This document shows, piece by piece, positions 1 to 64,000 of a stretch of 64,000 nucleotides of DNA (its first letter is position 1; each line of letters opens with the position of its first letter). The DNA comes from Betaproteobacteria bacterium TMED82 (GTDB taxonomy: Bacteria; Pseudomonadota; Gammaproteobacteria; Burkholderiales; Burkholderiaceae_A), in assembly GCA_002170395.1 (NCBI GenBank), contig NHEJ01000007.1:43955-107954 (forward strand), written 5' to 3'. Under the pieces are notes generated by a model. That model was not told the DNA's origin and searched no databases. It saw only the letters and a program-made list of their open reading frames with translations. The position numbers and the translations under genes were made by a program.

Positions 1-2
1 TT

Positions 3-77
3 GAAGATGAAAGAGTAAATAGAGGGATCCATTTAACAATAAATGGCATTGCAACGGGCATAAGAAACACGGGTTAA
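3..77 (+). CDS. ppc: Phosphoenolpyruvate carboxylase, C-terminal fragment (truncated by window start)
   Basis: Frame 3 reads EDERVNRGIHLTINGIATGIRNTG*; matches the conserved PEPC C-terminus (..LTIxGIAAGMRNTG). Not in ORF track. Confidence 0.8.
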   Translation, partial: EDERVNRGIHLTINGIATGIRNTG

Positions 78-101
78 TAGCTCTCAGCTACTCTTTTAGA
101 A

Positions 102-1019
102 ATGAATCTTATTCCTCACTTGTGTGTTTTAGTTAACGCTTTTTTTTGGGGTCTATGCTGGATACCGTTGTTAGATTTTACAAGGTTGGGTTTACATCCT
201 CTTGGAATTACTCTTCTTAGTTATGGACTTTTAGCCGGACTGCTTTTGCTCTTTGAGAAGAGGTCGATTTTATTTTTTTTTCGCAGCAAGCCACTTGTTT
301 TCCTAGGTATTTCTTATGGATTAACAAATGTATTTTTTAACTGGGCAATTACAGAGGGAGAGATTGTAAGAGTTGTGTTTCTTTTTTATTTGATGCCTAT
401 TTGGTCAGCTATTTTCGCAAAAATTTTATTAAACGAATCACTTGGAATTTTAGGTTTATGTCGCATTTCTTTTGCTCTACTTGGAATTTTTTTGTTAGTT
501 GTAGCAGAAGAATTTCATAAAAATGGATTGTCTGGTTTTTCCCTCTCGATTATGGCTAGTGATTTTTTTGCAATGTTAGGAGGTATTTTTTTTGGTCTAG
601 GAAACGTTTTTTTAAGAATGTTGAAAACTGAAAATTCAATCTTTCGAACCTTTTCAATTTTTTTTGGTTCTTTTTTAGTTTCCGCAGTAATTTTAGCTCT
701 GATATGGCTAGTGGACCCTTCAGTTTTTTTTGGGAAAATTTACCCATTCCACCTAGGTTATTTTTCATTAAATCTCACTTACAGCTTAATAGTATTTTCG
801 ATAGTTCTTGGAATTGCTAATTTCTGCTTGCAGTATGGAGGATCAAAATTAATGGTGCAAACTACTTCAATGCTGATGCTTATGGAGATTGTTGTTGCCA
901 CTATATCTACAACCTATTACGGGGAAAATACTTTAACTTATGTTGGTTTTCTAGGTGGATTGATAGTAGTAATGGCTTCTAGTTTTTCGATTTTTTATAA
1001 AGGCTTTAAATCTAGTTGA
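102..1019 (+). CDS. DMT/EamA family transporter
   Basis: 305 aa, about ten hydrophobic segments, EamA-like layout. Confidence 0.75.
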   Translation: MNLIPHLCVLVNAFFWGLCWIPLLDFTRLGLHPLGITLLSYGLLAGLLLLFEKRSILFFFRSKPLVFLGISYGLTNVFFNWAITEGEIVRVVFLFYLMPIWSAIFAKILLNESLGILGLCRISFALLGIFLLVVAEEFHKNGLSGFSLSIMASDFFAMLGGIFFGLGNVFLRMLKTENSIFRTFSIFFGSFLVSAVILALIWLVDPSVFFGKIYPFHLGYFSLNLTYSLIVFSIVLGIANFCLQYGGSKLMVQTTSMLMLMEIVVATISTTYYGENTLTYVGFLGGLIVVMASSFSIFYKGFKSS

Positions 1020-1023
1020 TTTC

Positions 1024-1791
1024 TCACGGGTATATTCCAGATCTTACTGAAAGTGCGTAAGCTTCGATACATTTTTTTATAGAGTCATTGCCTCTCATGA
1101 AATTTTTTACGAATCTTGGTTTAACTTTTGAGTCCAGTCCTAAGATATCATATAGCACTAAAACTTGGCCATTTGTGGATGGTCCGGAACCGATACCAAT
1201 CGTAGGTATTTTGACGGAGGTTGTTATTTCCTTTGCAAGACTTTTTGTGACTAGTTCTAGAACTAAAACATCAGCACCTTCTCTTTCAAGTTCGAGTGAT
1301 AACTTTAAGAGCCGACTTGCTTCCTCAGGGGAGTCTCCTTGAACTTTGTAGCCTCCAATTTTATGTAAGGATTGAGGCAGCATCCCAATATGACTACATA
1401 CAGGAATATCCCTTGAAGATAAAAAATTTATGGTTTTTTTAATCCAGGCGTTCCCTTCCAATTTAATAATTTTAGCTCCAGCTTCTAATAGTTTAGAAGC
1501 ATTGGAGTAAGCTTTCTCTGGTGACTCTTGATAAGTAGAAAAGGGAAGATCTGCCATTACAATAGAGTTCTTGATTCCGGAGGCAACACACCTAGTGTGA
1601 TATATCATCTCCTCTATAGTTACAGATAATGTTGTATCATAGCCTTTTATAACCATACCTAAAGAATCTCCGACAAGAGTGATATCAACGCCGCACTTGT
1701 CAATTAGACTTGCAAAGGTAAAGTCATAGCAAGTAAGAGCTACAATCTTCTCACCCTTGGAGCTTTTTTCTTTTAGATCGTTCAGCTCCAT
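1024..1791 (-). CDS. panB: 3-methyl-2-oxobutanoate hydroxymethyltransferase
   Basis: KIVALTCYDFTFASLID..VDITLVGDSLGMV..GYDTTLSVTIEEMIYHTRCV..HIGMLPQS motifs. Confidence 0.93.
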   Translation of the reverse strand: MELNDLKEKSSKGEKIVALTCYDFTFASLIDKCGVDITLVGDSLGMVIKGYDTTLSVTIEEMIYHTRCVASGIKNSIVMADLPFSTYQESPEKAYSNASKLLEAGAKIIKLEGNAWIKKTINFLSSRDIPVCSHIGMLPQSLHKIGGYKVQGDSPEEASRLLKLSLELEREGADVLVLELVTKSLAKEITTSVKIPTIGIGSGPSTNGQVLVLYDILGLDSKVKPRFVKNFMRGNDSIKKCIEAYALSVRSGIYP

Positions 1792-1803
1792 AACTCATCT
1801 CTA

Positions 1804-2727
1804 TTAGTAACCCGAAATTTTTTCATATATTTCTTCAGTTGGCATACCGTTCAAACAGAGGCTCGCAAATTTTAGGGCATAGCCTCTAAGTGTAGCTCCT
1901 TTGCGAAAAGCTAATAATGTAACATTTTTCATAAAAATATCCTTACCATCTATCAGGCTGAGATGTTTATCCAAGTTAGCATCGTATGCCATACTTGCTA
2001 TGATACCAATTCCTAAGTTTAACGAGACATACGCTTTTATAACATCCGCGTCCAAAGCTTCTAATACTATATTTTGCTCCAAGTTTTTTTCTTTGAACAG
2101 GGAATCAATTTTCCCTCTACCTGTAAATCCTTTGTGGTAAGTGATTAGGGGATAGGTGCTGATTTGCCGGAGTGAAACATGATTTAATTTTGTGAGAGGG
2201 TGATCTTTGGGAACTATGATCGAGTGATACCATGTGTAAAAGGGAATCGTTACGAACTTAGGGTCATTAATTAGTGACTCAGTTGCAATTCCAATATCTG
2301 CTTCCCCTGAGTCCAATAACGAAACAATCTCTGGGGGACTACTCTGGTGAAGAACGAATTGAACCTTAGGAAAAGATTTTTTAAACTTAGAAATTATCCC
2401 TGGGAGAGAGTATCTTGCTTGTGTATGGGTTGTTGCTAAAATTAAGGCTCCGGACTCTTCGTTAGCCAACTTACATTTTACATCTTGAATATTTCTAACA
2501 TTATTTAAAATTTCTTGAGCAAAAGATAAAACAGTTTTTCCTGCGTGAGTGAATCCTCGTATTCTTTTACCATGACGTAAGAAAAGATCAAAGCCCAATT
2601 CTTCTTCAAGTTCCTTAATAGTTTTACTGATACCTGGCTGAGAAATGAATAGTGCTCGAGCAACCTGAGTCAAATTAAAATTTTGTCTGTTTGCCTCTGC
2701 AAGAATGCGTAGTTGCTGTAAGTTCAT
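1804..2727 (-). CDS. cysB: LysR-family regulator, CysB-like
   Basis: N-terminal MNLQQLRILAEANRQNFNLTQVARALFISQPGISKTIKELEEELG..FLRHGKRIRGFTHAGK is CysB-like. Confidence 0.85.
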   Translation of the reverse strand: MNLQQLRILAEANRQNFNLTQVARALFISQPGISKTIKELEEELGFDLFLRHGKRIRGFTHAGKTVLSFAQEILNNVRNIQDVKCKLANEESGALILATTHTQARYSLPGIISKFKKSFPKVQFVLHQSSPPEIVSLLDSGEADIGIATESLINDPKFVTIPFYTWYHSIIVPKDHPLTKLNHVSLRQISTYPLITYHKGFTGRGKIDSLFKEKNLEQNIVLEALDADVIKAYVSLNLGIGIIASMAYDANLDKHLSLIDGKDIFMKNVTLLAFRKGATLRGYALKFASLCLNGMPTEEIYEKISGY

Positions 2728-3674
2728 TATCTAATTTTTTTTGTAATTTCTGGGACAACATCGAACAAATCTGCCACAAGACCGTAAGTTGCAATTCTGA
2801 AAATAGGAGCATCTTCATCTTTATTTATTGCTACAATAATTTTCGAATCTTTCATTCCTGCTAAATGTTGTACGGATCCTGACATTCCAATTGCAAAGTA
2901 AAGTTCTGGGGCAACCACTTTTCCAGTTTGACCGACTTGATATTCGTTGGGAGCAAAACCAGAATCTACTGCAGCTCGAGAAGCTCCAAGTGCTGCATTT
3001 AATTTCAGCGCTAGTGGCTCCAATATTTTTTTATAATTTTCTGCCGACCCTAAACCTCTTCCCCCTGCTACCACTACTCTGGCAGATAATAAATCTGGTT
3101 TATCCGACGTTACCGAGCTAGAATTAATGATTGATTTTAGGCTTGAAAAAGTATCTGCAGTAAAATTCTCAATATTTATCCCTACCTCCTCAGTTTTTTT
3201 TGCAGCGTCGAATTTTGTAGTTCTGATAGTCAAAAATTTTATTTTCTCACTGGTTTTTACCTTTGAAATAAGATTTCCAGCATAGATTGGTCTGTCAAAA
3301 ATGCTGGGTGAATGAATTTTTATAACATCAGAAACCTGACTCATTCCATGCATTGCTGCAATTCTCGGCAAAAGTTCTTTCCCAAAGGAAGAGGTTGAAA
3401 TTAAGACAGATTTTATTTCTCGGTAGGCCTTTAACAAGTTGCTGATTTGGAATGCATAGCTCTCCGAAAGTTTCTCTTTCAAAAACTCAGCATCAATTTT
3501 TATAACTTTTTTTACGCCACTAATTGTACTAACTGCTTTACAAATATTGTGGCAATCTTTGCCTAAAACTACTGCCCAAATATCACTTTCCATCAATTTT
3601 GCAGCTGTGATGACGTGAAAAGTTTCTTTTTTTGGTGCATCCGTTGAGTTTTCTACAATTACAAGAGTAACCAT
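2727..3674 (-). CDS. etfA: Electron transfer flavoprotein alpha subunit
   Basis: VVAGGRGLGSAENYK..LGASRAAVDSGFAPNEYQVGQTGKVVAPELYFAIGMSGSVQHLAGMKDSKIIVAINKDEDAPIF. Confidence 0.95.
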   Translation of the reverse strand: MVTLVIVENSTDAPKKETFHVITAAKLMESDIWAVVLGKDCHNICKAVSTISGVKKVIKIDAEFLKEKLSESYAFQISNLLKAYREIKSVLISTSSFGKELLPRIAAMHGMSQVSDVIKIHSPSIFDRPIYAGNLISKVKTSEKIKFLTIRTTKFDAAKKTEEVGINIENFTADTFSSLKSIINSSSVTSDKPDLLSARVVVAGGRGLGSAENYKKILEPLALKLNAALGASRAAVDSGFAPNEYQVGQTGKVVAPELYFAIGMSGSVQHLAGMKDSKIIVAINKDEDAPIFRIATYGLVADLFDVVPEITKKIR

Positions 3675-3675
3675 T

Positions 3676-4431
3676 TTAAATGACCTTTAATGTTTCCTTG
3701 AGTTCAAATAATAAATCATCTACATTATGTAAAATTTCACCTTTACTTCTCTCCTCAGGCTCGCTTATTTCTATAACCTCGATAGACTTAGCAAAGTTAA
3801 TATTTAATTTTTCCAACTCTATTTTTTCCATTTCTTTTTTCTTTGCTTTCATAATATTTGGTAAAGAAATATATCTTGGTTCATTTAACCTCAAGTCAGC
3901 TGTGATAACGGCAGGAAGGCTAAACGATACAGTTTCTACGCCGGTATCCACTTCTCTAATAACTAACATCTCTTTACTTTTTTTTGTAACTTCTAGTTCC
4001 GAAGCAAAAGTGGCTTGGGGTAAACCAGCTAGGCCAGCAAGCATTTGCCCTGTTTGGTTACAATCGTCATCTATCGCTTGTTTTCCCATTAAAATTAGGT
4101 CAAATTTGTTTCGTTTTAAAAGACTGTTCAGAATTTGCGCTATTTGGATAGATATTAGATCTATCTCAGTTACTATCAGCATGGCTCTGTCTGCCCCCAT
4201 GGCCAGACCACTCCTTAAAATATCCTCACAACTTTCGGGCCCTATAGTAACGAGACAAATCTCTTCGGCATAATTCTTTTCTTTCAGTCTTATAGCTTCT
4301 TCAAGAGCGATTTCATCGAAAGGGTTCACTGACATCTTGACATTTTCAATATCTACTCTCTTCTTACAAGCAGTTGGCAAAACTCTTACATTGTAGTCCA
4401 CAACTTTCTTTATTGGGACAAGTATCCTCAT
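3676..4431 (-). CDS. etfB: Electron transfer flavoprotein beta subunit
   Basis: MRILVPIKKVVDYNVRV..MSVNPFDEIALEEAIRLKE..GKQAIDDDCNQTGQMLAGLAGLPQATFAS. Confidence 0.95.
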   Translation of the reverse strand: MRILVPIKKVVDYNVRVLPTACKKRVDIENVKMSVNPFDEIALEEAIRLKEKNYAEEICLVTIGPESCEDILRSGLAMGADRAMLIVTEIDLISIQIAQILNSLLKRNKFDLILMGKQAIDDDCNQTGQMLAGLAGLPQATFASELEVTKKSKEMLVIREVDTGVETVSFSLPAVITADLRLNEPRYISLPNIMKAKKKEMEKIELEKLNINFAKSIEVIEISEPEERSKGEILHNVDDLLFELKETLKVI

Positions 4432-5546
4432 GAAATTCCCCTATATTTAATAAATTTTATGATTTTATTTTGAACGACTTTTTTCAGATAACCTTTCCAT
4501 AAATAATAATTTAAATGTGCCAGTAACTCAGTAAAAGCAAACGTGTAGTTGTGGCTATCCAGCTTCCGTTTAAAAATTATTGGTAGTAAATCACTTACTG
4601 ATTTCGGATTTTCACAGCTTACCAAAATTTTGTCTAATCGTTCTTGATGATGAGACTCTATTTGAATTAATCTACGGTGAAGCCCACTTACTTCGCTGCC
4701 TCCAAAAGGTTGACCGTGAGACGGTAAGACAAGCGTATCCGGTGGAAGTCTTTTGAATTTAACCAAGGCAGATAAGTGATTCTTTAATGGGTTATTGTCT
4801 GATGATGATGGAAAGACCCCAACATGAGAGGTAATTTTGGGTAGAATCATGTCTCCAGAAATTAATATTTGTTTTGATTTACAGTATAAGCTAGCGTGTC
4901 TAGGTGAGTGTCCTGAACTTAGGATAATTGACCAGTTATAACCCCCAATTGTCAATTTCGAGTTTGATTTGATGCTGGTAAATGTCTCTGGAATATTCCT
5001 TACCATAGAGGAATAAAAAACACTTCTTTCAAATAATTTTTTTTTTGATTCCTTCAGATTACAACCATGTGATTTAAAGAAATCAATTGTTTTAGTGCTG
5101 ATCACATTTTCATTCGGATCTCCAGGCAAGGTTCCGGTACACACCTTTTGATTCTCCCCATCGGATAGCAGTTTAGCCATATCATATTCTTCACAAGTCA
5201 TCAAAACCGGAACTTTCCAAAGGCCACTGTCTAAGCCGTTACATAACCAGTGGGCTAACCCGAAGTGATCGGGGTGCATGTGAGTACAAATGATTTTCAG
5301 AATAGGGAGACGATCTTTATGAGTTCTGAGAAAGTTTAACCAAAGCAGCTTTGTTCGACTGTTGGATATGCCCGTATCGACTACTGTCCACCCTCTTTCG
5401 CCTGCCACCTCATCCTCTAATAACCAAAGATTGATATGGTCTAATTGAAAAGGTAAGGGCATCCTCAACCAAAATATCCCAGTATCAATTTGAGTTATTT
5501 CTCCTAGTTTTGGGATATGTAAATCTAAATAGTTCAGTTCATCCAT
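4428..5546 (-). CDS. MBL-fold metallohydrolase
   Basis: CTHMHPDHFG motif, downstream SGHSPRHASLY and LPSHGQPFGG; adjacent to etfBA. Confidence 0.85.
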   Translation of the reverse strand: MDELNYLDLHIPKLGEITQIDTGIFWLRMPLPFQLDHINLWLLEDEVAGERGWTVVDTGISNSRTKLLWLNFLRTHKDRLPILKIICTHMHPDHFGLAHWLCNGLDSGLWKVPVLMTCEEYDMAKLLSDGENQKVCTGTLPGDPNENVISTKTIDFFKSHGCNLKESKKKLFERSVFYSSMVRNIPETFTSIKSNSKLTIGGYNWSIILSSGHSPRHASLYCKSKQILISGDMILPKITSHVGVFPSSSDNNPLKNHLSALVKFKRLPPDTLVLPSHGQPFGGSEVSGLHRRLIQIESHHQERLDKILVSCENPKSVSDLLPIIFKRKLDSHNYTFAFTELLAHLNYYLWKGYLKKVVQNKIIKFIKYRGIS

Positions 5547-5553
5547 TCATCAT

Positions 5554-6885
5554 CTACTTATAAATTCTTTGAAACTCAATTAATTGAGATATCTTCTGTT
5601 TAGTTGACTCAGTCATTAAAAAAGGAAATGCACTTAATTCATTTTTATTAAACTTTCTTTTTATAATTCTTTCAGGTTGGAAAATATTATGTGCTAAAAA
5701 TTCAGAAAGCATTGGCGCGTATGTAAAACCTCTTGATCCCAAAGCAGTAAAAATAAAAAAATTATGAGAAGTCACTTCAGGTTTACCGACTAAGGGTAAT
5801 TTATCAAAAGACACGCAGCGTTTCGACCTTCTGTTTTCTAGACTATCAATTAAATCCATTGAACCAACGAATTCGTAGAATCGGTCTCTGTTAATATCTA
5901 AATTTTTTTTTAATGTAACCAAGCAATCATCATTCACTCTATCGTAGGTAGATCCAGAATAAATTTTTCCATTAATTAAGGGAGATAAATATCCGCGTTT
6001 ACAAACTATATTTTTTAGCCGCAAGGAATTAATGTCATTTTTCTTGATCTTAAAAGAAGTTAGTTGTCCATTCACTAGCTGTAAAATTTCATCTTTTTTA
6101 ATGTTCTTCGGCCTTCCGATTCTATTTCTACTAATGCAAGGTTCTCTAATAAGATCATTTAGTCTTAAAAACTCTGGGGAACCTGATCCGGTAGTTAAAA
6201 TCACGACATCAAATGAGGCTGAGAAACCTTTTGAAATATCATCGGAGAAATTACCCAATTCCAATTTTTTTTTAAAACCGTCAGAGTGTATTTTTTTGAC
6301 ATTAGCGTTTACAACAACTTTTAACCTATTACCAATCTTCTTCCTTGTGTCCTTGAGGCAAGACATAACGAAAGATTTTGGAGAAATCCAACCAAAATTT
6401 TCCTCCATAATTGCAAATTCATAGCCAACTTCTTTTCCTATAATTTTTTTAATTTGTTTTCGGTTTAGGGTAGTGAATCTGCCATATTTATTTTGGTCAA
6501 TAAGTTTCTCCCACTTGCTCGCTTCAATGCTATTTTTTGGAATACGAACGATCCCACACATATTTCCAACAATATTACCTAATGCAAAATTTAGCTCAGA
6601 TATCCATTTCCTACTAATGTTTAAGCCTATTTCGTTTAATTCCCATTTTTCCCAGTTAATTGTTAAATGTGGATGAATTATTGCAAAAGGATTTCCGGAA
6701 GCACTTTGCGACAATGCATCAGTAACGGAACCGGTTTTTTCGTATATAACTAGTTCTTTTAAATATGTATTTTTCTTATCTACCTGGGGGGCATCAGAAA
6801 AATTTTCTAAATAATTCGATAAGTTGGCAATTGAGCGTGATACACACGCTCCTGCTAAGCCAGCTCCTATTATTGCTATACGCAC
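5554..6885 (-). CDS. FAD-dependent oxidoreductase related to the MnmC C-terminal domain
   Basis: GAGLAGACVSRSIA Rossmann motif; SQSASGNPFAIIHPHL and ALGSRGFTYAPMLSEFLA resemble MnmC oxidase domain motifs; no methyltransferase domain. Confidence 0.7.
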   Translation of the reverse strand: MRIAIIGAGLAGACVSRSIANLSNYLENFSDAPQVDKKNTYLKELVIYEKTGSVTDALSQSASGNPFAIIHPHLTINWEKWELNEIGLNISRKWISELNFALGNIVGNMCGIVRIPKNSIEASKWEKLIDQNKYGRFTTLNRKQIKKIIGKEVGYEFAIMEENFGWISPKSFVMSCLKDTRKKIGNRLKVVVNANVKKIHSDGFKKKLELGNFSDDISKGFSASFDVVILTTGSGSPEFLRLNDLIREPCISRNRIGRPKNIKKDEILQLVNGQLTSFKIKKNDINSLRLKNIVCKRGYLSPLINGKIYSGSTYDRVNDDCLVTLKKNLDINRDRFYEFVGSMDLIDSLENRRSKRCVSFDKLPLVGKPEVTSHNFFIFTALGSRGFTYAPMLSEFLAHNIFQPERIIKRKFNKNELSAFPFLMTESTKQKISQLIEFQRIYK

Positions 6886-6951
6886 TATTTTTTTTCTCTT
6901 TCCACAGTTATTCTACTAGTCAATCATAATAAAAATCAAAGGATAAAGATA

Positions 6952-7830
6952 ATGCTTGGGATTGTTGGCGGAAGTGGTTTATATGAAATACCGGAACTCA
7001 CTTCAAAAAAGTGGAAGAGGGTAAACTCTGAGTTCGGCAAACCCTCTGATCACTTACTATTTGGAAGAATTATTGATCAAGATGTTGTTTTTCTTCCAAG
7101 ACATGGGAGAGGGCATAGATTAAACCCGAGTGAAATAAATTACAGAGCGAATATAGATGCTCTTAAGCAGGTTGGGGTTAGTGAAATCATTTCGATTAGT
7201 GCTGTGGGGTCTTTAACAGAAAAATTTCCCCCGGGAACATTTGTTTTGGTGAATCAATTCATAGACAGAACTTTCCTTAGAAGAAAAACATTCTACGAAA
7301 ATGGTTTTGTTGTGCACGTGTCAATGGCTAAGCCTGTTTGCGAGAGATTAAATCGAATTATTAAAGATATAGCAGAGGAAAATTCTATTACCTTGAAAAC
7401 AGGTGGTAATTATTTAGTAATGGAAGGACCTCAATTTTCTACTTATGCAGAGTCGGAACTATACCGTAAATGGGGTTGTAGTTTGATAGGAATGACAAAT
7501 ATGCCAGAGGCGAAATTAGCTAGGGAGGCCGAAATTTGTTACTCTACAATTGCGATGGTTACCGATTTCGATTGTTGGCATTCAGAGCATGATGAGGTCA
7601 CAGTAGAAAAAGTTTTAGTCCAAATGCAGAAAAACATCATTAATGTCAGAAAGTTAATATCTCTGGTGATTAAAGGGCAAATAAATCTGAAGTCTTCTAG
7701 TTGTAAATGTCATGAGGCTTTAGATGGTGCAGTTTTAACTGATCCCAAATACTGGGAAGCTGAGACATTAAAAGCCTATAATAATGTAGCGGGGAGAATT
7801 TTAAGCAAATTTTTTGATAGTGAAGGTTAA
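6952..7830 (+). CDS. mtnP: S-methyl-5'-thioadenosine phosphorylase family
   Basis: MLGIVGGSGLYEIPEL..PRHGRGHRLNPSEINYRANIDALKQVGV..MTNMPEAKLAREAEICY..MVTDFDCWH. Confidence 0.93.
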   Translation: MLGIVGGSGLYEIPELTSKKWKRVNSEFGKPSDHLLFGRIIDQDVVFLPRHGRGHRLNPSEINYRANIDALKQVGVSEIISISAVGSLTEKFPPGTFVLVNQFIDRTFLRRKTFYENGFVVHVSMAKPVCERLNRIIKDIAEENSITLKTGGNYLVMEGPQFSTYAESELYRKWGCSLIGMTNMPEAKLAREAEICYSTIAMVTDFDCWHSEHDEVTVEKVLVQMQKNIINVRKLISLVIKGQINLKSSSCKCHEALDGAVLTDPKYWEAETLKAYNNVAGRILSKFFDSEG

Positions 7831-7836
7831 GATTTC

Positions 7837-8511
7837 ATGAGGTTTAAAAAGGAGAGGAAATCTATTGTTAAAACTATGCGCAAGCTTAATGATCTTAAAT
7901 TAAATAAGGGATCATCGGGTAACATTAGTCTTCGTATTTCTCTCAACGAGTTTTTAATTACTTCCTCCGGAGTTTCTGCCGATCTGATCCAAGAAGAAAA
8001 TATCGTAGAAATGAATCTTGATGGAACCTTCGATAGTCTGGAGAAGCCCTCAAGCGAGTGGCAGATACATAGAAATTTGTACAGAAGTAGGTTCGATGTT
8101 AACGCCATTGTACATACGCATTCTGTTAACGCTGCCACTCTATCGTGTTTGAGGAAACACCTCCCTGCTTTTCACTATATGGTAGCAGTTGCCGGGGGAA
8201 GGGATATTAGATGTTGCGACTATGAATTATTTGGGTCCTCAAGGTTAGCAGAGAAAGTTGAATCTGCCATGCTAAATCGGTGGGCCTGTCTAGTTGCTAA
8301 TCATGGCTTAGTGTCATGTGGAGAATCACTTGATTTTGCAACTTATCTAGCTGAAGAAGTCGAGTCTTTATGTGGACAATACTTACAGGCGTTGACAATA
8401 GGGGGTGTTCATCTTTTGAATGACAATCAGATGGACGAGGTGATAGAAAAATTTAGATCTTACGGGTTTAATAAAAAGGCAAAGATTAATGAGCAAAACA
8501 CCAGCTTTTAG
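7837..8511 (+). CDS. Class II aldolase/adducin family protein; candidate 5-methylthioribulose-1-P / 5-deoxyribulose-1-P aldolase
   Basis: GSSGNISLR..ITSSGV..PSSEWQIHRNLYR..VHTHSVNAATLSCLRKHLPAFHYMVAVAGGRDIR..LVANHGLVSCG; context mtnP-apt-mtnA. Confidence 0.85.
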   Translation: MRFKKERKSIVKTMRKLNDLKLNKGSSGNISLRISLNEFLITSSGVSADLIQEENIVEMNLDGTFDSLEKPSSEWQIHRNLYRSRFDVNAIVHTHSVNAATLSCLRKHLPAFHYMVAVAGGRDIRCCDYELFGSSRLAEKVESAMLNRWACLVANHGLVSCGESLDFATYLAEEVESLCGQYLQALTIGGVHLLNDNQMDEVIEKFRSYGFNKKAKINEQNTSF

Positions 8512-9034
8512 CATTAAAGATAATATTATTACAATACCAAATTATCCTAAAGAAGGAATAATGTTTCGTGATGTCTCCAGCTTGCTGGAGAATCCGAGAG
8601 GTCTTCGGGAAACCACAAGTATATTTGCACAAAAATTAAAAGTGATAAAATTCGACAAGATAGCTGGTATTGAGGCAAGAGGATTCGTTTTTGGGGCAGC
8701 ATTAAGCGATAGATTGAATAAAAGTTTCATTCCAATTCGTAAAAAAGGAAAATTACCAAGAAAAAGAATTTCACAGGATTATGAATTAGAATATGGCGTT
8801 GATACTCTTGAGGTACACGAGTCTTCTGTAGCAAATGGTGATAAGGTTGTTTTAGTGGATGACTTGATAGCCACAGGGGGGACCGCAAGCGCTTCAGTAA
8901 AATTAATAACTAGTTTAGGTGGTGAGATTGTTGCTTCCCTTTTTGTTATTGGGTTACCAGAATTGGGAGGAGTTGATTCCTTAGAATCACAAAAAATTAC
9001 TGTAATTACTTTATGTGAGTTTGATGGAAAATAA
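8489..9034 (+). CDS. apt: Adenine phosphoribosyltransferase
   Basis: IPNYPKEGIMFRDVSSLLENP..GIEARGFVFGAAL..VVLVDDLIATGGTASASVKLI. Confidence 0.93.
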   Translation: MSKTPAFSIKDNIITIPNYPKEGIMFRDVSSLLENPRGLRETTSIFAQKLKVIKFDKIAGIEARGFVFGAALSDRLNKSFIPIRKKGKLPRKRISQDYELEYGVDTLEVHESSVANGDKVVLVDDLIATGGTASASVKLITSLGGEIVASLFVIGLPELGGVDSLESQKITVITLCEFDGK

Positions 9035-10133
9035 TTTGGAATCGTTGAAAAATAGGGAACAAAACTTTAAGACGTTGCAGTGGTTTGGCTCGCATTTGGA
9101 ACTTATTGATCAAAGAAAGCTTCCCACAAAAGAGGAATTTGTGAGATGTTTTTCGTGTGAGGATGTTGCATTGGCTATAAAAGAAATGGTCGTACGAGGG
9201 GCTCCTGCCATAGGATGTGCTGCTGCTTTTGGATTTGTGTTCTGCGTTAGAGAGGCAATTTGTAAAGTCGACCCAACTGAAAAAAAAATTGTGTTTTCCA
9301 GGAAGGATATTGAAACTATTATTTCCTTAGTAAAAACAAAAAAGGAACGTTTGCTTAAAAGCAGACCTACTGCCGTGAACTTAGCTTGGGCCGTGAGTCG
9401 TTTAGAGTTTTCGTTTCTAAAAAATATAGAGAAAAATCATGAAGAATTAGCTCATAATGTTGAGAGAGAGGCAATAGACCTTTTATCAGAGGACGTTAAA
9501 GTTAACAGATTGATTGGTTCTTTTGGCAACAGTCTGATTCCAGAAAAAGCAAAAATTTTGACTTACTGTAATGCCGGAGCATTAGCGACTGCCGGCTACG
9601 GAACAGCCTTGGGGGTAGTTAGAAGCGCACATTTCGCGGGAAAAGAAATAGAAGTTTTTGCTAGTGAGACTAGACCATTCTTGCAGGGAGCAAGGCTGAC
9701 AACTTGGGAATTGCTTAAGGATGAAATTCCGGTTACTTTAATTTCTGACAACATGTGTGGCTATCTAATGAACAAAAAAGAGATTGATGTCGTCGTCGTT
9801 GGAGCGGACAGAGTTGCGGCGAATGGCGATGTTGTGAATAAAATAGGAACATATACATTATCTGTTCTTGCAAAAGAAAATAGAATTCCTTTTTTTGTTG
9901 CTTGCCCTCTTTCAACGATAGATTTGTCTACTGACCGAGGAGTAGATATTGTGATAGAGGAACGTTGCGGATCAGAGGTAAGAGGATATGATTCACAAGT
10001 CTGGGCTCCTAATGAAGTTAGGGTTTCTAACCCCGCTTTTGACATAACACCTCACCACAATATTTCCGCCTTGATTACTGAAAAAGGATTGATAAGTCCA
10101 GTAAATAGTAGAAACTTGATAAATTCCATATGA
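9015..10133 (+). CDS. mtnA: Methylthioribose-1-phosphate isomerase
   Basis: VRGAPAIGCAAAFG..RPTAVNLAWAV..ILTYCNAGALATAGYGTALGVVRSA..ETRPFLQGARLTTWEL..VVGADRVAANGDVVNKIGTY. Confidence 0.95.
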   Translation: MSLMENNLESLKNREQNFKTLQWFGSHLELIDQRKLPTKEEFVRCFSCEDVALAIKEMVVRGAPAIGCAAAFGFVFCVREAICKVDPTEKKIVFSRKDIETIISLVKTKKERLLKSRPTAVNLAWAVSRLEFSFLKNIEKNHEELAHNVEREAIDLLSEDVKVNRLIGSFGNSLIPEKAKILTYCNAGALATAGYGTALGVVRSAHFAGKEIEVFASETRPFLQGARLTTWELLKDEIPVTLISDNMCGYLMNKKEIDVVVVGADRVAANGDVVNKIGTYTLSVLAKENRIPFFVACPLSTIDLSTDRGVDIVIEERCGSEVRGYDSQVWAPNEVRVSNPAFDITPHHNISALITEKGLISPVNSRNLINSI

Positions 10134-10738
10134 TGAAATATATCACCAGACTTGGTTGGCTTGCAGTCTTAATTTTATTGATCTCAAGTCTAGCAAATTT
10201 AATTTTTGTCTCTAAAGATAATCAGCAATTCTATTCTATTGATGTTACAGGGGCTAACTGGGGAAAAAAGCTTTCAATTAAAACTGGAAGCAATGAGACA
10301 TTGAATCTTGAACAATATAAAGGGAAAGTAGTTGCCCTATTCTTCGGCTTTCTGTCATGTCCTGATTTTTGTCCCGGGCACCTCGCAAAAATGGTGGATA
10401 TAAAAAGTATGCTTGGGAACTATTCGAATGATCTGGCGGTAATTTTTATCTCAGTAGACCCAGATCGAGATACAAATGATCAGCTTGCTAAATATCTAAA
10501 TTCATTTGATCCAGATTTTTCCGGTGCAGTTGTCTCTAGCTCAGATTTACAGATCCTAAAGGCAGAATTTAATTTGGTAGTTAATAAGGTTTTTGAATCG
10601 AACTCCGCGATGTATACAATTGATCATTACACCTATACTTATATATTTGATAAGTCAGGTGCATTAAGATTGTTGGCACCAGCTGATTTGAATGGCTCTG
10701 AGTTGCTATCGGATCTGAATCAACTACTCAGTTCCTAA
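10130..10738 (+). CDS. SCO1/SenC family copper/thioredoxin-like protein
   Basis: KVVALFFGFLSCPDFCPGHLAKM (CxxxCP), IFISVDPDRDTNDQLAKYL. Confidence 0.88.
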   Translation: MMKYITRLGWLAVLILLISSLANLIFVSKDNQQFYSIDVTGANWGKKLSIKTGSNETLNLEQYKGKVVALFFGFLSCPDFCPGHLAKMVDIKSMLGNYSNDLAVIFISVDPDRDTNDQLAKYLNSFDPDFSGAVVSSSDLQILKAEFNLVVNKVFESNSAMYTIDHYTYTYIFDKSGALRLLAPADLNGSELLSDLNQLLSS

Positions 10739-10739
10739 T

Positions 10740-12041
10740 TTGGTAAAGCCAACCTTTTACAATTTTTTTTTTCACTGGCTCTGCATTGGTTTTTTTTCAG
10801 TGGGAGGACCATCTGCGCAAATATCACTTATCCACAGACAATTCGTTGAGAAGGAGAAGTGGGTAAAGCCTGAAACTTTTAGAAATGCACTTAATTTTTG
10901 TATGCTTCTACCCGGACCTGAGGCGCAACAACTCTCTGTCTATATCGGTTGGGTCTTATTTGGGAGGTTTGGAGGATTAGTTTCCGGGTTATTATTCGTA
11001 CTACCTTCATTTTTTTTAACCATTTTAGTTTCATATTTTTATATAAAGCATGGAAACTTATCTCAACTAGAGGAGATTTTTTTCGGTGCTAGGGCGGCGA
11101 TTATAGCAATAATAGTTTTTACAATTTGGAATATAATTCGGTTTTTTAACTTTTCTTTTTTTTGGTTCTTCCTGTCACTGATTACTTATTTAGCCCTTTC
11201 TTTTGGTATTCCTTACCCTTTGATAATTCTAATATCTGGCTGCTTTGGAGTTATTATTTATTTACTCTCTTTTATAAGTAAGGGATTAATTGAGAGTAAA
11301 TTAGCTCTAAGAAAAACATGCACTTCAAAAGTTTTTAGGGAAAGTAAACTGCTTGTTCCCTCCTCTAAATCAGTTTTTATAATTAGTTTGGGTATAGTAA
11401 TTTGGGGTATTACATTTGTATTAACATATCAATTTCTAGGAGAATTAGTCCTTAGTTTGTATTTATTTTTTTCAAAGGCGTCTTTTATTTCCTTTGGAGG
11501 TGCTTATGCAGTGTTATCTTACGTTTTTGAATTTGTGGTAGATGGTAAACTTTGGTTGAGTACTGAGGAAATGGCGAATATTTTATCTTTAGGGGAAATT
11601 CTTCCTGGTCCTCTGGTCATGGTGAACGTTATTACAACTTTTATGGTGTCCTACAAATATTCAGATATAACTAATTATATTCCAGAGATAGGGGCTGCAA
11701 CAGTAGTACTAATAGCGACCTTCTTGCCATCTTTTATTTTTGTTTTGCTCGGAGCACCAGTCTATGAAAAATTTATGAAGATAGATCTTTTAAAATGGTT
11801 TATGAAGGCTATTTCGGCGGCAGTAATCGGGATTTTAGTGCACTTAGCAATTAGATTTTCTGAAAACGTTTATCTGAAAGGACAAGTGTTATCGAGCTTA
11901 CCGTTAAATATTGATCTACCCAGTGTCGCATTGACTATATTTGCCATTTTTTTACTGGTGAGAGTGAATCTTAGTAGTTTTGCTACTCTCGTCTGCTGCT
12001 CAATTTTAGGATTTTTTGTTCAAAGATATCTAAATGCATAA
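10740..12041 (+). CDS. chrA: Chromate transporter (ChrA) family protein, two-domain form
   Basis: FFSVGGPSAQISLIHRQFVEKEKWV..LLPGPEAQQLSVYIGW; second half FISFGGAYAVLSYV..LGEILPGPLVMV; TTG start. Confidence 0.85.
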   Translation: MVKPTFYNFFFHWLCIGFFSVGGPSAQISLIHRQFVEKEKWVKPETFRNALNFCMLLPGPEAQQLSVYIGWVLFGRFGGLVSGLLFVLPSFFLTILVSYFYIKHGNLSQLEEIFFGARAAIIAIIVFTIWNIIRFFNFSFFWFFLSLITYLALSFGIPYPLIILISGCFGVIIYLLSFISKGLIESKLALRKTCTSKVFRESKLLVPSSKSVFIISLGIVIWGITFVLTYQFLGELVLSLYLFFSKASFISFGGAYAVLSYVFEFVVDGKLWLSTEEMANILSLGEILPGPLVMVNVITTFMVSYKYSDITNYIPEIGAATVVLIATFLPSFIFVLLGAPVYEKFMKIDLLKWFMKAISAAVIGILVHLAIRFSENVYLKGQVLSSLPLNIDLPSVALTIFAIFLLVRVNLSSFATLVCCSILGFFVQRYLNA

Positions 12042-12693
12042 AATAGGACTTTTTGGTGGTCGTTTCGATCCAGTTCATAGGGCTCACCTGAGCGTAGCAT
12101 CTGCTGCAGCTGACCAGTTGGATCTTAGTCATATCAAGTGGATTCCGACTGGTATACCAGTCCATAAAAGGGCTTCAGCAACAGCCGATCATCGATTACA
12201 GATGCTCAAAATTATCCTCGAAGATTTGGGTGATAAAAGAATGAAAATTGATTCGAGAGAAATAACTAATGCTAAAAATGGAATACCAAGTTACACATAT
12301 AAAACCATTCAATCTATGAGGGCAGAGTTCCCAGAGAGTCAGTTTATTTGGATTTTAGGTGAAGACCAACTGTTGAATTTTAGACGTTGGAGAAGGTGGC
12401 AATGGTTGATAAACAACATGGACGTTGCTTTATGTTGCCGTCCAAGTGTCGATTTTTCATTAACGTCGGAGGAGTTTCTTAAGGAAATTAGCGAGAAGAG
12501 CAGGAATGAGCAACTTATTTTAAGAGGATATGGAGCTAACATTACAAAAATTGATATGAGACCCGATTTTTGCTCCTCTACAGACATTCGTAAGCTTTTG
12601 GCAAAAAAAAAAGTACCAGAAAGTGTTAATAAGAAAGTAATGGAATATATTTCCTCGAATAAACTCTATCAACTTTTTGAGGAGGATTGTTAA
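12034..12693 (+). CDS. nadD: Nicotinate-nucleotide adenylyltransferase
   Basis: GLFGGRFDPVHRAHLSVA..IWILGEDQLLNFRRWRRW..CSSTDIRKLL. Confidence 0.93.
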   Translation: MHKIGLFGGRFDPVHRAHLSVASAAADQLDLSHIKWIPTGIPVHKRASATADHRLQMLKIILEDLGDKRMKIDSREITNAKNGIPSYTYKTIQSMRAEFPESQFIWILGEDQLLNFRRWRRWQWLINNMDVALCCRPSVDFSLTSEEFLKEISEKSRNEQLILRGYGANITKIDMRPDFCSSTDIRKLLAKKKVPESVNKKVMEYISSNKLYQLFEEDC

Positions 12694-13042
12694 GTTGCAA
12701 ATTGATAGACTCCAGAGATTAATAGTTGAGGCTTTAGAAGATGTAAAAGCGCAGGATATTAAAATATTTAACACTACGTCTAAATCAGACTTTTTTGATA
12801 GGGTAATGATTGCGTCTGCTGTGTCTACCACACAAACTAAGGCATTAGCAAAGTCTGTCATAGAAAAAGTGAAGCTAAATTTAAATTTTAGTTGTGGGGT
12901 GGAAGGACTTGAAAATGGGGAATGGGTATTGATTGATTGTGGGGATATTATTTGTCACGTAATGCAACCATCTATACGGGAGTACTATTGTTTAGAAGAA
13001 ATTTGGGGGGGGCATACTTTAAACATTGATCGATATCAATAA
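12677..13042 (+). CDS. rsfS: Ribosome silencing factor RsfS
   Basis: DFFDRVMIASAVSTTQTKALAKSV..WVLIDCGDIICHVMQPSIREYYCLEEIWG; directly after nadD. Real start is probably a few codons downstream. Confidence 0.92.
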   Translation: MRRIVKLQIDRLQRLIVEALEDVKAQDIKIFNTTSKSDFFDRVMIASAVSTTQTKALAKSVIEKVKLNLNFSCGVEGLENGEWVLIDCGDIICHVMQPSIREYYCLEEIWGGHTLNIDRYQ

Positions 13043-13044
13043 GC

Positions 13045-14022
13045 TTAATTCAATTTAATGATGGATCTACCAAAAGTCTCGCCCTTAAATACATTTTCTG
13101 CGATTAGAATTGTTTTATCAAAACTGAATTCAGAAGAAATTTGAAGAAGTTCTGAACAAGAAAGGGTATCAGAGAGGAGATTCCAAATTTGTTTTCTGTT
13201 GCTCGTACTCCTGTAGACGCTGTTGACGCCGTAAAGACTAATACCTCTCAAAATGAAAGGAGCCACACTGGTGTGTAAGTCCATACCCTGTACGTTACCG
13301 CAGCTTATTACGGCCCCGTCAATTTTTGTAGCTGCGCATGCAATTGCTAAAGTCCTACTTCCAAGCGTATCAATCACAGCAGCCCATTTTTGCTTGTCTA
13401 ATAATTTCTTAGGCTCCTCTAATTCTTGAACCAGAATAACCTCTTTAGCTCCGATAAATTTAAGATAGTCAATATTATTTGGTTTCGTGGTTGCTGCTAC
13501 AACTTCAAATTTGAGTTTTTTAAGTATCATGACAGCTAAACTACCCAAACCTCCCGATGCTCCAGTTACAAGCACTTTGCCCGACCGAGGTTCAGTTCCG
13601 TGATTAAGCATCTTTTTCACTGCTAACATAGCTGTGAAGCCTGCAGTGCCGATTATCATTACATCTTTAGTAGAAAAATTTTGAGGAACAGAAGTGATCC
13701 ATTCATTTTGTACTCTAACCAACTCTGAAAACCCCCCCCATCTCGACTCACCTAATCCCCACCCACAAACTAGTACCTTTTGTCCCTTATTAACCTTGTT
13801 AGTCTTACTACTTATAACAGTTCCAGAAAGATCAATACCTGGAATCATTGGAAAGTTTCTTATAACAGGAATTTTTTTTACGATTGCTAAACTATCCTTG
13901 TAGTTAACTGTCGTATAATCAGTTTTAATAAGAACATCTCCATTTGGGAGATCGGATTCAACAAGTGTTTTGTTAAATACAGGAGCACTGTTTTCATTTT
14001 GGATTTGTATAGCAGTAAACAT
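13045..14022 (-). CDS. acuI: Zinc-independent alcohol dehydrogenase / acrylyl-CoA reductase family (AcuI/YhdH)
   Basis: VNYKDSLAIVKKIPVIRNFPMIPGIDLSGTV..WGLGESRWGGFSELVRV..VTGASGGLGSLAVMILKKL. Confidence 0.82.
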   Translation of the reverse strand: MFTAIQIQNENSAPVFNKTLVESDLPNGDVLIKTDYTTVNYKDSLAIVKKIPVIRNFPMIPGIDLSGTVISSKTNKVNKGQKVLVCGWGLGESRWGGFSELVRVQNEWITSVPQNFSTKDVMIIGTAGFTAMLAVKKMLNHGTEPRSGKVLVTGASGGLGSLAVMILKKLKFEVVAATTKPNNIDYLKFIGAKEVILVQELEEPKKLLDKQKWAAVIDTLGSRTLAIACAATKIDGAVISCGNVQGMDLHTSVAPFILRGISLYGVNSVYRSTSNRKQIWNLLSDTLSCSELLQISSEFSFDKTILIAENVFKGETFGRSIIKLN

Positions 14023-14061
14023 TCTTTAGTTAATTCAGAAAAGATTTTTCGTTAATTATTT

Positions 14062-15111
14062 ATGAAGTTTTCAATGCAATCTTACCAGAATACTGTTGAG
14101 CAAAAAATGCTCGAGGCCAGATTATTCAATAAAGAAAAAACCTCACTCAATTTGCAAGAGAAGATTTTATTAAAGGAGGAAATCAAGGATAAATTGAGAG
14201 TAATGAACGCCTCAATTATTTGTCATTATTATGTTGATGGTATTGTTCAGGATTTAGCAATCGAGTCTGGAGGTATTGTTGCCGATTCTCTGGAGATGGC
14301 TAGGTATGGGCAACGTAGTTCAGCTGATATTTTAATCGTTGCTGGCGTTAAGTTTATGGGCGAAACTGCTAAAATCCTGTCACCTCAGAAAAAAGTTTTT
14401 ATGGTGAATAATATGGCAACCTGTTCTTTAGATGTTGGTTGCTCATTTGATGACTTTAATGAATTTTGTGACAATAATCCAAGCAGGACTGTCTTGGTGT
14501 ACGCTAATACAAGCGCTTCAATAAAAGCAAGATCTGATTGGACAGTTACTAGCTCATGTGCCATCGATATAGTTGAATATTTAGCATCCAAAAAACTACC
14601 GTTAATTTTTGCTCCTGATAAACATCTTGGGAACTACATTAAGAAAATGACGGGGGCAGATATTTTAAATTGGGAGGGTCATTGTGTAGTTCATGACGAA
14701 TTTAAGTCGTTTGAATTAAAAAAGTTAAGTAAAAACATGCCCGAAGCTGAAATCTTAGTTCATCCGGAAGCTCCTAACTCTGTAATTGAACTAGCCGACT
14801 GCGTGGGGTCAACCTCTCAATTATTGAAATACTCTAAGCAGTCTAAGTGTAAAACCTTTATCGTAGCTACAGATAACGGCTTAATCCATGCAATGAAAAA
14901 ATCCTCTCCGAAAAAATCTTTTATAGAAGCTCCTACTGCTGGTAATGGAGCTACCTGCAAAAGTTGTGCTCATTGCCCTTGGATGGAAATGAATGATTTA
15001 AAAGGGGTTTTAAACGCTTTAGGCGGGAACGCTGAAGAGATAATCGTGCAGAATGAGACATCTGAGAAAGCTATGAAGAGTATAACGAAAATGTTAAATT
15101 TTACCCGTTAG
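14062..15111 (+). CDS. nadA: Quinolinate synthase A
   Basis: ICHYYVDGIVQDLA..DSLEMARYG..VAGVKFMGETAKILSPQKKVFMVN..CSLDVGCSFDDF..WEGHCVVHDEF..HPEAPNSVIELADCVGSTSQL..SCAHCPWMEMN. Confidence 0.95.
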   Translation: MKFSMQSYQNTVEQKMLEARLFNKEKTSLNLQEKILLKEEIKDKLRVMNASIICHYYVDGIVQDLAIESGGIVADSLEMARYGQRSSADILIVAGVKFMGETAKILSPQKKVFMVNNMATCSLDVGCSFDDFNEFCDNNPSRTVLVYANTSASIKARSDWTVTSSCAIDIVEYLASKKLPLIFAPDKHLGNYIKKMTGADILNWEGHCVVHDEFKSFELKKLSKNMPEAEILVHPEAPNSVIELADCVGSTSQLLKYSKQSKCKTFIVATDNGLIHAMKKSSPKKSFIEAPTAGNGATCKSCAHCPWMEMNDLKGVLNALGGNAEEIIVQNETSEKAMKSITKMLNFTR

Positions 15112-15113
15112 AC

Positions 15114-16010
15114 ATGTTTTATAAAGTCGAGCAGTTAACTGATGCTGTAAAAAGGAACATAAAAGATGCTTTATTTGAGGATCTTGGCAGCGGTGATTTG
15201 TCAGCAAGATTTATAGCGGATAAAAAAGTCGAAGCTCATGTTTTATTAAAATCTGAATGTGCTGTGCTTTGTGGCACATCATGGTTTGAGAATACATTCA
15301 GGTTCGTGGACAAAGCAACGCAAGTAAAGTGGGAAAAAACAGATGGCTTAAAAATCTTTCAAAATGAGCTGATTTGTGTGCTTAAGGGAAGTGCGAAAAG
15401 TATACTTGCAGCTGAAAGGGTAAGCTTAAATTTTTTGCAGACGTTATCAGCTACTGCCACGGAGACCCACAACTATATGGAGAGAATTAAAGAAGTCAAG
15501 GAAAAAAAATGTTTGATCTTAGATACAAGGAAAACTCTCCCGGGACTTAGATTAGCGCAAAAGTATGCTGTTAGAGTTGGTGGTGGGTCTAATCAGCGGT
15601 TTGGGCTATGGGATAGCGTTTTACTAAAAGAAAATCATTTGATATCGTTGGGCGGTTTTACATCACTGATCAGGCGTTACGGAAACGCCGCCAGCGCTGC
15701 CGAGGTTGAGAAAATAAATTTAGACCATTTTCAAATTGAAGTGGAAAATATGCATGAGTATAGCTTGGCAACGGCATTTGGTGCGAAGCAAATTCTCTTG
15801 GATAATTTTTCGATTACGGATCTTAAAAAGGCTGTATCCTTGAACATGAATGAAGCCATATTGGAGGCATCAGGAAATATTTCTCTCCTAAATATTAGGG
15901 ATATAGTTATGACTGGGGTGGATAGGGTTTCTATTGGTGGTTTGACGAAAAATCTTAATGCAATCGATTTTACTTTGAGATTCAAATCAGCTTCATCTAG
16001 GTTACGTTGA
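15114..16010 (+). CDS. nadC: Nicotinate-nucleotide pyrophosphorylase (carboxylating)
   Basis: ALFEDLGSGDLSARF..AERVSLNFLQTLSATAT..ILDTRKTLPGLRLAQKYAVRVGGGSNQRFGLWDSVLLKENH..LEASGNISLLNIRDI..GVDRVSIGGLTK. Confidence 0.95.
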   Translation: MFYKVEQLTDAVKRNIKDALFEDLGSGDLSARFIADKKVEAHVLLKSECAVLCGTSWFENTFRFVDKATQVKWEKTDGLKIFQNELICVLKGSAKSILAAERVSLNFLQTLSATATETHNYMERIKEVKEKKCLILDTRKTLPGLRLAQKYAVRVGGGSNQRFGLWDSVLLKENHLISLGGFTSLIRRYGNAASAAEVEKINLDHFQIEVENMHEYSLATAFGAKQILLDNFSITDLKKAVSLNMNEAILEASGNISLLNIRDIVMTGVDRVSIGGLTKNLNAIDFTLRFKSASSRLR

Positions 16011-17230
16011 AAGTAATTAATGTGCTTCTAACATTTTTAGGTTCGCTGGTAAAATCAATCATCGGTAAAAATTCAAAAATTCTTCGAATTTTAAAAGGTT
16101 TATTCTATTTTCGGCTACCAGGTAATAAATATTTAATAGCAAACTATAAAGAATTAAAGCGCACTCGGTCACGTTTTTATCTTTTTCAAATTAACCATCT
16201 TATTGTTGCCTTTGATTCTGGCTCTCTAAATGATAATAGAGGAATTGGCAGGATCGCCAAGAATATTTTTAACGAGTTATCTAAGAAGATATATCTTTCT
16301 AAGGCATGCAACAACGTTGAATTTCATATTCGTCAACTTGACGACTGTGATCCAGACCAAATTGATTTCTATTTCTTTTCGTCGATACATTGGGTGGATA
16401 GTAGGTATTTATCCAAGTCAGTGATAATGATCATGGACACGATACCTCTAGATTTAAATTTATATTTTCCGAAAGCTGACGTAAAGCAATGGAGGGAGCT
16501 TTTCAGGGATTATGCTCAGAGATCAATCGGGATAATCACAATCAGCGAATGGAGTGCGGGGAGAATTTCAAAGCATCTTGATATAGCACTTGATAAAATT
16601 AAGGTAATCCCCCCAGGAGTTAATCACTTTATTCCACATTCAATTTATCCACTTCTAAACTTAAAAACATCACCCTACGTAGTCTTTGTAGGTAGTGATG
16701 ACTTCCACAAGAATATCGATATTATTTTAGAAGTTTTTCGCTCCGATGAACTGGGCAATTTAAAATTGGTGCTAGTGGGTGACAACAAAAGTGCGGGCGA
16801 AAGATGTAAGAAATTTATTAATAAAGATAACGTCATTTTTTTGGGAAAAATCAGCGATGCAGAGGTTGCAAAAGTAATTAGCAATGCAAAGGCACTGCTA
16901 TGTCCTAGTCTCCTGGAAGGCTTTGGCCTTCCACCCTTGGAAGCAGCATTACACGGTGTACCTAGTATATGTAGTAATCGACCAGCACTTAATGAAGTAT
17001 TAAAAAACGCTGCTATTTTTGTGGAACCTACAAATATTAGTTCTTGGAGACAACAAATAAGACGTGTAATTTCTGATTCTGATCTTCGTGAGACACTCGT
17101 TTTAGAGGCGCAAACAGTAGCTAAAAAATTTACTTGGGAGATTTTTCTTAATAATGTTTTAACTCACTTTCACACATTAAAAATGGGAGCTAATGATGTT
17201 AGCTATCCCTCACATCATAGGGAGCAATAA
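16007..17230 (+). CDS. Glycosyltransferase family 4-like protein
   Basis: SGSLNDNRGIGRIAKNIF..PSLLEGFGLPPLEAALHGVPSICSNRPALNEV; TTG start overlapping nadC stop. Confidence 0.85.
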   Translation: MKVINVLLTFLGSLVKSIIGKNSKILRILKGLFYFRLPGNKYLIANYKELKRTRSRFYLFQINHLIVAFDSGSLNDNRGIGRIAKNIFNELSKKIYLSKACNNVEFHIRQLDDCDPDQIDFYFFSSIHWVDSRYLSKSVIMIMDTIPLDLNLYFPKADVKQWRELFRDYAQRSIGIITISEWSAGRISKHLDIALDKIKVIPPGVNHFIPHSIYPLLNLKTSPYVVFVGSDDFHKNIDIILEVFRSDELGNLKLVLVGDNKSAGERCKKFINKDNVIFLGKISDAEVAKVISNAKALLCPSLLEGFGLPPLEAALHGVPSICSNRPALNEVLKNAAIFVEPTNISSWRQQIRRVISDSDLRETLVLEAQTVAKKFTWEIFLNNVLTHFHTLKMGANDVSYPSHHREQ

Positions 17231-18800
17231 TTGTGTTTAGTGCAGTTAAAGAGGTAGTTGGAACATCTTTCGAATAATGCAGTCCGCGGCTTTCTCTTCT
17301 TTTGAGTGCGCTTAGAACTATGATTTCGGCACAAAGAGTAAGATTTCTAAGTTCAAGGAGATCTCTGCTAATTCTGTAAAGAGAATAATAGCTATCTATC
17401 TCCCTTTTAATCTCACCAATTTTCTTAAGGGCTTTTTTAAGTCGTATGTCGGATCTTACAATACCAACATAGCTTGACATTATTGATCTTAATTCTTCCC
17501 AGTTATGGGAGATTTCCTTGGTCTGTCGAGTTTGATCAACTTTTATATTATTCCATTCAGTATTAATTTTTTCTTTGGAAGTAATTGACTGAGATATAAT
17601 TTGTTTCGCCGCTAATCGACCGATAACAACACATTCCAATAATGAGTTACTAGCTAGTCTGTTTGCACCATGTAGTCCTGTACATGCATTTTCACCAACA
17701 GCAAATAGATTTGAAATTTCTGTTCGCCCGTTTACATCAGTGATTATCCCGCCGCATGAATAGTGAGCAGCAGGGACAACTGGTATTCGCTGAGAACTTA
17801 TGTCTATTCCCAATTTTAAACACCTAGATTTTATTGTGGGGAAGTTTTCATCTATGACTTCCTGCTCAATCATCGTTGCGTTCAAGTAAACATTTTCAAT
17901 TTCATATTTTTTCATTTCTGCATCTATTGATCTTGCAACAATATCACGCGGTGCAAGTTCACCTTTTGCATCATACTTCCTCATAAACTTTTCTCCTGAC
18001 GGAAGTTCTAGAGTTGCACCAGCGCCCCTAAGTGCCTCTGAAATAAGAAAGCTTCTATCATCAGGGTGATAAAGACATGTAGGGTGAAATTGTATAAATT
18101 CCATATCTGAAACTCTACAACCAGCTCTCCATGCCAAGGCAATTCCGTCACCCGTTGCCGTATCCGGGTTCGACGTGTATCGATAAACTTTACCTACCCC
18201 TCCTGTAGCGAGCACAGTCGAAGAGGACTCCAGATGAAAAATTTCGTTTTTTATGATGTCCAAAAAGCAAACACCGACAACTGCAGTAGATTGACGGGCT
18301 TTTTTATTAGTAATTAAGTCAATTGCCATCCAGTTGGTCTGAATTTCTATGTTAGGATTTTGCCTAGCTTGATGCAGTAATACGTCCAAAATTGCTTTAC
18401 CAGTTGAATCAGCGACGTGGGCAATTCTTGCTCTACTATGTCCTCCTTCCCGAATAAGGTGTAGCTCGCTTTTTTTTTGTTTGTTCTGATTGAATACAAC
18501 ACCTTTGTTAAGTAACCAATCGATCGCACCATGACCTGATTCAGCGACCAATCTAGCTACACTGGGCTCTACAAGCCCCTTTCCCGCATCAATTGTATCT
18601 TTAATGTGAGTGGAGATGCTGATTTCATCACTCAAAACGCTTACAATTCCACCTTGAGCCCATGCAGTCGCGGACAAATATAAATCTTTCTTGGAGACAA
18701 TAAGTACTTTTTTTTCTTTTGCCAATTCTAGTGCTACAGTTAACCCTGCTAGCCCACACCCTATAACAATAATTGGGGAACAACTTTTTTTTTCTACCAT
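17199..18800 (-). CDS. nadB: L-aspartate oxidase
   Basis: VIGCGLAGLTVALELA..SATAWAQGGIVSVL..HLIREGGHSRARIAHVADSTGKAI..LATGGVGKVYRYTSNPDTATGDGIALAWRAG..FHPTCLYHP..PAAHYSCGGIITD..LHGANRLASNSLLECVV. Confidence 0.95.
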   Translation of the reverse strand: MVEKKSCSPIIVIGCGLAGLTVALELAKEKKVLIVSKKDLYLSATAWAQGGIVSVLSDEISISTHIKDTIDAGKGLVEPSVARLVAESGHGAIDWLLNKGVVFNQNKQKKSELHLIREGGHSRARIAHVADSTGKAILDVLLHQARQNPNIEIQTNWMAIDLITNKKARQSTAVVGVCFLDIIKNEIFHLESSSTVLATGGVGKVYRYTSNPDTATGDGIALAWRAGCRVSDMEFIQFHPTCLYHPDDRSFLISEALRGAGATLELPSGEKFMRKYDAKGELAPRDIVARSIDAEMKKYEIENVYLNATMIEQEVIDENFPTIKSRCLKLGIDISSQRIPVVPAAHYSCGGIITDVNGRTEISNLFAVGENACTGLHGANRLASNSLLECVVIGRLAAKQIISQSITSKEKINTEWNNIKVDQTRQTKEISHNWEELRSIMSSYVGIVRSDIRLKKALKKIGEIKREIDSYYSLYRISRDLLELRNLTLCAEIIVLSALKRRESRGLHYSKDVPTTSLTALNTIIAPYDVRDS

Positions 18801-20209
18801 GCTTGTTTACTAAAAAATATTTTTATAGAAGTTGTTAACAAAATTCGAATGTCAAACCATAACGACCAGTTTTCAATGTAAAAAAGATCATGTTGCAGCC
18901 TTCTGTTGATATCATCGATTGATTTTACCTCTCCCCGCAGATCGTTAACCTGAGCCCAACCTGTAATTCCTGGCTTTACTTTATATCTGAGGACATAACC
19001 TTCTATTTTTTTTTTAAACTCATCCTCTTGTTTCAAAGCATGCGGCCTGGGACCAACTAAACTCATTCTACCTTGCAAAACATTAATAATTTGAGGGAGT
19101 TCGTCTAAAGATGTTTTACGCAGCCATTTACCAACTTTTGTGAATCTAACATCATTTGGTATTGCCTGCGTTATCTGATCACCCGCCTCTTTATGAACCT
19201 TCATTGTCCTAAACTTATAAATTGTGAAAATTTTACCGTCCCAGCCAATTCTCTTTTGTAAAAAAATTATCGGCTGACCACTAGTCAAGAGCAATAGAAA
19301 TGAAATGATAACTAGTAGAGGGCTAGAGATGATCAAGAAAATACTTCCTAGAATTTTGTCTTCAAGCATTTTTATTATTTTATTTAAGCCGACCATCTTG
19401 TTTACACTGATATCAATCATTGGAAACCCCAGAAATTCTGTCACTGAGTGATTAAGCAAGCTGAGTCCGAATAAGTCTGGAATAAGACGCACTGAAACAT
19501 TATTTGCACAAGATATTCTTAAAACTTCATGTATCCTTTGACCTGCGCTAAGTGGCAGGGCAACCCAAATTTCTTCTATCTCAGTTTTGGAAATTGATGC
19601 TAGCTTTTCTTTGCCGCCTATAACTTTAAGATTAGAAATGGTGTTACCGTGTAGCTGTCTGTTATCGTCAAGAAGGCTCATCACAATAAAACCGCTTTCA
19701 GGACTTTTCAGCAATTGATTAACTATGGATTTACCCAAGCGCCCTGCACCATAAATAATAATTTTTTTTTGATTCACCCCTTTTTTTCTAAGGTGACGAA
19801 CTGCTGTAAACACTATTACTCTGCAAGCAATAATTAATAAAAGACTTAATATTAACCAAATTAGTAGAGCTTCAATCGAAATGATTAAATCTAAGTCAAT
19901 CACTAGCCAAACTAAAATTGTGAATCCAGACGATATAGCAAATGCTATAAAAAGACGGCTAAACTGATCGGAATAGGGTCTCCCGCGCCAACTTCTGTAA
20001 ACTTGAGATTCTTTGAAAGTAATTAGGCAAATTAAAGACTTAATCAAGAGCAGAGCTAGAGCATTCTTAAGCTGCAATCCACTTGAAGAAAATAAGTAGA
20101 CTGTCACAAATAAACCCACAGTTATAGATGAAATGTCAATGATTCGACTGAAGACCTCAAAAAGTCCAGCGTATTCCTTCGTAATAAATCTATTTGGTTT
20201 CTTAATCAA
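18794..20209 (-). CDS. wcaJ: Undecaprenyl-phosphate hexose-1-phosphotransferase (WcaJ-like)
   Basis: C-terminal IFLQKRIGWDGKIFTIYKFRTMKVH..WLRKTSLDELPQIINVLQGRMSLVGPRPHALKQ..YKVKPGITGWAQVNDLRGE; N-terminal TMs and CoA-binding-like domain. Confidence 0.9.
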   Translation of the reverse strand: MIKKPNRFITKEYAGLFEVFSRIIDISSITVGLFVTVYLFSSSGLQLKNALALLLIKSLICLITFKESQVYRSWRGRPYSDQFSRLFIAFAISSGFTILVWLVIDLDLIISIEALLIWLILSLLLIIACRVIVFTAVRHLRKKGVNQKKIIIYGAGRLGKSIVNQLLKSPESGFIVMSLLDDNRQLHGNTISNLKVIGGKEKLASISKTEIEEIWVALPLSAGQRIHEVLRISCANNVSVRLIPDLFGLSLLNHSVTEFLGFPMIDISVNKMVGLNKIIKMLEDKILGSIFLIISSPLLVIISFLLLLTSGQPIIFLQKRIGWDGKIFTIYKFRTMKVHKEAGDQITQAIPNDVRFTKVGKWLRKTSLDELPQIINVLQGRMSLVGPRPHALKQEDEFKKKIEGYVLRYKVKPGITGWAQVNDLRGEVKSIDDINRRLQHDLFYIENWSLWFDIRILLTTSIKIFFSKQAW

Positions 20210-20210
20210 G

Positions 20211-21326
20211 TCAATTTAAGAGTTCAGCAACTTCTGCCAAAAACTTTTTATCAAAAAATTCTTGAGAAAATTGTAAAGCATTTTTTTTACAATCGATAGG
20301 GTTAAAATTCATTTTTGAGAACTTTTCAATTAGTTTTGCTAGTTCCTTTGGACACTCAGTGTTGAATAGTAATCCAGTTCCTGTTTTTTCCCTATCTATA
20401 TCTATCACCGTTTCGCTGGCTCCTCCTTCCCTAAAAGCTAACACGGGAATTCCACAGGCTTGAGATTCAACCACAGAGATTCCAAAATCCTCTTTGGAAG
20501 CTTGAATCAAACCCTTCGATCCAAGCATTAATTTTATTTTCTCATCATCACTAAGGTAACCAAGGAAGGCTACATTCTTTGGCGCTATCCGTTTTAAATA
20601 GTCTAGTTCGGGACCGCTACCCGCTATGAATAATTTTTTACTTGGTAAATGAGTAAAGGCTCTTATTATTAAATCTACTTTCTTATAGGGCACCAATCTG
20701 CAGATTGATACGAATCCCCCATGTGCCTCGAAATCTTTTATTTTTGGAATGTATACAGGGGGATAAACTACTGAAGAATCCTCATGCCAACATTTTTTTA
20801 TTCTACGTTGAACAAACTTACTGTTCGCAAGAATCTTATTCGGACGTCTCGAGGCTTTTTTATCCCATTCTCTTAAATTGTGAATTTGTCTTTGTATTAC
20901 TTTACTTAAGACTGTGGGAAAGCTATGGTTTTTCAGATACTCCATCTCCATATCCCAAGCCCATCTCATGGGAGTATGAACATATGCAAGGTGTTTACAT
21001 GAGATTTTTTTTTTTACAATACCATGAGAAAAAGCCCACGAGCTACTTATAATTAAATCATAGGTTTTTAGCTCTAGCTGCTCTATTGCTCTTGGCATTA
21101 GCCAAGCAAATAACCTGTAGTTATCAGTTACCGTAGGAAGATATTGTACGAAACTTGTTTTTATAGGGTGTTTTGTGGGTACAGATATCACATTTGAATT
21201 TCTTTGTTTTAAAAGTGTGTAAACCTGAGCATTTGGAAAATGATAAAGAATTCTTTCTAAAACTCGTTCAGCACCGGCTCTCGTGACAAGCCAGTCATGG
21301 ACGATAGCCACTCGCATTTTAGGCAC
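20211..21326 (-). CDS. Glycosyltransferase family 4
   Basis: VAIVHDWLVTRAGAERVLERILYHFP..CRLVPYKKVDLIIRAF..SKEDFGISVVESQACGIPVLAFREGGASETV. Confidence 0.9.
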   Translation of the reverse strand: MPKMRVAIVHDWLVTRAGAERVLERILYHFPNAQVYTLLKQRNSNVISVPTKHPIKTSFVQYLPTVTDNYRLFAWLMPRAIEQLELKTYDLIISSSWAFSHGIVKKKISCKHLAYVHTPMRWAWDMEMEYLKNHSFPTVLSKVIQRQIHNLREWDKKASRRPNKILANSKFVQRRIKKCWHEDSSVVYPPVYIPKIKDFEAHGGFVSICRLVPYKKVDLIIRAFTHLPSKKLFIAGSGPELDYLKRIAPKNVAFLGYLSDDEKIKLMLGSKGLIQASKEDFGISVVESQACGIPVLAFREGGASETVIDIDREKTGTGLLFNTECPKELAKLIEKFSKMNFNPIDCKKNALQFSQEFFDKKFLAEVAELLN

Positions 21327-22200
21327 CTGAGCTCAATAAATGATCATAATCATTACTAAGCATCAACGATAGCGTTTGCTCTAAGGGAATAAAGTTTACA
21401 AACTTCCCATGTTTTTTTAAGAACGAATAAAGCTTGCTGGGATCACCTTTTAAAACTTTTCTCTCTTTTTGTCTGATGAATTTACTTTCCATCTCTAGCG
21501 AAGGAAAATGACCAGTCATATTTTCGATCTTTTTTATAATTACTTCGAGATTATATGTTTTTCCAGTACAAATATTAAAAATCTCAGTTGGAGTATCAAT
21601 TTCAATTAAAGATCTTAAAACGTAAGTTACCCATCGTATATCATTGAACTCCCGCTCAACATTTAGATTTCCCAGTTTTAAAGTTGGTAACTTTTTCTTA
21701 AATGAATTAATCAATTTTGGGATAAAGAAAGAATTATCTTGGCCAATGCCTGTACAGTTAAATAAACGAAGAATCACCACGTCAGAGGTCATGGCGGAGG
21801 TTTTGCATATATACTCCATTGCTAATTTACTAGTTGCATAATGCCCCTCGGGCTGCAATTTATGATTTTCACTCACTTGAAGACTAGAATTGCTATAAAC
21901 ATGCCCGGTACTGGCGATAAAAATTTTTTTATTTTTAAAAAATTGTTCGATTCCTGATATTAAATTTTGACTTCCTATTACGTTGTTAAAATAAAAATCT
22001 TCTGCTTTATGATTAAGTTGATGACTTAACCCCGCTAAATGAACAACTTGATCAAACTCACTTTCTCTCAGCTCTTGAGCGAGAGATTTCTGGTCTAAAA
22101 GATTTGATTTTAAGGGAATTGGACAATGCCCACTTTTCGCCAATTCATTGGAGAGATGTTTGCCGATAAATCCATTGGATCCCGTAATTAAAATTTTCAT
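21319..22200 (-). CDS. rmd: NAD-dependent epimerase/dehydratase; candidate GDP-6-deoxy-4-keto-D-mannose reductase
   Basis: [81 protein letters not shown]; adjacent to gmd. Confidence 0.72.
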
Positions 22201-23228
22201 CTTTGAAGTGTTAACCTCTCAATATCTCTTTCGACCATCATCTTTGCAAGGTCTTCAAGATTTGTTTTGGGTTCCCAATTAAGATCGGCTCTTGCAAGAC
22301 TTGCATCCCCAAGTAATGAATCTACCTCAGCAGGCCTGTAGAACTGACTGCTTACCTCTAAAACAATTTCTCCAGTTCTTTTGTTGATAGCATATTCTTT
22401 ATCTTTTGCTCCAAAAAATTCAATATCCATTCCTGCTGCTCTAAAAGCCAATTTAGCAAAATTTCTGATGGTTTCGTTTTTACCAGTAGCAAGAACATAT
22501 GACTTAGGCTCTTTGGCTTGAAGCATTTTCCACATTCCTACAACGTAATCTTTTGCATAGCCCCAGTCCCTTTTAGCATCTAAATTACCCAGTATTAATT
22601 TCTTTTGCATATTTAATTTGATACCAGAAACTGCCTTAGAGATTTTACGAGTTACGAATTCTTCTCCCCTCAAAGGACTTTCGTGATTAAAAAGAATTCC
22701 GGCAGCACCAAATATATTATAACTTTCGCGGTAGTTTACAGTAATCCAGTGAGCATATAACTTGGATACTGCGTAGGGACTTCTGGGATAAAAAGGAGTT
22801 TTTTCATTTTGCATATCTGCTTGAACCTTGCCATACATTTCAGAGGTGCTAGCTTGATAAAATTTAATACTTGGATTTACTAGTCTTATAGCCTCTAAAA
22901 TATTTAGTGTTCCTATCGCATTTATTTGACTTGTGGCAGATGGATTTGAAAAGCTTGAAGTGACAAAGCTTTGAGCAGCTAAGTTATAAATTTCAGTTGG
23001 TTCAAATTTATTTAGTAAAACGACCATACCATTTGAGTCTGTAACATCATTCTCTTCTAATGTTACGTTGGGGTGAGCTAGTAATTTTAGTTCTTTTAAT
23101 CGCCATAAATTCAATGTACTAGATCTTCTGTAACACCCGATGACTTCATAATTCTTTTCTAGTAAATATTGGCAGAGGTAAGCTCCATCTTGCCCAGTAA
23201 TTCCAGTAATAATTGCTTTTTTTCCCAA
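22197..23228 (-). CDS. gmd: GDP-mannose 4,6-dehydratase
   Basis: [104 protein letters not shown]. Confidence 0.96.
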
Positions 23229-23263
23229 AATTAATTTCCTATTAAAAAAATAGTCTGTAGCTA

Positions 23264-24070
23264 TTGATTATAAAAATATTTACTATCTTATTAATGAATG
23301 TGTCTTTCTTGCTTAATATGACCCGCCAAGATTTTAGAGATCGGTACGCCGGTTCTGTGGTTGGTGTAGCATGGGCAGTAATAAATCCTTTGATTATGAT
23401 ACTGTTATATCTTATTATCTTCTCGGAAATAATGGGTGCAAAATTACCAGGAAATTCATCTTTAGATAGTTTTAGCACTTATTTAATTTCAGGGTTACTA
23501 CCTTGGTTTGCTTTCTCCAACACATTTTTAAGAACCACTACGGTCTTTCAAGATAAAAAACACATAGTATCAAAGGTAAGGGTGAACTTGTATATTTTTC
23601 CAGCTTACATCGTTTTGTCAGAGTCATTAACTTTTGCCGTTTCAATTTCATTGTTTATTTTACTCTACAACACATTTTTAAATGGTAGCTTGTCGTTAAT
23701 TTTGTTAGTTTTTATTCTGTTAGTTTTTTTTTTACAGCAGATATTTGCGCTAGCAATTGGCCTCATGTTCTCAATCTTTAATGTATTTTTCAGAGATATA
23801 AAAGAGTTTGTGACAATTTTTTTAAATATATGGTTTTGGTTTACTCCCATCATTTGGGTGCCATCAATTGCGCCTATTTGGTTGCAAAAAATACAAGAAG
23901 TTTTTAATCCAGCATATTGGTTCATATCAAGCTATCAAAATATTTTTGTTTACGGAAAAACTCCAGAACTGAGTCACTTAATGCTACTTATCCTATGCTT
24001 CCTTTTTTTTGCAACCATAAGTCTGTTATTGTTAAATTTTTTTGAAAGAGAAGTTCGAGATGGTATTTGA
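23264..24070 (+). CDS. wzm: O-polysaccharide ABC transporter permease (Wzm-like)
   Basis: [61 protein letters not shown]; followed by Wzt-like ATPase. Confidence 0.9.
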
Positions 24071-24102
24071 TCTGAAAAACACCATGGATATTAGAATAAG
24101 TT

Positions 24103-25296
24103 GTGCTTAAAGTAAAAAAACTCTACAAAAGTTTTCGACTCTACAAAAAACCATCAGACCGAATTTTTGAGGTGCTTTTTAATTCAAAGAGGCATACAAA
24201 TTGTGAGGTTCTGAAAAATATTAATTTTAGATTAGGACCTGGTGAGTCTTTAGGGGTAATCGGGCCAAATGGGGCTGGGAAATCCACACTACTAAAGCTT
24301 ATCGTCGGAATTCTTTTGCCTGACTCTGGGCAAATAGATACCAGTGGAAGGATTGCTGGGTTGGTTGAGCTGGGTACTGGCTTTAATCCTGAACTAACTG
24401 GTTTAGAAAACGTAAAAAATAATGCTCTTTTATTAGGGATGTCGGCGAACGAGTTGAACTCAAAATTAGACAATATCCTAGATTTTGCTGAACTTGGACC
24501 GTATATTCAGAATCCTTTAAAAACATATTCTTCAGGGATGGTTATGAGATTAGCTTTTGCCACTGCAGTCCATTCAGATCCTGAATGCTTTGTTGTTGAT
24601 GAAGCTTTATCGGTTGGGGACTCTTATTTTCAGCAAAAATGTATTCGCAAGATAATGGATTTCAGGTCAAAGGGAGGTTCTTTACTCTTTGTATCCCATG
24701 ATCTAAATGCAGTGAAGTTACTGTGCTCAAATGTACTAGTTTTAGATGAAGGGGAGGTTGTAGCTTATGAAAACCCTGAGGGAGCAGTAAATTTTTACAA
24801 CAAATTAATTTCAAGATATAAACCTTCAGTCCAAGATTCAGAACGAAATGTATCGTGTGGATATGGCACTTTACGTGCGATAATTACGGAAGTGTCCATG
24901 AACGGGCTTACGGATAACAATCTAAAATTTACCTCTGGACAACATGTTACTTTAAAAATTAAAATTAGATGTAACGACGACATCAGAGATTTTGTTATTG
25001 GTTTCATGATTCGGGATCGATTTGGGCAAGATATTTTTGGAACCAATACCTACCTGAGCGAAATTGACCTGTCTCCCAAAAAGGGAGCGGCGCTCGACGT
25101 CGATTGGAATTTTGATTTAAATATTGGGGTTGGCGGCTACTCTTTGTCTGTAGCACTGCATAGAGGCCCGGATCACACTGTTGAATGTTTACATTGGCAG
25201 GATGCGGCAATGATGTTTGAAATTACAGGGTTCTCTGGTAATGCTTTCGCTGGTTTGTGTCGATTGGAGCCAACATTTAATGTTCAGATTAGTTAG
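24103..25296 (+). CDS. wzt: O-polysaccharide ABC transporter ATPase with C-terminal carbohydrate-binding-like domain (Wzt-like)
   Basis: GPNGAGKSTLLKLI, YSSGMVMRLAFATAVHSDPECFVVDEALSVGDSYFQQKC; ~150-aa C-terminal beta-rich extension; GTG start. Confidence 0.92.
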   Translation: MLKVKKLYKSFRLYKKPSDRIFEVLFNSKRHTNCEVLKNINFRLGPGESLGVIGPNGAGKSTLLKLIVGILLPDSGQIDTSGRIAGLVELGTGFNPELTGLENVKNNALLLGMSANELNSKLDNILDFAELGPYIQNPLKTYSSGMVMRLAFATAVHSDPECFVVDEALSVGDSYFQQKCIRKIMDFRSKGGSLLFVSHDLNAVKLLCSNVLVLDEGEVVAYENPEGAVNFYNKLISRYKPSVQDSERNVSCGYGTLRAIITEVSMNGLTDNNLKFTSGQHVTLKIKIRCNDDIRDFVIGFMIRDRFGQDIFGTNTYLSEIDLSPKKGAALDVDWNFDLNIGVGGYSLSVALHRGPDHTVECLHWQDAAMMFEITGFSGNAFAGLCRLEPTFNVQIS

Positions 25297-25317
25297 TCTT
25301 AGCACTAAAATATTAAG

Positions 25318-26583
25318 ATGGAAGAATTTTTCTACAAAAGGTTTGAAGAGGGTCATCGAGGGCTCCCCGAAGAGATAAAAAAAAGGCTTGGAGTTTATAA
25401 ACCGGTTCTGTCTTTGATAAAGGAAAATTTTGGTGAAGTGAGGTTTGTGGACCTGGGCTGTGGTAGAGGCGAGTTTGTGGAAATTGCTGCAAGTCTTGGC
25501 ATTGATGGAATTGGAGTCGATTGCAATTCTGCAATGATGGATGGAAAGAAAACTGTTGGAGTGACTTTTGTTCAAGCGAATATTCAGAATTGGTTAAAAA
25601 GTCAGAATGATCAACAGTTTCATATAGTTTCTGCAATTCATGTTTTAGAGCATCTTTCTTTTGAAGATACAATTGATGTTGTTAAGGAAATCGAAAGGGT
25701 GTTGGTTCCTGGTGGGCTGGTTATTATCGAAACTCCAAATCCGGAAAATATAATTGTTGCGGGATGCAATTTTTACACCGACCCTACTCATGAAAAACCC
25801 ATCCCTCCGTCCCTGCTCTCTTACCTTTTTTCAGATGGCGATTTCAAGTGGGTGTCCGTTTGGAGGCTTAATGGTCCGCTTTTAGAAAAAGAAAAGATTA
25901 CTCTTTTAGATGTTTTAGGCGGAGTTAGTCCTGACTATTCCCTTTTAGCTCTCAAAAAAAGTTCTAACGGTAGTGGTAGCTTGGACTATAAGTTAAAAGC
26001 TTTGATTGGGAAAAGTCCTGGATATGATTTGAATCAGCTGGGGCTTTTTTTTGAGACTCGCTTTGCCAATGAATTTTCTAAATTGAAATTTACCACTTAT
26101 CAGAGCGTGAGTGCAGCAAATGAACTTTTAGATACAGTAAGCGGTGATTTTAAGAAAATTTCGGGAGATTTTAATAGACGTATTGAGCTTCTATCGAACA
26201 ACCTCGATAAAACCATTATGCAATTATCTGAAACAAATGACAGGTTGTATCGCGTAGAAGAATTGAATACGAAAGCGCAGGAGGAATTACGCCTGGTTTT
26301 GCATAGTCGTTCTTGGAAAATAACGAAACCATTGAGACTATTGAATCGTATTGGTCTTCGTATCACTCAGATAATAAAAAATTTTTTTTTTAATTTTAAA
26401 ACTTTAAGTTTGGAAGAATTTATTAGCTTATATAAAATTAAAATTATCAAAATTTTCATATCATGGAAAATGATTTCGAAGAGCTCAGATATAGCTAGTT
26501 GGGGAAATGGTTCGACGGGAGTGAGTGCCTCACGATATTTAAAAATCGTCAAAAGACACTCAAAGGAAAAAAAGAATGATTAA
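25318..26583 (+). CDS. SAM-dependent methyltransferase with C-terminal coiled-coil (WbdD-like architecture)
   Basis: VRFVDLGCGRGEFVEIAASLGIDGIGVDCN..VSAIHVLEHLSF..GGLVIIETPNPEN; then heptad-rich region and HSRSWKITKPLRLLNRIG tail. Confidence 0.82.
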   Translation: MEEFFYKRFEEGHRGLPEEIKKRLGVYKPVLSLIKENFGEVRFVDLGCGRGEFVEIAASLGIDGIGVDCNSAMMDGKKTVGVTFVQANIQNWLKSQNDQQFHIVSAIHVLEHLSFEDTIDVVKEIERVLVPGGLVIIETPNPENIIVAGCNFYTDPTHEKPIPPSLLSYLFSDGDFKWVSVWRLNGPLLEKEKITLLDVLGGVSPDYSLLALKKSSNGSGSLDYKLKALIGKSPGYDLNQLGLFFETRFANEFSKLKFTTYQSVSAANELLDTVSGDFKKISGDFNRRIELLSNNLDKTIMQLSETNDRLYRVEELNTKAQEELRLVLHSRSWKITKPLRLLNRIGLRITQIIKNFFFNFKTLSLEEFISLYKIKIIKIFISWKMISKSSDIASWGNGSTGVSASRYLKIVKRHSKEKKND

Positions 26584-26586
26584 AGC

Positions 26587-29500
26587 GTGAAAGTTCTCAT
26601 TGATTTGCAAGGCGCTCAAGCGTCTAATGCAAAAAGAGGAATTGGTAGGTACTCCCTAGCTTTGGCAGAATCAATTTTTGCCTTAGAGTTAGATTGGCTT
26701 GAAGTTCATATTTTACTAAACTTTTCCCTGCGTGAGACCGCCGCTGATTTAAGAAATCATTTTCATTCTAAATGCCCTCAGGACCATATCCACGGATTTT
26801 TCCTCCCAGATAAAGACTCATACTCCGCATCTTTCTATGCCCAAGCTTCTTTAATCAGAAATTTTGTAATTGATTCAGTCAGCCCAGATGTAGTTCTACT
26901 TACTAGCTTTTTTGAAGCTCCGGAGAGTGGTGTGGTGATTGACTTACAAACAAACTCGAAACATCTTAATGCGATCGTTTTATATGATCTCATTCCGCTT
27001 CTCCATCAAGATATTTATCTCACTAATTCGAAAGAGAAGGCATGGTATTTACACAAGGTAAAAAAAATAAAAGAAGCTGACTTAATTATGGCAATTTCAA
27101 AGTACACGGAGTCTTGTACAAAACGAGAGCTTCTCATAAGTGCAGACAGACTCGCCTTCATCGGAGGTGGGGTTGATCAAAAGTTTTTCTCTCGCGGGTA
27201 TGCAGGACCCTCAGTTGCTAGAAAAAACAGGAAAAAAAATGCTGATACTTTTATGTTGCAGATCAAAAAGAACTTTTTATTTTGCGTCTCAGGGATAGAT
27301 CCAAGAAAAAACTTAGAATTTCTAATTGAAGGGTTTTCTAAATTGGAAGAAAGTATTCGGGCTGATTTACAACTCGTTATTACGTGTAAGGTTGATAAAA
27401 GTACGACAATAATATTAGACAAGCTGCTGGATAAATTTTCTCTAAGTCATAGCGACGTTATTTTCACAGGCTATGTTGACGAACTTCAGCTGAGACAGTT
27501 GTATATCGACTGTTACTTATTTGTATTTCCCTCATGGGAAGAAGGATTGGGATTGCCAGTATTGGAAGCCATGTCATGTGGAGCCCCATGTATTTTTTCC
27601 AATGTGGCCAGTTTAAAGGAGTTTGAAGCGAGTGAATTAAACACATTCGATCCGCTTGATATCTCTGACTTAGTAAAAAAAATTTCCGACGTCATCGAAT
27701 ACCCCTCAAAGTATCTGGCATTAGTAAACTTGAGTTCAACTATTGCCAAAAGATACACTTGGAACGCTGTCGCTGAAAGAGCAATATCATCACTAAAGGA
27801 AAAAACTCTAAACAGAAAAGTTGATTTCCAGAAAAGAGACGGGGAGAAAAATTTATCCTTAGCTTATTTGTCACCTTTACCTCCAGATAAAAGCGGTATA
27901 GCAGACTACAGTTTTCTGTTGATCAAGTATTTAACAAAATTTTACGAAATCACTGTGATCTTGCCTAGAAACAGCAAAGAAAAATCAAGCTTTAGTGATT
28001 CGAATTTACATTTTCTTAGTGAAGAAAAATTTAAAGTTCGATTTGACGACTTCGATAGAGTTCTTTATCACTTTGGAAATTCAAAATTTCATATTAATTA
28101 TTTGAGTCTTATCCAAAATTATCCTGGGGTTGCAGTTTTACACGATTTTTCTCTAGACGGTGTGGTCAGTTTGTTACCAGAGAGGGAAAAGTGGTTATGG
28201 GTTAGCCACGGGATATCAGCAAATTACCTAAAGCAAAACTCTACAGAAAAAAAAATTGATGTTATTTTTCCTCAAAATCTGCCAATAATAGATTCCTCGC
28301 TTGGCGTCATTCTGCATTCGAATCACGCTTTGAATATGATGCAAAAGTGGTATGGAGACGAAGGCACATTCAAATGTGAAGTTGTACCCTTTTTGAAGGA
28401 GATCCCACAAAAACTAGAAAAAAAGCTTGCATTGAAGAAGTTAAATATTGGTGATGAGTTTATTGTTGCCGCCTTTGGTTATCTTGGGGTTTCAAAAATG
28501 AATCTTGAACTCATTGAAGCCTGGTCCGAGTCGCAGTTAGCAAAAAAATCAATCCTGGTTTTCGTGGGAGAGTTAGTTGATAGTGATTTAACAAAGAGTT
28601 TGACGACTTTGATTAATACGCTGCCAGAGCCCAATAGAGTTTTGATTACCAACTGGGTGGATGATCAGGTTTACAAAGCTTGGTTTTCGGTTGCCGAAAT
28701 CGCAGTCCAGTTAAGAAAAAACTCAAGAGGGGAAACGTCTGCAGCTCTTTTAGACTGTTTAGCCAACAAGCTGCCTACTATAACTAATAATCATGGAGAC
28801 ACTTTAAATTTAACTTCTAATGAAGTTTATCTTTTGCCTGAGAATTTTTCTGTTAAGGCTCTTGGTAGAGCATTGGAACACATGTTTGAAAATGAAAAGT
28901 TTAGAGCAGAGCTCGCAAAAAATGGTTTGAAACACGTTTCTGAGAATAATAAGCCTGCAGTATGTTCAGCTACTTATCATTCAAAAATAGAAAAATTTTA
29001 CAGAAATGAAAACTTGAAGCCATTTCGGTCTATTGAAAAACTAAAAAAGAAAAATTTGCTCCCCGTTACTAGCGTTGGGCAACAAGGTTTCGTAAACGCA
29101 CTAGTTAAGTCCAATTCTGACTCAGTTAGACGCCCGTCAATATTTATCGATATTTCAGAATTAACACAGAGGGATCTTCGCACCGGAATACAGAGAGTGG
29201 TGAGAAATATTTTAAGAAATCTTGTAATTAACTTTGTAACTGATCGCACTTTTAGGATAGAGCCTGTCTTTATAAACCCTTCAATGGAAAAATATGAATT
29301 TGCAGGAGAATTTATCTCTAATTTTCTCGAGTTAAATGAAAGGCTGGAAAATAAGCAGATAGAGCCAAAAAGGGGGGATATTTTTTTAGGTTTAGATTTA
29401 GCGCCTATTTTGATTCCAAAAAAAAAGGAAATTTTAGATGAGTTAGTTTTGCAAGGAGTAAACATTCAATTTGTTGTCTACGATATTATCCCTTTGGTCA

Positions 29501-30288
29501 ATCCTGAATTCTTTCCTCGCGGTGCTCATGAGCAATTTAAATTGTGGTTTCGAACAGTATCAAATTACCAAAAGTTAATTTGTATTAGCAAATCTACCGA
29601 GGCGGAAGTTAGGCATTGGCTAAAGACTTTTTTTCCAGAAAGGCTCGAACGATTAAAAATTCGGAATTTTAAGTTAGGAAATTCTTTATTGTCTGATGAT
29701 TTAACTCATGGATATCCGAGGAGTGCGGAGACAATTCTCAAAATTGCAAAGGAGAAACGGTTATTCATAATGGTTGGAACAGTTGAGCCCAGGAAGGGCC
29801 ACCAGCAAGTTCTTGATGCGTTTAATCTCATGTGGGAGAAAGGTGAAGATCCCGCATTATTGATTATTGGAAAAAAAGGTTGGAATGTTGATGAACTCGT
29901 TGAGCAAATTGAATCGTGCAAATTCTTTCGAAAGCATCTCCTATGGTTGAAAGATTGTTCAGATGAATTTTTGTTGAGGCTTTACGCTGAGGCTACTGGG
30001 CTAATAGCCGCTTCCTACGCTGAAGGATACGGACTCCCTGTAGTTGAATCTCAAAATTTTGGACTTTCTGTGTTTGCTAGAGATATACCTGTTTTTAGAG
30101 AAATTAATGAATCGTTTAAAAACATTCATCTATTTTCTGCTTCTTCGGCCCAGCGGCTACAGCAGTCATTTATTAAATGGAGGAATGGCTTAGAAATCTC
30201 AAAATCTGAAAAAACACGTAGTATTGAGCCAGATTGTTGGGAGAATGCAACAAAAGAGCTTCAGAAAATCATTTTTGATAACTCATAA
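26587..30288 (+). CDS. Multidomain glycosyltransferase (three GT4-like modules)
   Basis: 1233 aa; modules begin at MKVLIDLQGAQASNAKRGIGRYS, NLSLAYLSPLPPDKSGIADYS, IFIDISELTQRDLRTGIQRVV; two EEGLGLPVLEAMS / AEGYGLPVVESQN signatures; GTG start. Confidence 0.88.
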   Translation: MKVLIDLQGAQASNAKRGIGRYSLALAESIFALELDWLEVHILLNFSLRETAADLRNHFHSKCPQDHIHGFFLPDKDSYSASFYAQASLIRNFVIDSVSPDVVLLTSFFEAPESGVVIDLQTNSKHLNAIVLYDLIPLLHQDIYLTNSKEKAWYLHKVKKIKEADLIMAISKYTESCTKRELLISADRLAFIGGGVDQKFFSRGYAGPSVARKNRKKNADTFMLQIKKNFLFCVSGIDPRKNLEFLIEGFSKLEESIRADLQLVITCKVDKSTTIILDKLLDKFSLSHSDVIFTGYVDELQLRQLYIDCYLFVFPSWEEGLGLPVLEAMSCGAPCIFSNVASLKEFEASELNTFDPLDISDLVKKISDVIEYPSKYLALVNLSSTIAKRYTWNAVAERAISSLKEKTLNRKVDFQKRDGEKNLSLAYLSPLPPDKSGIADYSFLLIKYLTKFYEITVILPRNSKEKSSFSDSNLHFLSEEKFKVRFDDFDRVLYHFGNSKFHINYLSLIQNYPGVAVLHDFSLDGVVSLLPEREKWLWVSHGISANYLKQNSTEKKIDVIFPQNLPIIDSSLGVILHSNHALNMMQKWYGDEGTFKCEVVPFLKEIPQKLEKKLALKKLNIGDEFIVAAFGYLGVSKMNLELIEAWSESQLAKKSILVFVGELVDSDLTKSLTTLINTLPEPNRVLITNWVDDQVYKAWFSVAEIAVQLRKNSRGETSAALLDCLANKLPTITNNHGDTLNLTSNEVYLLPENFSVKALGRALEHMFENEKFRAELAKNGLKHVSENNKPAVCSATYHSKIEKFYRNENLKPFRSIEKLKKKNLLPVTSVGQQGFVNALVKSNSDSVRRPSIFIDISELTQRDLRTGIQRVVRNILRNLVINFVTDRTFRIEPVFINPSMEKYEFAGEFISNFLELNERLENKQIEPKRGDIFLGLDLAPILIPKKKEILDELVLQGVNIQFVVYDIIPLVNPEFFPRGAHEQFKLWFRTVSNYQKLICISKSTEAEVRHWLKTFFPERLERLKIRNFKLGNSLLSDDLTHGYPRSAETILKIAKEKRLFIMVGTVEPRKGHQQVLDAFNLMWEKGEDPALLIIGKKGWNVDELVEQIESCKFFRKHLLWLKDCSDEFLLRLYAEATGLIAASYAEGYGLPVVESQNFGLSVFARDIPVFREINESFKNIHLFSASSAQRLQQSFIKWRNGLEISKSEKTRSIEPDCWENATKELQKIIFDNS

Positions 30289-30337
30289 ACTTTCACAGCA
30301 GAGATACACTTGTTAAACTTTAGCTGTTAGAGTTTTT

Positions 30338-30360
30338 CGATTTCTCAACTAGTGAAATCG
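30338..30360. other. Inverted repeat CGATTTC-N9-GAAATCG upstream of the giant repeat protein gene
   Basis: Seen directly; T-run follows after 13 nt, so terminator function uncertain. Confidence 0.4.
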
Positions 30361-30437
30361 GCAGAACTTAGCCTTTTTTAAGTTAGTTTCGGTAATTAGG
30401 TTAAGTTTTTTGCAAGATTTGAAAGACACTTAATGGA

Positions 30438-30495
30438 TAAATTTGTTGAATTTCAGGGCAAAGTTGTAGAGTCGGTGAGTAAATTTGTCCAATTT
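30438..30495. repeat. Two 16-bp near-identical direct repeats (TAAATTTGTtgAATTT / TAAATTTGTccAATTT), start-to-start 42 bp
   Basis: 30438-30453 and 30480-30495, 14/16 identical. Confidence 0.6.
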
Positions 30496-30551
30496 GCTGA
30501 GTTGATGGAGTATACTTTTAGTATCTTCAATTGTTTCGATTATTATAAGTT

Positions 30552-30565
30552 GCAGGTTAACCTGC
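30552..30565. promoter_or_regulatory. Perfect 14-bp palindrome GCAGGTTAACCTGC in the 5' region of the giant repeat protein gene
   Basis: Seen directly, ends 26 bp before the ATG; operator or 5'-UTR hairpin possible. Confidence 0.5.
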
Positions 30566-30591
30566 GTTTTAGTTAAAAAAAGGGAAAAAAC

Positions 30592-33500
30592 ATGTCCGCA
30601 GAATTAATCCACCAGATGTATATTGCCTACTACCAGAGACCTGCTGATCCAGCGGGGTTACAATATTGGCAGGACCAGTTGACTGCAAATGGTGGTGGTG
30701 AGGCCGGCTGGAATGCAATCGCAGCCGCGTTTGCCAATGCCCCTGAGTCGCAGGCCTTGTTTGGCAGTCAAACACTTGCGCAGAAAATTTCAGCAATATA
30801 TTTAGCTGCTTTTGAGAGAGCAGCTGCAGATACTGAAGTTGCTTTTTGGGAAGCATCTGGATTTAACGACGCACAAATTGCTTTCGCGGTGGTTAATGGT
30901 GCGCAAAATGATGATTTAACTACGGTCAATAACAAAGTGGATTACGCTGAGGCTTTCGTTTCGACTTTGGATCCTGCTGGTACTGGTGTAGGTCCCTTTG
31001 CCTTCCAGTATACAGACGCCTCCCTTGGTAGAACCCTTTTAGATCCCATTACCTCAACTACTGACGTATCCACTGCAACAGTTGCAACGCAGGTGACAGC
31101 TACTCTACCTTCAATTGTAACGGTAAGTCTTACCTCGGGAGCTGACACAATTACCCCAACGACGAATGCAGCAGAGCAAATTACCGCCGCAATTGGTGGT
31201 GCTTCCCCAACCCTTGGGCGTGACGATTCTATAGATGGTGGAAGTGCTAGCGACTCGATTAATATTTCCATGGATGGAAATTTCTTACTTGGGTTTAGCA
31301 CAGGTTTCATGAAGGACGTTGAGACAGTTACACTCGGAGCCACTACTTCTTCTGTCACTCCAAAACAATTTAACTTTACTGGCACCTCCGGTGTTGAAAC
31401 TATAAATGTTGACGCATCTAACGCTGTAATTAATCTTTCTAATATTTCGGACACAGGTATAACCGTTAATTTGAGTGGTCAAGCTACTAACTCATTTGAT
31501 ATCGGTTATGCATCTGGCGTAATTAGTGGCGCTGGATCGTCAATGACATTAGGGTTAAGCGATGTTGGAACGACCGCTAGTAATGTTGCGGTTTTAATGG
31601 ATGGAATCACAGATTTAAATATCTTTACTTCAGGTGCTCCTGAGAATTTCGTTGATTTAGGTAATTCGGTTAATGATTTGAAAACATTGAGCCTAACCGG
31701 ATCTTCCGATCTATTTATTTCCGATATTCCTTCCACCTTATCTGGCGTTGAAGCTTCAAGTTTTGCCGGTGCATTAACGCTGACTGTGGATACAGATTCA
31801 AACAGTGTTCTTTTAGCATCTGGCCAAACCATAACTGGTGGTTCTGGTAACGATGCTTTCAGATTACTGGGATCGGGCATTGCTGCTGCAACTACTACAT
31901 CTGTTGAGGAGTTGTTTTTTGATGGTGAAGCGTCTGAAGCCATTGTTAGAGCAACGGGAATGGCCAATTTGTCTACACTGACTTTCTCTGGAACAACGAC
32001 TAATTCTGCAAATGCGCCTTCCATCACGGGTATTGCCGATCAGGCTTTGACTGTTAATGCCATTTTAGATGGTTCAACAACTCAGCATGTTATCAGGGGA
32101 ACTGGTGATCTAACTGTTAACCTCAACGCAGATCCAACCAATGTTGCATCTGCGACGAAGGATGATAACGATTTTACTTTCAAGGCTTCTGGTTCTGGGG
32201 CGGTAACTATTAATGTTGGGCAGTACGTCAGTGTGGCTGGAACACTTCAGGCTGATCAAGCTCAAGGTGCTGTGAATATTACTGTTGATAGTACTTCCGT
32301 CCTTGGTGGTGCAATAAAGGTGAGTGGTGCCGATACTGTTTCGATATCGGGCGGTGGCAACATTGAAACTAATTTATCTGCCGAAGGAGCTTCTACAATT
32401 AGTGTGGCTGGATCTTCAGGATCCCTTACGGTTGGATCCTCAGCAGCAACCACATTTTCTGTTGTTGCCAGTGGTGGAATGACGATTGCTCCGAAATTGT
32501 CTGGTGTTGAGACTGTTACCATAGAAACTGGTGATGGAGAGGTGGATCTTTCTGCCATGAATACCAACGGTTTGACAACACTAACTGCTGCAGGTTCTGG
32601 TTCTGGTGCCGCGGTTACACTTGGTATCCAGTCAGGCAGTGGTACTAACACAACTTATTCCTTCTCCGGAATGTCTGGTGGAGTTTCTGCGATAGCTATG
32701 CATGCGCAGTCCGGAAATATAACCATCGCGGCAGAAAATCTTGTGGGTGACATGAGTATCGACAAGATGAGTGGAGGTAATGTAACAATTGCAGGTGGAT
32801 CTGATGGAAACATAAGCTTAAGTGGTGTTCGAGTAATTTCAGCTTTCTCACTAGATAGTTCGGCATTCACCACAGGAAGCGGTAGTACGACCGTAACAGT
32901 TGTTTCTGCAGGCTCTACATCCTCAATCGTACTAGGGTCACAGGCCTCTGGTGCGTTGAACATCACAGATGGAACATTTGGAGGCAACTTAACGATTGAT
33001 GGATCGAATTTTGGTGGAACACTGGAGCTCGAAAGAGTAAGCGCCTCCGGCACATTATCTGTTTCTTTAGGTGCTGCTGGTGACTTAAGTGCTCATTCGA
33101 TAGATTCCATCGGAAATATGACCATTGATGGCGCTAATGCTTCGACTGGGGCAATAACCATTACTAATCATTCAGCTGAAGGAAACATGACTATCTCTAT
33201 GGGTTCTGGAAGCGGGTCACTATCTATGGTTTCTAGTTATGTTGGAGGTAACTTTACTTTAGATGCCTCAAAGTTCAATGGAACTCTAGATATGGCTGGT
33301 ATTTCCACCTCAGGCACAACAGTTGTTTCTGTTGGTGCTCAGGGTGACTACAGCGCTGAAGCAATAAATTCACAAGGAGCCTTTACTTTAGACGGCTCTT
33401 TAGCCACCACAGGAAGAATAACTGTAAGTAATATTTCCTCCAATGGCGCAATTACTGTATCGATGGGTTCTGGTACGGGAGCCCTATCACTTGGTGGTGC

Positions 33501-36036
33501 AAGCAATGTTGTACACACTAGTGCCAATTTAACACTTGATGCTTCTAAATTTGACGGTACCGTCGATACCTTCGCAATGTCGGCTTCCGGTGCTATGACA
33601 ATCTCAATCGGTGCAGCTGGTGACTTTAGCGCCACGAACCTACACACAGTTGGTAATTTCACTCTTGATGGAACAGTAGCAGCAACAGGTAGTGTTACCA
33701 TGGCAGACCTTTCTGCTGCTGGCGCACTAGCATTATCAATGGGTAGTGGATCTGGTGCACTAGCAGTAACTAATATATTTAGTAATTCAGTCACCATTGA
33801 TAGTTCTAAGTTCGAGGGTACTGTAGACGCAACTGTTATTTCTGCCTCTGGAGCGGTTGTAGTCTCCATCGGTGGAGATAAGGGTGACTTTAGTGCTCAG
33901 GTGATTGACACGTCAGGTGCCGTAACCTTTGATTCAACAAATGCCTCTAGTGGCCAGGTGACATTATCGGGAGTGTCCGCTGGAGGAGCTGTAACAATTT
34001 CCCTAGGAAGCGGATCAGGAGCATTTGCGATAGCCAATGGCGGAGTAGCTTCCTCTATCAGCACACTTTCTACATTTACTTTAGATTCTACGAAGTTTGG
34101 TGGAACGGTTGATGCGCAGACTGTTTCAGCGGTCGGCGCAATATCAGTAGTGCTGGGCGGCAACGGAGACTTTAGTGCTGGTGCGTTAATCTCCAATGGA
34201 GCAATAACGGTCGATGCAAACGCTGCGGCTAGTGGAGTCATCACGCTTACGCAGTTGTCCGCAGGCGGGGCGACACTTATCGACATGGGAGGTGGTAGCG
34301 GAAGCGTTACGGTTACTGATGCTGAGGCTGACGGTAGCTTTACGCTAGATGGTACTGGATACCTCGGTAATATTGTCGTAGATGGCTTATCTGCATCGGG
34401 TGCCACGTCCATTACAATGGGAAGCGGAAATACAACCATTTCCGCATTTAACTCCGATGGTACTCTTACAATTACTGACGTAGGTACCAGCGGAACATTG
34501 ACTATGACTGGTGGTAACCACTCCGTTAGTGGTGCTACTTCGATAACATTAGGGGCCGGGTCTGGTGCATTTACTTTATCTTCGATAAATGTAAATTCAA
34601 CCTTTACGCTTGATGCTTCGTTGAGTACTGAAGATACTACCCCATTCTCTGCTCAGATTATTTCGGCTTCAGGGATAAGTATCACACTTGGTGCTAATAC
34701 GAATATGGGATTATCAGCAGCGGAGTCTTCGGCTGCCTTGAGTATCGTTACCGGATCTGGAAGCAGTGACTTTACCTCAACAACCCTTATCTCTGCCGCA
34801 ACTACACTTACAATTGGGGCTGGTGCATCAGGGTTAATAGCCACGAGTGCGGTTGCTTCTGCGGGCGCGTTTACACTTAACGCTACTGGAGTTACAACCA
34901 AGCAAATCAGCTTACATACCATTGACAATGCTGGAAGTGGGGGAATTACGCTGAATTATGGTTCTGTCGGAAACTTCTCAGCTTCCTCAGTGGTAACAGT
35001 TTCAGGCTTTACCATGAATGGTAACTCCATGACATCTGCGGAGATATTGATAAACGCTGATTTATCTGCCTTAGGTGCCGTTAACCTAAATCTTGGTCAG
35101 GCGTCGGGTACCGTTAAAGTTTCCGTTCTAGGAGCGCATGGTGGTTTAACAATTAGTGGTGCAAATGCTACCGCGGGTATAGATATTGAGATTCTTAGTG
35201 CAAGCGGCGCGACTTCCATAACATTGGGAGCAACCACGGCGGCAGCTGATGCCTTCAATGTATCTACCACAGATGTAAATTCTACCTTTAGCCTCGATGC
35301 ATCAAATTACAGAGAAATCATTAACTTTGATGGCCTTTCGGCTAGTGGAATAACTATAACTGCTGGTGATCTTACTGACGCTCTAGTGGCTAGCTCTATT
35401 GTTGATAATTCAATCTTTACTCTGAATGGCGGTGATGGGGCTAACTTTAGCGCTACCATTACTGAGCTTGACCTGAAGGCTTCTGGTTGGTCTATAGCAA
35501 TGGCTCCATTAGGTAACGGCCTTCAGTTAGAGGACTTCGTGTGGGTTGGTAGTGGTACCATAACGATGACAAACTCCAGCGATACTATCAGTGCTAGTTC
35601 CACCTCTGCCTCTGGTTATACCCAGACGGTAGACTTTGACCTAGGTGAGGATAGTTCTGCGGACAATATTCGGTATACTGCTGGTCAAGGTAAGGATTAC
35701 TTAATCATAAGAGAGTTTGATACGGCCTCTGATGTTTTAAGACTTCAAACTGCCCTAACAACGGGTGCTGCATACAACTCAACAGCTGTTGGAATTGCAA
35801 CAGCCGCTGATTTGATTGGTGGCGTTCTCGGGCTATCTCTAAGCTCTAGTAACATTGCTAGTGCTGACGGGGCGACTGCTACTCAGTTCTCTGCGATGTA
35901 CACTTATAACGGAGATACTTACTACCTTGGAGCAATGGACGGTGATGCTACGTTCGAGGATGGTGAAGTGATCGTTAGGTTTGTCGGAACAACTACCGTT
36001 GGACAAAATGCTAATGACATTGACGAAGGTGCATAA
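30592..36036 (+). CDS. Giant Ser/Thr/Gly-rich repetitive secreted protein; putative S-layer protein/adhesin exported by type I secretion
   Basis: 1814 aa; DUF4214-like N-terminus (MYIAYYQRPADPAGLQYWQDQL); ~88-aa beta-rich repeats; no Cys seen; no Sec signal peptide; followed by T1SS genes. Confidence 0.8.
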   Translation: MSAELIHQMYIAYYQRPADPAGLQYWQDQLTANGGGEAGWNAIAAAFANAPESQALFGSQTLAQKISAIYLAAFERAAADTEVAFWEASGFNDAQIAFAVVNGAQNDDLTTVNNKVDYAEAFVSTLDPAGTGVGPFAFQYTDASLGRTLLDPITSTTDVSTATVATQVTATLPSIVTVSLTSGADTITPTTNAAEQITAAIGGASPTLGRDDSIDGGSASDSINISMDGNFLLGFSTGFMKDVETVTLGATTSSVTPKQFNFTGTSGVETINVDASNAVINLSNISDTGITVNLSGQATNSFDIGYASGVISGAGSSMTLGLSDVGTTASNVAVLMDGITDLNIFTSGAPENFVDLGNSVNDLKTLSLTGSSDLFISDIPSTLSGVEASSFAGALTLTVDTDSNSVLLASGQTITGGSGNDAFRLLGSGIAAATTTSVEELFFDGEASEAIVRATGMANLSTLTFSGTTTNSANAPSITGIADQALTVNAILDGSTTQHVIRGTGDLTVNLNADPTNVASATKDDNDFTFKASGSGAVTINVGQYVSVAGTLQADQAQGAVNITVDSTSVLGGAIKVSGADTVSISGGGNIETNLSAEGASTISVAGSSGSLTVGSSAATTFSVVASGGMTIAPKLSGVETVTIETGDGEVDLSAMNTNGLTTLTAAGSGSGAAVTLGIQSGSGTNTTYSFSGMSGGVSAIAMHAQSGNITIAAENLVGDMSIDKMSGGNVTIAGGSDGNISLSGVRVISAFSLDSSAFTTGSGSTTVTVVSAGSTSSIVLGSQASGALNITDGTFGGNLTIDGSNFGGTLELERVSASGTLSVSLGAAGDLSAHSIDSIGNMTIDGANASTGAITITNHSAEGNMTISMGSGSGSLSMVSSYVGGNFTLDASKFNGTLDMAGISTSGTTVVSVGAQGDYSAEAINSQGAFTLDGSLATTGRITVSNISSNGAITVSMGSGTGALSLGGASNVVHTSANLTLDASKFDGTVDTFAMSASGAMTISIGAAGDFSATNLHTVGNFTLDGTVAATGSVTMADLSAAGALALSMGSGSGALAVTNIFSNSVTIDSSKFEGTVDATVISASGAVVVSIGGDKGDFSAQVIDTSGAVTFDSTNASSGQVTLSGVSAGGAVTISLGSGSGAFAIANGGVASSISTLSTFTLDSTKFGGTVDAQTVSAVGAISVVLGGNGDFSAGALISNGAITVDANAAASGVITLTQLSAGGATLIDMGGGSGSVTVTDAEADGSFTLDGTGYLGNIVVDGLSASGATSITMGSGNTTISAFNSDGTLTITDVGTSGTLTMTGGNHSVSGATSITLGAGSGAFTLSSINVNSTFTLDASLSTEDTTPFSAQIISASGISITLGANTNMGLSAAESSAALSIVTGSGSSDFTSTTLISAATTLTIGAGASGLIATSAVASAGAFTLNATGVTTKQISLHTIDNAGSGGITLNYGSVGNFSASSVVTVSGFTMNGNSMTSAEILINADLSALGAVNLNLGQASGTVKVSVLGAHGGLTISGANATAGIDIEILSASGATSITLGATTAAADAFNVSTTDVNSTFSLDASNYREIINFDGLSASGITITAGDLTDALVASSIVDNSIFTLNGGDGANFSATITELDLKASGWSIAMAPLGNGLQLEDFVWVGSGTITMTNSSDTISASSTSASGYTQTVDFDLGEDSSADNIRYTAGQGKDYLIIREFDTASDVLRLQTALTTGAAYNSTAVGIATAADLIGGVLGLSLSSSNIASADGATATQFSAMYTYNGDTYYLGAMDGDATFEDGEVIVRFVGTTTVGQNANDIDEGA
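32986..34599 (+). repeat. Tandem in-frame repeats of ~264 nt (88 aa) encoding (N/T)FTLDxSKFxGTVD..SASGAxxxSxGAxGDFSA..GAITxD..SAxGAxxISMGSGSGA
   Basis: Unit starts 32986, 33250, 33526, 33787, 34072, 34336, next at 34600; lengths 264, 276, 261, 285, 264, 264 nt; each made of two ~44-aa half-repeats. Confidence 0.85.
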
Positions 36037-36057
36037 AAAGTAGTTAAGCAACCTTAG

Positions 36058-36088
36058 AAAAAGGGGGGCAATATTTGCCCCCCTTTTT
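36058..36088 (+). terminator. Strong intrinsic terminator after the giant repeat protein gene
   Basis: AAAAAGGGGGGCAA-TAT-TTGCCCCCCTTTTT, perfect 14-bp stem, U-tract, 22 nt after the stop. Confidence 0.92.
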
Positions 36089-36090
36089 CA

Positions 36091-36104
36091 TTCCCTTGAG
36101 GGAA
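36091..36104 (+). promoter_or_regulatory. Second small hairpin TTCCC-TTGA-GGGAA between terminator and next gene
   Basis: Seen directly; function unknown. Confidence 0.35.
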
Positions 36105-36145
36105 AATTTGGTCCTTCATGTTTTTAAAAGGAGTCTTTCTTAAAA

Positions 36146-37885
36146 ATGGTGCAGAAGGGTTCGGCTAATAGGCCAAAAGCAAGAAAAAAAACTACTTCGA
36201 AAGGAGCTGGGCGTTCAAAAAGCAAGAAGGTGATAAGCCGTACGCCAAACATCAAGAACGAAGGAGTAGCAAAAGAAGTCAAACTAAAAGACTACCTAAA
36301 AGAGTTTGATGCAGTTATAGAGAGAAAGGATTGGAATACCGCTGAGGAAATGCTTGAGACCCTCAGAGGCGTAAAGAAATGGCAGCATCTGAATCTTAGA
36401 TCGGTACTTGAGTTTAAGAGAGGAAATCCTCCACTAGCTGAGGACTTGATGCGCCAAGCGCTAAGAGAGCCAGACGTTTCGGTTGTGATTAACAGGAATC
36501 TAGCTGGACTTCTAGTTAATCAGGGTCGAATGGCGGAGGCGATTCATTTTGCTAAAATCGCGTATGAAGCAAATAAGGAAGATCTAAAGGGGATTCAACT
36601 ATATATGAATTGTTTGCTAGATCTTGGCAAAGCTGAGGAGGTGCTTAAAATAGGGCCAGAGGTACTCAAGCTCTATCCAGAAGATAAAATTTTATGTGTT
36701 AGCCAAGCGTCAGCTCTACGAAGCGCAATGAAAAACGACGAAGCTGCAGTTGAAATCGAGAAACTTTTAGAAAAATTTCCTGATGAGCCAGTCGTTCATA
36801 GGCTAAAGGCCGATCTTCTTGGGGATACAAATTCTACTGCTGCGGTTCCTTACTATGATCGTGCAATTCAGCTTTCAATAGAAAAAAGAGGAGAACCCGA
36901 CCCAGCTGTTCAATGGAATATGAGTTTACACCTATTGAGAATAAGACGCCTTGAAGAAGGATGGGAGTGCTGGGAGCAAGGATTTCACCCTATAGTTGGA
37001 ACCATGGGACGAAATCTACCACCTAGAATAAAGAATCTAACTAGAGCGGATGATGGCAGGGAAATTGACCAAGACGCATGGACTTTGGTGGTCTGTGAAC
37101 AAGGAATAGGTGATCAAGTGCTCTTTATGAATGTAATGCGTGAAGCAATACAAGAATTTAAGAAGATATTGTTGATCACAGAACCAAGATTCAGTCCGAT
37201 TTTACGGCGAAGTTTTCCAGAAATGGAAGTAGGTTACAATGGCTTGACCTTTGATTGGGAAAAAACTAAAACCCTTAAAAAAAATGGCTATATCCCGCTA
37301 GGCAGTTTGCCCCGAAGATATAGGAAAACCGTGGCTGATTATGATAAGAACAAGGCACCGTTCTTGATTGCAAATAAATCAAAATTTGAACTTTACAGAA
37401 GCGAACTAAAAAAACATGCCGCCGGTAGACCTATAATAGGCATTTCATGGAAGGGTGGCTATTGGGCTATCCAAAGGAAGACAAAAGCTCTTCAAATTCA
37501 AAATTGGGAGCCAATTTTTAATAAAAAGGCACTATACGTAAACCTCCAATATGGAGACATATCAGAGGAGCTTAAATATCTAGAAAGTCAGGGACACAAA
37601 TTAGTTGTTTATCAAAAACTAGATTTTAAGGAGCATCTAGATGATTGGTTAGCAATTGCAGCAGCGTGCGATGGAATCATTTCTGTATCAACAGCGTTAG
37701 TGCATTTTGCTGGCGCTATAGGTCAAAAAGTGGCGATTGTGATGCCAGAACCTTCTGGGCCTTGGCATTTAGGAATTGAAGATAAAGAGTCTATGATCTA
37801 TAAAAACGTTAAAATCTACAGGAGAGAAAGAGAGGAATCCCTTGAAAGCCTTATTAAGAGAGTTGCGAATATAATAGTCACATGA
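36146..37885 (+). CDS. TPR-repeat protein with C-terminal glycosyltransferase (GT9/GT41-type fold) domain
   Basis: Helical TPR-like repeats then IIGISWKGGYW..ISVSTALVHFAGAIGQKVAIVMPEPSGPWHLG; RBS AAAAGGAG upstream. Confidence 0.75.
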   Translation: MVQKGSANRPKARKKTTSKGAGRSKSKKVISRTPNIKNEGVAKEVKLKDYLKEFDAVIERKDWNTAEEMLETLRGVKKWQHLNLRSVLEFKRGNPPLAEDLMRQALREPDVSVVINRNLAGLLVNQGRMAEAIHFAKIAYEANKEDLKGIQLYMNCLLDLGKAEEVLKIGPEVLKLYPEDKILCVSQASALRSAMKNDEAAVEIEKLLEKFPDEPVVHRLKADLLGDTNSTAAVPYYDRAIQLSIEKRGEPDPAVQWNMSLHLLRIRRLEEGWECWEQGFHPIVGTMGRNLPPRIKNLTRADDGREIDQDAWTLVVCEQGIGDQVLFMNVMREAIQEFKKILLITEPRFSPILRRSFPEMEVGYNGLTFDWEKTKTLKKNGYIPLGSLPRRYRKTVADYDKNKAPFLIANKSKFELYRSELKKHAAGRPIIGISWKGGYWAIQRKTKALQIQNWEPIFNKKALYVNLQYGDISEELKYLESQGHKLVVYQKLDFKEHLDDWLAIAAACDGIISVSTALVHFAGAIGQKVAIVMPEPSGPWHLGIEDKESMIYKNVKIYRREREESLESLIKRVANIIVT

Positions 37886-38469
37886 AATATAAAGATAAAC
37901 ATATTGAGGTTACGTCTGAGTTAATACCAATCTTTGATATCAATAGACCTACACCGGCGCTCATAAAATTATTTAATACCGAACAAAATACACTAGCCGC
38001 CCAAGCAACTGGTATTGTTATCAGAGCTACCGCAATTGTGCATGAATTGAGTCATAAAGTAAGCATAGGCATTCTAGATACAACCTTTCATTGTGTCATG
38101 CCGATTGTGATCTACAGTCGTCAAGTTGATTTCGATGATACCTTTTATTCTGTTTCAAATAAACTTGTAATAAGAGATTGTCAAATAGCTAGAGATTTAT
38201 TGGTCTCTGTTCAGCCAAGATTCTTTGATAATTCTAACCAGCTAGTTGAGGCAATATTTAAGGCTGAGGACTTTACATATCTTATTTTCAATATCGAAGA
38301 CGATAAATCCATCAGAACAGCTGTCGACCTACTCTCTCGTTCTCGCGGAGTGATTTCAATTCATAATCCAAATCATAAGAATACAACACAATTAATGAAA
38401 TACTGTATTGATAAAAATGTTCATCTCATTGAGCATATCGACGGTTCAACCGACGTATACCGTTTTTAA
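37882..38469 (+). CDS. Uncharacterised protein, 195 aa, in T1SS operon
   Basis: 4-bp overlap with upstream gene, 2 bp from the ABC transporter gene; no family recognised. Confidence 0.7.
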   Translation: MKYKDKHIEVTSELIPIFDINRPTPALIKLFNTEQNTLAAQATGIVIRATAIVHELSHKVSIGILDTTFHCVMPIVIYSRQVDFDDTFYSVSNKLVIRDCQIARDLLVSVQPRFFDNSNQLVEAIFKAEDFTYLIFNIEDDKSIRTAVDLLSRSRGVISIHNPNHKNTTQLMKYCIDKNVHLIEHIDGSTDVYRF

Positions 38470-38471
38470 CC

Positions 38472-40190
38472 ATGATTCAAAAAGCCGAAGATAAAGCAAA
38501 AGATTCGTCAATTGTTGCTAAGCTGAGAAAGGAACATCAGCCATATTTCCGTAATGCCTTATTTCTATCAGTTTTTGTAGCAGCTTTACCTGTTGCACCC
38601 ATTGCCTTTATGCGTTTAACTTTCGGTCCAGTTTTATACAGCGATAGCGTGGCATATTTACTTTGGCTGCTACTAATACTAATTGCTGCACTTACTCTTG
38701 CTGCAGCCCTAGAATGGGTGCGGGATAGAATTATTATGGCTGGGTCAATTTCGTTTGTTTCAAAGTTGGAAAAAATAGTTTTCTCAACCGTATTTGAGGA
38801 TAGTTCCAGAGAATGGACAAAAGGCGCAACAATAATAAATGATCTTCGAACAATAAGAACATTTTTAGCAAGTCAGGTAGCAGGGGCAATATTGGATGCC
38901 CCTTTCGCAATATTTTGGCTATTGGTAATCTTTTTTATCCACCCATTCATGGGACTTTTGTCGATTTTTGGTGCTGTAATGGCTTTGATAGTTGGAGTAA
39001 TAGTAGAAAAGAAAGTGGAACCAGAGATGGAGAAGGCTGGTGAGCACCAATCCACCTCAAGATCAGAATTGACCTCGTATTTTCAAAATCTCAATGCCTC
39101 CCTAGCTATGGGAACTTTGCCCAATCTTTACGATAGGTGGAATAAATCTCAGAGTAGTTTTCTTCTATCCCAGGCTACAGCTTCCGCCCAACAGTCTTTT
39201 GGTGGTGCGCTGACTAGAGTGATCATGCTCGTTCAAGGGTCAATGCTACTTGGATTAGGAACCCTATTAATGCTTTTAGAAATAATGCCAATTGGTATGG
39301 CAGGTAACTTGATAATTGCAAAATTTATTGGGGCCCTCGCCATGAGACCAATGATGACTGCTGTGATGTCCTGGAAAAATATTGTTGCTGCAAGACAAGC
39401 ATATGAGAATGTCGATATTTTCCTGCAAGAAAATCCAGCTGTAAAAAAGCAAATGAAGTTACCCAAACCTAAGGGAGTAATACAAATTACGAATGCCTCT
39501 GTATATGCTGACGATTCTGATAAGAAAATTCTCGATCAGATAAGCCTTCAAGCTAATCCTGGATCTGTAACCATCGTTCTTGGTGAGTCTGGAGCTGGAA
39601 AAACAACTCTCGCTAAACTTCTGGTTGGTTTTAGGGAGCCTAGTGCTGGATCGGTGCGACTAGACGGTGTGTCGGTGTTTAATTGGGATAAAGCTGAACT
39701 TGGACCACATTTAGGATACTTACCCCAAAATATTGAATTGTTTGGCGGCACAATGGTAGAAAACATTTGCCGATTTGAAAAACCAGACCAAGAAAAACTA
39801 AAAACCGCCTGCAAGAGAGCTGGACTTAACTATATTTATGAAGATTATTTAAATAATACCGAGCACTCGATAGATCCAGATTCTATGACGGTTTCCGGAG
39901 GCATGAGACAAAAATTAGGTATTGCTAGAGCATTCTATGGTGATCCTAAATTATTAGTTTTGGATGAGCCAACAAGTAGTCTTGACAGCGAATCAGAAGA
40001 TAACTTCATAGCAGCAATAATGGAATTTCAAAAAACTAATGCAACTATTTTTATAATGACACACAATAAAAAGATTCTAAAAGCGGCTGATCATATACTT
40101 GTTTTATTTAAGGGACGACAAAAAATATTTGATACCAAGACGAACATCGCAAAGAAAATGCGGATGTCTCAGTTGGAAGAAACGAATTAG
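38472..40190 (+). CDS. Type I secretion ABC transporter/permease ATPase, PrtD-like (first copy)
   Basis: TM region, GESGAGKTTLAKLL, VSGGMRQKLGIARAFYGDPKLLVLDEPTSSLD, IFIMTHNKK. Confidence 0.9.
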   Translation: MIQKAEDKAKDSSIVAKLRKEHQPYFRNALFLSVFVAALPVAPIAFMRLTFGPVLYSDSVAYLLWLLLILIAALTLAAALEWVRDRIIMAGSISFVSKLEKIVFSTVFEDSSREWTKGATIINDLRTIRTFLASQVAGAILDAPFAIFWLLVIFFIHPFMGLLSIFGAVMALIVGVIVEKKVEPEMEKAGEHQSTSRSELTSYFQNLNASLAMGTLPNLYDRWNKSQSSFLLSQATASAQQSFGGALTRVIMLVQGSMLLGLGTLLMLLEIMPIGMAGNLIIAKFIGALAMRPMMTAVMSWKNIVAARQAYENVDIFLQENPAVKKQMKLPKPKGVIQITNASVYADDSDKKILDQISLQANPGSVTIVLGESGAGKTTLAKLLVGFREPSAGSVRLDGVSVFNWDKAELGPHLGYLPQNIELFGGTMVENICRFEKPDQEKLKTACKRAGLNYIYEDYLNNTEHSIDPDSMTVSGGMRQKLGIARAFYGDPKLLVLDEPTSSLDSESEDNFIAAIMEFQKTNATIFIMTHNKKILKAADHILVLFKGRQKIFDTKTNIAKKMRMSQLEETN

Positions 40191-40216
40191 TACGTTGAAC
40201 AAAATATAGTTAAAAA

Positions 40217-41953
40217 ATGGATACAATTTCCTTAAATACCGTCCGTGGTTCACCTGTCTACAAGACCTTAATAAATTATAAAGTAGATCTATTTTGGATA
40301 TTCATAGCCAGCGCCATCATTAACATCCTAATGTTGACCCCAATGGTGTACATGTTGCAAATTTTTGATAGAGTATTCATAAGCCAGAATGTAGCAACGC
40401 TAATTTCCATATCAATGGTAATCATTTATTTGTATGTTGTAACCTCTGTATCAGAGTATATCCGATCCCAATTTATTATTAGACTTGGCTTAAAAATTGA
40501 TAGGAAACTAAACAAAAGATTGTTTTTTGCTGCCTTTAAGAATAAGTTAGATTCAAATATTGCCGATCCCCTTTCATACTTAGATGATTTGTTACTCATA
40601 AGACAGTGGATGACAGGCCCAGCCGTATTCGCAATTTTTGATTGTCCATGGGTACCGCTTTATGTTTTGGTGATGTATATTCTCCATCCTTACCTTGGGT
40701 TACTTAGTGTGATACTCATAATTCTTTTGGTTATTCTGGGTTGGGTTACTGCAAAAACAATGGGCATGTCAGCTGATATAATGATGGAGGAAGAGAAAGA
40801 ATCTAACAAGTTTCTTTACAATAAACTTAGAAATTCAGAGATTATAAATGTCTTTGGTTTGGCTGGAAAATTTAGAGATCCATGGTTAAAAACAAAATCC
40901 TTATTTTATCTGAACTTTGTAGACCGAGAGAAAAAAGCCGGAAAATTTTATCATTTCGCAAAACAGTTCAGATTGTTTACTGCCTCCTTAGCACTAGCTC
41001 TGGGTGCTGTTTTAGTGATGTACAATGAGCTTACACTTGCTGCCATGATAGCTGCCGCTTTGTTAATGCAAAGAACTGTTGCACCAATTGATAATCTGAC
41101 AATGGTTTGGTCGAACTGGCAATCAGTTAACCGTGCCTTTCAGAGAATTAATGAATTGCTGACTACTTACGATATCCAAAACGATTATATCAATTATCAT
41201 AGAAATGAAGCTGATGTAAATGAGTTGTCGGTATTGAGCGTCGAAAATCTAAAAGTCGAGTCGGATGAAAAAACTATCTTGAATGATATTAATTTAAAAG
41301 TATTCAGTAAAGAGGTAGTAGTCATAGTCGGACCCACTGGTTCTGGAAAAACAACTCTCTCAAAGGTTCTTGCTGGAATTTGGAATAAATACGATGGTAA
41401 AGTCACTTACGATCAGAGGGACATTAGAGATTTTGGAAACGACGATTTTAAATCTAATTTGGGTTACCTTCCTCAGTCTGTAATGTTGTTTGCAGGTACG
41501 GTGTCCGAAAATATTTGCAGCATGGGAAAGCCTGATGCTGAGAGAGTGATAAAAGTTTGTAAGTTGATAGGCATCCATGACTTTATTCTTAGGCTTCCTC
41601 AAGGCTATGACACGAAATTAGCTCCAGGTTCGGCCAGTTTTTCTGGAGGAGAAAGACAACGTTTGGGTTTGGCTCGAGCAATTTACCATAATCCCAAGGT
41701 TTTAATTCTTGATGAACCAAATTCAAGTTTAGACCAATATGGTGAGGCAAACCTAGCTAATGTTCTTCGGGTATATAGGAGCGAAAACCGAATTGTAATA
41801 GTAATAAGTCATAGAAAATCAATTTTTACTGTTGCAGATAGGGTGATCGAAATGAAGGACGGAGAGGTCCAGCATATCAGTCCAATTACTGAATATTTGG
41901 AAACAGTAGCATCCAAGACAAAAACTCCAAGATCGCAGACCGATGAAACATAA
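40217..41953 (+). CDS. Type I secretion ABC transporter/permease ATPase, PrtD-like (second copy)
   Basis: TM region, GPTGSGKTTLSKVLAG, FSGGERQRLGLARAIYHNPKVLILDEPNSSLD, IVIVISHRKS. Confidence 0.92.
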   Translation: MDTISLNTVRGSPVYKTLINYKVDLFWIFIASAIINILMLTPMVYMLQIFDRVFISQNVATLISISMVIIYLYVVTSVSEYIRSQFIIRLGLKIDRKLNKRLFFAAFKNKLDSNIADPLSYLDDLLLIRQWMTGPAVFAIFDCPWVPLYVLVMYILHPYLGLLSVILIILLVILGWVTAKTMGMSADIMMEEEKESNKFLYNKLRNSEIINVFGLAGKFRDPWLKTKSLFYLNFVDREKKAGKFYHFAKQFRLFTASLALALGAVLVMYNELTLAAMIAAALLMQRTVAPIDNLTMVWSNWQSVNRAFQRINELLTTYDIQNDYINYHRNEADVNELSVLSVENLKVESDEKTILNDINLKVFSKEVVVIVGPTGSGKTTLSKVLAGIWNKYDGKVTYDQRDIRDFGNDDFKSNLGYLPQSVMLFAGTVSENICSMGKPDAERVIKVCKLIGIHDFILRLPQGYDTKLAPGSASFSGGERQRLGLARAIYHNPKVLILDEPNSSLDQYGEANLANVLRVYRSENRIVIVISHRKSIFTVADRVIEMKDGEVQHISPITEYLETVASKTKTPRSQTDET

Positions 41954-43049
41954 AGAAACAGACTTGAGTGAGGAGGATATATTAGAACAATTTGAGGAGT
42001 TAAGTGACACCTCACAATATCGACGATATGCTTTATGGTTTTTGGTATTCTTTTTTGGGGGGACTCTACTCTGGGCGGCGTTAGTACCATTGGAGGAGGG
42101 TGTTCCAACTATAGGGTCGGTTGTAGTGGAGACTAAGAGAAAAGCTATACAACATCAAAGTGGCGGTGTGATAAAAGAAATTTACGTAAAAGAGGGTGAT
42201 TTTGTTGAGAAAGATCAAAAACTTTTGAAACTAAGTGATAGTACTGCGAAGAATGAGGTTGAGATTGAAAAAAATAATATTCAAAGTCTAAATGAAAGTA
42301 TAAATTCTCAGTTTACTTTATTAAAAAAAATTGACGAAGCTCGATCAGGTAAGTCTCTACAAATTAGTCTACTGAATGAAGAATTATTTGGAATTAGGAA
42401 TTTGGTAAAAGATGGATATGCACCAAAAGTAAGGCAACTAGCCCTCGAAAGAGAGCTTGCGGAGTTGGAAAGCAATAACCGTGAATTAAAAAATACAAAG
42501 CTTCAGACTGAGCAAAAAATTTCAGAACAAAAATATCAATTGGAGGCTGCAAAGAAAAGACTTTTGATTGTCAAAAGTCGACTTGATGGAAAAGTTATTA
42601 AAGCTAGTGTTTCAGGACAGATTGTCGGGTTACAAAAACAAGCAGTTGGATCCGTAATAAGTCCTGCAGAAAAAATTATGGATCTGGTTCCTAGGGACGA
42701 GAAACTACTCGTAGAGACTGAAGTAATGCCTAACTTAATCGATAGAGTTGAAGTTGGGGATATAGTGGATATAAGATTTACAAGTTTTTCTCTCACTCCA
42801 TTCCTGGTTGTTCCAGGGAAAATATCGTCTATTTCTACGGATATTTTAAATAAACCTCGACAAAAAGTGTCCACGTATTATTTAGCTAGAGTCGTACTCA
42901 CAGAGGAGGCTAAAACGATTCTTGGAAAGAGAAAAATTAGACCAGGGATGCAAGTAGAAATAGTTATTAAAACAGGAACTAGGACGCTTCTCGCATATAT
43001 GCTTCATCCACTGACTAGACGAATTGCACATTCTATGAAGGAGGAGTAG
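41943..43049 (+). CDS. HlyD-family periplasmic adaptor (T1SS membrane fusion protein)
   Basis: Single N-terminal TM, AIQHQSGGVIKEIYVKEGDFVEKDQKLLKL, coiled-coil, IKASVSGQIVGLQ, RPGMQVEIVIKTGTRT. Confidence 0.93.
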   Translation: MKHKETDLSEEDILEQFEELSDTSQYRRYALWFLVFFFGGTLLWAALVPLEEGVPTIGSVVVETKRKAIQHQSGGVIKEIYVKEGDFVEKDQKLLKLSDSTAKNEVEIEKNNIQSLNESINSQFTLLKKIDEARSGKSLQISLLNEELFGIRNLVKDGYAPKVRQLALERELAELESNNRELKNTKLQTEQKISEQKYQLEAAKKRLLIVKSRLDGKVIKASVSGQIVGLQKQAVGSVISPAEKIMDLVPRDEKLLVETEVMPNLIDRVEVGDIVDIRFTSFSLTPFLVVPGKISSISTDILNKPRQKVSTYYLARVVLTEEAKTILGKRKIRPGMQVEIVIKTGTRTLLAYMLHPLTRRIAHSMKEE

Positions 43050-44368
43050 TGTCGGTACATATGAAATTTATTTTTGCAAGTAAATTAATTATTTGCTCTT
43101 GCTGTTTTGCACAAGGGGATTTGAAGGAATATGTGGAAGCAGCAAGAAATAATAATTCAGAAATTAGAAAGGCTAGGGCAGAATTTAATGCTTTTGTAGA
43201 GCAAGAAAATATAGTCTTTGCGAATCTCTTACCATCTATCAGTGCAAGGGTTTCGAGATCAAAAGTTGAGCAAGAAAGATCTGACTCGACACGACCAAAA
43301 ATCAAACAAAATTACATTACAGAGAGTGATTCACTCTCATTGAGCCAACCGTTATATCGACCAAGATTATTAAAAGATTTAGAAAATATAAGATTGCTGG
43401 TGGATTCCGAGAAACTTATCCTTGAGCAAAAGGAAGAATTGCTTGTGTTAAAAGTTGCTAATCAATATTTTGATATCCTGGATAAACAAAATAAAGTAGA
43501 TTTAATAAAAAAAAGAATCGGGTTACTTGAGGAACAATTAGAGGCATCAAAAAAAACTTTTTTAGCAGGTACCGGAACAATAACTGAGAGGGCTGAAGTA
43601 AAATCAGCCCTTGATCAGGCAGGAGCTGAACTTATTAAGAACACGCAGATTCTGAAACTTGCATTCAGTAATTTATCTCTAATTAGTGGCTTAGATAAAG
43701 TAAGCACAAAAGAGCTGCAGTATGAAGAGAAAGAATTTGAAAAGTTCAAAGTAAAGAATTTGAAAAAATGGGAGGAAGAGGCTCTTCAGAGAAATTTTGA
43801 TACGCTTAGTTTTCAGAAACGAATTGAAGCTGCTGAAGCCGCTTTGTCTGCTGAGCGTTATAATCGTTATCCGACTATCGATATGTCCTTACAAGTTGCG
43901 AGAGGTTCAAGTGAGAGCACTTTTTTTGTAGACTCAGAGACAACGACAAAGTCTGTCGGTATAACCTTGTCAATGCCTCTTTATCAAGGGGGTTCTTTGT
44001 CATCTCGCATTCGAAGATCAGCTGAGACACTGAATGCAGAAAAGGAAGGCTTAAACTTTCAAAGGGAAGAGATTCGTAGGAGAGTTCAAAATAGTTTTTT
44101 TGGAGTAGTTGAAAACTTTTCATTAAATGATGCTTTGGAAACTGCATTAGAATCTGCAACAATAGAACTTGAGGCAAATAAAAAAAGTGTGACTGCTGGC
44201 TTACGAAGAAGGTTAGATGTACTCATTGCTCAGCAAAAAGCCATATCTATAGAGCAGCAGCTTTCTGCAGCACGAATTAAAATTGTATTAAACTGGTTGC
44301 AATTAAATATGCTTTCCGGCCGTCTTGACGAAGATAAGATAAGTAAGGTGTCGAAAATATTGCGGTGA
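43049..44368 (+). CDS. TolC-family outer membrane efflux protein
   Basis: Two repeated TolC-like halves, SLSLSQPLYRPRL, GITLSMPLYQGGSLSSRIRRS; likely true start ATG at 43061. Confidence 0.92.
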   Translation: MSVHMKFIFASKLIICSCCFAQGDLKEYVEAARNNNSEIRKARAEFNAFVEQENIVFANLLPSISARVSRSKVEQERSDSTRPKIKQNYITESDSLSLSQPLYRPRLLKDLENIRLLVDSEKLILEQKEELLVLKVANQYFDILDKQNKVDLIKKRIGLLEEQLEASKKTFLAGTGTITERAEVKSALDQAGAELIKNTQILKLAFSNLSLISGLDKVSTKELQYEEKEFEKFKVKNLKKWEEEALQRNFDTLSFQKRIEAAEAALSAERYNRYPTIDMSLQVARGSSESTFFVDSETTTKSVGITLSMPLYQGGSLSSRIRRSAETLNAEKEGLNFQREEIRRRVQNSFFGVVENFSLNDALETALESATIELEANKKSVTAGLRRRLDVLIAQQKAISIEQQLSAARIKIVLNWLQLNMLSGRLDEDKISKVSKILR

Positions 44369-44375
44369 ATTAGTT

Positions 44376-44690
44376 TTAAACTTGACCTCTCACTTTGAAT
44401 TTTTTCTTTTTAACCTCTTTCTTTTCGTCTCCTGGCTCCATGCCTTTTAGCCAATATGCCCAAGATAATATTACTGCTACCGCAGTGAATAACTCTTCCG
44501 GTATTTGGCTATCTATGTCAAGTTGAGCAAGAGCAGCAAGTAACCTTGGATCCTCTGCAATGTAAATCCCATTTTTTTTTGCCTCTTCAATTATAATGTC
44601 TGCGATTTCTGCTTCACCTTTTGCTGAAACTATCGGTGCTTCATTTTTTCCATATTCTAGAGCGACAGCTCCCTTATCAATATGTTTCAT
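44376..44690 (-). CDS. Stand-alone FlhB C-terminal-like (FlhX-type) protein
   Basis: AVALEYGKNEAPIVSAKGEAEIADIIIEEAKKNGIYIAEDPRLLAALAQLDIDSQIPEELFTAVAVILSWAYWL. Confidence 0.85.
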   Translation of the reverse strand: MKHIDKGAVALEYGKNEAPIVSAKGEAEIADIIIEEAKKNGIYIAEDPRLLAALAQLDIDSQIPEELFTAVAVILSWAYWLKGMEPGDEKKEVKKKKFKVRGQV

Positions 44691-45794
44691 TTAAGCCTCT
44701 ACATCAACAACTGAGCCATGAGAGATGCCGGGACTTTTTTTTGTCTTGGTGGTATCAGTTTCATCACCAGGTCTATTCGTGTTGTAAATATCAAATGAAT
44801 TAATAGTCAATCCAGCATTGTGAAGAAGCTCATGAAGGGAGGAAATACTGTCTTTTGCTTTTAGGTACGTCTCCGATTGTGGAGCCCACATCTGCATTGA
44901 AAGTTTAATTCTCTGCTCTACTTTTGTTCGCAACCAAACTTCACCAACCAGATCATTTTTGGTGTGTAGATTAAAAATGTATGGGGGATCTTTTTGTTTA
45001 GAATTAGCAAGGGATCTAAAAAATGAAAACTTAACATCACCAAATTCTTTAAATGGTAACAAAAGAGAGAAACTGAGCTCCCTATTTTGAAGGTTTTGTT
45101 GAGTATCTAATTGTGCGGACTCTATATCTAGAATTGCCCGGTTAATATTACCGGAGTCAAGTCCCCTTTCTGAGAAAATCTTTGCTAATTGCTGAAGCAA
45201 AATCTTTTGATTCAAAGCGTTTATTGGCTTTCTTTTCGCAAGCTGTGATTCTGTAAGAAGGCCAAAATTAACAATCATATTTCTGATATCACTTGGACTA
45301 ATATTTTGAAGACTTTTCCTGAGACCGAGTATTCTAGAAATTAGATCTGTTAAACCGCTAACATTTCTAAAACCCCCCAGAAAACCGTTAGCGTTAAGTA
45401 TTTGAGATAAATTCGCAAATCCTGATGAATGTAAGAGTAGGTTCATGAGGTGAGGTGATATCGGCGTAAATCCACCTTGTAGTGTAGGAGACTGAACGGA
45501 CTGACCAGTAGATAATGCAGTGGGGGTTAAGAAAGCTACCCCATTATTTGATATCGACACTCTTGCCTGAAATTTGGAAGAGTCGCTAAGTTGAGCATTT
45601 TTTCCAAGTTCAATTTCTTTACCTCCGATTAACAATTTAGTCTGATCTGCCCTATTTTCAATTACAGCTTGAATTATTTGTCCATCTTTAAGGCCCATAG
45701 CTCTAGCCTCGGGAGCAGCGATCTTAAGTGTTCCCTCTAGAAAAATTGGGTTTATTTTAGAAACAGCATTGACTAAATCGGCGGTAACAATCAT
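44691..45794 (-). CDS. FliK-like flagellar hook-length control family protein (second copy)
   Basis: FliK_C-like segment (GEVWLRTKVEQRIKLSMQMWAPQSETYLKAKDSISSLHELLHNAGLTINSFDIYN), adjacent to FlhB-C-like gene. Confidence 0.65.
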   Translation of the reverse strand: MIVTADLVNAVSKINPIFLEGTLKIAAPEARAMGLKDGQIIQAVIENRADQTKLLIGGKEIELGKNAQLSDSSKFQARVSISNNGVAFLTPTALSTGQSVQSPTLQGGFTPISPHLMNLLLHSSGFANLSQILNANGFLGGFRNVSGLTDLISRILGLRKSLQNISPSDIRNMIVNFGLLTESQLAKRKPINALNQKILLQQLAKIFSERGLDSGNINRAILDIESAQLDTQQNLQNRELSFSLLLPFKEFGDVKFSFFRSLANSKQKDPPYIFNLHTKNDLVGEVWLRTKVEQRIKLSMQMWAPQSETYLKAKDSISSLHELLHNAGLTINSFDIYNTNRPGDETDTTKTKKSPGISHGSVVDVEA

Positions 45795-45868
45795 CTGGGT
45801 AAGAACTCATTATGCTATTGATCACGTACATAATACACACAGTAAGATGATAACTGTAATAAAAGCTT

Positions 45869-46498
45869 TTATGGAAACCTAACCCAACCAGCATGAGGGT
45901 CTTTAGGACTAGAATTAGATTTAGTCCGACTTGGGCTATTAGTAGCATTATTTGGCATTCCCGCACTAGGACCCCTTAGTTGACTCAACGAAGGAATGTT
46001 TAAAACTGCTCCGGCTTGCATTGAGGTAGGTTTTCCAGTGGGGAAGGCGTGCTTGTTTAAGCTTATAATCTGATTCCTTACTGATTTTATTTTGAACGGA
46101 ATTGCACTCATGGTTGCTCTAATAATTTGATCTAACGTATCTCCTTTTTTTACTAGGTAAACGACTACCGCGCTTGGTCTATTTATAGAGGAACCTGAAA
46201 ACTGAGATATGGGTGCCACAACGCCAACGTTTTGGCTAGAAGATTGACCAACTGGTATACCTCCTTCAATGAGTGTTTTCATGGCATTTATTGCCTGTGG
46301 GTCTGATAGCTGTTTGTTATTACTCCCTTCAAGAGGGCTCAGCGCAGAGGGTCTTTTACTTGTGTCGATTGAGGTAGCAGCAGGATAGCTCGGCAAAGTT
46401 TCTGCCAAAGAAATCGGAGTAACAAAAAATATCAGACTAACTAGTAAAAATGATGATTTTCTTAGAGTTTTTTTTGAATAATTCTTGTTTTTCTTCAT
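45869..46498 (-). CDS. LysM-like domain exported protein (FimV-like)
   Basis: Signal peptide-like N-terminus; VVVYLVKKGDTLDQIIRATM..NQIISLNKHAFPTGKPTSMQAGAVLNIPS. Confidence 0.75.
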   Translation of the reverse strand: MKKNKNYSKKTLRKSSFLLVSLIFFVTPISLAETLPSYPAATSIDTSKRPSALSPLEGSNNKQLSDPQAINAMKTLIEGGIPVGQSSSQNVGVVAPISQFSGSSINRPSAVVVYLVKKGDTLDQIIRATMSAIPFKIKSVRNQIISLNKHAFPTGKPTSMQAGAVLNIPSLSQLRGPSAGMPNNATNSPSRTKSNSSPKDPHAGWVRFP

Positions 46499-46533
46499 GA
46501 CTTAATCTCCGGTTTTAACTCCGCCATTATATT

Positions 46534-47829
46534 TTAAAATGGAACGACCGACATTGTCGACCTGGAATTCTTTGATAATGGTCCGAGGTCTGGCCCTGCC
46601 AGCTTTACAGCTAAGGCCCGATTAGGAGTTACAGATTTGATCTCTATCAAAGCGATTTTTTCACTAGCTGACTCTTCTAAAATTCTGGTTGGTATTAAGT
46701 CAGTATCAGTTAACAATAATTGGTCACCGATTCTTAAGCCTCGCTTTTCGCCAGCTTTGATGGATATCTCGTCCTTTCTGATCTCAGTTATAGGGAAAGT
46801 GATTTGTCGGCATTTGAAAGATTCTTCAGTCTTTTTTATTAATTCTGAGATGCCAAAAGTTAATTCTCTTTCAAATTTTTTCGAAAAAGCCTTTTGTGAA
46901 GGCACCCTAAATTTACCTATCATACTAGCTTCATGCACTGCATATGCAATTTGAGCTAAACCACTTCTTGGTGCTTGTATGGGAGGATCAGCCCAAGGGC
47001 TAGGTAAATTGTAAGTAGATGAAGCAATAATTCCACCATTATTAAGATCAACAATGGACAGCAGTAATTTTAAGGTTACGTGGTTAGATTTTTTTTGGTA
47101 CGAAAAACTTTCCTGAGTTTGTAAAAAAATTCGAATCGAAAATTCGGGTTTCTCTATGGTTGATGCAGATAAATATCTTGAATATGAGGAGTTGTATTTT
47201 TTTGTTTGCTCAACAAAGATCCAGTTTTGACGAGTTTGTAAGCCTTCTTTGAAACTTACAGAAATTTTCTCATGTATTTTGTTAAGCTCTTGGTAAGGAA
47301 TATCAAAGCTAGACCTTCCTGTTGTTACTATGAGTTCGCTAATCCTAGCGTAGTTTGGGTTATAAAAATTACAAGAGTTTAATTCCTCTAGGGGCCTGAT
47401 ATTTTCAACATCAAAAAAATTATTATTTTCTAATCTGTTTTTTGTAATTCCTAAAGAAAATACTTCTGATGTGATATGAGTGTTCTCATGGAGAGCACCG
47501 CTTTTATCCAACCAAGCGCTGGATTTGACGCGAGCTCTCGCCTTAAGTGCTTCAGAAATTAATGATTCTCTGATTGTTTTTAATTTTTCCTCATAAGAAA
47601 GAGTATCCTGATCAAAATTCATTTTCTTTTTTTGATTAGCGGGTTCAGACCCACTATTTTGTTCGGCTGCATTAGTAACTTCCACTGGAGATGAACTTAA
47701 AGATTGTTGAGCGAACGAGAAAGTCGAGTTGAAGAGTGAGCCTACGAAAAAAACCGCGTAGCTTACGTAGGTGCAGATTTTAATCTGCACCTTTTCATTT
47801 AGAATCTTTTTCATACTATAATTCGCCAC
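46534..47829 (-). CDS. FlgT-like flagellar assembly protein (tentative)
   Basis: Exported protein, three-part layout with beta-rich C-terminus (IKAGEKRGLRIGDQLLLTD); directly downstream of flgP-like gene. Confidence 0.6.
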   Translation of the reverse strand: MANYSMKKILNEKVQIKICTYVSYAVFFVGSLFNSTFSFAQQSLSSSPVEVTNAAEQNSGSEPANQKKKMNFDQDTLSYEEKLKTIRESLISEALKARARVKSSAWLDKSGALHENTHITSEVFSLGITKNRLENNNFFDVENIRPLEELNSCNFYNPNYARISELIVTTGRSSFDIPYQELNKIHEKISVSFKEGLQTRQNWIFVEQTKKYNSSYSRYLSASTIEKPEFSIRIFLQTQESFSYQKKSNHVTLKLLLSIVDLNNGGIIASSTYNLPSPWADPPIQAPRSGLAQIAYAVHEASMIGKFRVPSQKAFSKKFERELTFGISELIKKTEESFKCRQITFPITEIRKDEISIKAGEKRGLRIGDQLLLTDTDLIPTRILEESASEKIALIEIKSVTPNRALAVKLAGPDLGPLSKNSRSTMSVVPF

Positions 47830-47838
47830 TTAATGTAA

Positions 47839-48669
47839 TTAATACGCAGAGGCTAATTGCTCAGCATAATATCTGCGCAAATCCTCAACTATCACTCCGG
47901 CCAACGATAATGTTGTCTCGTATGTATCGTCTCCAACCGGGTTTATACTTACTACTTTCGCACCATAAATGATTCCTTCGACTTTAGTTCTGAAAACATC
48001 GCTTTTGATTACCATGTCAGCAACCGTGGTTGTAGCATCAAGATACTGCCCAAAAACTTGTTCAGATAATCCTCTGTAAGCGTCTAACTTAGAAGCTCTT
48101 ATCGCTAATAATCTTTGTTGCGCTGGTATTGTGTGGTGCTGAATACTTATTACCGCATATCCAGTAGCGGTTATAGCAGCTCTTCTCTCGACCAAAGGTT
48201 GCATTAAACTCTCGCCTCTCATTGCGTCTGGGTCCACCATCCTATCCAGTTCAGCTTGAGATTCCAACTCAATCAACTTGTCATCGACGGCCTTTTCGGC
48301 AGCAGCTACCAATAAGCTTCTCTCTTTACTTGCTCTATCCGCCGCTCTCTCAGCTGCCTTTCGTTCCCCAACTGCCATATTTGCAGCTCTGTCGGCGGCT
48401 AATCGATCTCGTTTAGCTAAGGTTGCAGCTTTATCCGCCGCTAGTCTTTCAGCAACGGTTTTCTTGAGTGACAAATCCATTGAAGCTAACTTCACACTCT
48501 TACTTGTGGACGAAGTCTCAGAGGCTTCATGCTGTTTACGAAACTCTTGGTCAGCTAAAGATTGAGATTTTGGGATTGGAAGATGAGTATCTCCAATAAT
48601 TGGCATTCCAGAACAACCAATCAAAAAAACAGTAGAAGATATACAAATCAACGTCATTGGACTTTTCAT
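47839..48669 (-). CDS. FlgP-like outer-membrane lipoprotein (LPP20 family) with inserted Ala/charged helical repeats
   Basis: Lipobox LIGCSG; RRAAITATGYAVISIQHHTIPAQQRLLAIRASKLDAYRGLSEQVFG..VEGIIYGAKVVSINPVGDDTYETTLSL. Confidence 0.8.
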   Translation of the reverse strand: MKSPMTLICISSTVFLIGCSGMPIIGDTHLPIPKSQSLADQEFRKQHEASETSSTSKSVKLASMDLSLKKTVAERLAADKAATLAKRDRLAADRAANMAVGERKAAERAADRASKERSLLVAAAEKAVDDKLIELESQAELDRMVDPDAMRGESLMQPLVERRAAITATGYAVISIQHHTIPAQQRLLAIRASKLDAYRGLSEQVFGQYLDATTTVADMVIKSDVFRTKVEGIIYGAKVVSINPVGDDTYETTLSLAGVIVEDLRRYYAEQLASAY

Positions 48670-48707
48670 GATATAAACCTCGAATATTCAATTAACAGAT
48701 AGTTTTG

Positions 48708-48734
48708 AAATCGGCTTATTTTTATAACTCTTTA
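48708..48734 (-). promoter_or_regulatory. Candidate sigma-28 (FliA) promoter TAAA-N15-GCCGATTT upstream of flgP-like gene
   Basis: Minus strand: -35 TAAA (48734-48731), 15-nt spacer, -10 GCCGATTT (48715-48708); about 40 nt from the ATG. Confidence 0.7.
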
Positions 48735-48853
48735 ATTTTTTTAGCTTTCACCCACTATTTTTTCTGATCAGATACTCCAAAGAATCCATTATAATTGAAA
48801 TAACAATGGAAAACTAAACGTTGAATCTTTGTATGATAATTCAGTAGCCAAGA

Positions 48854-49906
48854 ATGATTAATTCTGCCAGAATCCTCGGTACCTCTAAAGTAGTAAATGA
48901 TCTTATATCTCTCATCAAAATTATGGCGGCGTCAGATGCCACTGTTTTGATAAGTGGAGAAAGTGGCACTGGCAAGGAATTGATTGCCAAGAACTTACAT
49001 CTGCAATCAAAAAGATCTAAGCACAAATTTGTACCTGTTAATTGTGCAGCAATTCCTCGAGATTTGATTGAAAGTGAGTTATTTGGACATAGGAAAGGTT
49101 CTTTTACTGGAGCACTGAGTGACCGAATTGGGAGATTTGAGTTAGCTAACGGAGGAACTCTTTTTTTAGATGAGATTGGTGATTTACCCTCTGAGGTCCA
49201 AGTAAAATTGTTGAGAGTTATCCAGGAACGAGTTGTTGATCCTATAGGCTCACTAAAGCCTACTCCAATAGATGTAAGAATTATCTCTGCCACTCATAGA
49301 AATTTAGAAAAAGAAATAAAAACAGGAAGTTTTAGAGAAGACTTATATTATCGTTTAAATGTGCTGCCGATCTGTTCTCCACCACTAAGAGATAGATCAG
49401 AGGATATCGAACTTTTAATTGATCATTTTATTGCCTATGGTACAAAATCTCACGAAAAGGTTAAATTTGACGCTTGTTTGATACAAGCTTTCAAGAATTA
49501 TGAGTGGCCTGGAAATATTAGAGAACTTTCCAATATAGTTGCTAGGTTAGCTACCTTGTTTCCAGGAAGATTGCTCAAGTTAAACGATATCCCCAGTATT
49601 ATGCTTCCTTCAAAAATGCCACGTGAAGAAGGTTTAGCTTTTGAGAATTCTACAGATGAACATAACCCTGTCGAGGAAATAATTTCTCTAGCTCAGGGCA
49701 ATTCTGAAACGCATCACACAGAAAATATTTCCGATATTGAAGATAAGACACCGCTGAAGAGTAAATTAGCCGAATTTGAAAAGGTTTTGATAACTAAGGC
49801 ATTAAAACAATCTAATGGAAATGTTTCAAAAACAGCAAAACTGCTATGTGTCCAACGAACAACTCTAATTGAAAAAATCAACAAGTACTCTATTGATTCG
49901 TCCTAG
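48854..49906 (+). CDS. Sigma-54-dependent transcriptional activator lacking a receiver domain (FleQ/FlrA-related)
   Basis: GESGTGKELIAKNLH, GHRKGSFTGALSDRIGRFELANGGTLFLDEIGDLP, Fis-type HTH at C-terminus; in-frame TAG 9 bp upstream of ATG. Confidence 0.88.
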   Translation: MINSARILGTSKVVNDLISLIKIMAASDATVLISGESGTGKELIAKNLHLQSKRSKHKFVPVNCAAIPRDLIESELFGHRKGSFTGALSDRIGRFELANGGTLFLDEIGDLPSEVQVKLLRVIQERVVDPIGSLKPTPIDVRIISATHRNLEKEIKTGSFREDLYYRLNVLPICSPPLRDRSEDIELLIDHFIAYGTKSHEKVKFDACLIQAFKNYEWPGNIRELSNIVARLATLFPGRLLKLNDIPSIMLPSKMPREEGLAFENSTDEHNPVEEIISLAQGNSETHHTENISDIEDKTPLKSKLAEFEKVLITKALKQSNGNVSKTAKLLCVQRTTLIEKINKYSIDSS

Positions 49907-50470
49907 CATATTTATTTCCTGAGCATTTTCGTCTGACACTAGTAAAAAGGGAAGTTCGGCTCTTTTTCTTTGCCAACAGTAACCCTGGCTTTTATATGTG
50001 TAAAGTGAGCACGCTATTCGTTTTGAAAAAATATGCTCGTCTCGACTCCAATAATGACTAATTTCTAAATTTGGGAACACCCTTGTATCCAACGCAGGGT
50101 TGATGCAATCAAACCTTTGCAATTCTCGCATTTGCCAATAACCAGGTAGTCGCCATATTTTACCTGAGCTCTCTGAAAACTCACGAGCATAAGATTGAGC
50201 ATCTAACCAATTAAGCTTTAATGATTCCCCCTCACACTTTCCTTCATTAAAAACCTGACCCGCGTTACACCTATACCATGTGATCCTAGTTAACTTGTCA
50301 TATGCGACTGGAGATTCCTCTTTTATTAGAAATCTGTCTTGGGCACTATTTGCCAAAAACGAGGTGCAGTCAGGAGGTAGTTTTCTTAGGTCGCAGCTAA
50401 ATAAAGCCAACATAGATAATAAAAGTAAGGCAATTTTTGAAATTATTTTCATTCTAATGGTCCAAAACAA
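49865..50470 (-). CDS. DUF1566/Lcl-like exported protein
   Basis: Hydrophobic N-terminus, KLTRITWYRC..LNWLDAQSYAREFSESSGKIWRLPGYWQMRELQ. Confidence 0.65.
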   Translation of the reverse strand: MFWTIRMKIISKIALLLLSMLALFSCDLRKLPPDCTSFLANSAQDRFLIKEESPVAYDKLTRITWYRCNAGQVFNEGKCEGESLKLNWLDAQSYAREFSESSGKIWRLPGYWQMRELQRFDCINPALDTRVFPNLEISHYWSRDEHIFSKRIACSLYTYKSQGYCWQRKRAELPFLLVSDENAQEINMLGRINRVLVDFFN

Positions 50471-50574
50471 TTCTGAAGTAGGGAAAATAGTAATGAAACT
50501 TCTACCCCATTATAGGATAGTGTTATCTTTTCAGCGGTTTTTTGTATAGATTTTATTAATCGTTTTTTCATAAT

Positions 50575-50590
50575 TGGAATAGTTTGTGCT
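50575..50590 (+). promoter_or_regulatory. Candidate sigma-54 promoter upstream of motA (TGGAAT-N5-GTGCT)
   Basis: GG (50576-50577) N10 GC (50588-50589); 56 bp before ATG; weaker match. Confidence 0.45.
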
Positions 50591-50645
50591 TTATATGGTT
50601 AAATAGATATATTGATTTAGGTTAACTTGGAGGAAAGTTAGGTTT

Positions 50646-51407
50646 ATGGATATTGCGAGCGTAGTTGGACTTATAGCTGCTTTCGTTTTGATAGTTATGG
50701 CTATGGGAGATCCCTCAGTCTTTGTTGACGTTCCCTCTGTATTAATTGTAATTGGAGGTACGGCGGCAACGGTTTTAAACACTACAACCATTCCTGGTTT
50801 AATTGGAGCTATCAAAGTATTTTTGAAATCAATTCTTAACAGCACCGATCCTCCAGAAAAAATAATTGAGCAGTTAGTTGAACTTGGAACAATTGCCAAA
50901 AAGGATGGCTTTGTCGCTTTGGAGGGGCAAGAAATAAAAAACCCTTTCATGGCACGGGGTGTTCGAATGTTAGTTGATGGTACTGACCCTGTCTTGATTA
51001 AACAATCAATGGAAACTGAGATGGATCAAATCAAAAGTCGGCACCAAAGCGGAAATGATTTGTTAGGAAATGCTCAAGATCTGGCTCCAGCGATGGGTAT
51101 GATCGGGACTTTAGTGGGATTAGTCATTATGCTTGGCAATATGAGCGACCCCAAAGCTTTAGGACCGGCTATGGCAATTGCTATTCTCACAACCCTTTAC
51201 GGGGCGATAATTGCCAACGTAATTTTTATGCCAGCTAGGAAAAAGCTGGAGGCAGTAGATGCTGCCGAAAGGATAAATAATCAGATGATTACCGACGCGG
51301 TCTTATTTATTCAGTCTGGGGGCAATCCAAGGTTAATACCAGATCTGTTGATTGGTTTTATCATTCCCGGTAATCGAGCAAAAGTTCAGGCGGCAGTCGG
51401 AGGCTAA
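50646..51407 (+). CDS. motA: Flagellar stator protein MotA/PomA
   Basis: MDIASVVGLIAAFVLIVMAMG..VFVDVPSVLIVIGGTAATVL..LAPAMGMIGTLVGLVIMLGNMSDPKALGPAMAIAILTTLYGAIIANVIFMPAR. Confidence 0.94.
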   Translation: MDIASVVGLIAAFVLIVMAMGDPSVFVDVPSVLIVIGGTAATVLNTTTIPGLIGAIKVFLKSILNSTDPPEKIIEQLVELGTIAKKDGFVALEGQEIKNPFMARGVRMLVDGTDPVLIKQSMETEMDQIKSRHQSGNDLLGNAQDLAPAMGMIGTLVGLVIMLGNMSDPKALGPAMAIAILTTLYGAIIANVIFMPARKKLEAVDAAERINNQMITDAVLFIQSGGNPRLIPDLLIGFIIPGNRAKVQAAVGG

Positions 51408-51412
51408 ACTAG

Positions 51413-52738
51413 ATGGCTACAACAGTTGAGGATTTAGAAGGAGAGAAGGGTAAGGGCGAAGGAGAAGCGTCTGAAGAAATTGAAGAAGCGTCTGAGAATG
51501 AAGAGGTAAAAGATGAAGCGGAAGAATTAAAGGACGAAAAGAAAGAGAAAGAGGATGAGGAAGAGCCTCCGCCGGAGAAAAAAGATCCTGAACCTGAATG
51601 CAAGTGTGATGAATGTCCAAAATGTGTTCAACTCGTGCCTGCTTGGATGCCTACCTTTGCAGATATGGCAACTCTCTTGATGGCTTTCTTTGTAATGATT
51701 TTATCTTTTGCTGAAATGAACGTACCGAAATTTAAGCAAATATCCGGCACTATGAAAAACTCTTTTGGGGTTCAAAGGTTAATCCCGACTGTTGAGCAGC
51801 CAAAAGCTACCAGTGTAATTGCCCAGAATTTTACGCCTGCAGTAGCTAGACCCACTGTTGTAGATACAGTTAGGCAAGAAACCACTGATGAAACAATGAA
51901 AGATGTTGAGTTAAAAACAGAGGATAAAACTTCAGATGCTGGTGAGACAGGGGAGCAAGTTCCTCCAAAACCGTCCAGCCCGGAGACAGTTGCCGAAGCC
52001 GAGAAAGTTCAGGAGGCCCTCGCTGAAGAAATAGCGAAAGGTCAGGTTGAGGTTTCCACAGATGGTGAGAAGGTTGTTGTTGAACTTAAGGAGTCAATTG
52101 ATTCAAAAAGTTCTTCTGATGGAGGGGGCGGCGCTGGTGAAAAGGGACAACAAAGGGCGGGAGTTGTAAGCCAGGAATCAATTGAGCTATTTGCAAAAAT
52201 AGCCGATGTTCAATCGACAGTCACCAAACCCATAGAAGCGAGACAAGCTTCAACCGGTCCAATCGGAGAGTCGGCAGCGGTAAATGATGAGGAGATTGAT
52301 GCTAGGTTGGCGCAGATAAAAAATGACTTATCTAAAGAAATCTCCGAGGGGAAAGCGGAAGTTTTTAGAGACGGAGATAATATTGTTGTTCGACTCGCAG
52401 AGCAGGGTTCTTTTGTTTCTGGTAAAGCTGACTTGCAGTCAGGGTTTCTTCCATTATTAGAAAAAGTTGGAAAAACTATTGCTACTGGTGAGGGTAATGT
52501 AAAGATAGAGGGTCACACTGATAACGTACCCGTAATTGAAAATCCTCGTTTTAAGTCTAATTGGGATTTGTCTGGTGCAAGAGCTGGCGCGGTAGCTGAC
52601 TATTTTATTAAAAAAGGAGGAGTTGATCCCGGGAGAATAAATGTATCCGGACATGCAGATACCAAGCCCGTGGGATCAAACGATACTGCTGCTAATCGGG
52701 CAAAAAATAGACGGATCGAAGTAATTGTAAGTGGATAA
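51413..52738 (+). CDS. motB: Flagellar stator protein MotB/PomB with acidic N-terminal extension
   Basis: VPAWMPTFADMATLLMAFFVMILSFAEMNVPKFKQISGTMKNSFGVQR; OmpA domain EGHTDNVPVIENPRFKSNWDLSGARAGAVADYF. Confidence 0.94.
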   Translation: MATTVEDLEGEKGKGEGEASEEIEEASENEEVKDEAEELKDEKKEKEDEEEPPPEKKDPEPECKCDECPKCVQLVPAWMPTFADMATLLMAFFVMILSFAEMNVPKFKQISGTMKNSFGVQRLIPTVEQPKATSVIAQNFTPAVARPTVVDTVRQETTDETMKDVELKTEDKTSDAGETGEQVPPKPSSPETVAEAEKVQEALAEEIAKGQVEVSTDGEKVVVELKESIDSKSSSDGGGGAGEKGQQRAGVVSQESIELFAKIADVQSTVTKPIEARQASTGPIGESAAVNDEEIDARLAQIKNDLSKEISEGKAEVFRDGDNIVVRLAEQGSFVSGKADLQSGFLPLLEKVGKTIATGEGNVKIEGHTDNVPVIENPRFKSNWDLSGARAGAVADYFIKKGGVDPGRINVSGHADTKPVGSNDTAANRAKNRRIEVIVSG

Positions 52739-52801
52739 AGTCTTTTTACTTGATTTAAAAGTTCGGAATCATTTCGGTCTTTTAATAACCAAATTATCTA
52801 A

Positions 52802-53887
52802 CTAATTAGTTGACGAAACTTTAGCAGGGTACTTAATCATTTGATTATTCTGTTTTACTGGGTCAGCAGCTTCTAACGCCTCTAAGTAGCGTTCTCGTTG
52901 CAAAGTGATTAATGCCTCAATTTCAGATTTCACTTTAGTTAACTCAAGAGCGGTTTTCTGAAGTGTTTCGGCTTTTTCTATAGCCATTTGCAATTTCTTG
53001 TCAATTTTCTTTTCAAACTTTTTCACCTCATTAGCCAGAGATTTAGTGACTTGCCCTTGTTTCTTGAATGACCCCTCCTGATTTTTTATCGTGGCTGTAA
53101 TACTTTTCTCCAAAGCTGCAACCGAAGTTATCATTTTCTCTACTGACTTTAAACTTTCTTCATTAGTCTTTTTTGTTTGATCCGCTAAGAGTTTAACTTG
53201 CTCACCTTTATCTTTTTCGGCTATTTTTACCAATTCACCCATTTTTTCGCTAAGAATACCATTACTTTTCTTAACAGCGTCGAATGCATTTTCAATTTTA
53301 ACTAATTGTTCCGATACTTCATTTACCCCAGCCAGACTATTTTTAAGTTCAGCAGAACGAGTTCCCATATTCACAACCATGAGTTCAATCTGATCCATCT
53401 TTTTGTCCATTTGAAATACCACCAATCCAAATAGACCAGCAGTAGCAACTAAAACAGCTACGGTAATAGAAACAACTATTGTCGATCTTGTATTTCCAAT
53501 GCCAGCAGCTCGGTTTATAGCTTTAACGCTATTTTGCAAGGTTTTGTGGCTTGAGGTGACTGAACTGGCAGATCTGTTAGCTACTTCAGCAGCATCTAAA
53601 ACGGTGGAAGCGAGCGTTTCTAATCTTTTAGAAGCTTCTTCTTCAGCTTCACCCCTCTTCTTCTCTTGTTCTTCCCACCTTTTATCCTCTTCTGTGCGAC
53701 GATTGGCGTAAGCTTCCTCTTGTGACTTTATAATCTCCGAAGCCTCAGCAACCGTCTGCGCGGCATCTGCAGCAGCTTTTACCTGAGCTTCAATTTTATC
53801 TTGAGAAGGCATTGCATCTTGCTCTAACTCCTCCTCTGGAGTTACGAATTCATCATTTTCTTGTTCTTCTTTATTTTCTTCGGCCAT
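52802..53887 (-). CDS. Uncharacterised coiled-coil membrane protein
   Basis: Acidic/charged N-terminus, one TM (TIVVSITVAVLVATAGLFGLVVF), long heptad-rich C-terminus. Confidence 0.8.
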   Translation of the reverse strand: MAEENKEEQENDEFVTPEEELEQDAMPSQDKIEAQVKAAADAAQTVAEASEIIKSQEEAYANRRTEEDKRWEEQEKKRGEAEEEASKRLETLASTVLDAAEVANRSASSVTSSHKTLQNSVKAINRAAGIGNTRSTIVVSITVAVLVATAGLFGLVVFQMDKKMDQIELMVVNMGTRSAELKNSLAGVNEVSEQLVKIENAFDAVKKSNGILSEKMGELVKIAEKDKGEQVKLLADQTKKTNEESLKSVEKMITSVAALEKSITATIKNQEGSFKKQGQVTKSLANEVKKFEKKIDKKLQMAIEKAETLQKTALELTKVKSEIEALITLQRERYLEALEAADPVKQNNQMIKYPAKVSSTN

Positions 53888-53915
53888 ATTGATATCTTCT
53901 TCACTAAAGTAAGGT

Positions 53916-54302
53916 TTATGAAATATCTAAATCTAAATTTATTCTTCTTGTTTCACTAGCAATTACAGCTAATCTATCCACAAATTTTCTAGCTTCTTTT
54001 CTCTTTTTAAACTCTTCAATTGCTTGGTATTTCTTTAATTCATCAGCCTCTATAGTCCCTTCTAAGAAGTCACCATTCTTTTTTATAATTTCGGGTATTT
54101 TACTGAAGTCATCATTTAATTGGCCAATTATTGCCGAACCTCTTGAAAAATCTTCTAGGTTTCGACTTTCAAACTGAGATAAGCGGTTTTCTAATATTGG
54201 ACCTTTCCTCTTGCTAACATTAGTTTTCGCTATATTTTCGTCAACATTTAGCGCTTTTTCAGAATGATTAGTCTTAAAAACTTCACTTTCGTCCATAATC
54301 AT
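53916..54302 (-). CDS. Uncharacterised small hydrophilic protein, 128 aa
   Basis: SD AAAAGGGG upstream, candidate sigma-28 promoter, short gap before coiled-coil gene. Confidence 0.7.
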   Translation of the reverse strand: MIMDESEVFKTNHSEKALNVDENIAKTNVSKRKGPILENRLSQFESRNLEDFSRGSAIIGQLNDDFSKIPEIIKKNGDFLEGTIEADELKKYQAIEEFKKRKEARKFVDRLAVIASETRRINLDLDIS

Positions 54303-54326
54303 TAAATATACCCCTTTTTTTTATAT

Positions 54327-54351
54327 ATCGGTAAGAGGATGAGTTGCTTTA
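54327..54351 (-). promoter_or_regulatory. Candidate sigma-28 (FliA) promoter TAAA-N15-ACCGATAT
   Basis: -35 TAAA (54351-54348), 15-nt spacer, -10 ACCGAT (54332-54327); followed by SD AGGGG and ATG at 54302. Confidence 0.6.
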
Positions 54352-54356
54352 GTGTA

Positions 54357-55910
54357 CTAATTTAATGGGACTAATAATGGTCTTATGCTCAAAGCTCCTC
54401 TTATCCATGTTCCAGAGGGTATATCAGATCTTTGCGAAAAAATTTTAGCTTCTTCTAAAGTATCGAAAGGCCCAGACAACACTACATAAAAAAAACCGTC
54501 ACTTTTTGTTTTTCTTAGCTTAAAAATTTTACTTTCGGATAACCCTTTGTAATCTGATTTAATTTTAGTTACTAGTTGAAGGTTAGGACGTGCGGTATGC
54601 TGTACATAGAATCCTGGGTCAATGGTAGCTATTAATTCAGTAATCACCTTTCTATTAACCGTTTCAGATGAATTTTCTTTTGAAGGTCTCAAAGGAGTTA
54701 TAGACTGCTCTGCCTCTTGACTATCAGCCTCATTGTTGGTGGCTATTATTTGTTTGTTTAATAAAGCTGTAGAGGTAGAGCTAAAGCTATCTTCACTATC
54801 TGAAACAGAATTATCTTTCGTAAAACTTTCCTTATTTTCGTCGGAATCATCACTCGACTGACTATTCGGCAAGGCTATTGTGGTATTTTTATTATTTTCT
54901 AAAAGATTTTCTACTCGTGCATTTTGTAAAAAAATATTTCTTCCCTCATCTAGTATTTTTTCGAGGGATAACGAATTAGTTTTATCAGCCAAAAAAATCA
55001 CTCCTGCAGAAATAAAGAGTAGGCAAGTTGCAGCTAGCAGAGCATTAATTTTGTCGCTATTTCTCGTGGAGGTAGCTTTTTGAGTCCCGTCGTTTGCGTT
55101 TTCACTACTATCTGTAAGTGAATCTTCTAGTTTTTTCTTTTGAGTTGTTAAGGAGGATGTTTCAGAAATATTCTGTTTGGTCGCTGAAATATTTCTATCA
55201 ATTTTATCCTTCTCTCCTCTTGCTGTTTCAACCTGTGAGCTTTTTATTTGAGTATCTTTTTCAAGATTACCGAGCGTCTCCTCAGCTCTGTTTATTGCTC
55301 TATTGCTTGCCGCTAGAGCTAATTTTGCGTCTAAAGAAACTCCTACACTAGTCAGCGCTTGACGAACCTCAGGTTGCATTCCTGTAAGTTCAGCTTCGCT
55401 CAAAAGCACTGAGGCTTCATGCTGAGTCGGAGTAGCGATATCCCATCTTATTATATTATTACCAAATGCCTCAATTTTCTTGTCATATTGCGTACTCGAC
55501 CTTTTATCCAACATTAAAATAACCCGAGTATTAGCTCCTGGGAAATCTTTTACCAATCGAGCCATCAATTGAACTTCCCTTAACCCCGTAGCCTGCGAAT
55601 CAAAGGCAACTAAAACTCTTCCTGGTACATTTGAATCTTCATTACTCACAATAGCTGAGTCGATAGGTATATCCTCGAGTATTTTATTAAATCGATTCAA
55701 TAGGGCGTCAGTACTGTTTGGGTAGTAAACTTCAACTGATAATTTTTTGGTCTCTCTTAATTTCTTGACCAACATTCTACCGTAGTGATCAAGTAGGCCC
55801 TCACTGTCACTGATTAATGCTGCACTGAGTCTTTCACGATAGATAGCCTCGACAAGCCTATCCAAACGAGCTTTATCAAATGGTCTAAAAAATAAATTAG
55901 TAATACTCAT
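54357..55910 (-). CDS. DamX/ExeA-like protein: degenerate ATPase-like N-terminus, one TM, SPOR-like C-terminus
   Basis: RPFDKARLDRLVEAIYRERLSAALISDSEGLLDHYGRMLVKKL (no GxxxxGKT); TM ALLAATCLLFISAGVIFLA; SPOR-like GFFYVVLSGPFDTLEEAKIFSQRSDIPSGTWIRGALSIRPL. Confidence 0.7.
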   Translation of the reverse strand: MSITNLFFRPFDKARLDRLVEAIYRERLSAALISDSEGLLDHYGRMLVKKLRETKKLSVEVYYPNSTDALLNRFNKILEDIPIDSAIVSNEDSNVPGRVLVAFDSQATGLREVQLMARLVKDFPGANTRVILMLDKRSSTQYDKKIEAFGNNIIRWDIATPTQHEASVLLSEAELTGMQPEVRQALTSVGVSLDAKLALAASNRAINRAEETLGNLEKDTQIKSSQVETARGEKDKIDRNISATKQNISETSSLTTQKKKLEDSLTDSSENANDGTQKATSTRNSDKINALLAATCLLFISAGVIFLADKTNSLSLEKILDEGRNIFLQNARVENLLENNKNTTIALPNSQSSDDSDENKESFTKDNSVSDSEDSFSSTSTALLNKQIIATNNEADSQEAEQSITPLRPSKENSSETVNRKVITELIATIDPGFYVQHTARPNLQLVTKIKSDYKGLSESKIFKLRKTKSDGFFYVVLSGPFDTLEEAKIFSQRSDIPSGTWIRGALSIRPLLVPLN

Positions 55911-57067
55911 GAGGCTTTTTTGAGCTGATTTCCTTCAGCATCAAATTCCATTGAAGAAGGAACATCTGGACTTGGCCTGGAGGGTGGCAAGCCATCTCTG
56001 GATAGACTGTTTAAATTAAAAACATAAGCTATGACCTGTGCGACTGCATAATATAAATCGGGGGGGACTGCCTCGTTTATATTAGTTGTAAAATACAAGG
56101 CTCTAGCTAAAGGCGGTGCTGAGAAAACTTCAACGCCATGTTTTTTTGCTTCCTCACGAATTTTTAAGGCTATAAGGTCAGCTCCTTTTGCAAGTACGAG
56201 AGGAGCACTATCAGAGGTTGGGTCATATGATAGAGCGACAGAAAAATGTTCTGGGTTTGTTATAACAACATCAGCATCTTTTACCTTTTCCATCATTTGG
56301 GCATTAGCCATTTCCTGTTGTTTCTGCCTGATTTTCTTTTTTACTTCTGGACTTCCTTCCATATCCTTCATTTCGTCCTTAACTTCCTGCTTAGTCATTT
56401 TTTGACCCTCATTGAATTGATAAATTTGATAAGGGATATCAATTAAAGCAATTATAATTAAAGCTAGGGAGACGAAAAAGGCAGATCGTATTATTATTTC
56501 TCCAGCTCTAGCTAAAGCCGGCTCTAGATTCATTTGACCGAGGGCGAACAGATCCATAAGCTGCCCCTGAATAACTACAAACATCATACCTGCGCACAGC
56601 GTAAATTTTAAAACTGCTTTAAGCAGAGTAACCAAAGCCTGAGGACCAAACATTCTTTTAAGGCCATTGAGAGGATTGAATTTACTAGCTTTAGGAACCA
56701 TTGCCGCTACTGCGAAGTTTAAACCGCCAACTGAGTTTCCAGCGATAATTGCAGTAACCATTAGCAACACAAAAAGAGGAAGAAATATTATTATCGCATA
56801 CGAAATAGTTTCCATAAATCTGCCAGGTAACAAAAAAGGTGAATAAATAATTTTTCGATCAAAACTAAAAGCACCTTTGAATATTTGAATTAACTCTGTG
56901 ACAAAGTAGCTACCAGCGAGAAAAAGACACAAGAACCCTAAGATTGTTGTTGCTGCTAATGTGAGTTCTGGGGATCGAGCTACAGAACCTTCCTGGGCAG
57001 CCTTCTCTAACTTTCTAGCGGTGGCATCTTCTGTTTTTTCACTACCGTCTTCGTTTTCTTTAGCCAT
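55907..57067 (-). CDS. flhB: Flagellar export protein FlhB
   Basis: EKTEDATARKLEKAAQEGSVARSPEL..DVVITNPEHFSVALSYD (NPxH site). Confidence 0.97.
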   Translation of the reverse strand: MAKENEDGSEKTEDATARKLEKAAQEGSVARSPELTLAATTILGFLCLFLAGSYFVTELIQIFKGAFSFDRKIIYSPFLLPGRFMETISYAIIIFLPLFVLLMVTAIIAGNSVGGLNFAVAAMVPKASKFNPLNGLKRMFGPQALVTLLKAVLKFTLCAGMMFVVIQGQLMDLFALGQMNLEPALARAGEIIIRSAFFVSLALIIIALIDIPYQIYQFNEGQKMTKQEVKDEMKDMEGSPEVKKKIRQKQQEMANAQMMEKVKDADVVITNPEHFSVALSYDPTSDSAPLVLAKGADLIALKIREEAKKHGVEVFSAPPLARALYFTTNINEAVPPDLYYAVAQVIAYVFNLNSLSRDGLPPSRPSPDVPSSMEFDAEGNQLKKAS

Positions 57068-57843
57068 TAGGAGACTCCAAGAACGGTTGTTTTAACGGAG
57101 TTCAACCCCAAATTCCACAAATACTGCATTCGCATTCCAATCCCATTCATTGCGGTAATCAAAACAAACAACCCTACTATAATCATAGCGGGAAATCCCA
57201 CAGCAAAAATATTTAGTTGAGGGGCTGCTCTTGCAACTATTCCAAGCCCAATATTTATAAGCAACATCACTGATAAGATTGGTATTGCAATTAGAACCGC
57301 ACCGAGAAATATAGTACCGCTCCAAGCTATTAACTTTGGAAAAATTTCTGGCATGTATAGTCTTTCTCCTATAGGCAGCAGTCGGAAACTCTCTAAAAGC
57401 ATTTCTATTAGTATTATATGTCCCCCTGACCCCAAAAAAATTAATACTCCAAGAATGGTCAGAAGTTGGCCGATTACTGGCACAGTTCCAAGATTAGGGT
57501 CGGAAAGTGTTGCCATTGCTAGACCCATTGTGGTTGAAATTGTTTGCCCAGCAACAACGAATGCTGCTGAAATTATTTGTAAAAACAGTCCCATAGTAAT
57601 TCCGATGAGTGCTTGATGTGCTATTTCCATCAAACCTTCAGCACTCAATGGGTCAATAGTTGGCCAGTCGATAAGAGGATAGATGGCTGCAGTCAAAGCG
57701 ATTGTAACGATTACCCGAATTTTTAAAGTGACCGAGTCCATTGAAAAAACTGGTGCTGTGAGAAGCATCGCTCCAACTCTGACAATTGGAAGCATTACGG
57801 TATAAAATACTTCAACTATGTCAGCAACGACGAAAGAAATCAT
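57067..57843 (-). CDS. fliR: Flagellar export protein FliR
   Basis: Hydrophobic 258 aa between flhB and fliQ; FliR-like GLGIVARAAPQLNIFAVGFP. Confidence 0.95.
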   Translation of the reverse strand: MISFVVADIVEVFYTVMLPIVRVGAMLLTAPVFSMDSVTLKIRVIVTIALTAAIYPLIDWPTIDPLSAEGLMEIAHQALIGITMGLFLQIISAAFVVAGQTISTTMGLAMATLSDPNLGTVPVIGQLLTILGVLIFLGSGGHIILIEMLLESFRLLPIGERLYMPEIFPKLIAWSGTIFLGAVLIAIPILSVMLLINIGLGIVARAAPQLNIFAVGFPAMIIVGLFVLITAMNGIGMRMQYLWNLGLNSVKTTVLGVS

Positions 57844-57849
57844 TTTTAT

Positions 57850-58119
57850 TTAGAAAAATAAAGTAGGAATCTTTTGAAACATACTAGTAGCGAAATCGAT
57901 CAAAGTGTTTATCATCCAAGGACCGAAAAATGCAATTCCGATTCCGACAGCAACTAGCTTTGGCACAAAGGTAAGGGTCATTTCGTTTACAGAGGTTGCT
58001 GCCTGCAGTATGCCTATAATTAGGCCAACTAGTAGCCCAAGACCGAGCATCGGAGATGAGATTAAAATAACCATCAGAAGTGCTTCTCTTCCTATATCCA
58101 TAACTGCCGCAACATCCAT
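57850..58119 (-). CDS. fliQ: Flagellar export protein FliQ
   Basis: REALLMVILISSPMLGLGLLVGLIIGILQAATSVNEMTLTFVPKL. Confidence 0.97.
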   Translation of the reverse strand: MDVAAVMDIGREALLMVILISSPMLGLGLLVGLIIGILQAATSVNEMTLTFVPKLVAVGIGIAFFGPWMINTLIDFATSMFQKIPTLFF

Positions 58120-58139
58120 AATCTACTTCTCCCGATCTT

Positions 58140-58889
58140 TTAAGGTAAAGCGAAACTTGCAGCTAGATTACCCATTATTAGACTCCAACCATCTATAAGT
58201 ACAAATAACATCAATTTAAACGGCATGGAAATCATCATGGGTGATAACATCATCATGCCCATAGACATCAAAACACTAGCCACAACCATATCAATAACGA
58301 TAAATGGAACGTAAATTAAAAATCCTATTGTAAAGGCACTTTTTAATTCAGATGTTATGAATGCTGGTACAAGGGTACTAAAGGGTACCGACTCAGGTCC
58401 TTGGAATTCATCTATTCTGGCTATGTTCATGAACATAGCGATATCTGTTTCCCTGGTTTGATTAAGCATAAATCCTCTAATAGGAGCCTCGGCTTTCACC
58501 ATAGCTTCTTCAAAAGGTAAGGTCTGGTCCATATAAGGAACTAGAGCGTTGGTATAAACATCAGTTAAAATTGGAGACATAATGAAGAATGTTAAAAAAA
58601 GCGCTAGTCCTATTAAAACCATATTTGGAGGAGTTTGAGCAGTTCCAAGAGCCATTCTGAGTAGAGACATTACGATTACAATTCTTACAAATGAGGTCAT
58701 CATCAGCAATAAAGAAGGCAAGAGTGTAATTGTGGTAATTAAGGCTAAAATTTCTAGTGACAGGCTATACCTTGTGCTCTGGGCACCTTCAGCCGCTGCT
58801 ACAACCGCAGGCAGCCCCTGAGCACTGATCTCGGAGGCAAATAATATCAAAATAATTAAACTAGATATTTTTCTAAAGTATGGTTTCAT
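58140..58889 (-). CDS. fliP: Flagellar export protein FliP
   Basis: LALITTITLLPSLLLMMTSFVRIVIVMSLLRMALGTAQTPPNMVLIGLALFLTFFIM. Confidence 0.97.
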   Translation of the reverse strand: MKPYFRKISSLIILILFASEISAQGLPAVVAAAEGAQSTRYSLSLEILALITTITLLPSLLLMMTSFVRIVIVMSLLRMALGTAQTPPNMVLIGLALFLTFFIMSPILTDVYTNALVPYMDQTLPFEEAMVKAEAPIRGFMLNQTRETDIAMFMNIARIDEFQGPESVPFSTLVPAFITSELKSAFTIGFLIYVPFIVIDMVVASVLMSMGMMMLSPMMISMPFKLMLFVLIDGWSLIMGNLAASFALP

Positions 58890-59395
58890 TGGCCTGTCGA
58901 ATAAGAATGGTTTTTTAACGAGCCCTTAACTTTTCTCGCAAGAACTAATAAGTCGTTAGTTTTTTCTATTTCATTTCTATGAGTGTGGGCGCGTTCATTA
59001 ATGGACGAATCTTTTTTCTCACTCAAACTTTTATCTGTTGTGGCCACCAAACTTTTTTCTGAAAACTCTCCTACATTAATTGGATCATCATGATTATTCG
59101 ATTTCTTTAAATTTTCAGGTAATGCTTTTTTTTCAATAGGCCAGTGACCAAGCGAAGTGATTTGACTTCCTGAGAGTGAAATTAGAATCTGCTGGTCTTT
59201 CACTTCTAACAACATAATTTTCTGTCGAGTACTCAACGGTAAAACCTCGATGACCTTAATGGAACGGTTATTCTTCAATCCAATATGAGACCGTTGAAAC
59301 TTTTTCAAAATATATAATACAAAACCCAGAAGCGATAAGACAAAAATAAAACTTCCAAGAATCGACATGTAGTCGGGGAATATTGGTGTACTCAT
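58886..59395 (-). CDS. fliO: Flagellar protein FliO
   Basis: One TM, KVIEVLPLSTRQKIMLLEVKDQQILISLSGSQITSLG; between fliP and fliN. Confidence 0.88.
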   Translation of the reverse strand: MSTPIFPDYMSILGSFIFVLSLLGFVLYILKKFQRSHIGLKNNRSIKVIEVLPLSTRQKIMLLEVKDQQILISLSGSQITSLGHWPIEKKALPENLKKSNNHDDPINVGEFSEKSLVATTDKSLSEKKDSSINERAHTHRNEIEKTNDLLVLARKVKGSLKNHSYSTGQ

Positions 59396-59396
59396 A

Positions 59397-59762
59397 TCAA
59401 AGCGACTTCATTCTTTCTTCAGCAGGAACAACTCTTGTGAGTCTTATGCCGTATCTGTCATTCACGAGAACAATTTCTCCCTGTGCAACAACAGTATTAT
59501 TTACCAACAAGTCTAGTGGCTCTCCAGCTAATCTCTCTAATTCGACAACACTACCTTGAGCTAATCTTAATAAGTCTCTGATCTTTAGAGAGGTACGTCC
59601 AACTTCCACAGAGATGGTTACAGGAATTCCCTGTAAAACTTCCGGATTTATTTTACCTACTTTATTTTCCTCAGTACTAGCTTCGACAATTTCCCCACCT
59701 TGAGAATCATTTTCCTCATTCGATTCTGTCTTGTCTTGTTCTTCAATCTCTTCTTCGGCCAT
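59397..59762 (-). CDS. fliN: Flagellar motor switch protein FliN (start reassigned to 59762)
   Basis: VTISVEVGRTSLKIRDLLRLAQGSVVELERLAGEPLDLLVNNTVVAQGEIVLVNDRYGIRLT; GGGAG SD before internal ATG; ORF track gives 59786. Confidence 0.95.
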   Translation of the reverse strand: MAEEEIEEQDKTESNEENDSQGGEIVEASTEENKVGKINPEVLQGIPVTISVEVGRTSLKIRDLLRLAQGSVVELERLAGEPLDLLVNNTVVAQGEIVLVNDRYGIRLTRVVPAEERMKSL

Positions 59763-60768
59763 TTTCTTCTCCCTCTGGTAGTCCAATCATGTTTAATGAA
59801 TTAACTATTTTTATTGCAACCTGTGAGTCGACAACCCCAAGTTCTGCTGAAAACGCTGGAATATCACAAATATCGACTCTAGCAGTATCACTCTTCCTGA
59901 AAAATAGAATATCCCCCACTCTGGAATTTTCTAATTTATGTAGCGAACTCGAAATTTCACCAAGAATGACCTGCAGCTCAATTTCAGACTCAGAGACAGA
60001 CTCATGTAAATCATCTACCCACTGTTTATCTGAGGCTTCATTCCCGTCTCCTGTAGCCACTCGGTTTCTTAAAAGATCTCGAATTGGTTTTAATGTTGCA
60101 TAAGGATAGACTAGATCGATGGCGTTTTTTTGAGTGCCATCACCAACGTCAAATCTACATAAGACGACCAAGTCATTCTCGTCTGCAATTTGCGCAAATT
60201 GAGGATTAATTTCCGAACTCGCTAATTCTATTTTTAAATCAATCAATGGTGCCCAAGCTTCCCGTAAAGAATTGAAAAAGATATCAATAATTAATTTTAT
60301 TATCCTGTTTTCTGTAGGAGTAAATAAACGTGTGGGTGGAAGAGTTGCATTTTGCTGATTCGTAGAGCCGAATCCGCCGAAAAAAACATCCAGGGCTGAG
60401 AATATAATTTGAGGGTCTATTACTATTAATGAGTGACCCCGTAAAGGGCTTAGTCGAATCATATTTACGGCTAAAGGAGCTGTTTTACCCTTGAGATAAT
60501 CACCATATTTTACAATCTCAACTTTATTGGGATTACACTTCGGGGTAGATCGTAAGACCTCAACAAGACCTAATCGGAAAAGTCGGATAAATCTTTCATT
60601 GATCATTTCTACTGATCCGAGATTTACGCCTAACGTTGAATCTTCGCTAGCGAGGTCATGTTTTCTAACTTTACTGCGGGTATTAAATCCAGTGTCAACA
60701 GGTATAGAGCCGTCAGCTACACCTTCAGACAGTGCCTTTAATTCATCTTCGGATAGTAAATCAGCCAT
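59743..60768 (-). CDS. fliM: Flagellar motor switch protein FliM
   Basis: LLSEDELKALSEGV..GVNLGSVEMINERFIRLFRLGLVEVLR..SLIVIDPQIIFSALDVFFGG. Confidence 0.96.
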   Translation of the reverse strand: MADLLSEDELKALSEGVADGSIPVDTGFNTRSKVRKHDLASEDSTLGVNLGSVEMINERFIRLFRLGLVEVLRSTPKCNPNKVEIVKYGDYLKGKTAPLAVNMIRLSPLRGHSLIVIDPQIIFSALDVFFGGFGSTNQQNATLPPTRLFTPTENRIIKLIIDIFFNSLREAWAPLIDLKIELASSEINPQFAQIADENDLVVLCRFDVGDGTQKNAIDLVYPYATLKPIRDLLRNRVATGDGNEASDKQWVDDLHESVSESEIELQVILGEISSSLHKLENSRVGDILFFRKSDTARVDICDIPAFSAELGVVDSQVAIKIVNSLNMIGLPEGEENGRRRD

Positions 60769-60779
60769 AAGAATTATCC

Positions 60780-61424
60780 TTACTGAACCACAAATTCAGT
60801 GAAATATACTTCATCAATCCCACCAAAATCTTCATATCTTTCGAGAAGAGCGTTCATTGTGATTCTAATTTTTTCTGCTAACTCAACTCTAAATTCTGGC
60901 TTTTTTAAATCTTCCTCAGTATGTTGCCTCATCACATCCAAAGATGCAGATCTAAGTGCAAATTCATGTTTTTCAACATTAACAATCACTTGCTCATCAT
61001 ACTGTGTCATTATTGCGACTGTTGCAGACATTACTTTTCGAGAATTAGCTACGTTCGATACAAATGGCTTAGCCAACTCATAATATCGATGTTCAAATCT
61101 AGTTTGTTGCGACGCATCTTTCACAACTTTTTCAGGAGGAGGTGGAGCTTTTTTTTCAAATTCCCCAGTGGGTAATCCTTGTTCATCAAGAATTTCAACA
61201 GTATCTCCCGGGTTCTGCTCCGCAGCATCTATTTCAGCTTCCGCCTGTTCAATTGTTTCCTCTACAATTTCTTCAGGCTTTTCGTCAAAAAAACCAGAAG
61301 CAAAAAGCGTAATCATTATTGTCGCAATAAGCGTAAACAAAACTCCAACTACAATTAGAATGATCATTAAAATCGAGCCACTCTTTTTCTTTGGTTGCTC
61401 TTCTGCGGTTTCTTCTTCAGCCAT
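60780..61424 (-). CDS. fliL: Flagellar basal body protein FliL
   Basis: N-terminal TM, YYELAKPFVSNV..VIVNVEKHEFALRSASLDVMRQ..IRITMNALLERYEDFGGIDEVYFTEFVVQ. Confidence 0.94.
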   Translation of the reverse strand: MAEEETAEEQPKKKSGSILMIILIVVGVLFTLIATIMITLFASGFFDEKPEEIVEETIEQAEAEIDAAEQNPGDTVEILDEQGLPTGEFEKKAPPPPEKVVKDASQQTRFEHRYYELAKPFVSNVANSRKVMSATVAIMTQYDEQVIVNVEKHEFALRSASLDVMRQHTEEDLKKPEFRVELAEKIRITMNALLERYEDFGGIDEVYFTEFVVQ

Positions 61425-61440
61425 GATTTTCCCTCAAAAT

Positions 61441-62967
61441 TTAAACTAAGACATTAAGCCCATCAGATGAAATAATATTTTTTGGTTTTGGTTTATCTTT
61501 GTTATCTTCAATACTGCTTTCATTAGATTTCTCTTTAACAACGTAATTCGATTTATCTTTTTCTGTCGAACTTCCGTCATTTTTATCCTGTTTCTTATCG
61601 TTGATATCTACGTGAGCAACGTTTATGCCAGATTTTTCAAGCACATCCCTCAACCTTGGAAGTCCGTCTGTTAAAAGTTCTCGGGTATAGGCCTGATTAG
61701 CATGAAAAGATGCTTCAATTTCGTTTCCTCTCAGCTTAAGGTTAATTTCTATTGTTCCCAATGATGCTGGCTTAAGCGCAAGTTGTATATTCCAGGTTCC
61801 CCTAGCTATTTGATTAATTATCCTCCTTGCTACACTTTCGCCAAGTTTTTCGGATAATTGTTGGTATTGCTCTTGCCTCTTTAATATAGCTGAGTCAGCA
61901 TTTGCATCTTTACCGTTATTTTGGTTATTGTTTTGAAAACTTGTATTATCTGTAGAGCTATTTATTGAGGAGTTTGAGGACAAAGAAAAGAAGTATTGCT
62001 CAGTTTGTAAATTGGCAGAAGCTACTTGAATCTCATTATTTTTTAATAAATTAGAGGTTTTTATTAAGTTTGACAGAGCATTTTTTAGATCAATAATTTT
62101 CAGATCCTTAGTATCGACGAAAAAGTCTGATGTATCTTTTAATTTTTTTATCAATAATTTTTCTATTGAAAGCTCATTTTTCATTTTCATTAACATCTTT
62201 TCTGATTTTAGTTCTTCTTCTACAGGTGAATTGAAAAATTTTCGTATTGATGTCTGGCTTGCGTGAGGCTTGTCTTTCAAATTCACGTATTCTGTCTTTA
62301 AAATTGACTTTGGTGATAGTTTGTCATCTGTCTCATTAAGTCCAGATTTATTCAAAATCTTCTCTTTTTCAGCGGATAGATGTCTTTTATTTCCTTCCAA
62401 TGCTACTTTTTTTAAATTGGTTTGTAATTCAAGTGTTCTAGTTGATTTTCCGCCATCTTTGAGATTTGAGGTATTTGTCTTCTTATCTCCCTCTTTATCA
62501 AATAGTAACTTTATTGCTTTATCATTTAAGCCAATTTTCTTTGCATATTTTACTATTTGATCCACATCAGCTTTATTGTCACTCGTAGTGATTATTTGCG
62601 TGTCTAAACCGAGAGACACTGACGTCAATTCCGAGTGGATTTTGGACAACTTTTCCACATTGGGTGGCAGTGCGTCCAAATTCTTAGCTAATGAGTTATC
62701 AGTTGTTTCCCCTGTGGATTTTTCGTTAGTTAAAGAGGCATTAACCTCAAAATTTTCGGTTATTTTTTTTTTCAAAATATTTATATCAGTAGTGGCAATT
62801 TCTTTCCCCTCCAATAAGTCTCGAATTTGCGAAAGAATTGCATCGAAGTTGCTTACGGTTGAATTCTCTTTTTCAGAGGTTTCGGCTAATTTTGGCTTAT
62901 TTTCAGTTGTTTCATGGATTTTTTGGCCATCTTCGGACTGAAGTTTTATATTTGGGAGCTGAACCAT
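61441..62967 (-). CDS. fliK: Flagellar hook-length control protein FliK (start reassigned to 62967)
   Basis: C-terminal QLALKPASLGTIEINLKLRGNEIEASFHANQAYTRELLTDGLPRLRDVLEKSGINVAHVDI; GCAGGAAA SD before MVQLPN; ORF track start is 63015. Confidence 0.93.
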   Translation of the reverse strand: MVQLPNIKLQSEDGQKIHETTENKPKLAETSEKENSTVSNFDAILSQIRDLLEGKEIATTDINILKKKITENFEVNASLTNEKSTGETTDNSLAKNLDALPPNVEKLSKIHSELTSVSLGLDTQIITTSDNKADVDQIVKYAKKIGLNDKAIKLLFDKEGDKKTNTSNLKDGGKSTRTLELQTNLKKVALEGNKRHLSAEKEKILNKSGLNETDDKLSPKSILKTEYVNLKDKPHASQTSIRKFFNSPVEEELKSEKMLMKMKNELSIEKLLIKKLKDTSDFFVDTKDLKIIDLKNALSNLIKTSNLLKNNEIQVASANLQTEQYFFSLSSNSSINSSTDNTSFQNNNQNNGKDANADSAILKRQEQYQQLSEKLGESVARRIINQIARGTWNIQLALKPASLGTIEINLKLRGNEIEASFHANQAYTRELLTDGLPRLRDVLEKSGINVAHVDINDKKQDKNDGSSTEKDKSNYVVKEKSNESSIEDNKDKPKPKNIISSDGLNVLV

Positions 62968-63007
62968 AATTTTCTTTTTCCTGCGAGTTTGAAGTAGGTA
63001 AAAAAAA

Positions 63008-63022
63008 GCAATCATTAGGCCA
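63008..63022 (-). promoter_or_regulatory. Candidate sigma-54 promoter TGGCCT-N5-TTGC upstream of fliK
   Basis: Minus strand TGGCCTAATGATTGC, GG-N10-GC; about 41 nt before ATG at 62967. Confidence 0.7.
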
Positions 63023-63069
63023 AAGTAAATAAAAAATGATTATTTAAATAAACCTGGAAAACCATTTGG

Positions 63070-63084
63070 TGGCATACCATTTGC
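63070..63084 (+). promoter_or_regulatory. Candidate sigma-54 promoter TGGCAT-N5-TTGC upstream of flhA
   Basis: TGGCATACCATTTGC, 5/6 match to TGGCAC and exact TTGC, GG-N10-GC; ~70 nt before flhA ATG. Confidence 0.75.
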
Positions 63085-63154
63085 TTTAAAGGTTAATGGA
63101 TCAAAAATCATTGTTTTTAATAATTTAACTAACTGATTTTATTAAATATTTATT

Positions 63155-64000
63155 ATGGCATCAACTACAACGAGCGACTTTTTTTCAAATATAAAACAAA
63201 ATCTTGCTAAGTTCGATACTTCATCGCTAAGTATTCCTTCGCTTGTACTCCTTATTATGGCAATGTTGGTTATTCCCCTGCCACCGATTATTCTTGATGT
63301 GCTTTTTACTTTTAATATTCTGGTTGGGCTGATGGTCATTATGATAGCTATCGGAACTAAAAGTGCTTTGGAGTTTTCCTCGTTTCCCGCCGTTTTACTC
63401 TTAGGTACTATGCTTAGACTTGCGTTAAACGTAGCCTCAACTAGGGTTGTGTTAGTAAACGGGCACACTGGGGTGGATGCAGCCGGTTCAGTAATAGCTT
63501 CTTTTGGTGAGTTTGTAGTGGGAGGCAATTACGTAGTAGGTGCTATCGTATTTGGAATACTGATCTTGATTAATTTCATGGTTATTACCAAAGGAGCTGG
63601 AAGAGTATCAGAAGTTACGGCAAGGTTTACACTAGATGCGATGCCTGGCAAACAGATGGCGATCGATGCTGACCTAAATTCCGGGAACATTGATAGTGAT
63701 CAGGCAAGAAAGCGTAGGGAAGAATTGTCTCAAGAGGCAGATTTTTTTGGTTCAATGGATGGTGCTTCAAAGTTTGTTAGAGGGGATGCTATCGCAGGGC
63801 TCTTAATCCTTTTAATCAATTTGGTTGGAGGATTAATTATTGGGATTGCTCAACATGACCTATCGTTTGCAGAGGCAGGACGTCTTTATTCCTTATTGAC
63901 TATTGGTGATGGTTTGGTTGCCCAAATCCCAGCATTATTTCTGTCGTTGGCCACGGCCATCATTGTTACACGAGTTTCCACTTCTGAATCTATGACTGAG
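63155..64000 (+). CDS. flhA: Flagellar export protein FlhA, N-terminal part (truncated by window end)
   Basis: Open through 282 codons: MASTTTSDFF..VIPLPPIILDVLFTFNILVGLMVI..LLLGTMLRLALNVASTRVVL..NFMVITKGAGRVSEVTARFTLDAMPGKQMAIDADLNSG; absent from ORF track. Confidence 0.97.
   Translation, partial: MASTTTSDFFSNIKQNLAKFDTSSLSIPSLVLLIMAMLVIPLPPIILDVLFTFNILVGLMVIMIAIGTKSALEFSSFPAVLLLGTMLRLALNVASTRVVLVNGHTGVDAAGSVIASFGEFVVGGNYVVGAIVFGILILINFMVITKGAGRVSEVTARFTLDAMPGKQMAIDADLNSGNIDSDQARKRREELSQEADFFGSMDGASKFVRGDAIAGLLILLINLVGGLIIGIAQHDLSFAEAGRLYSLLTIGDGLVAQIPALFLSLATAIIVTRVSTSESMTE

Follow-up and report, generated by a model that had tools for sequence, protein, structure and literature searches.

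A giant repeat protein beside a two-ATPase type I exporter, an O-polysaccharide locus and a FlmG-like enzyme pair: a candidate surface-layer-type protein in marine Betaproteobacteria

What does a bacterium make with a gene for a giant, cysteine-free repeat protein that lies between an O-polysaccharide (O-PS) locus and a type I secretion system (T1SS), with a glycosyltransferase-like gene placed before the exporter? This question is raised by the window, a 64,000-nucleotide stretch of DNA from Betaproteobacteria bacterium TMED82. The first-pass annotation had read the block at 18794-44368 as one unit encoding a surface protein, its exporter, a possible modifying enzyme and a glycan anchor. We place at about even the chance that the block encodes an RsaA-like, type I-secreted surface-layer-type protein with a dedicated cytoplasmic glycosyltransferase.

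Domain searches identified 18794-30288 as an ABC-transporter-type O-PS locus. The minus strand encodes a WcaJ-type undecaprenyl-phosphate hexose-1-phosphate transferase (18794-20209; TIGR03023, 449.5 bits with a cut-off of 410.75; Bac_transf, 8.8e-64), a GT4 glycosyltransferase (20211-21326; Glycos_transf_1, 2e-24), an Rmd-like SDR reductase (21319-22200) and the GDP-mannose 4,6-dehydratase Gmd (22197-23228; GDP_Man_Dehyd, 3.5e-130). Among the PDB relatives of the reductase, GDP-6-deoxy-D-mannose reductase (6x3b, 7.2e-21) ranks second after a putative epimerase (4lw8, 4e-41) and before 2pk3 (2.6e-14). On the plus strand follow a Wzm-type O-PS exporter permease (23264-24070; ABC2_membrane, 1.8e-12), a Wzt-type exporter ATPase with a C-terminal Wzt_C domain (24103-25296; ABC_tran, 7.8e-21; Wzt_C, 4.5e-30), a SAM methyltransferase (25318-26583; Methyltransf_23, 1.3e-14) and a 1233-aa triple-domain GT4 glycosyltransferase (26587-30288; three Glycos_transf_1 stretches, 7.7e-54). 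The locus thus holds what marks an ABC-dependent O-PS locus, namely Wzm, Wzt with its C-terminal domain, an initiating transferase and glycosyltransferases, and the module content proposed earlier (wcaJ-like, glycosyltransferase, rmd-like, gmd, wzm/wzt and triple-glycosyltransferase genes) was recovered. The gene at 25318-26583 had also been called WbdD-like. Its methyltransferase domain was detected, but the domain searches returned no kinase domain at E ≤ 0.01; we therefore rejected its identity as a WbdD chain terminator and regard it as a candidate chain-end methylase.

Contrary to the earlier description, the O-PS module does not lead straight into the giant gene: the two are separated by 303 bp that include a conserved leader. 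The leader (30500-30591, plus strand) contains TATACT (30511-30516), a small hairpin (30551-30566) and a Shine-Dalgarno-like AAGGGA; it is conserved in all eight genus members aligned and may act as the promoter of the giant gene. Just past the stop codon and before the export operon lies a strong terminator- or attenuator-like hairpin (36057-36089, plus strand) with a 5' A-run and a 3' U-run. Its region folds at -36.5 kcal/mol (z -3.4), and a hairpin with a U-rich tail was found 3' of the stop codon in each of the six genus members folded, suggesting that transcription may terminate here. With its own conserved leader and terminator-like hairpin, the giant gene looks like a separate transcription unit. 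Its transcription would start from this leader and stop at this terminator, while partial read-through would supply lower amounts of the modifying enzymes and the exporter.

The giant gene (30592-36036, plus strand) encodes 1814 amino acids, with a DUF4214 N-terminal domain, a beta-rich repeat body from about residue 175 and a C-terminal signal-like region. The 5.4-kb, Cys-free, Ser/Thr/Gly-rich repeat protein of the first-pass annotation was confirmed (0 Cys; S 13.9, T 12.6, G 13.2 and A 13.0%), and Cys is likewise absent from all five other full-length orthologues. The domain search proposed there places DUF4214 at residues 4-57 (E 6.8e-6, exceeding the Pfam gathering score). Autocorrelation of the body peaks at 88 residues (z 6.7) and at 44 residues. 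Orthologues are present in all seven other genus genomes, with identical neighbours where contigs reach. Neither the N-terminal 520 residues nor the C-terminal region had a significant relative in profile searches of the PDB. An AF2 model of residues 1-520, in which the N-terminal domain is helical, is of low confidence (pLDDT 52; five rows), and Foldseek found nothing significant with it (E > 0.3). In each of the five members examined, the giant gene shows a modest excess of C-ending two-fold codons, a weak signal. We did not retain codon adaptation as an indicator of high expression, because the ribosomal-protein reference is uninformative here (the ribosomal mean equals the genome mean).

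The parallel that had been drawn is Caulobacter crescentus RsaA, which is exported by a T1SS (RsaD, RsaE and RsaF) and anchored on the LPS O-antigen. In both cases T1SS genes lie downstream of the substrate gene, O-PS genes are near it, and a helical N-terminal domain, seen here in the low-confidence model, precedes a beta domain. Over short stretches, the giant protein resembles RsaA at the start of the beta domain (22.8 bits, matched or bettered by 0 of 400 window-shuffles) and at the C-terminus (25.8 bits, matched or bettered by 3 of 400). This similarity is weak, since database-wide profile searches with the giant protein gave no RsaA match, and it does not extend to the N-terminal domain, which has no sequence similarity to the LPS-binding domain of RsaA (122 of 400 shuffles as good). 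Residues 177-520 of the low-confidence model superpose on RsaA 251-621 with Z 15.8 and an rmsd of 5.3 Å over 310 residues, a score with which generic beta-helices tie. The two proteins also differ in length (1814 versus 1026 aa), and RsaA has several RTX calcium repeats while the giant protein has a single nonapeptide; for this reason we say that it works like RsaA and do not place it in the RTX S-layer family.

The giant protein could instead be a T1SS adhesin or a loosely attached matrix or fibre protein that forms no lattice, with the O-PS locus adjoining it by coincidence. The equally good fit of generic beta-helices is consistent with this explanation, as are the occurrence of DUF4214 in further large secreted proteins encoded by this genome, such as a 2517-aa RTX protein, and the sister genera (L106, L111) in which O-PS genes are present and no repeat protein of this kind adjoins them on the contigs examined. 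We nevertheless consider it unlikely, since the protein carries the RsaA-like boundary and C-terminal segments, every genus member has it together with the conserved leader and hairpin, a layout of bulk structural proteins, and its N-terminus is far more conserved than its body (81-96% versus 51-75% per 50-column block, the former over the N-terminal 300 residues). If the protein is surface-layer-type, its beta-rich body would form a coat outside the cell, possibly a lattice, and the helical N-terminal domain would tether the coat to the ABC-exported O-PS made by the neighbouring genes.

The block is syntenic throughout this marine betaproteobacterial genus wherever contigs reach. The first-pass annotation had staked its proposal on co-conservation of the O-PS and giant-protein/T1SS modules in relatives, and the two are always neighbours within the genus. 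However, the synteny extends equally across unrelated flanks, which makes it a weak argument for a single functional unit. The "one unit" claim is upheld as a genus-wide neighbourhood; it is weakened by these flanks, by the giant gene's own leader and hairpin, and by the sister genera whose O-PS genes have no such neighbour on the contigs examined.

How would such a protein leave the cell? Downstream on the plus strand lie two PrtD-type permease/ATPases (38472-40190, TIGR01842, 428 bits; 40217-41953, TIGR01842, 514.7 bits), an HlyD-type membrane fusion protein (41943-43049; TIGR01843, 227 bits) and a TolC-type outer membrane protein (43049-44368; OEP, 1.8e-48; TIGR01844, 215.6 bits). HlyD and ATPase 2 exceed the NCBIfam cut-offs, while ATPase 1 (cut-off 510) and TolC (cut-off 225.2) fall below them, their families being nonetheless clear. 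Both ATPases retain Walker A/B, signature and H-loop motifs. The complete two-ATPase T1SS of the first-pass annotation stands, and the giant gene lies beside a complete T1SS as expected for an RsaA-type substrate. The Caulobacter RsaA system has one ATPase, as does the T1SS beside the gene for the large, RsaA-like S-layer protein of the methanotrophs Methylotuvimicrobium/Methylomicrobium in the parts of those reports available to us, which do not mention a TPR-glycosyltransferase (PMC11784148, PMC13274458). Two ABC ATPases per T1SS are found in the four-component MARTX system RtxB/RtxE/RtxD/TolC (PMC3034196), from which the present locus differs in its PrtD-type ATPases and in a substrate where we found nothing toxin-like. 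The ATPases share 27% identity, which could mean that they belong to separate exporters or that one is a regulator. We regard this as improbable given that both keep their catalytic motifs, that they are adjacent with one HlyD and one TolC in the genus members and in G008, G026 and G049, and that MARTX exporters require both RtxB and RtxE (PMC3034196). As a heterodimer, they would export the giant protein with HlyD and TolC upon recognition of its C-terminal signal. The two-ATPase T1SS was dropped as an S-layer marker because elsewhere in the order and in other families it adjoins RTX or nucleotidase-like, non-S-layer proteins.

Absent from the Caulobacter rsaA locus is the gene pair between substrate and exporter. 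The first gene (36146-37885, plus strand) encodes a protein with TPR Pfam matches and a C-terminal glycosyltransferase (GT)-like domain that weakly resembles Glyco_transf_9/heptosyltransferases (best PDB E 0.026; weak Glyco_transf_9 matches in 7 of 18 family members). We liken it by architecture (~580-596 aa, TPR N-terminal and GT-like C-terminal domain) to FlmG, which O-glycosylates flagellin in the cytoplasm of Caulobacter (PMC7591256). The overlapping second gene (37882-38469, plus strand), missing from the first-pass annotation, encodes a 195-aa partner with a predicted class I methyltransferase fold (AF2 pLDDT 79.8; Foldseek best 2e-4; VIA Z 12 to O-methyltransferases), which in the alignment lacks the glycine-rich SAM loop.

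The genome carries a second copy of the pair, located among three giant flagellins, as FlmG would lead one to expect; this copy adjoins flagellins in four genus relatives too. The copy studied here is linked to a T1SS substrate and, in a further difference from FlmG, has a methyltransferase-fold partner. A tree splits the giant-protein-linked and flagellin-linked copies within the genus, and the copies share 33% identity in their TPR halves and 57% in their GT halves, the pattern predicted for acceptor selection by the TPR half. The flagellin-linked copy makes the TPR-GT the most informative part of the earlier proposal of a possible modifying enzyme, while glycosylation itself is what we infer: the second copy suggests that the giant coat-like protein may be sugar-decorated in the cell before export. 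The TPR half would bind the unfolded substrate in the cytoplasm, and the GT-B-like half with its partner would O-glycosylate some of its Ser/Thr residues.

The pair might instead act on another acceptor, either O-PS or, as a second enzyme, flagellin, and adjoin the giant gene by chance. O-PS genes are indeed nearby, as are flagellar-type genes (44691-51407, including FliK-like, sigma-54 activator and MotA-like genes), and most relatives in the class-wide sample adjoin neither flagellin nor T1SS, with a flagellin beside 7 of 40 loci. Against this, order and strand are fixed between substrate and exporter in all genus members, the flagellins already have a separate copy, and the TPR half is the more diverged. 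The gene order is also repeated in the sister genus G008, where a 1057-aa repeat protein (57% S/T/G/A/N) is followed by a TPR-GT and a 211-aa ORF, and both a two-ATPase T1SS and a Wzt lie at most ~30 kb away; homology was undetectable both between this repeat protein and the giant protein and between the 211-aa ORF and the 195-aa partner. Another acceptor thus seems to us distinctly unlikely. Tentatively, and at somewhat less than even chances, we propose that duplication of a flagellin-glycosylating pair, together with divergence of the TPR half, redirected one copy to a giant S-layer-type protein, which receives its sugars in the cytoplasm and then leaves unfolded through the two-ATPase T1SS.

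If so, one small, streamlined marine genome would employ two copies of one enzyme pair, each beside its target, to add sugars to the two largest kinds of surface protein that it encodes. FlmG-type glycosylation, known for flagellin, would then also cover a type I-secreted S-layer-type protein, an S-layer would be indicated in uncultured marine Betaproteobacteria, and acceptor choice by cytoplasmic O-glycosyltransferases would become testable through TPR-half swaps. In the literature covered, we found no paper that treats FlmG together with an S-layer. A betaproteobacterial S-layer is described for NpdA of Delftia/Paracidovorax, where npdA clusters with type II secretion genes (PMC10765051); an NpdA-type identity was rejected for our candidate because its neighbours are annotated as O-PS, T1SS and flagellar-type genes. 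We found no NeuB in this incomplete genome, which leaves a NeuB-derived donor sugar unsupported here; four of eight genus members carry NeuB. In another family (G158), a repeat protein whose C-terminus is flagellin-like lies close to the TPR-GT/partner pair.

All genes listed in the first-pass annotation were recovered where it had placed them, with the expected domains, by an ORF check and domain searches, and the whole system is probably S-layer-like in the style of Caulobacter RsaA and includes an extra glycosylation module that is probably dedicated. The window spans positions 43955-107954 of contig C7 in the source genome (G000), which has 1.58 Mb in 7 contigs and a completeness of 85.6%. 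The giant repeat protein P0001 (30592-36036, plus strand; 1814 aa) contains no cysteine, and the search for DUF4214 that the annotation had proposed located this domain at its N-terminus. Structure prediction, at low confidence, gives a helical region at residues 1-126 and a beta-rich chain after residue ~195, and the body is built on an 88-aa repeat with a half period of 44 aa. Among six orthologues, conservation per 50-column block is 81-96% in the N-terminal 300 residues, whereas it is 51-75% in the body.

The resemblance of P0001 to RsaA is short. With RsaA comparison segments verified against PDB entries (identical across 1-324, C-terminus aligned end to end in an alignment displayed in part), a profile of P0001 residues 170-330 matched RsaA 201-324 at 22.8 bits (0/400 shuffles as good) and the C-terminal profile matched the RsaA C-terminus at 25.8 bits (3/400), counts that are somewhat flattering because both regions were picked after a likeness was seen by eye. 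At its start, the RsaA lattice domain has LSLTTGTDT, which VSLTSGADT in P0001 matches, and shuffle-controlled profile comparison found no similarity to RsaA in the P0001 N-terminal domain. In structure comparison of the P0001 model, RsaA was among the best matches (Z 15.8, 310 residues, from RsaA 251 onward) and tied with unrelated beta-helices, so fold similarity by itself does not single out RsaA. The genome also encodes another large secreted protein, of 2517 aa, which carries RTX repeats and has DUF4214 at its C-terminus (5402-12955, minus strand, of locus G000:C2:105001-120000), and two equal-scoring DUF4214 ORFs (78.2 bits; G000:C2:213843-214055 and G000:C3:33732-33944) that are perhaps one duplicated segment close to a contig end.

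The final 90 bases of the 303-bp gap upstream of the giant gene are kept in eight genomes and hold TATACT, a Shine-Dalgarno-like run and, just upstream of the latter, a small hairpin (TGCAG..CTGC, 30551-30566) whose inner bases vary from one member to another; this hairpin may be regulatory or may stabilise the mRNA. Directly 3' of the stop codon, a hairpin with a U-rich tail was found in all six members folded (36057-36089 in the window), with differing sequences and z-scores of -1.3 to -4.6 (window, -3.4). This suggests that the giant gene, with a putative promoter and terminator, is a separate, strongly expressed unit from which transcription reads through into the genes for modification and export.

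The joint conservation of the O-polysaccharide and surface-protein modules, which the annotation had linked, held across the genus where covered: gene order from 14062 to about 49906-51407 is collinear in G001, G002 and G003 and in the covered parts of G004-G007, and since this takes in the flanks it proves little about function. Relatives found through the gene for the 195-aa protein P0003 are uncultured marine Betaproteobacteria (AG-913-B20, AH-287-N17, MED-G174, TMED41 and others). In G008, of a sister genus, a repeat protein, a TPR-glycosyltransferase (TPR-GT) and a 211-aa ORF follow one another, with Wzt 3 kb from this block and a two-ATPase type I secretion system about 15-20 kb away; only the TPR-GT and the transporters have detectable homology to the window proteins. 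Two further sister-genus genomes, G011 and G021, have O-polysaccharide genes and no such repeat protein beside them on the contigs examined.

The window TPR-GT, P0002 (36146-37885), combines TPRs with a C-terminal domain (motifs EQGxGD, GISWKGG and HFAGA) from a family that has a weak match to glycosyltransferase family 9, and P0003 (37882-38469) overlaps its gene by four bases. By structure, the P0003 model (pLDDT 79.8) resembles class I methyltransferases: Foldseek gave 2e-4 and VIA a Z of 12 across 166 residues, and the rhamnosyl O-methyltransferase SpnH was one of the top matches. The P0003 sequence alignment, however, contains no glycine-rich SAM loop. Judging from model and sequence, P0003 could be either an atypical methylase or a partner that has no catalytic role.

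A second TPR-GT/partner pair lies on contig C6, in locus L061 (G000:C6:146001-166000), between giant flagellins of 1893 aa (3312-8993), 1145 aa (12266-15703) and 1147 aa (15934-19377), all on the minus strand. Flagellins >1000 aa are already known in marine gammaproteobacteria (PMC6248924). The arrangement is common to G001 and G007, and to G004 and G006 as far as contigs reach; the 1893-aa flagellin is kept in G001, G004 and G007, as is a 185-aa protein adjoining this TPR-GT (L061 9247-9804, minus strand). In G010, of a sister genus, a TPR-GT adjoins a flagellin. G158 belongs to another family, and its pair is near a protein whose C-terminus matches that of the flagellin. Among 40 TPR-GT loci sampled class-wide, 7 are beside a flagellin and one is beside a type I system. 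In Caulobacter FlmG, which joins TPRs to a GT-B part, flagellin is bound by the TPR half (PMC7591256). In a tree with moderate supports, the giant-protein-linked genus copies cluster together (85/84) and the flagellin-linked copies cluster with G158 and the long-branched G008 (83/84); between the two groups, identity is 33% in the TPR halves versus 57% in the GT halves. Copy locations, tree and identities fit a TPR half tuned to the neighbouring gene's product. In genome G766 (L151 3022-9900), a TPR-GT is close to a 1033-aa ORF starting MNHVYRLVWNRALGA, the kind of start that occurs in two-partner or autotransporter exoproteins.

Both ATPases of the exporter (38472-44368) are of the PrtD type with intact motifs. 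Two-ATPase systems are known for MARTX proteins (PMC3034196) and were also found in other families of the same order, so the trait is unusual, not unique. Flagellar-type genes flank the exporter (44691-51407), encoding a FliK-like protein, a sigma-54 activator and a MotA-like proton channel that is ~94% identical between genus members.
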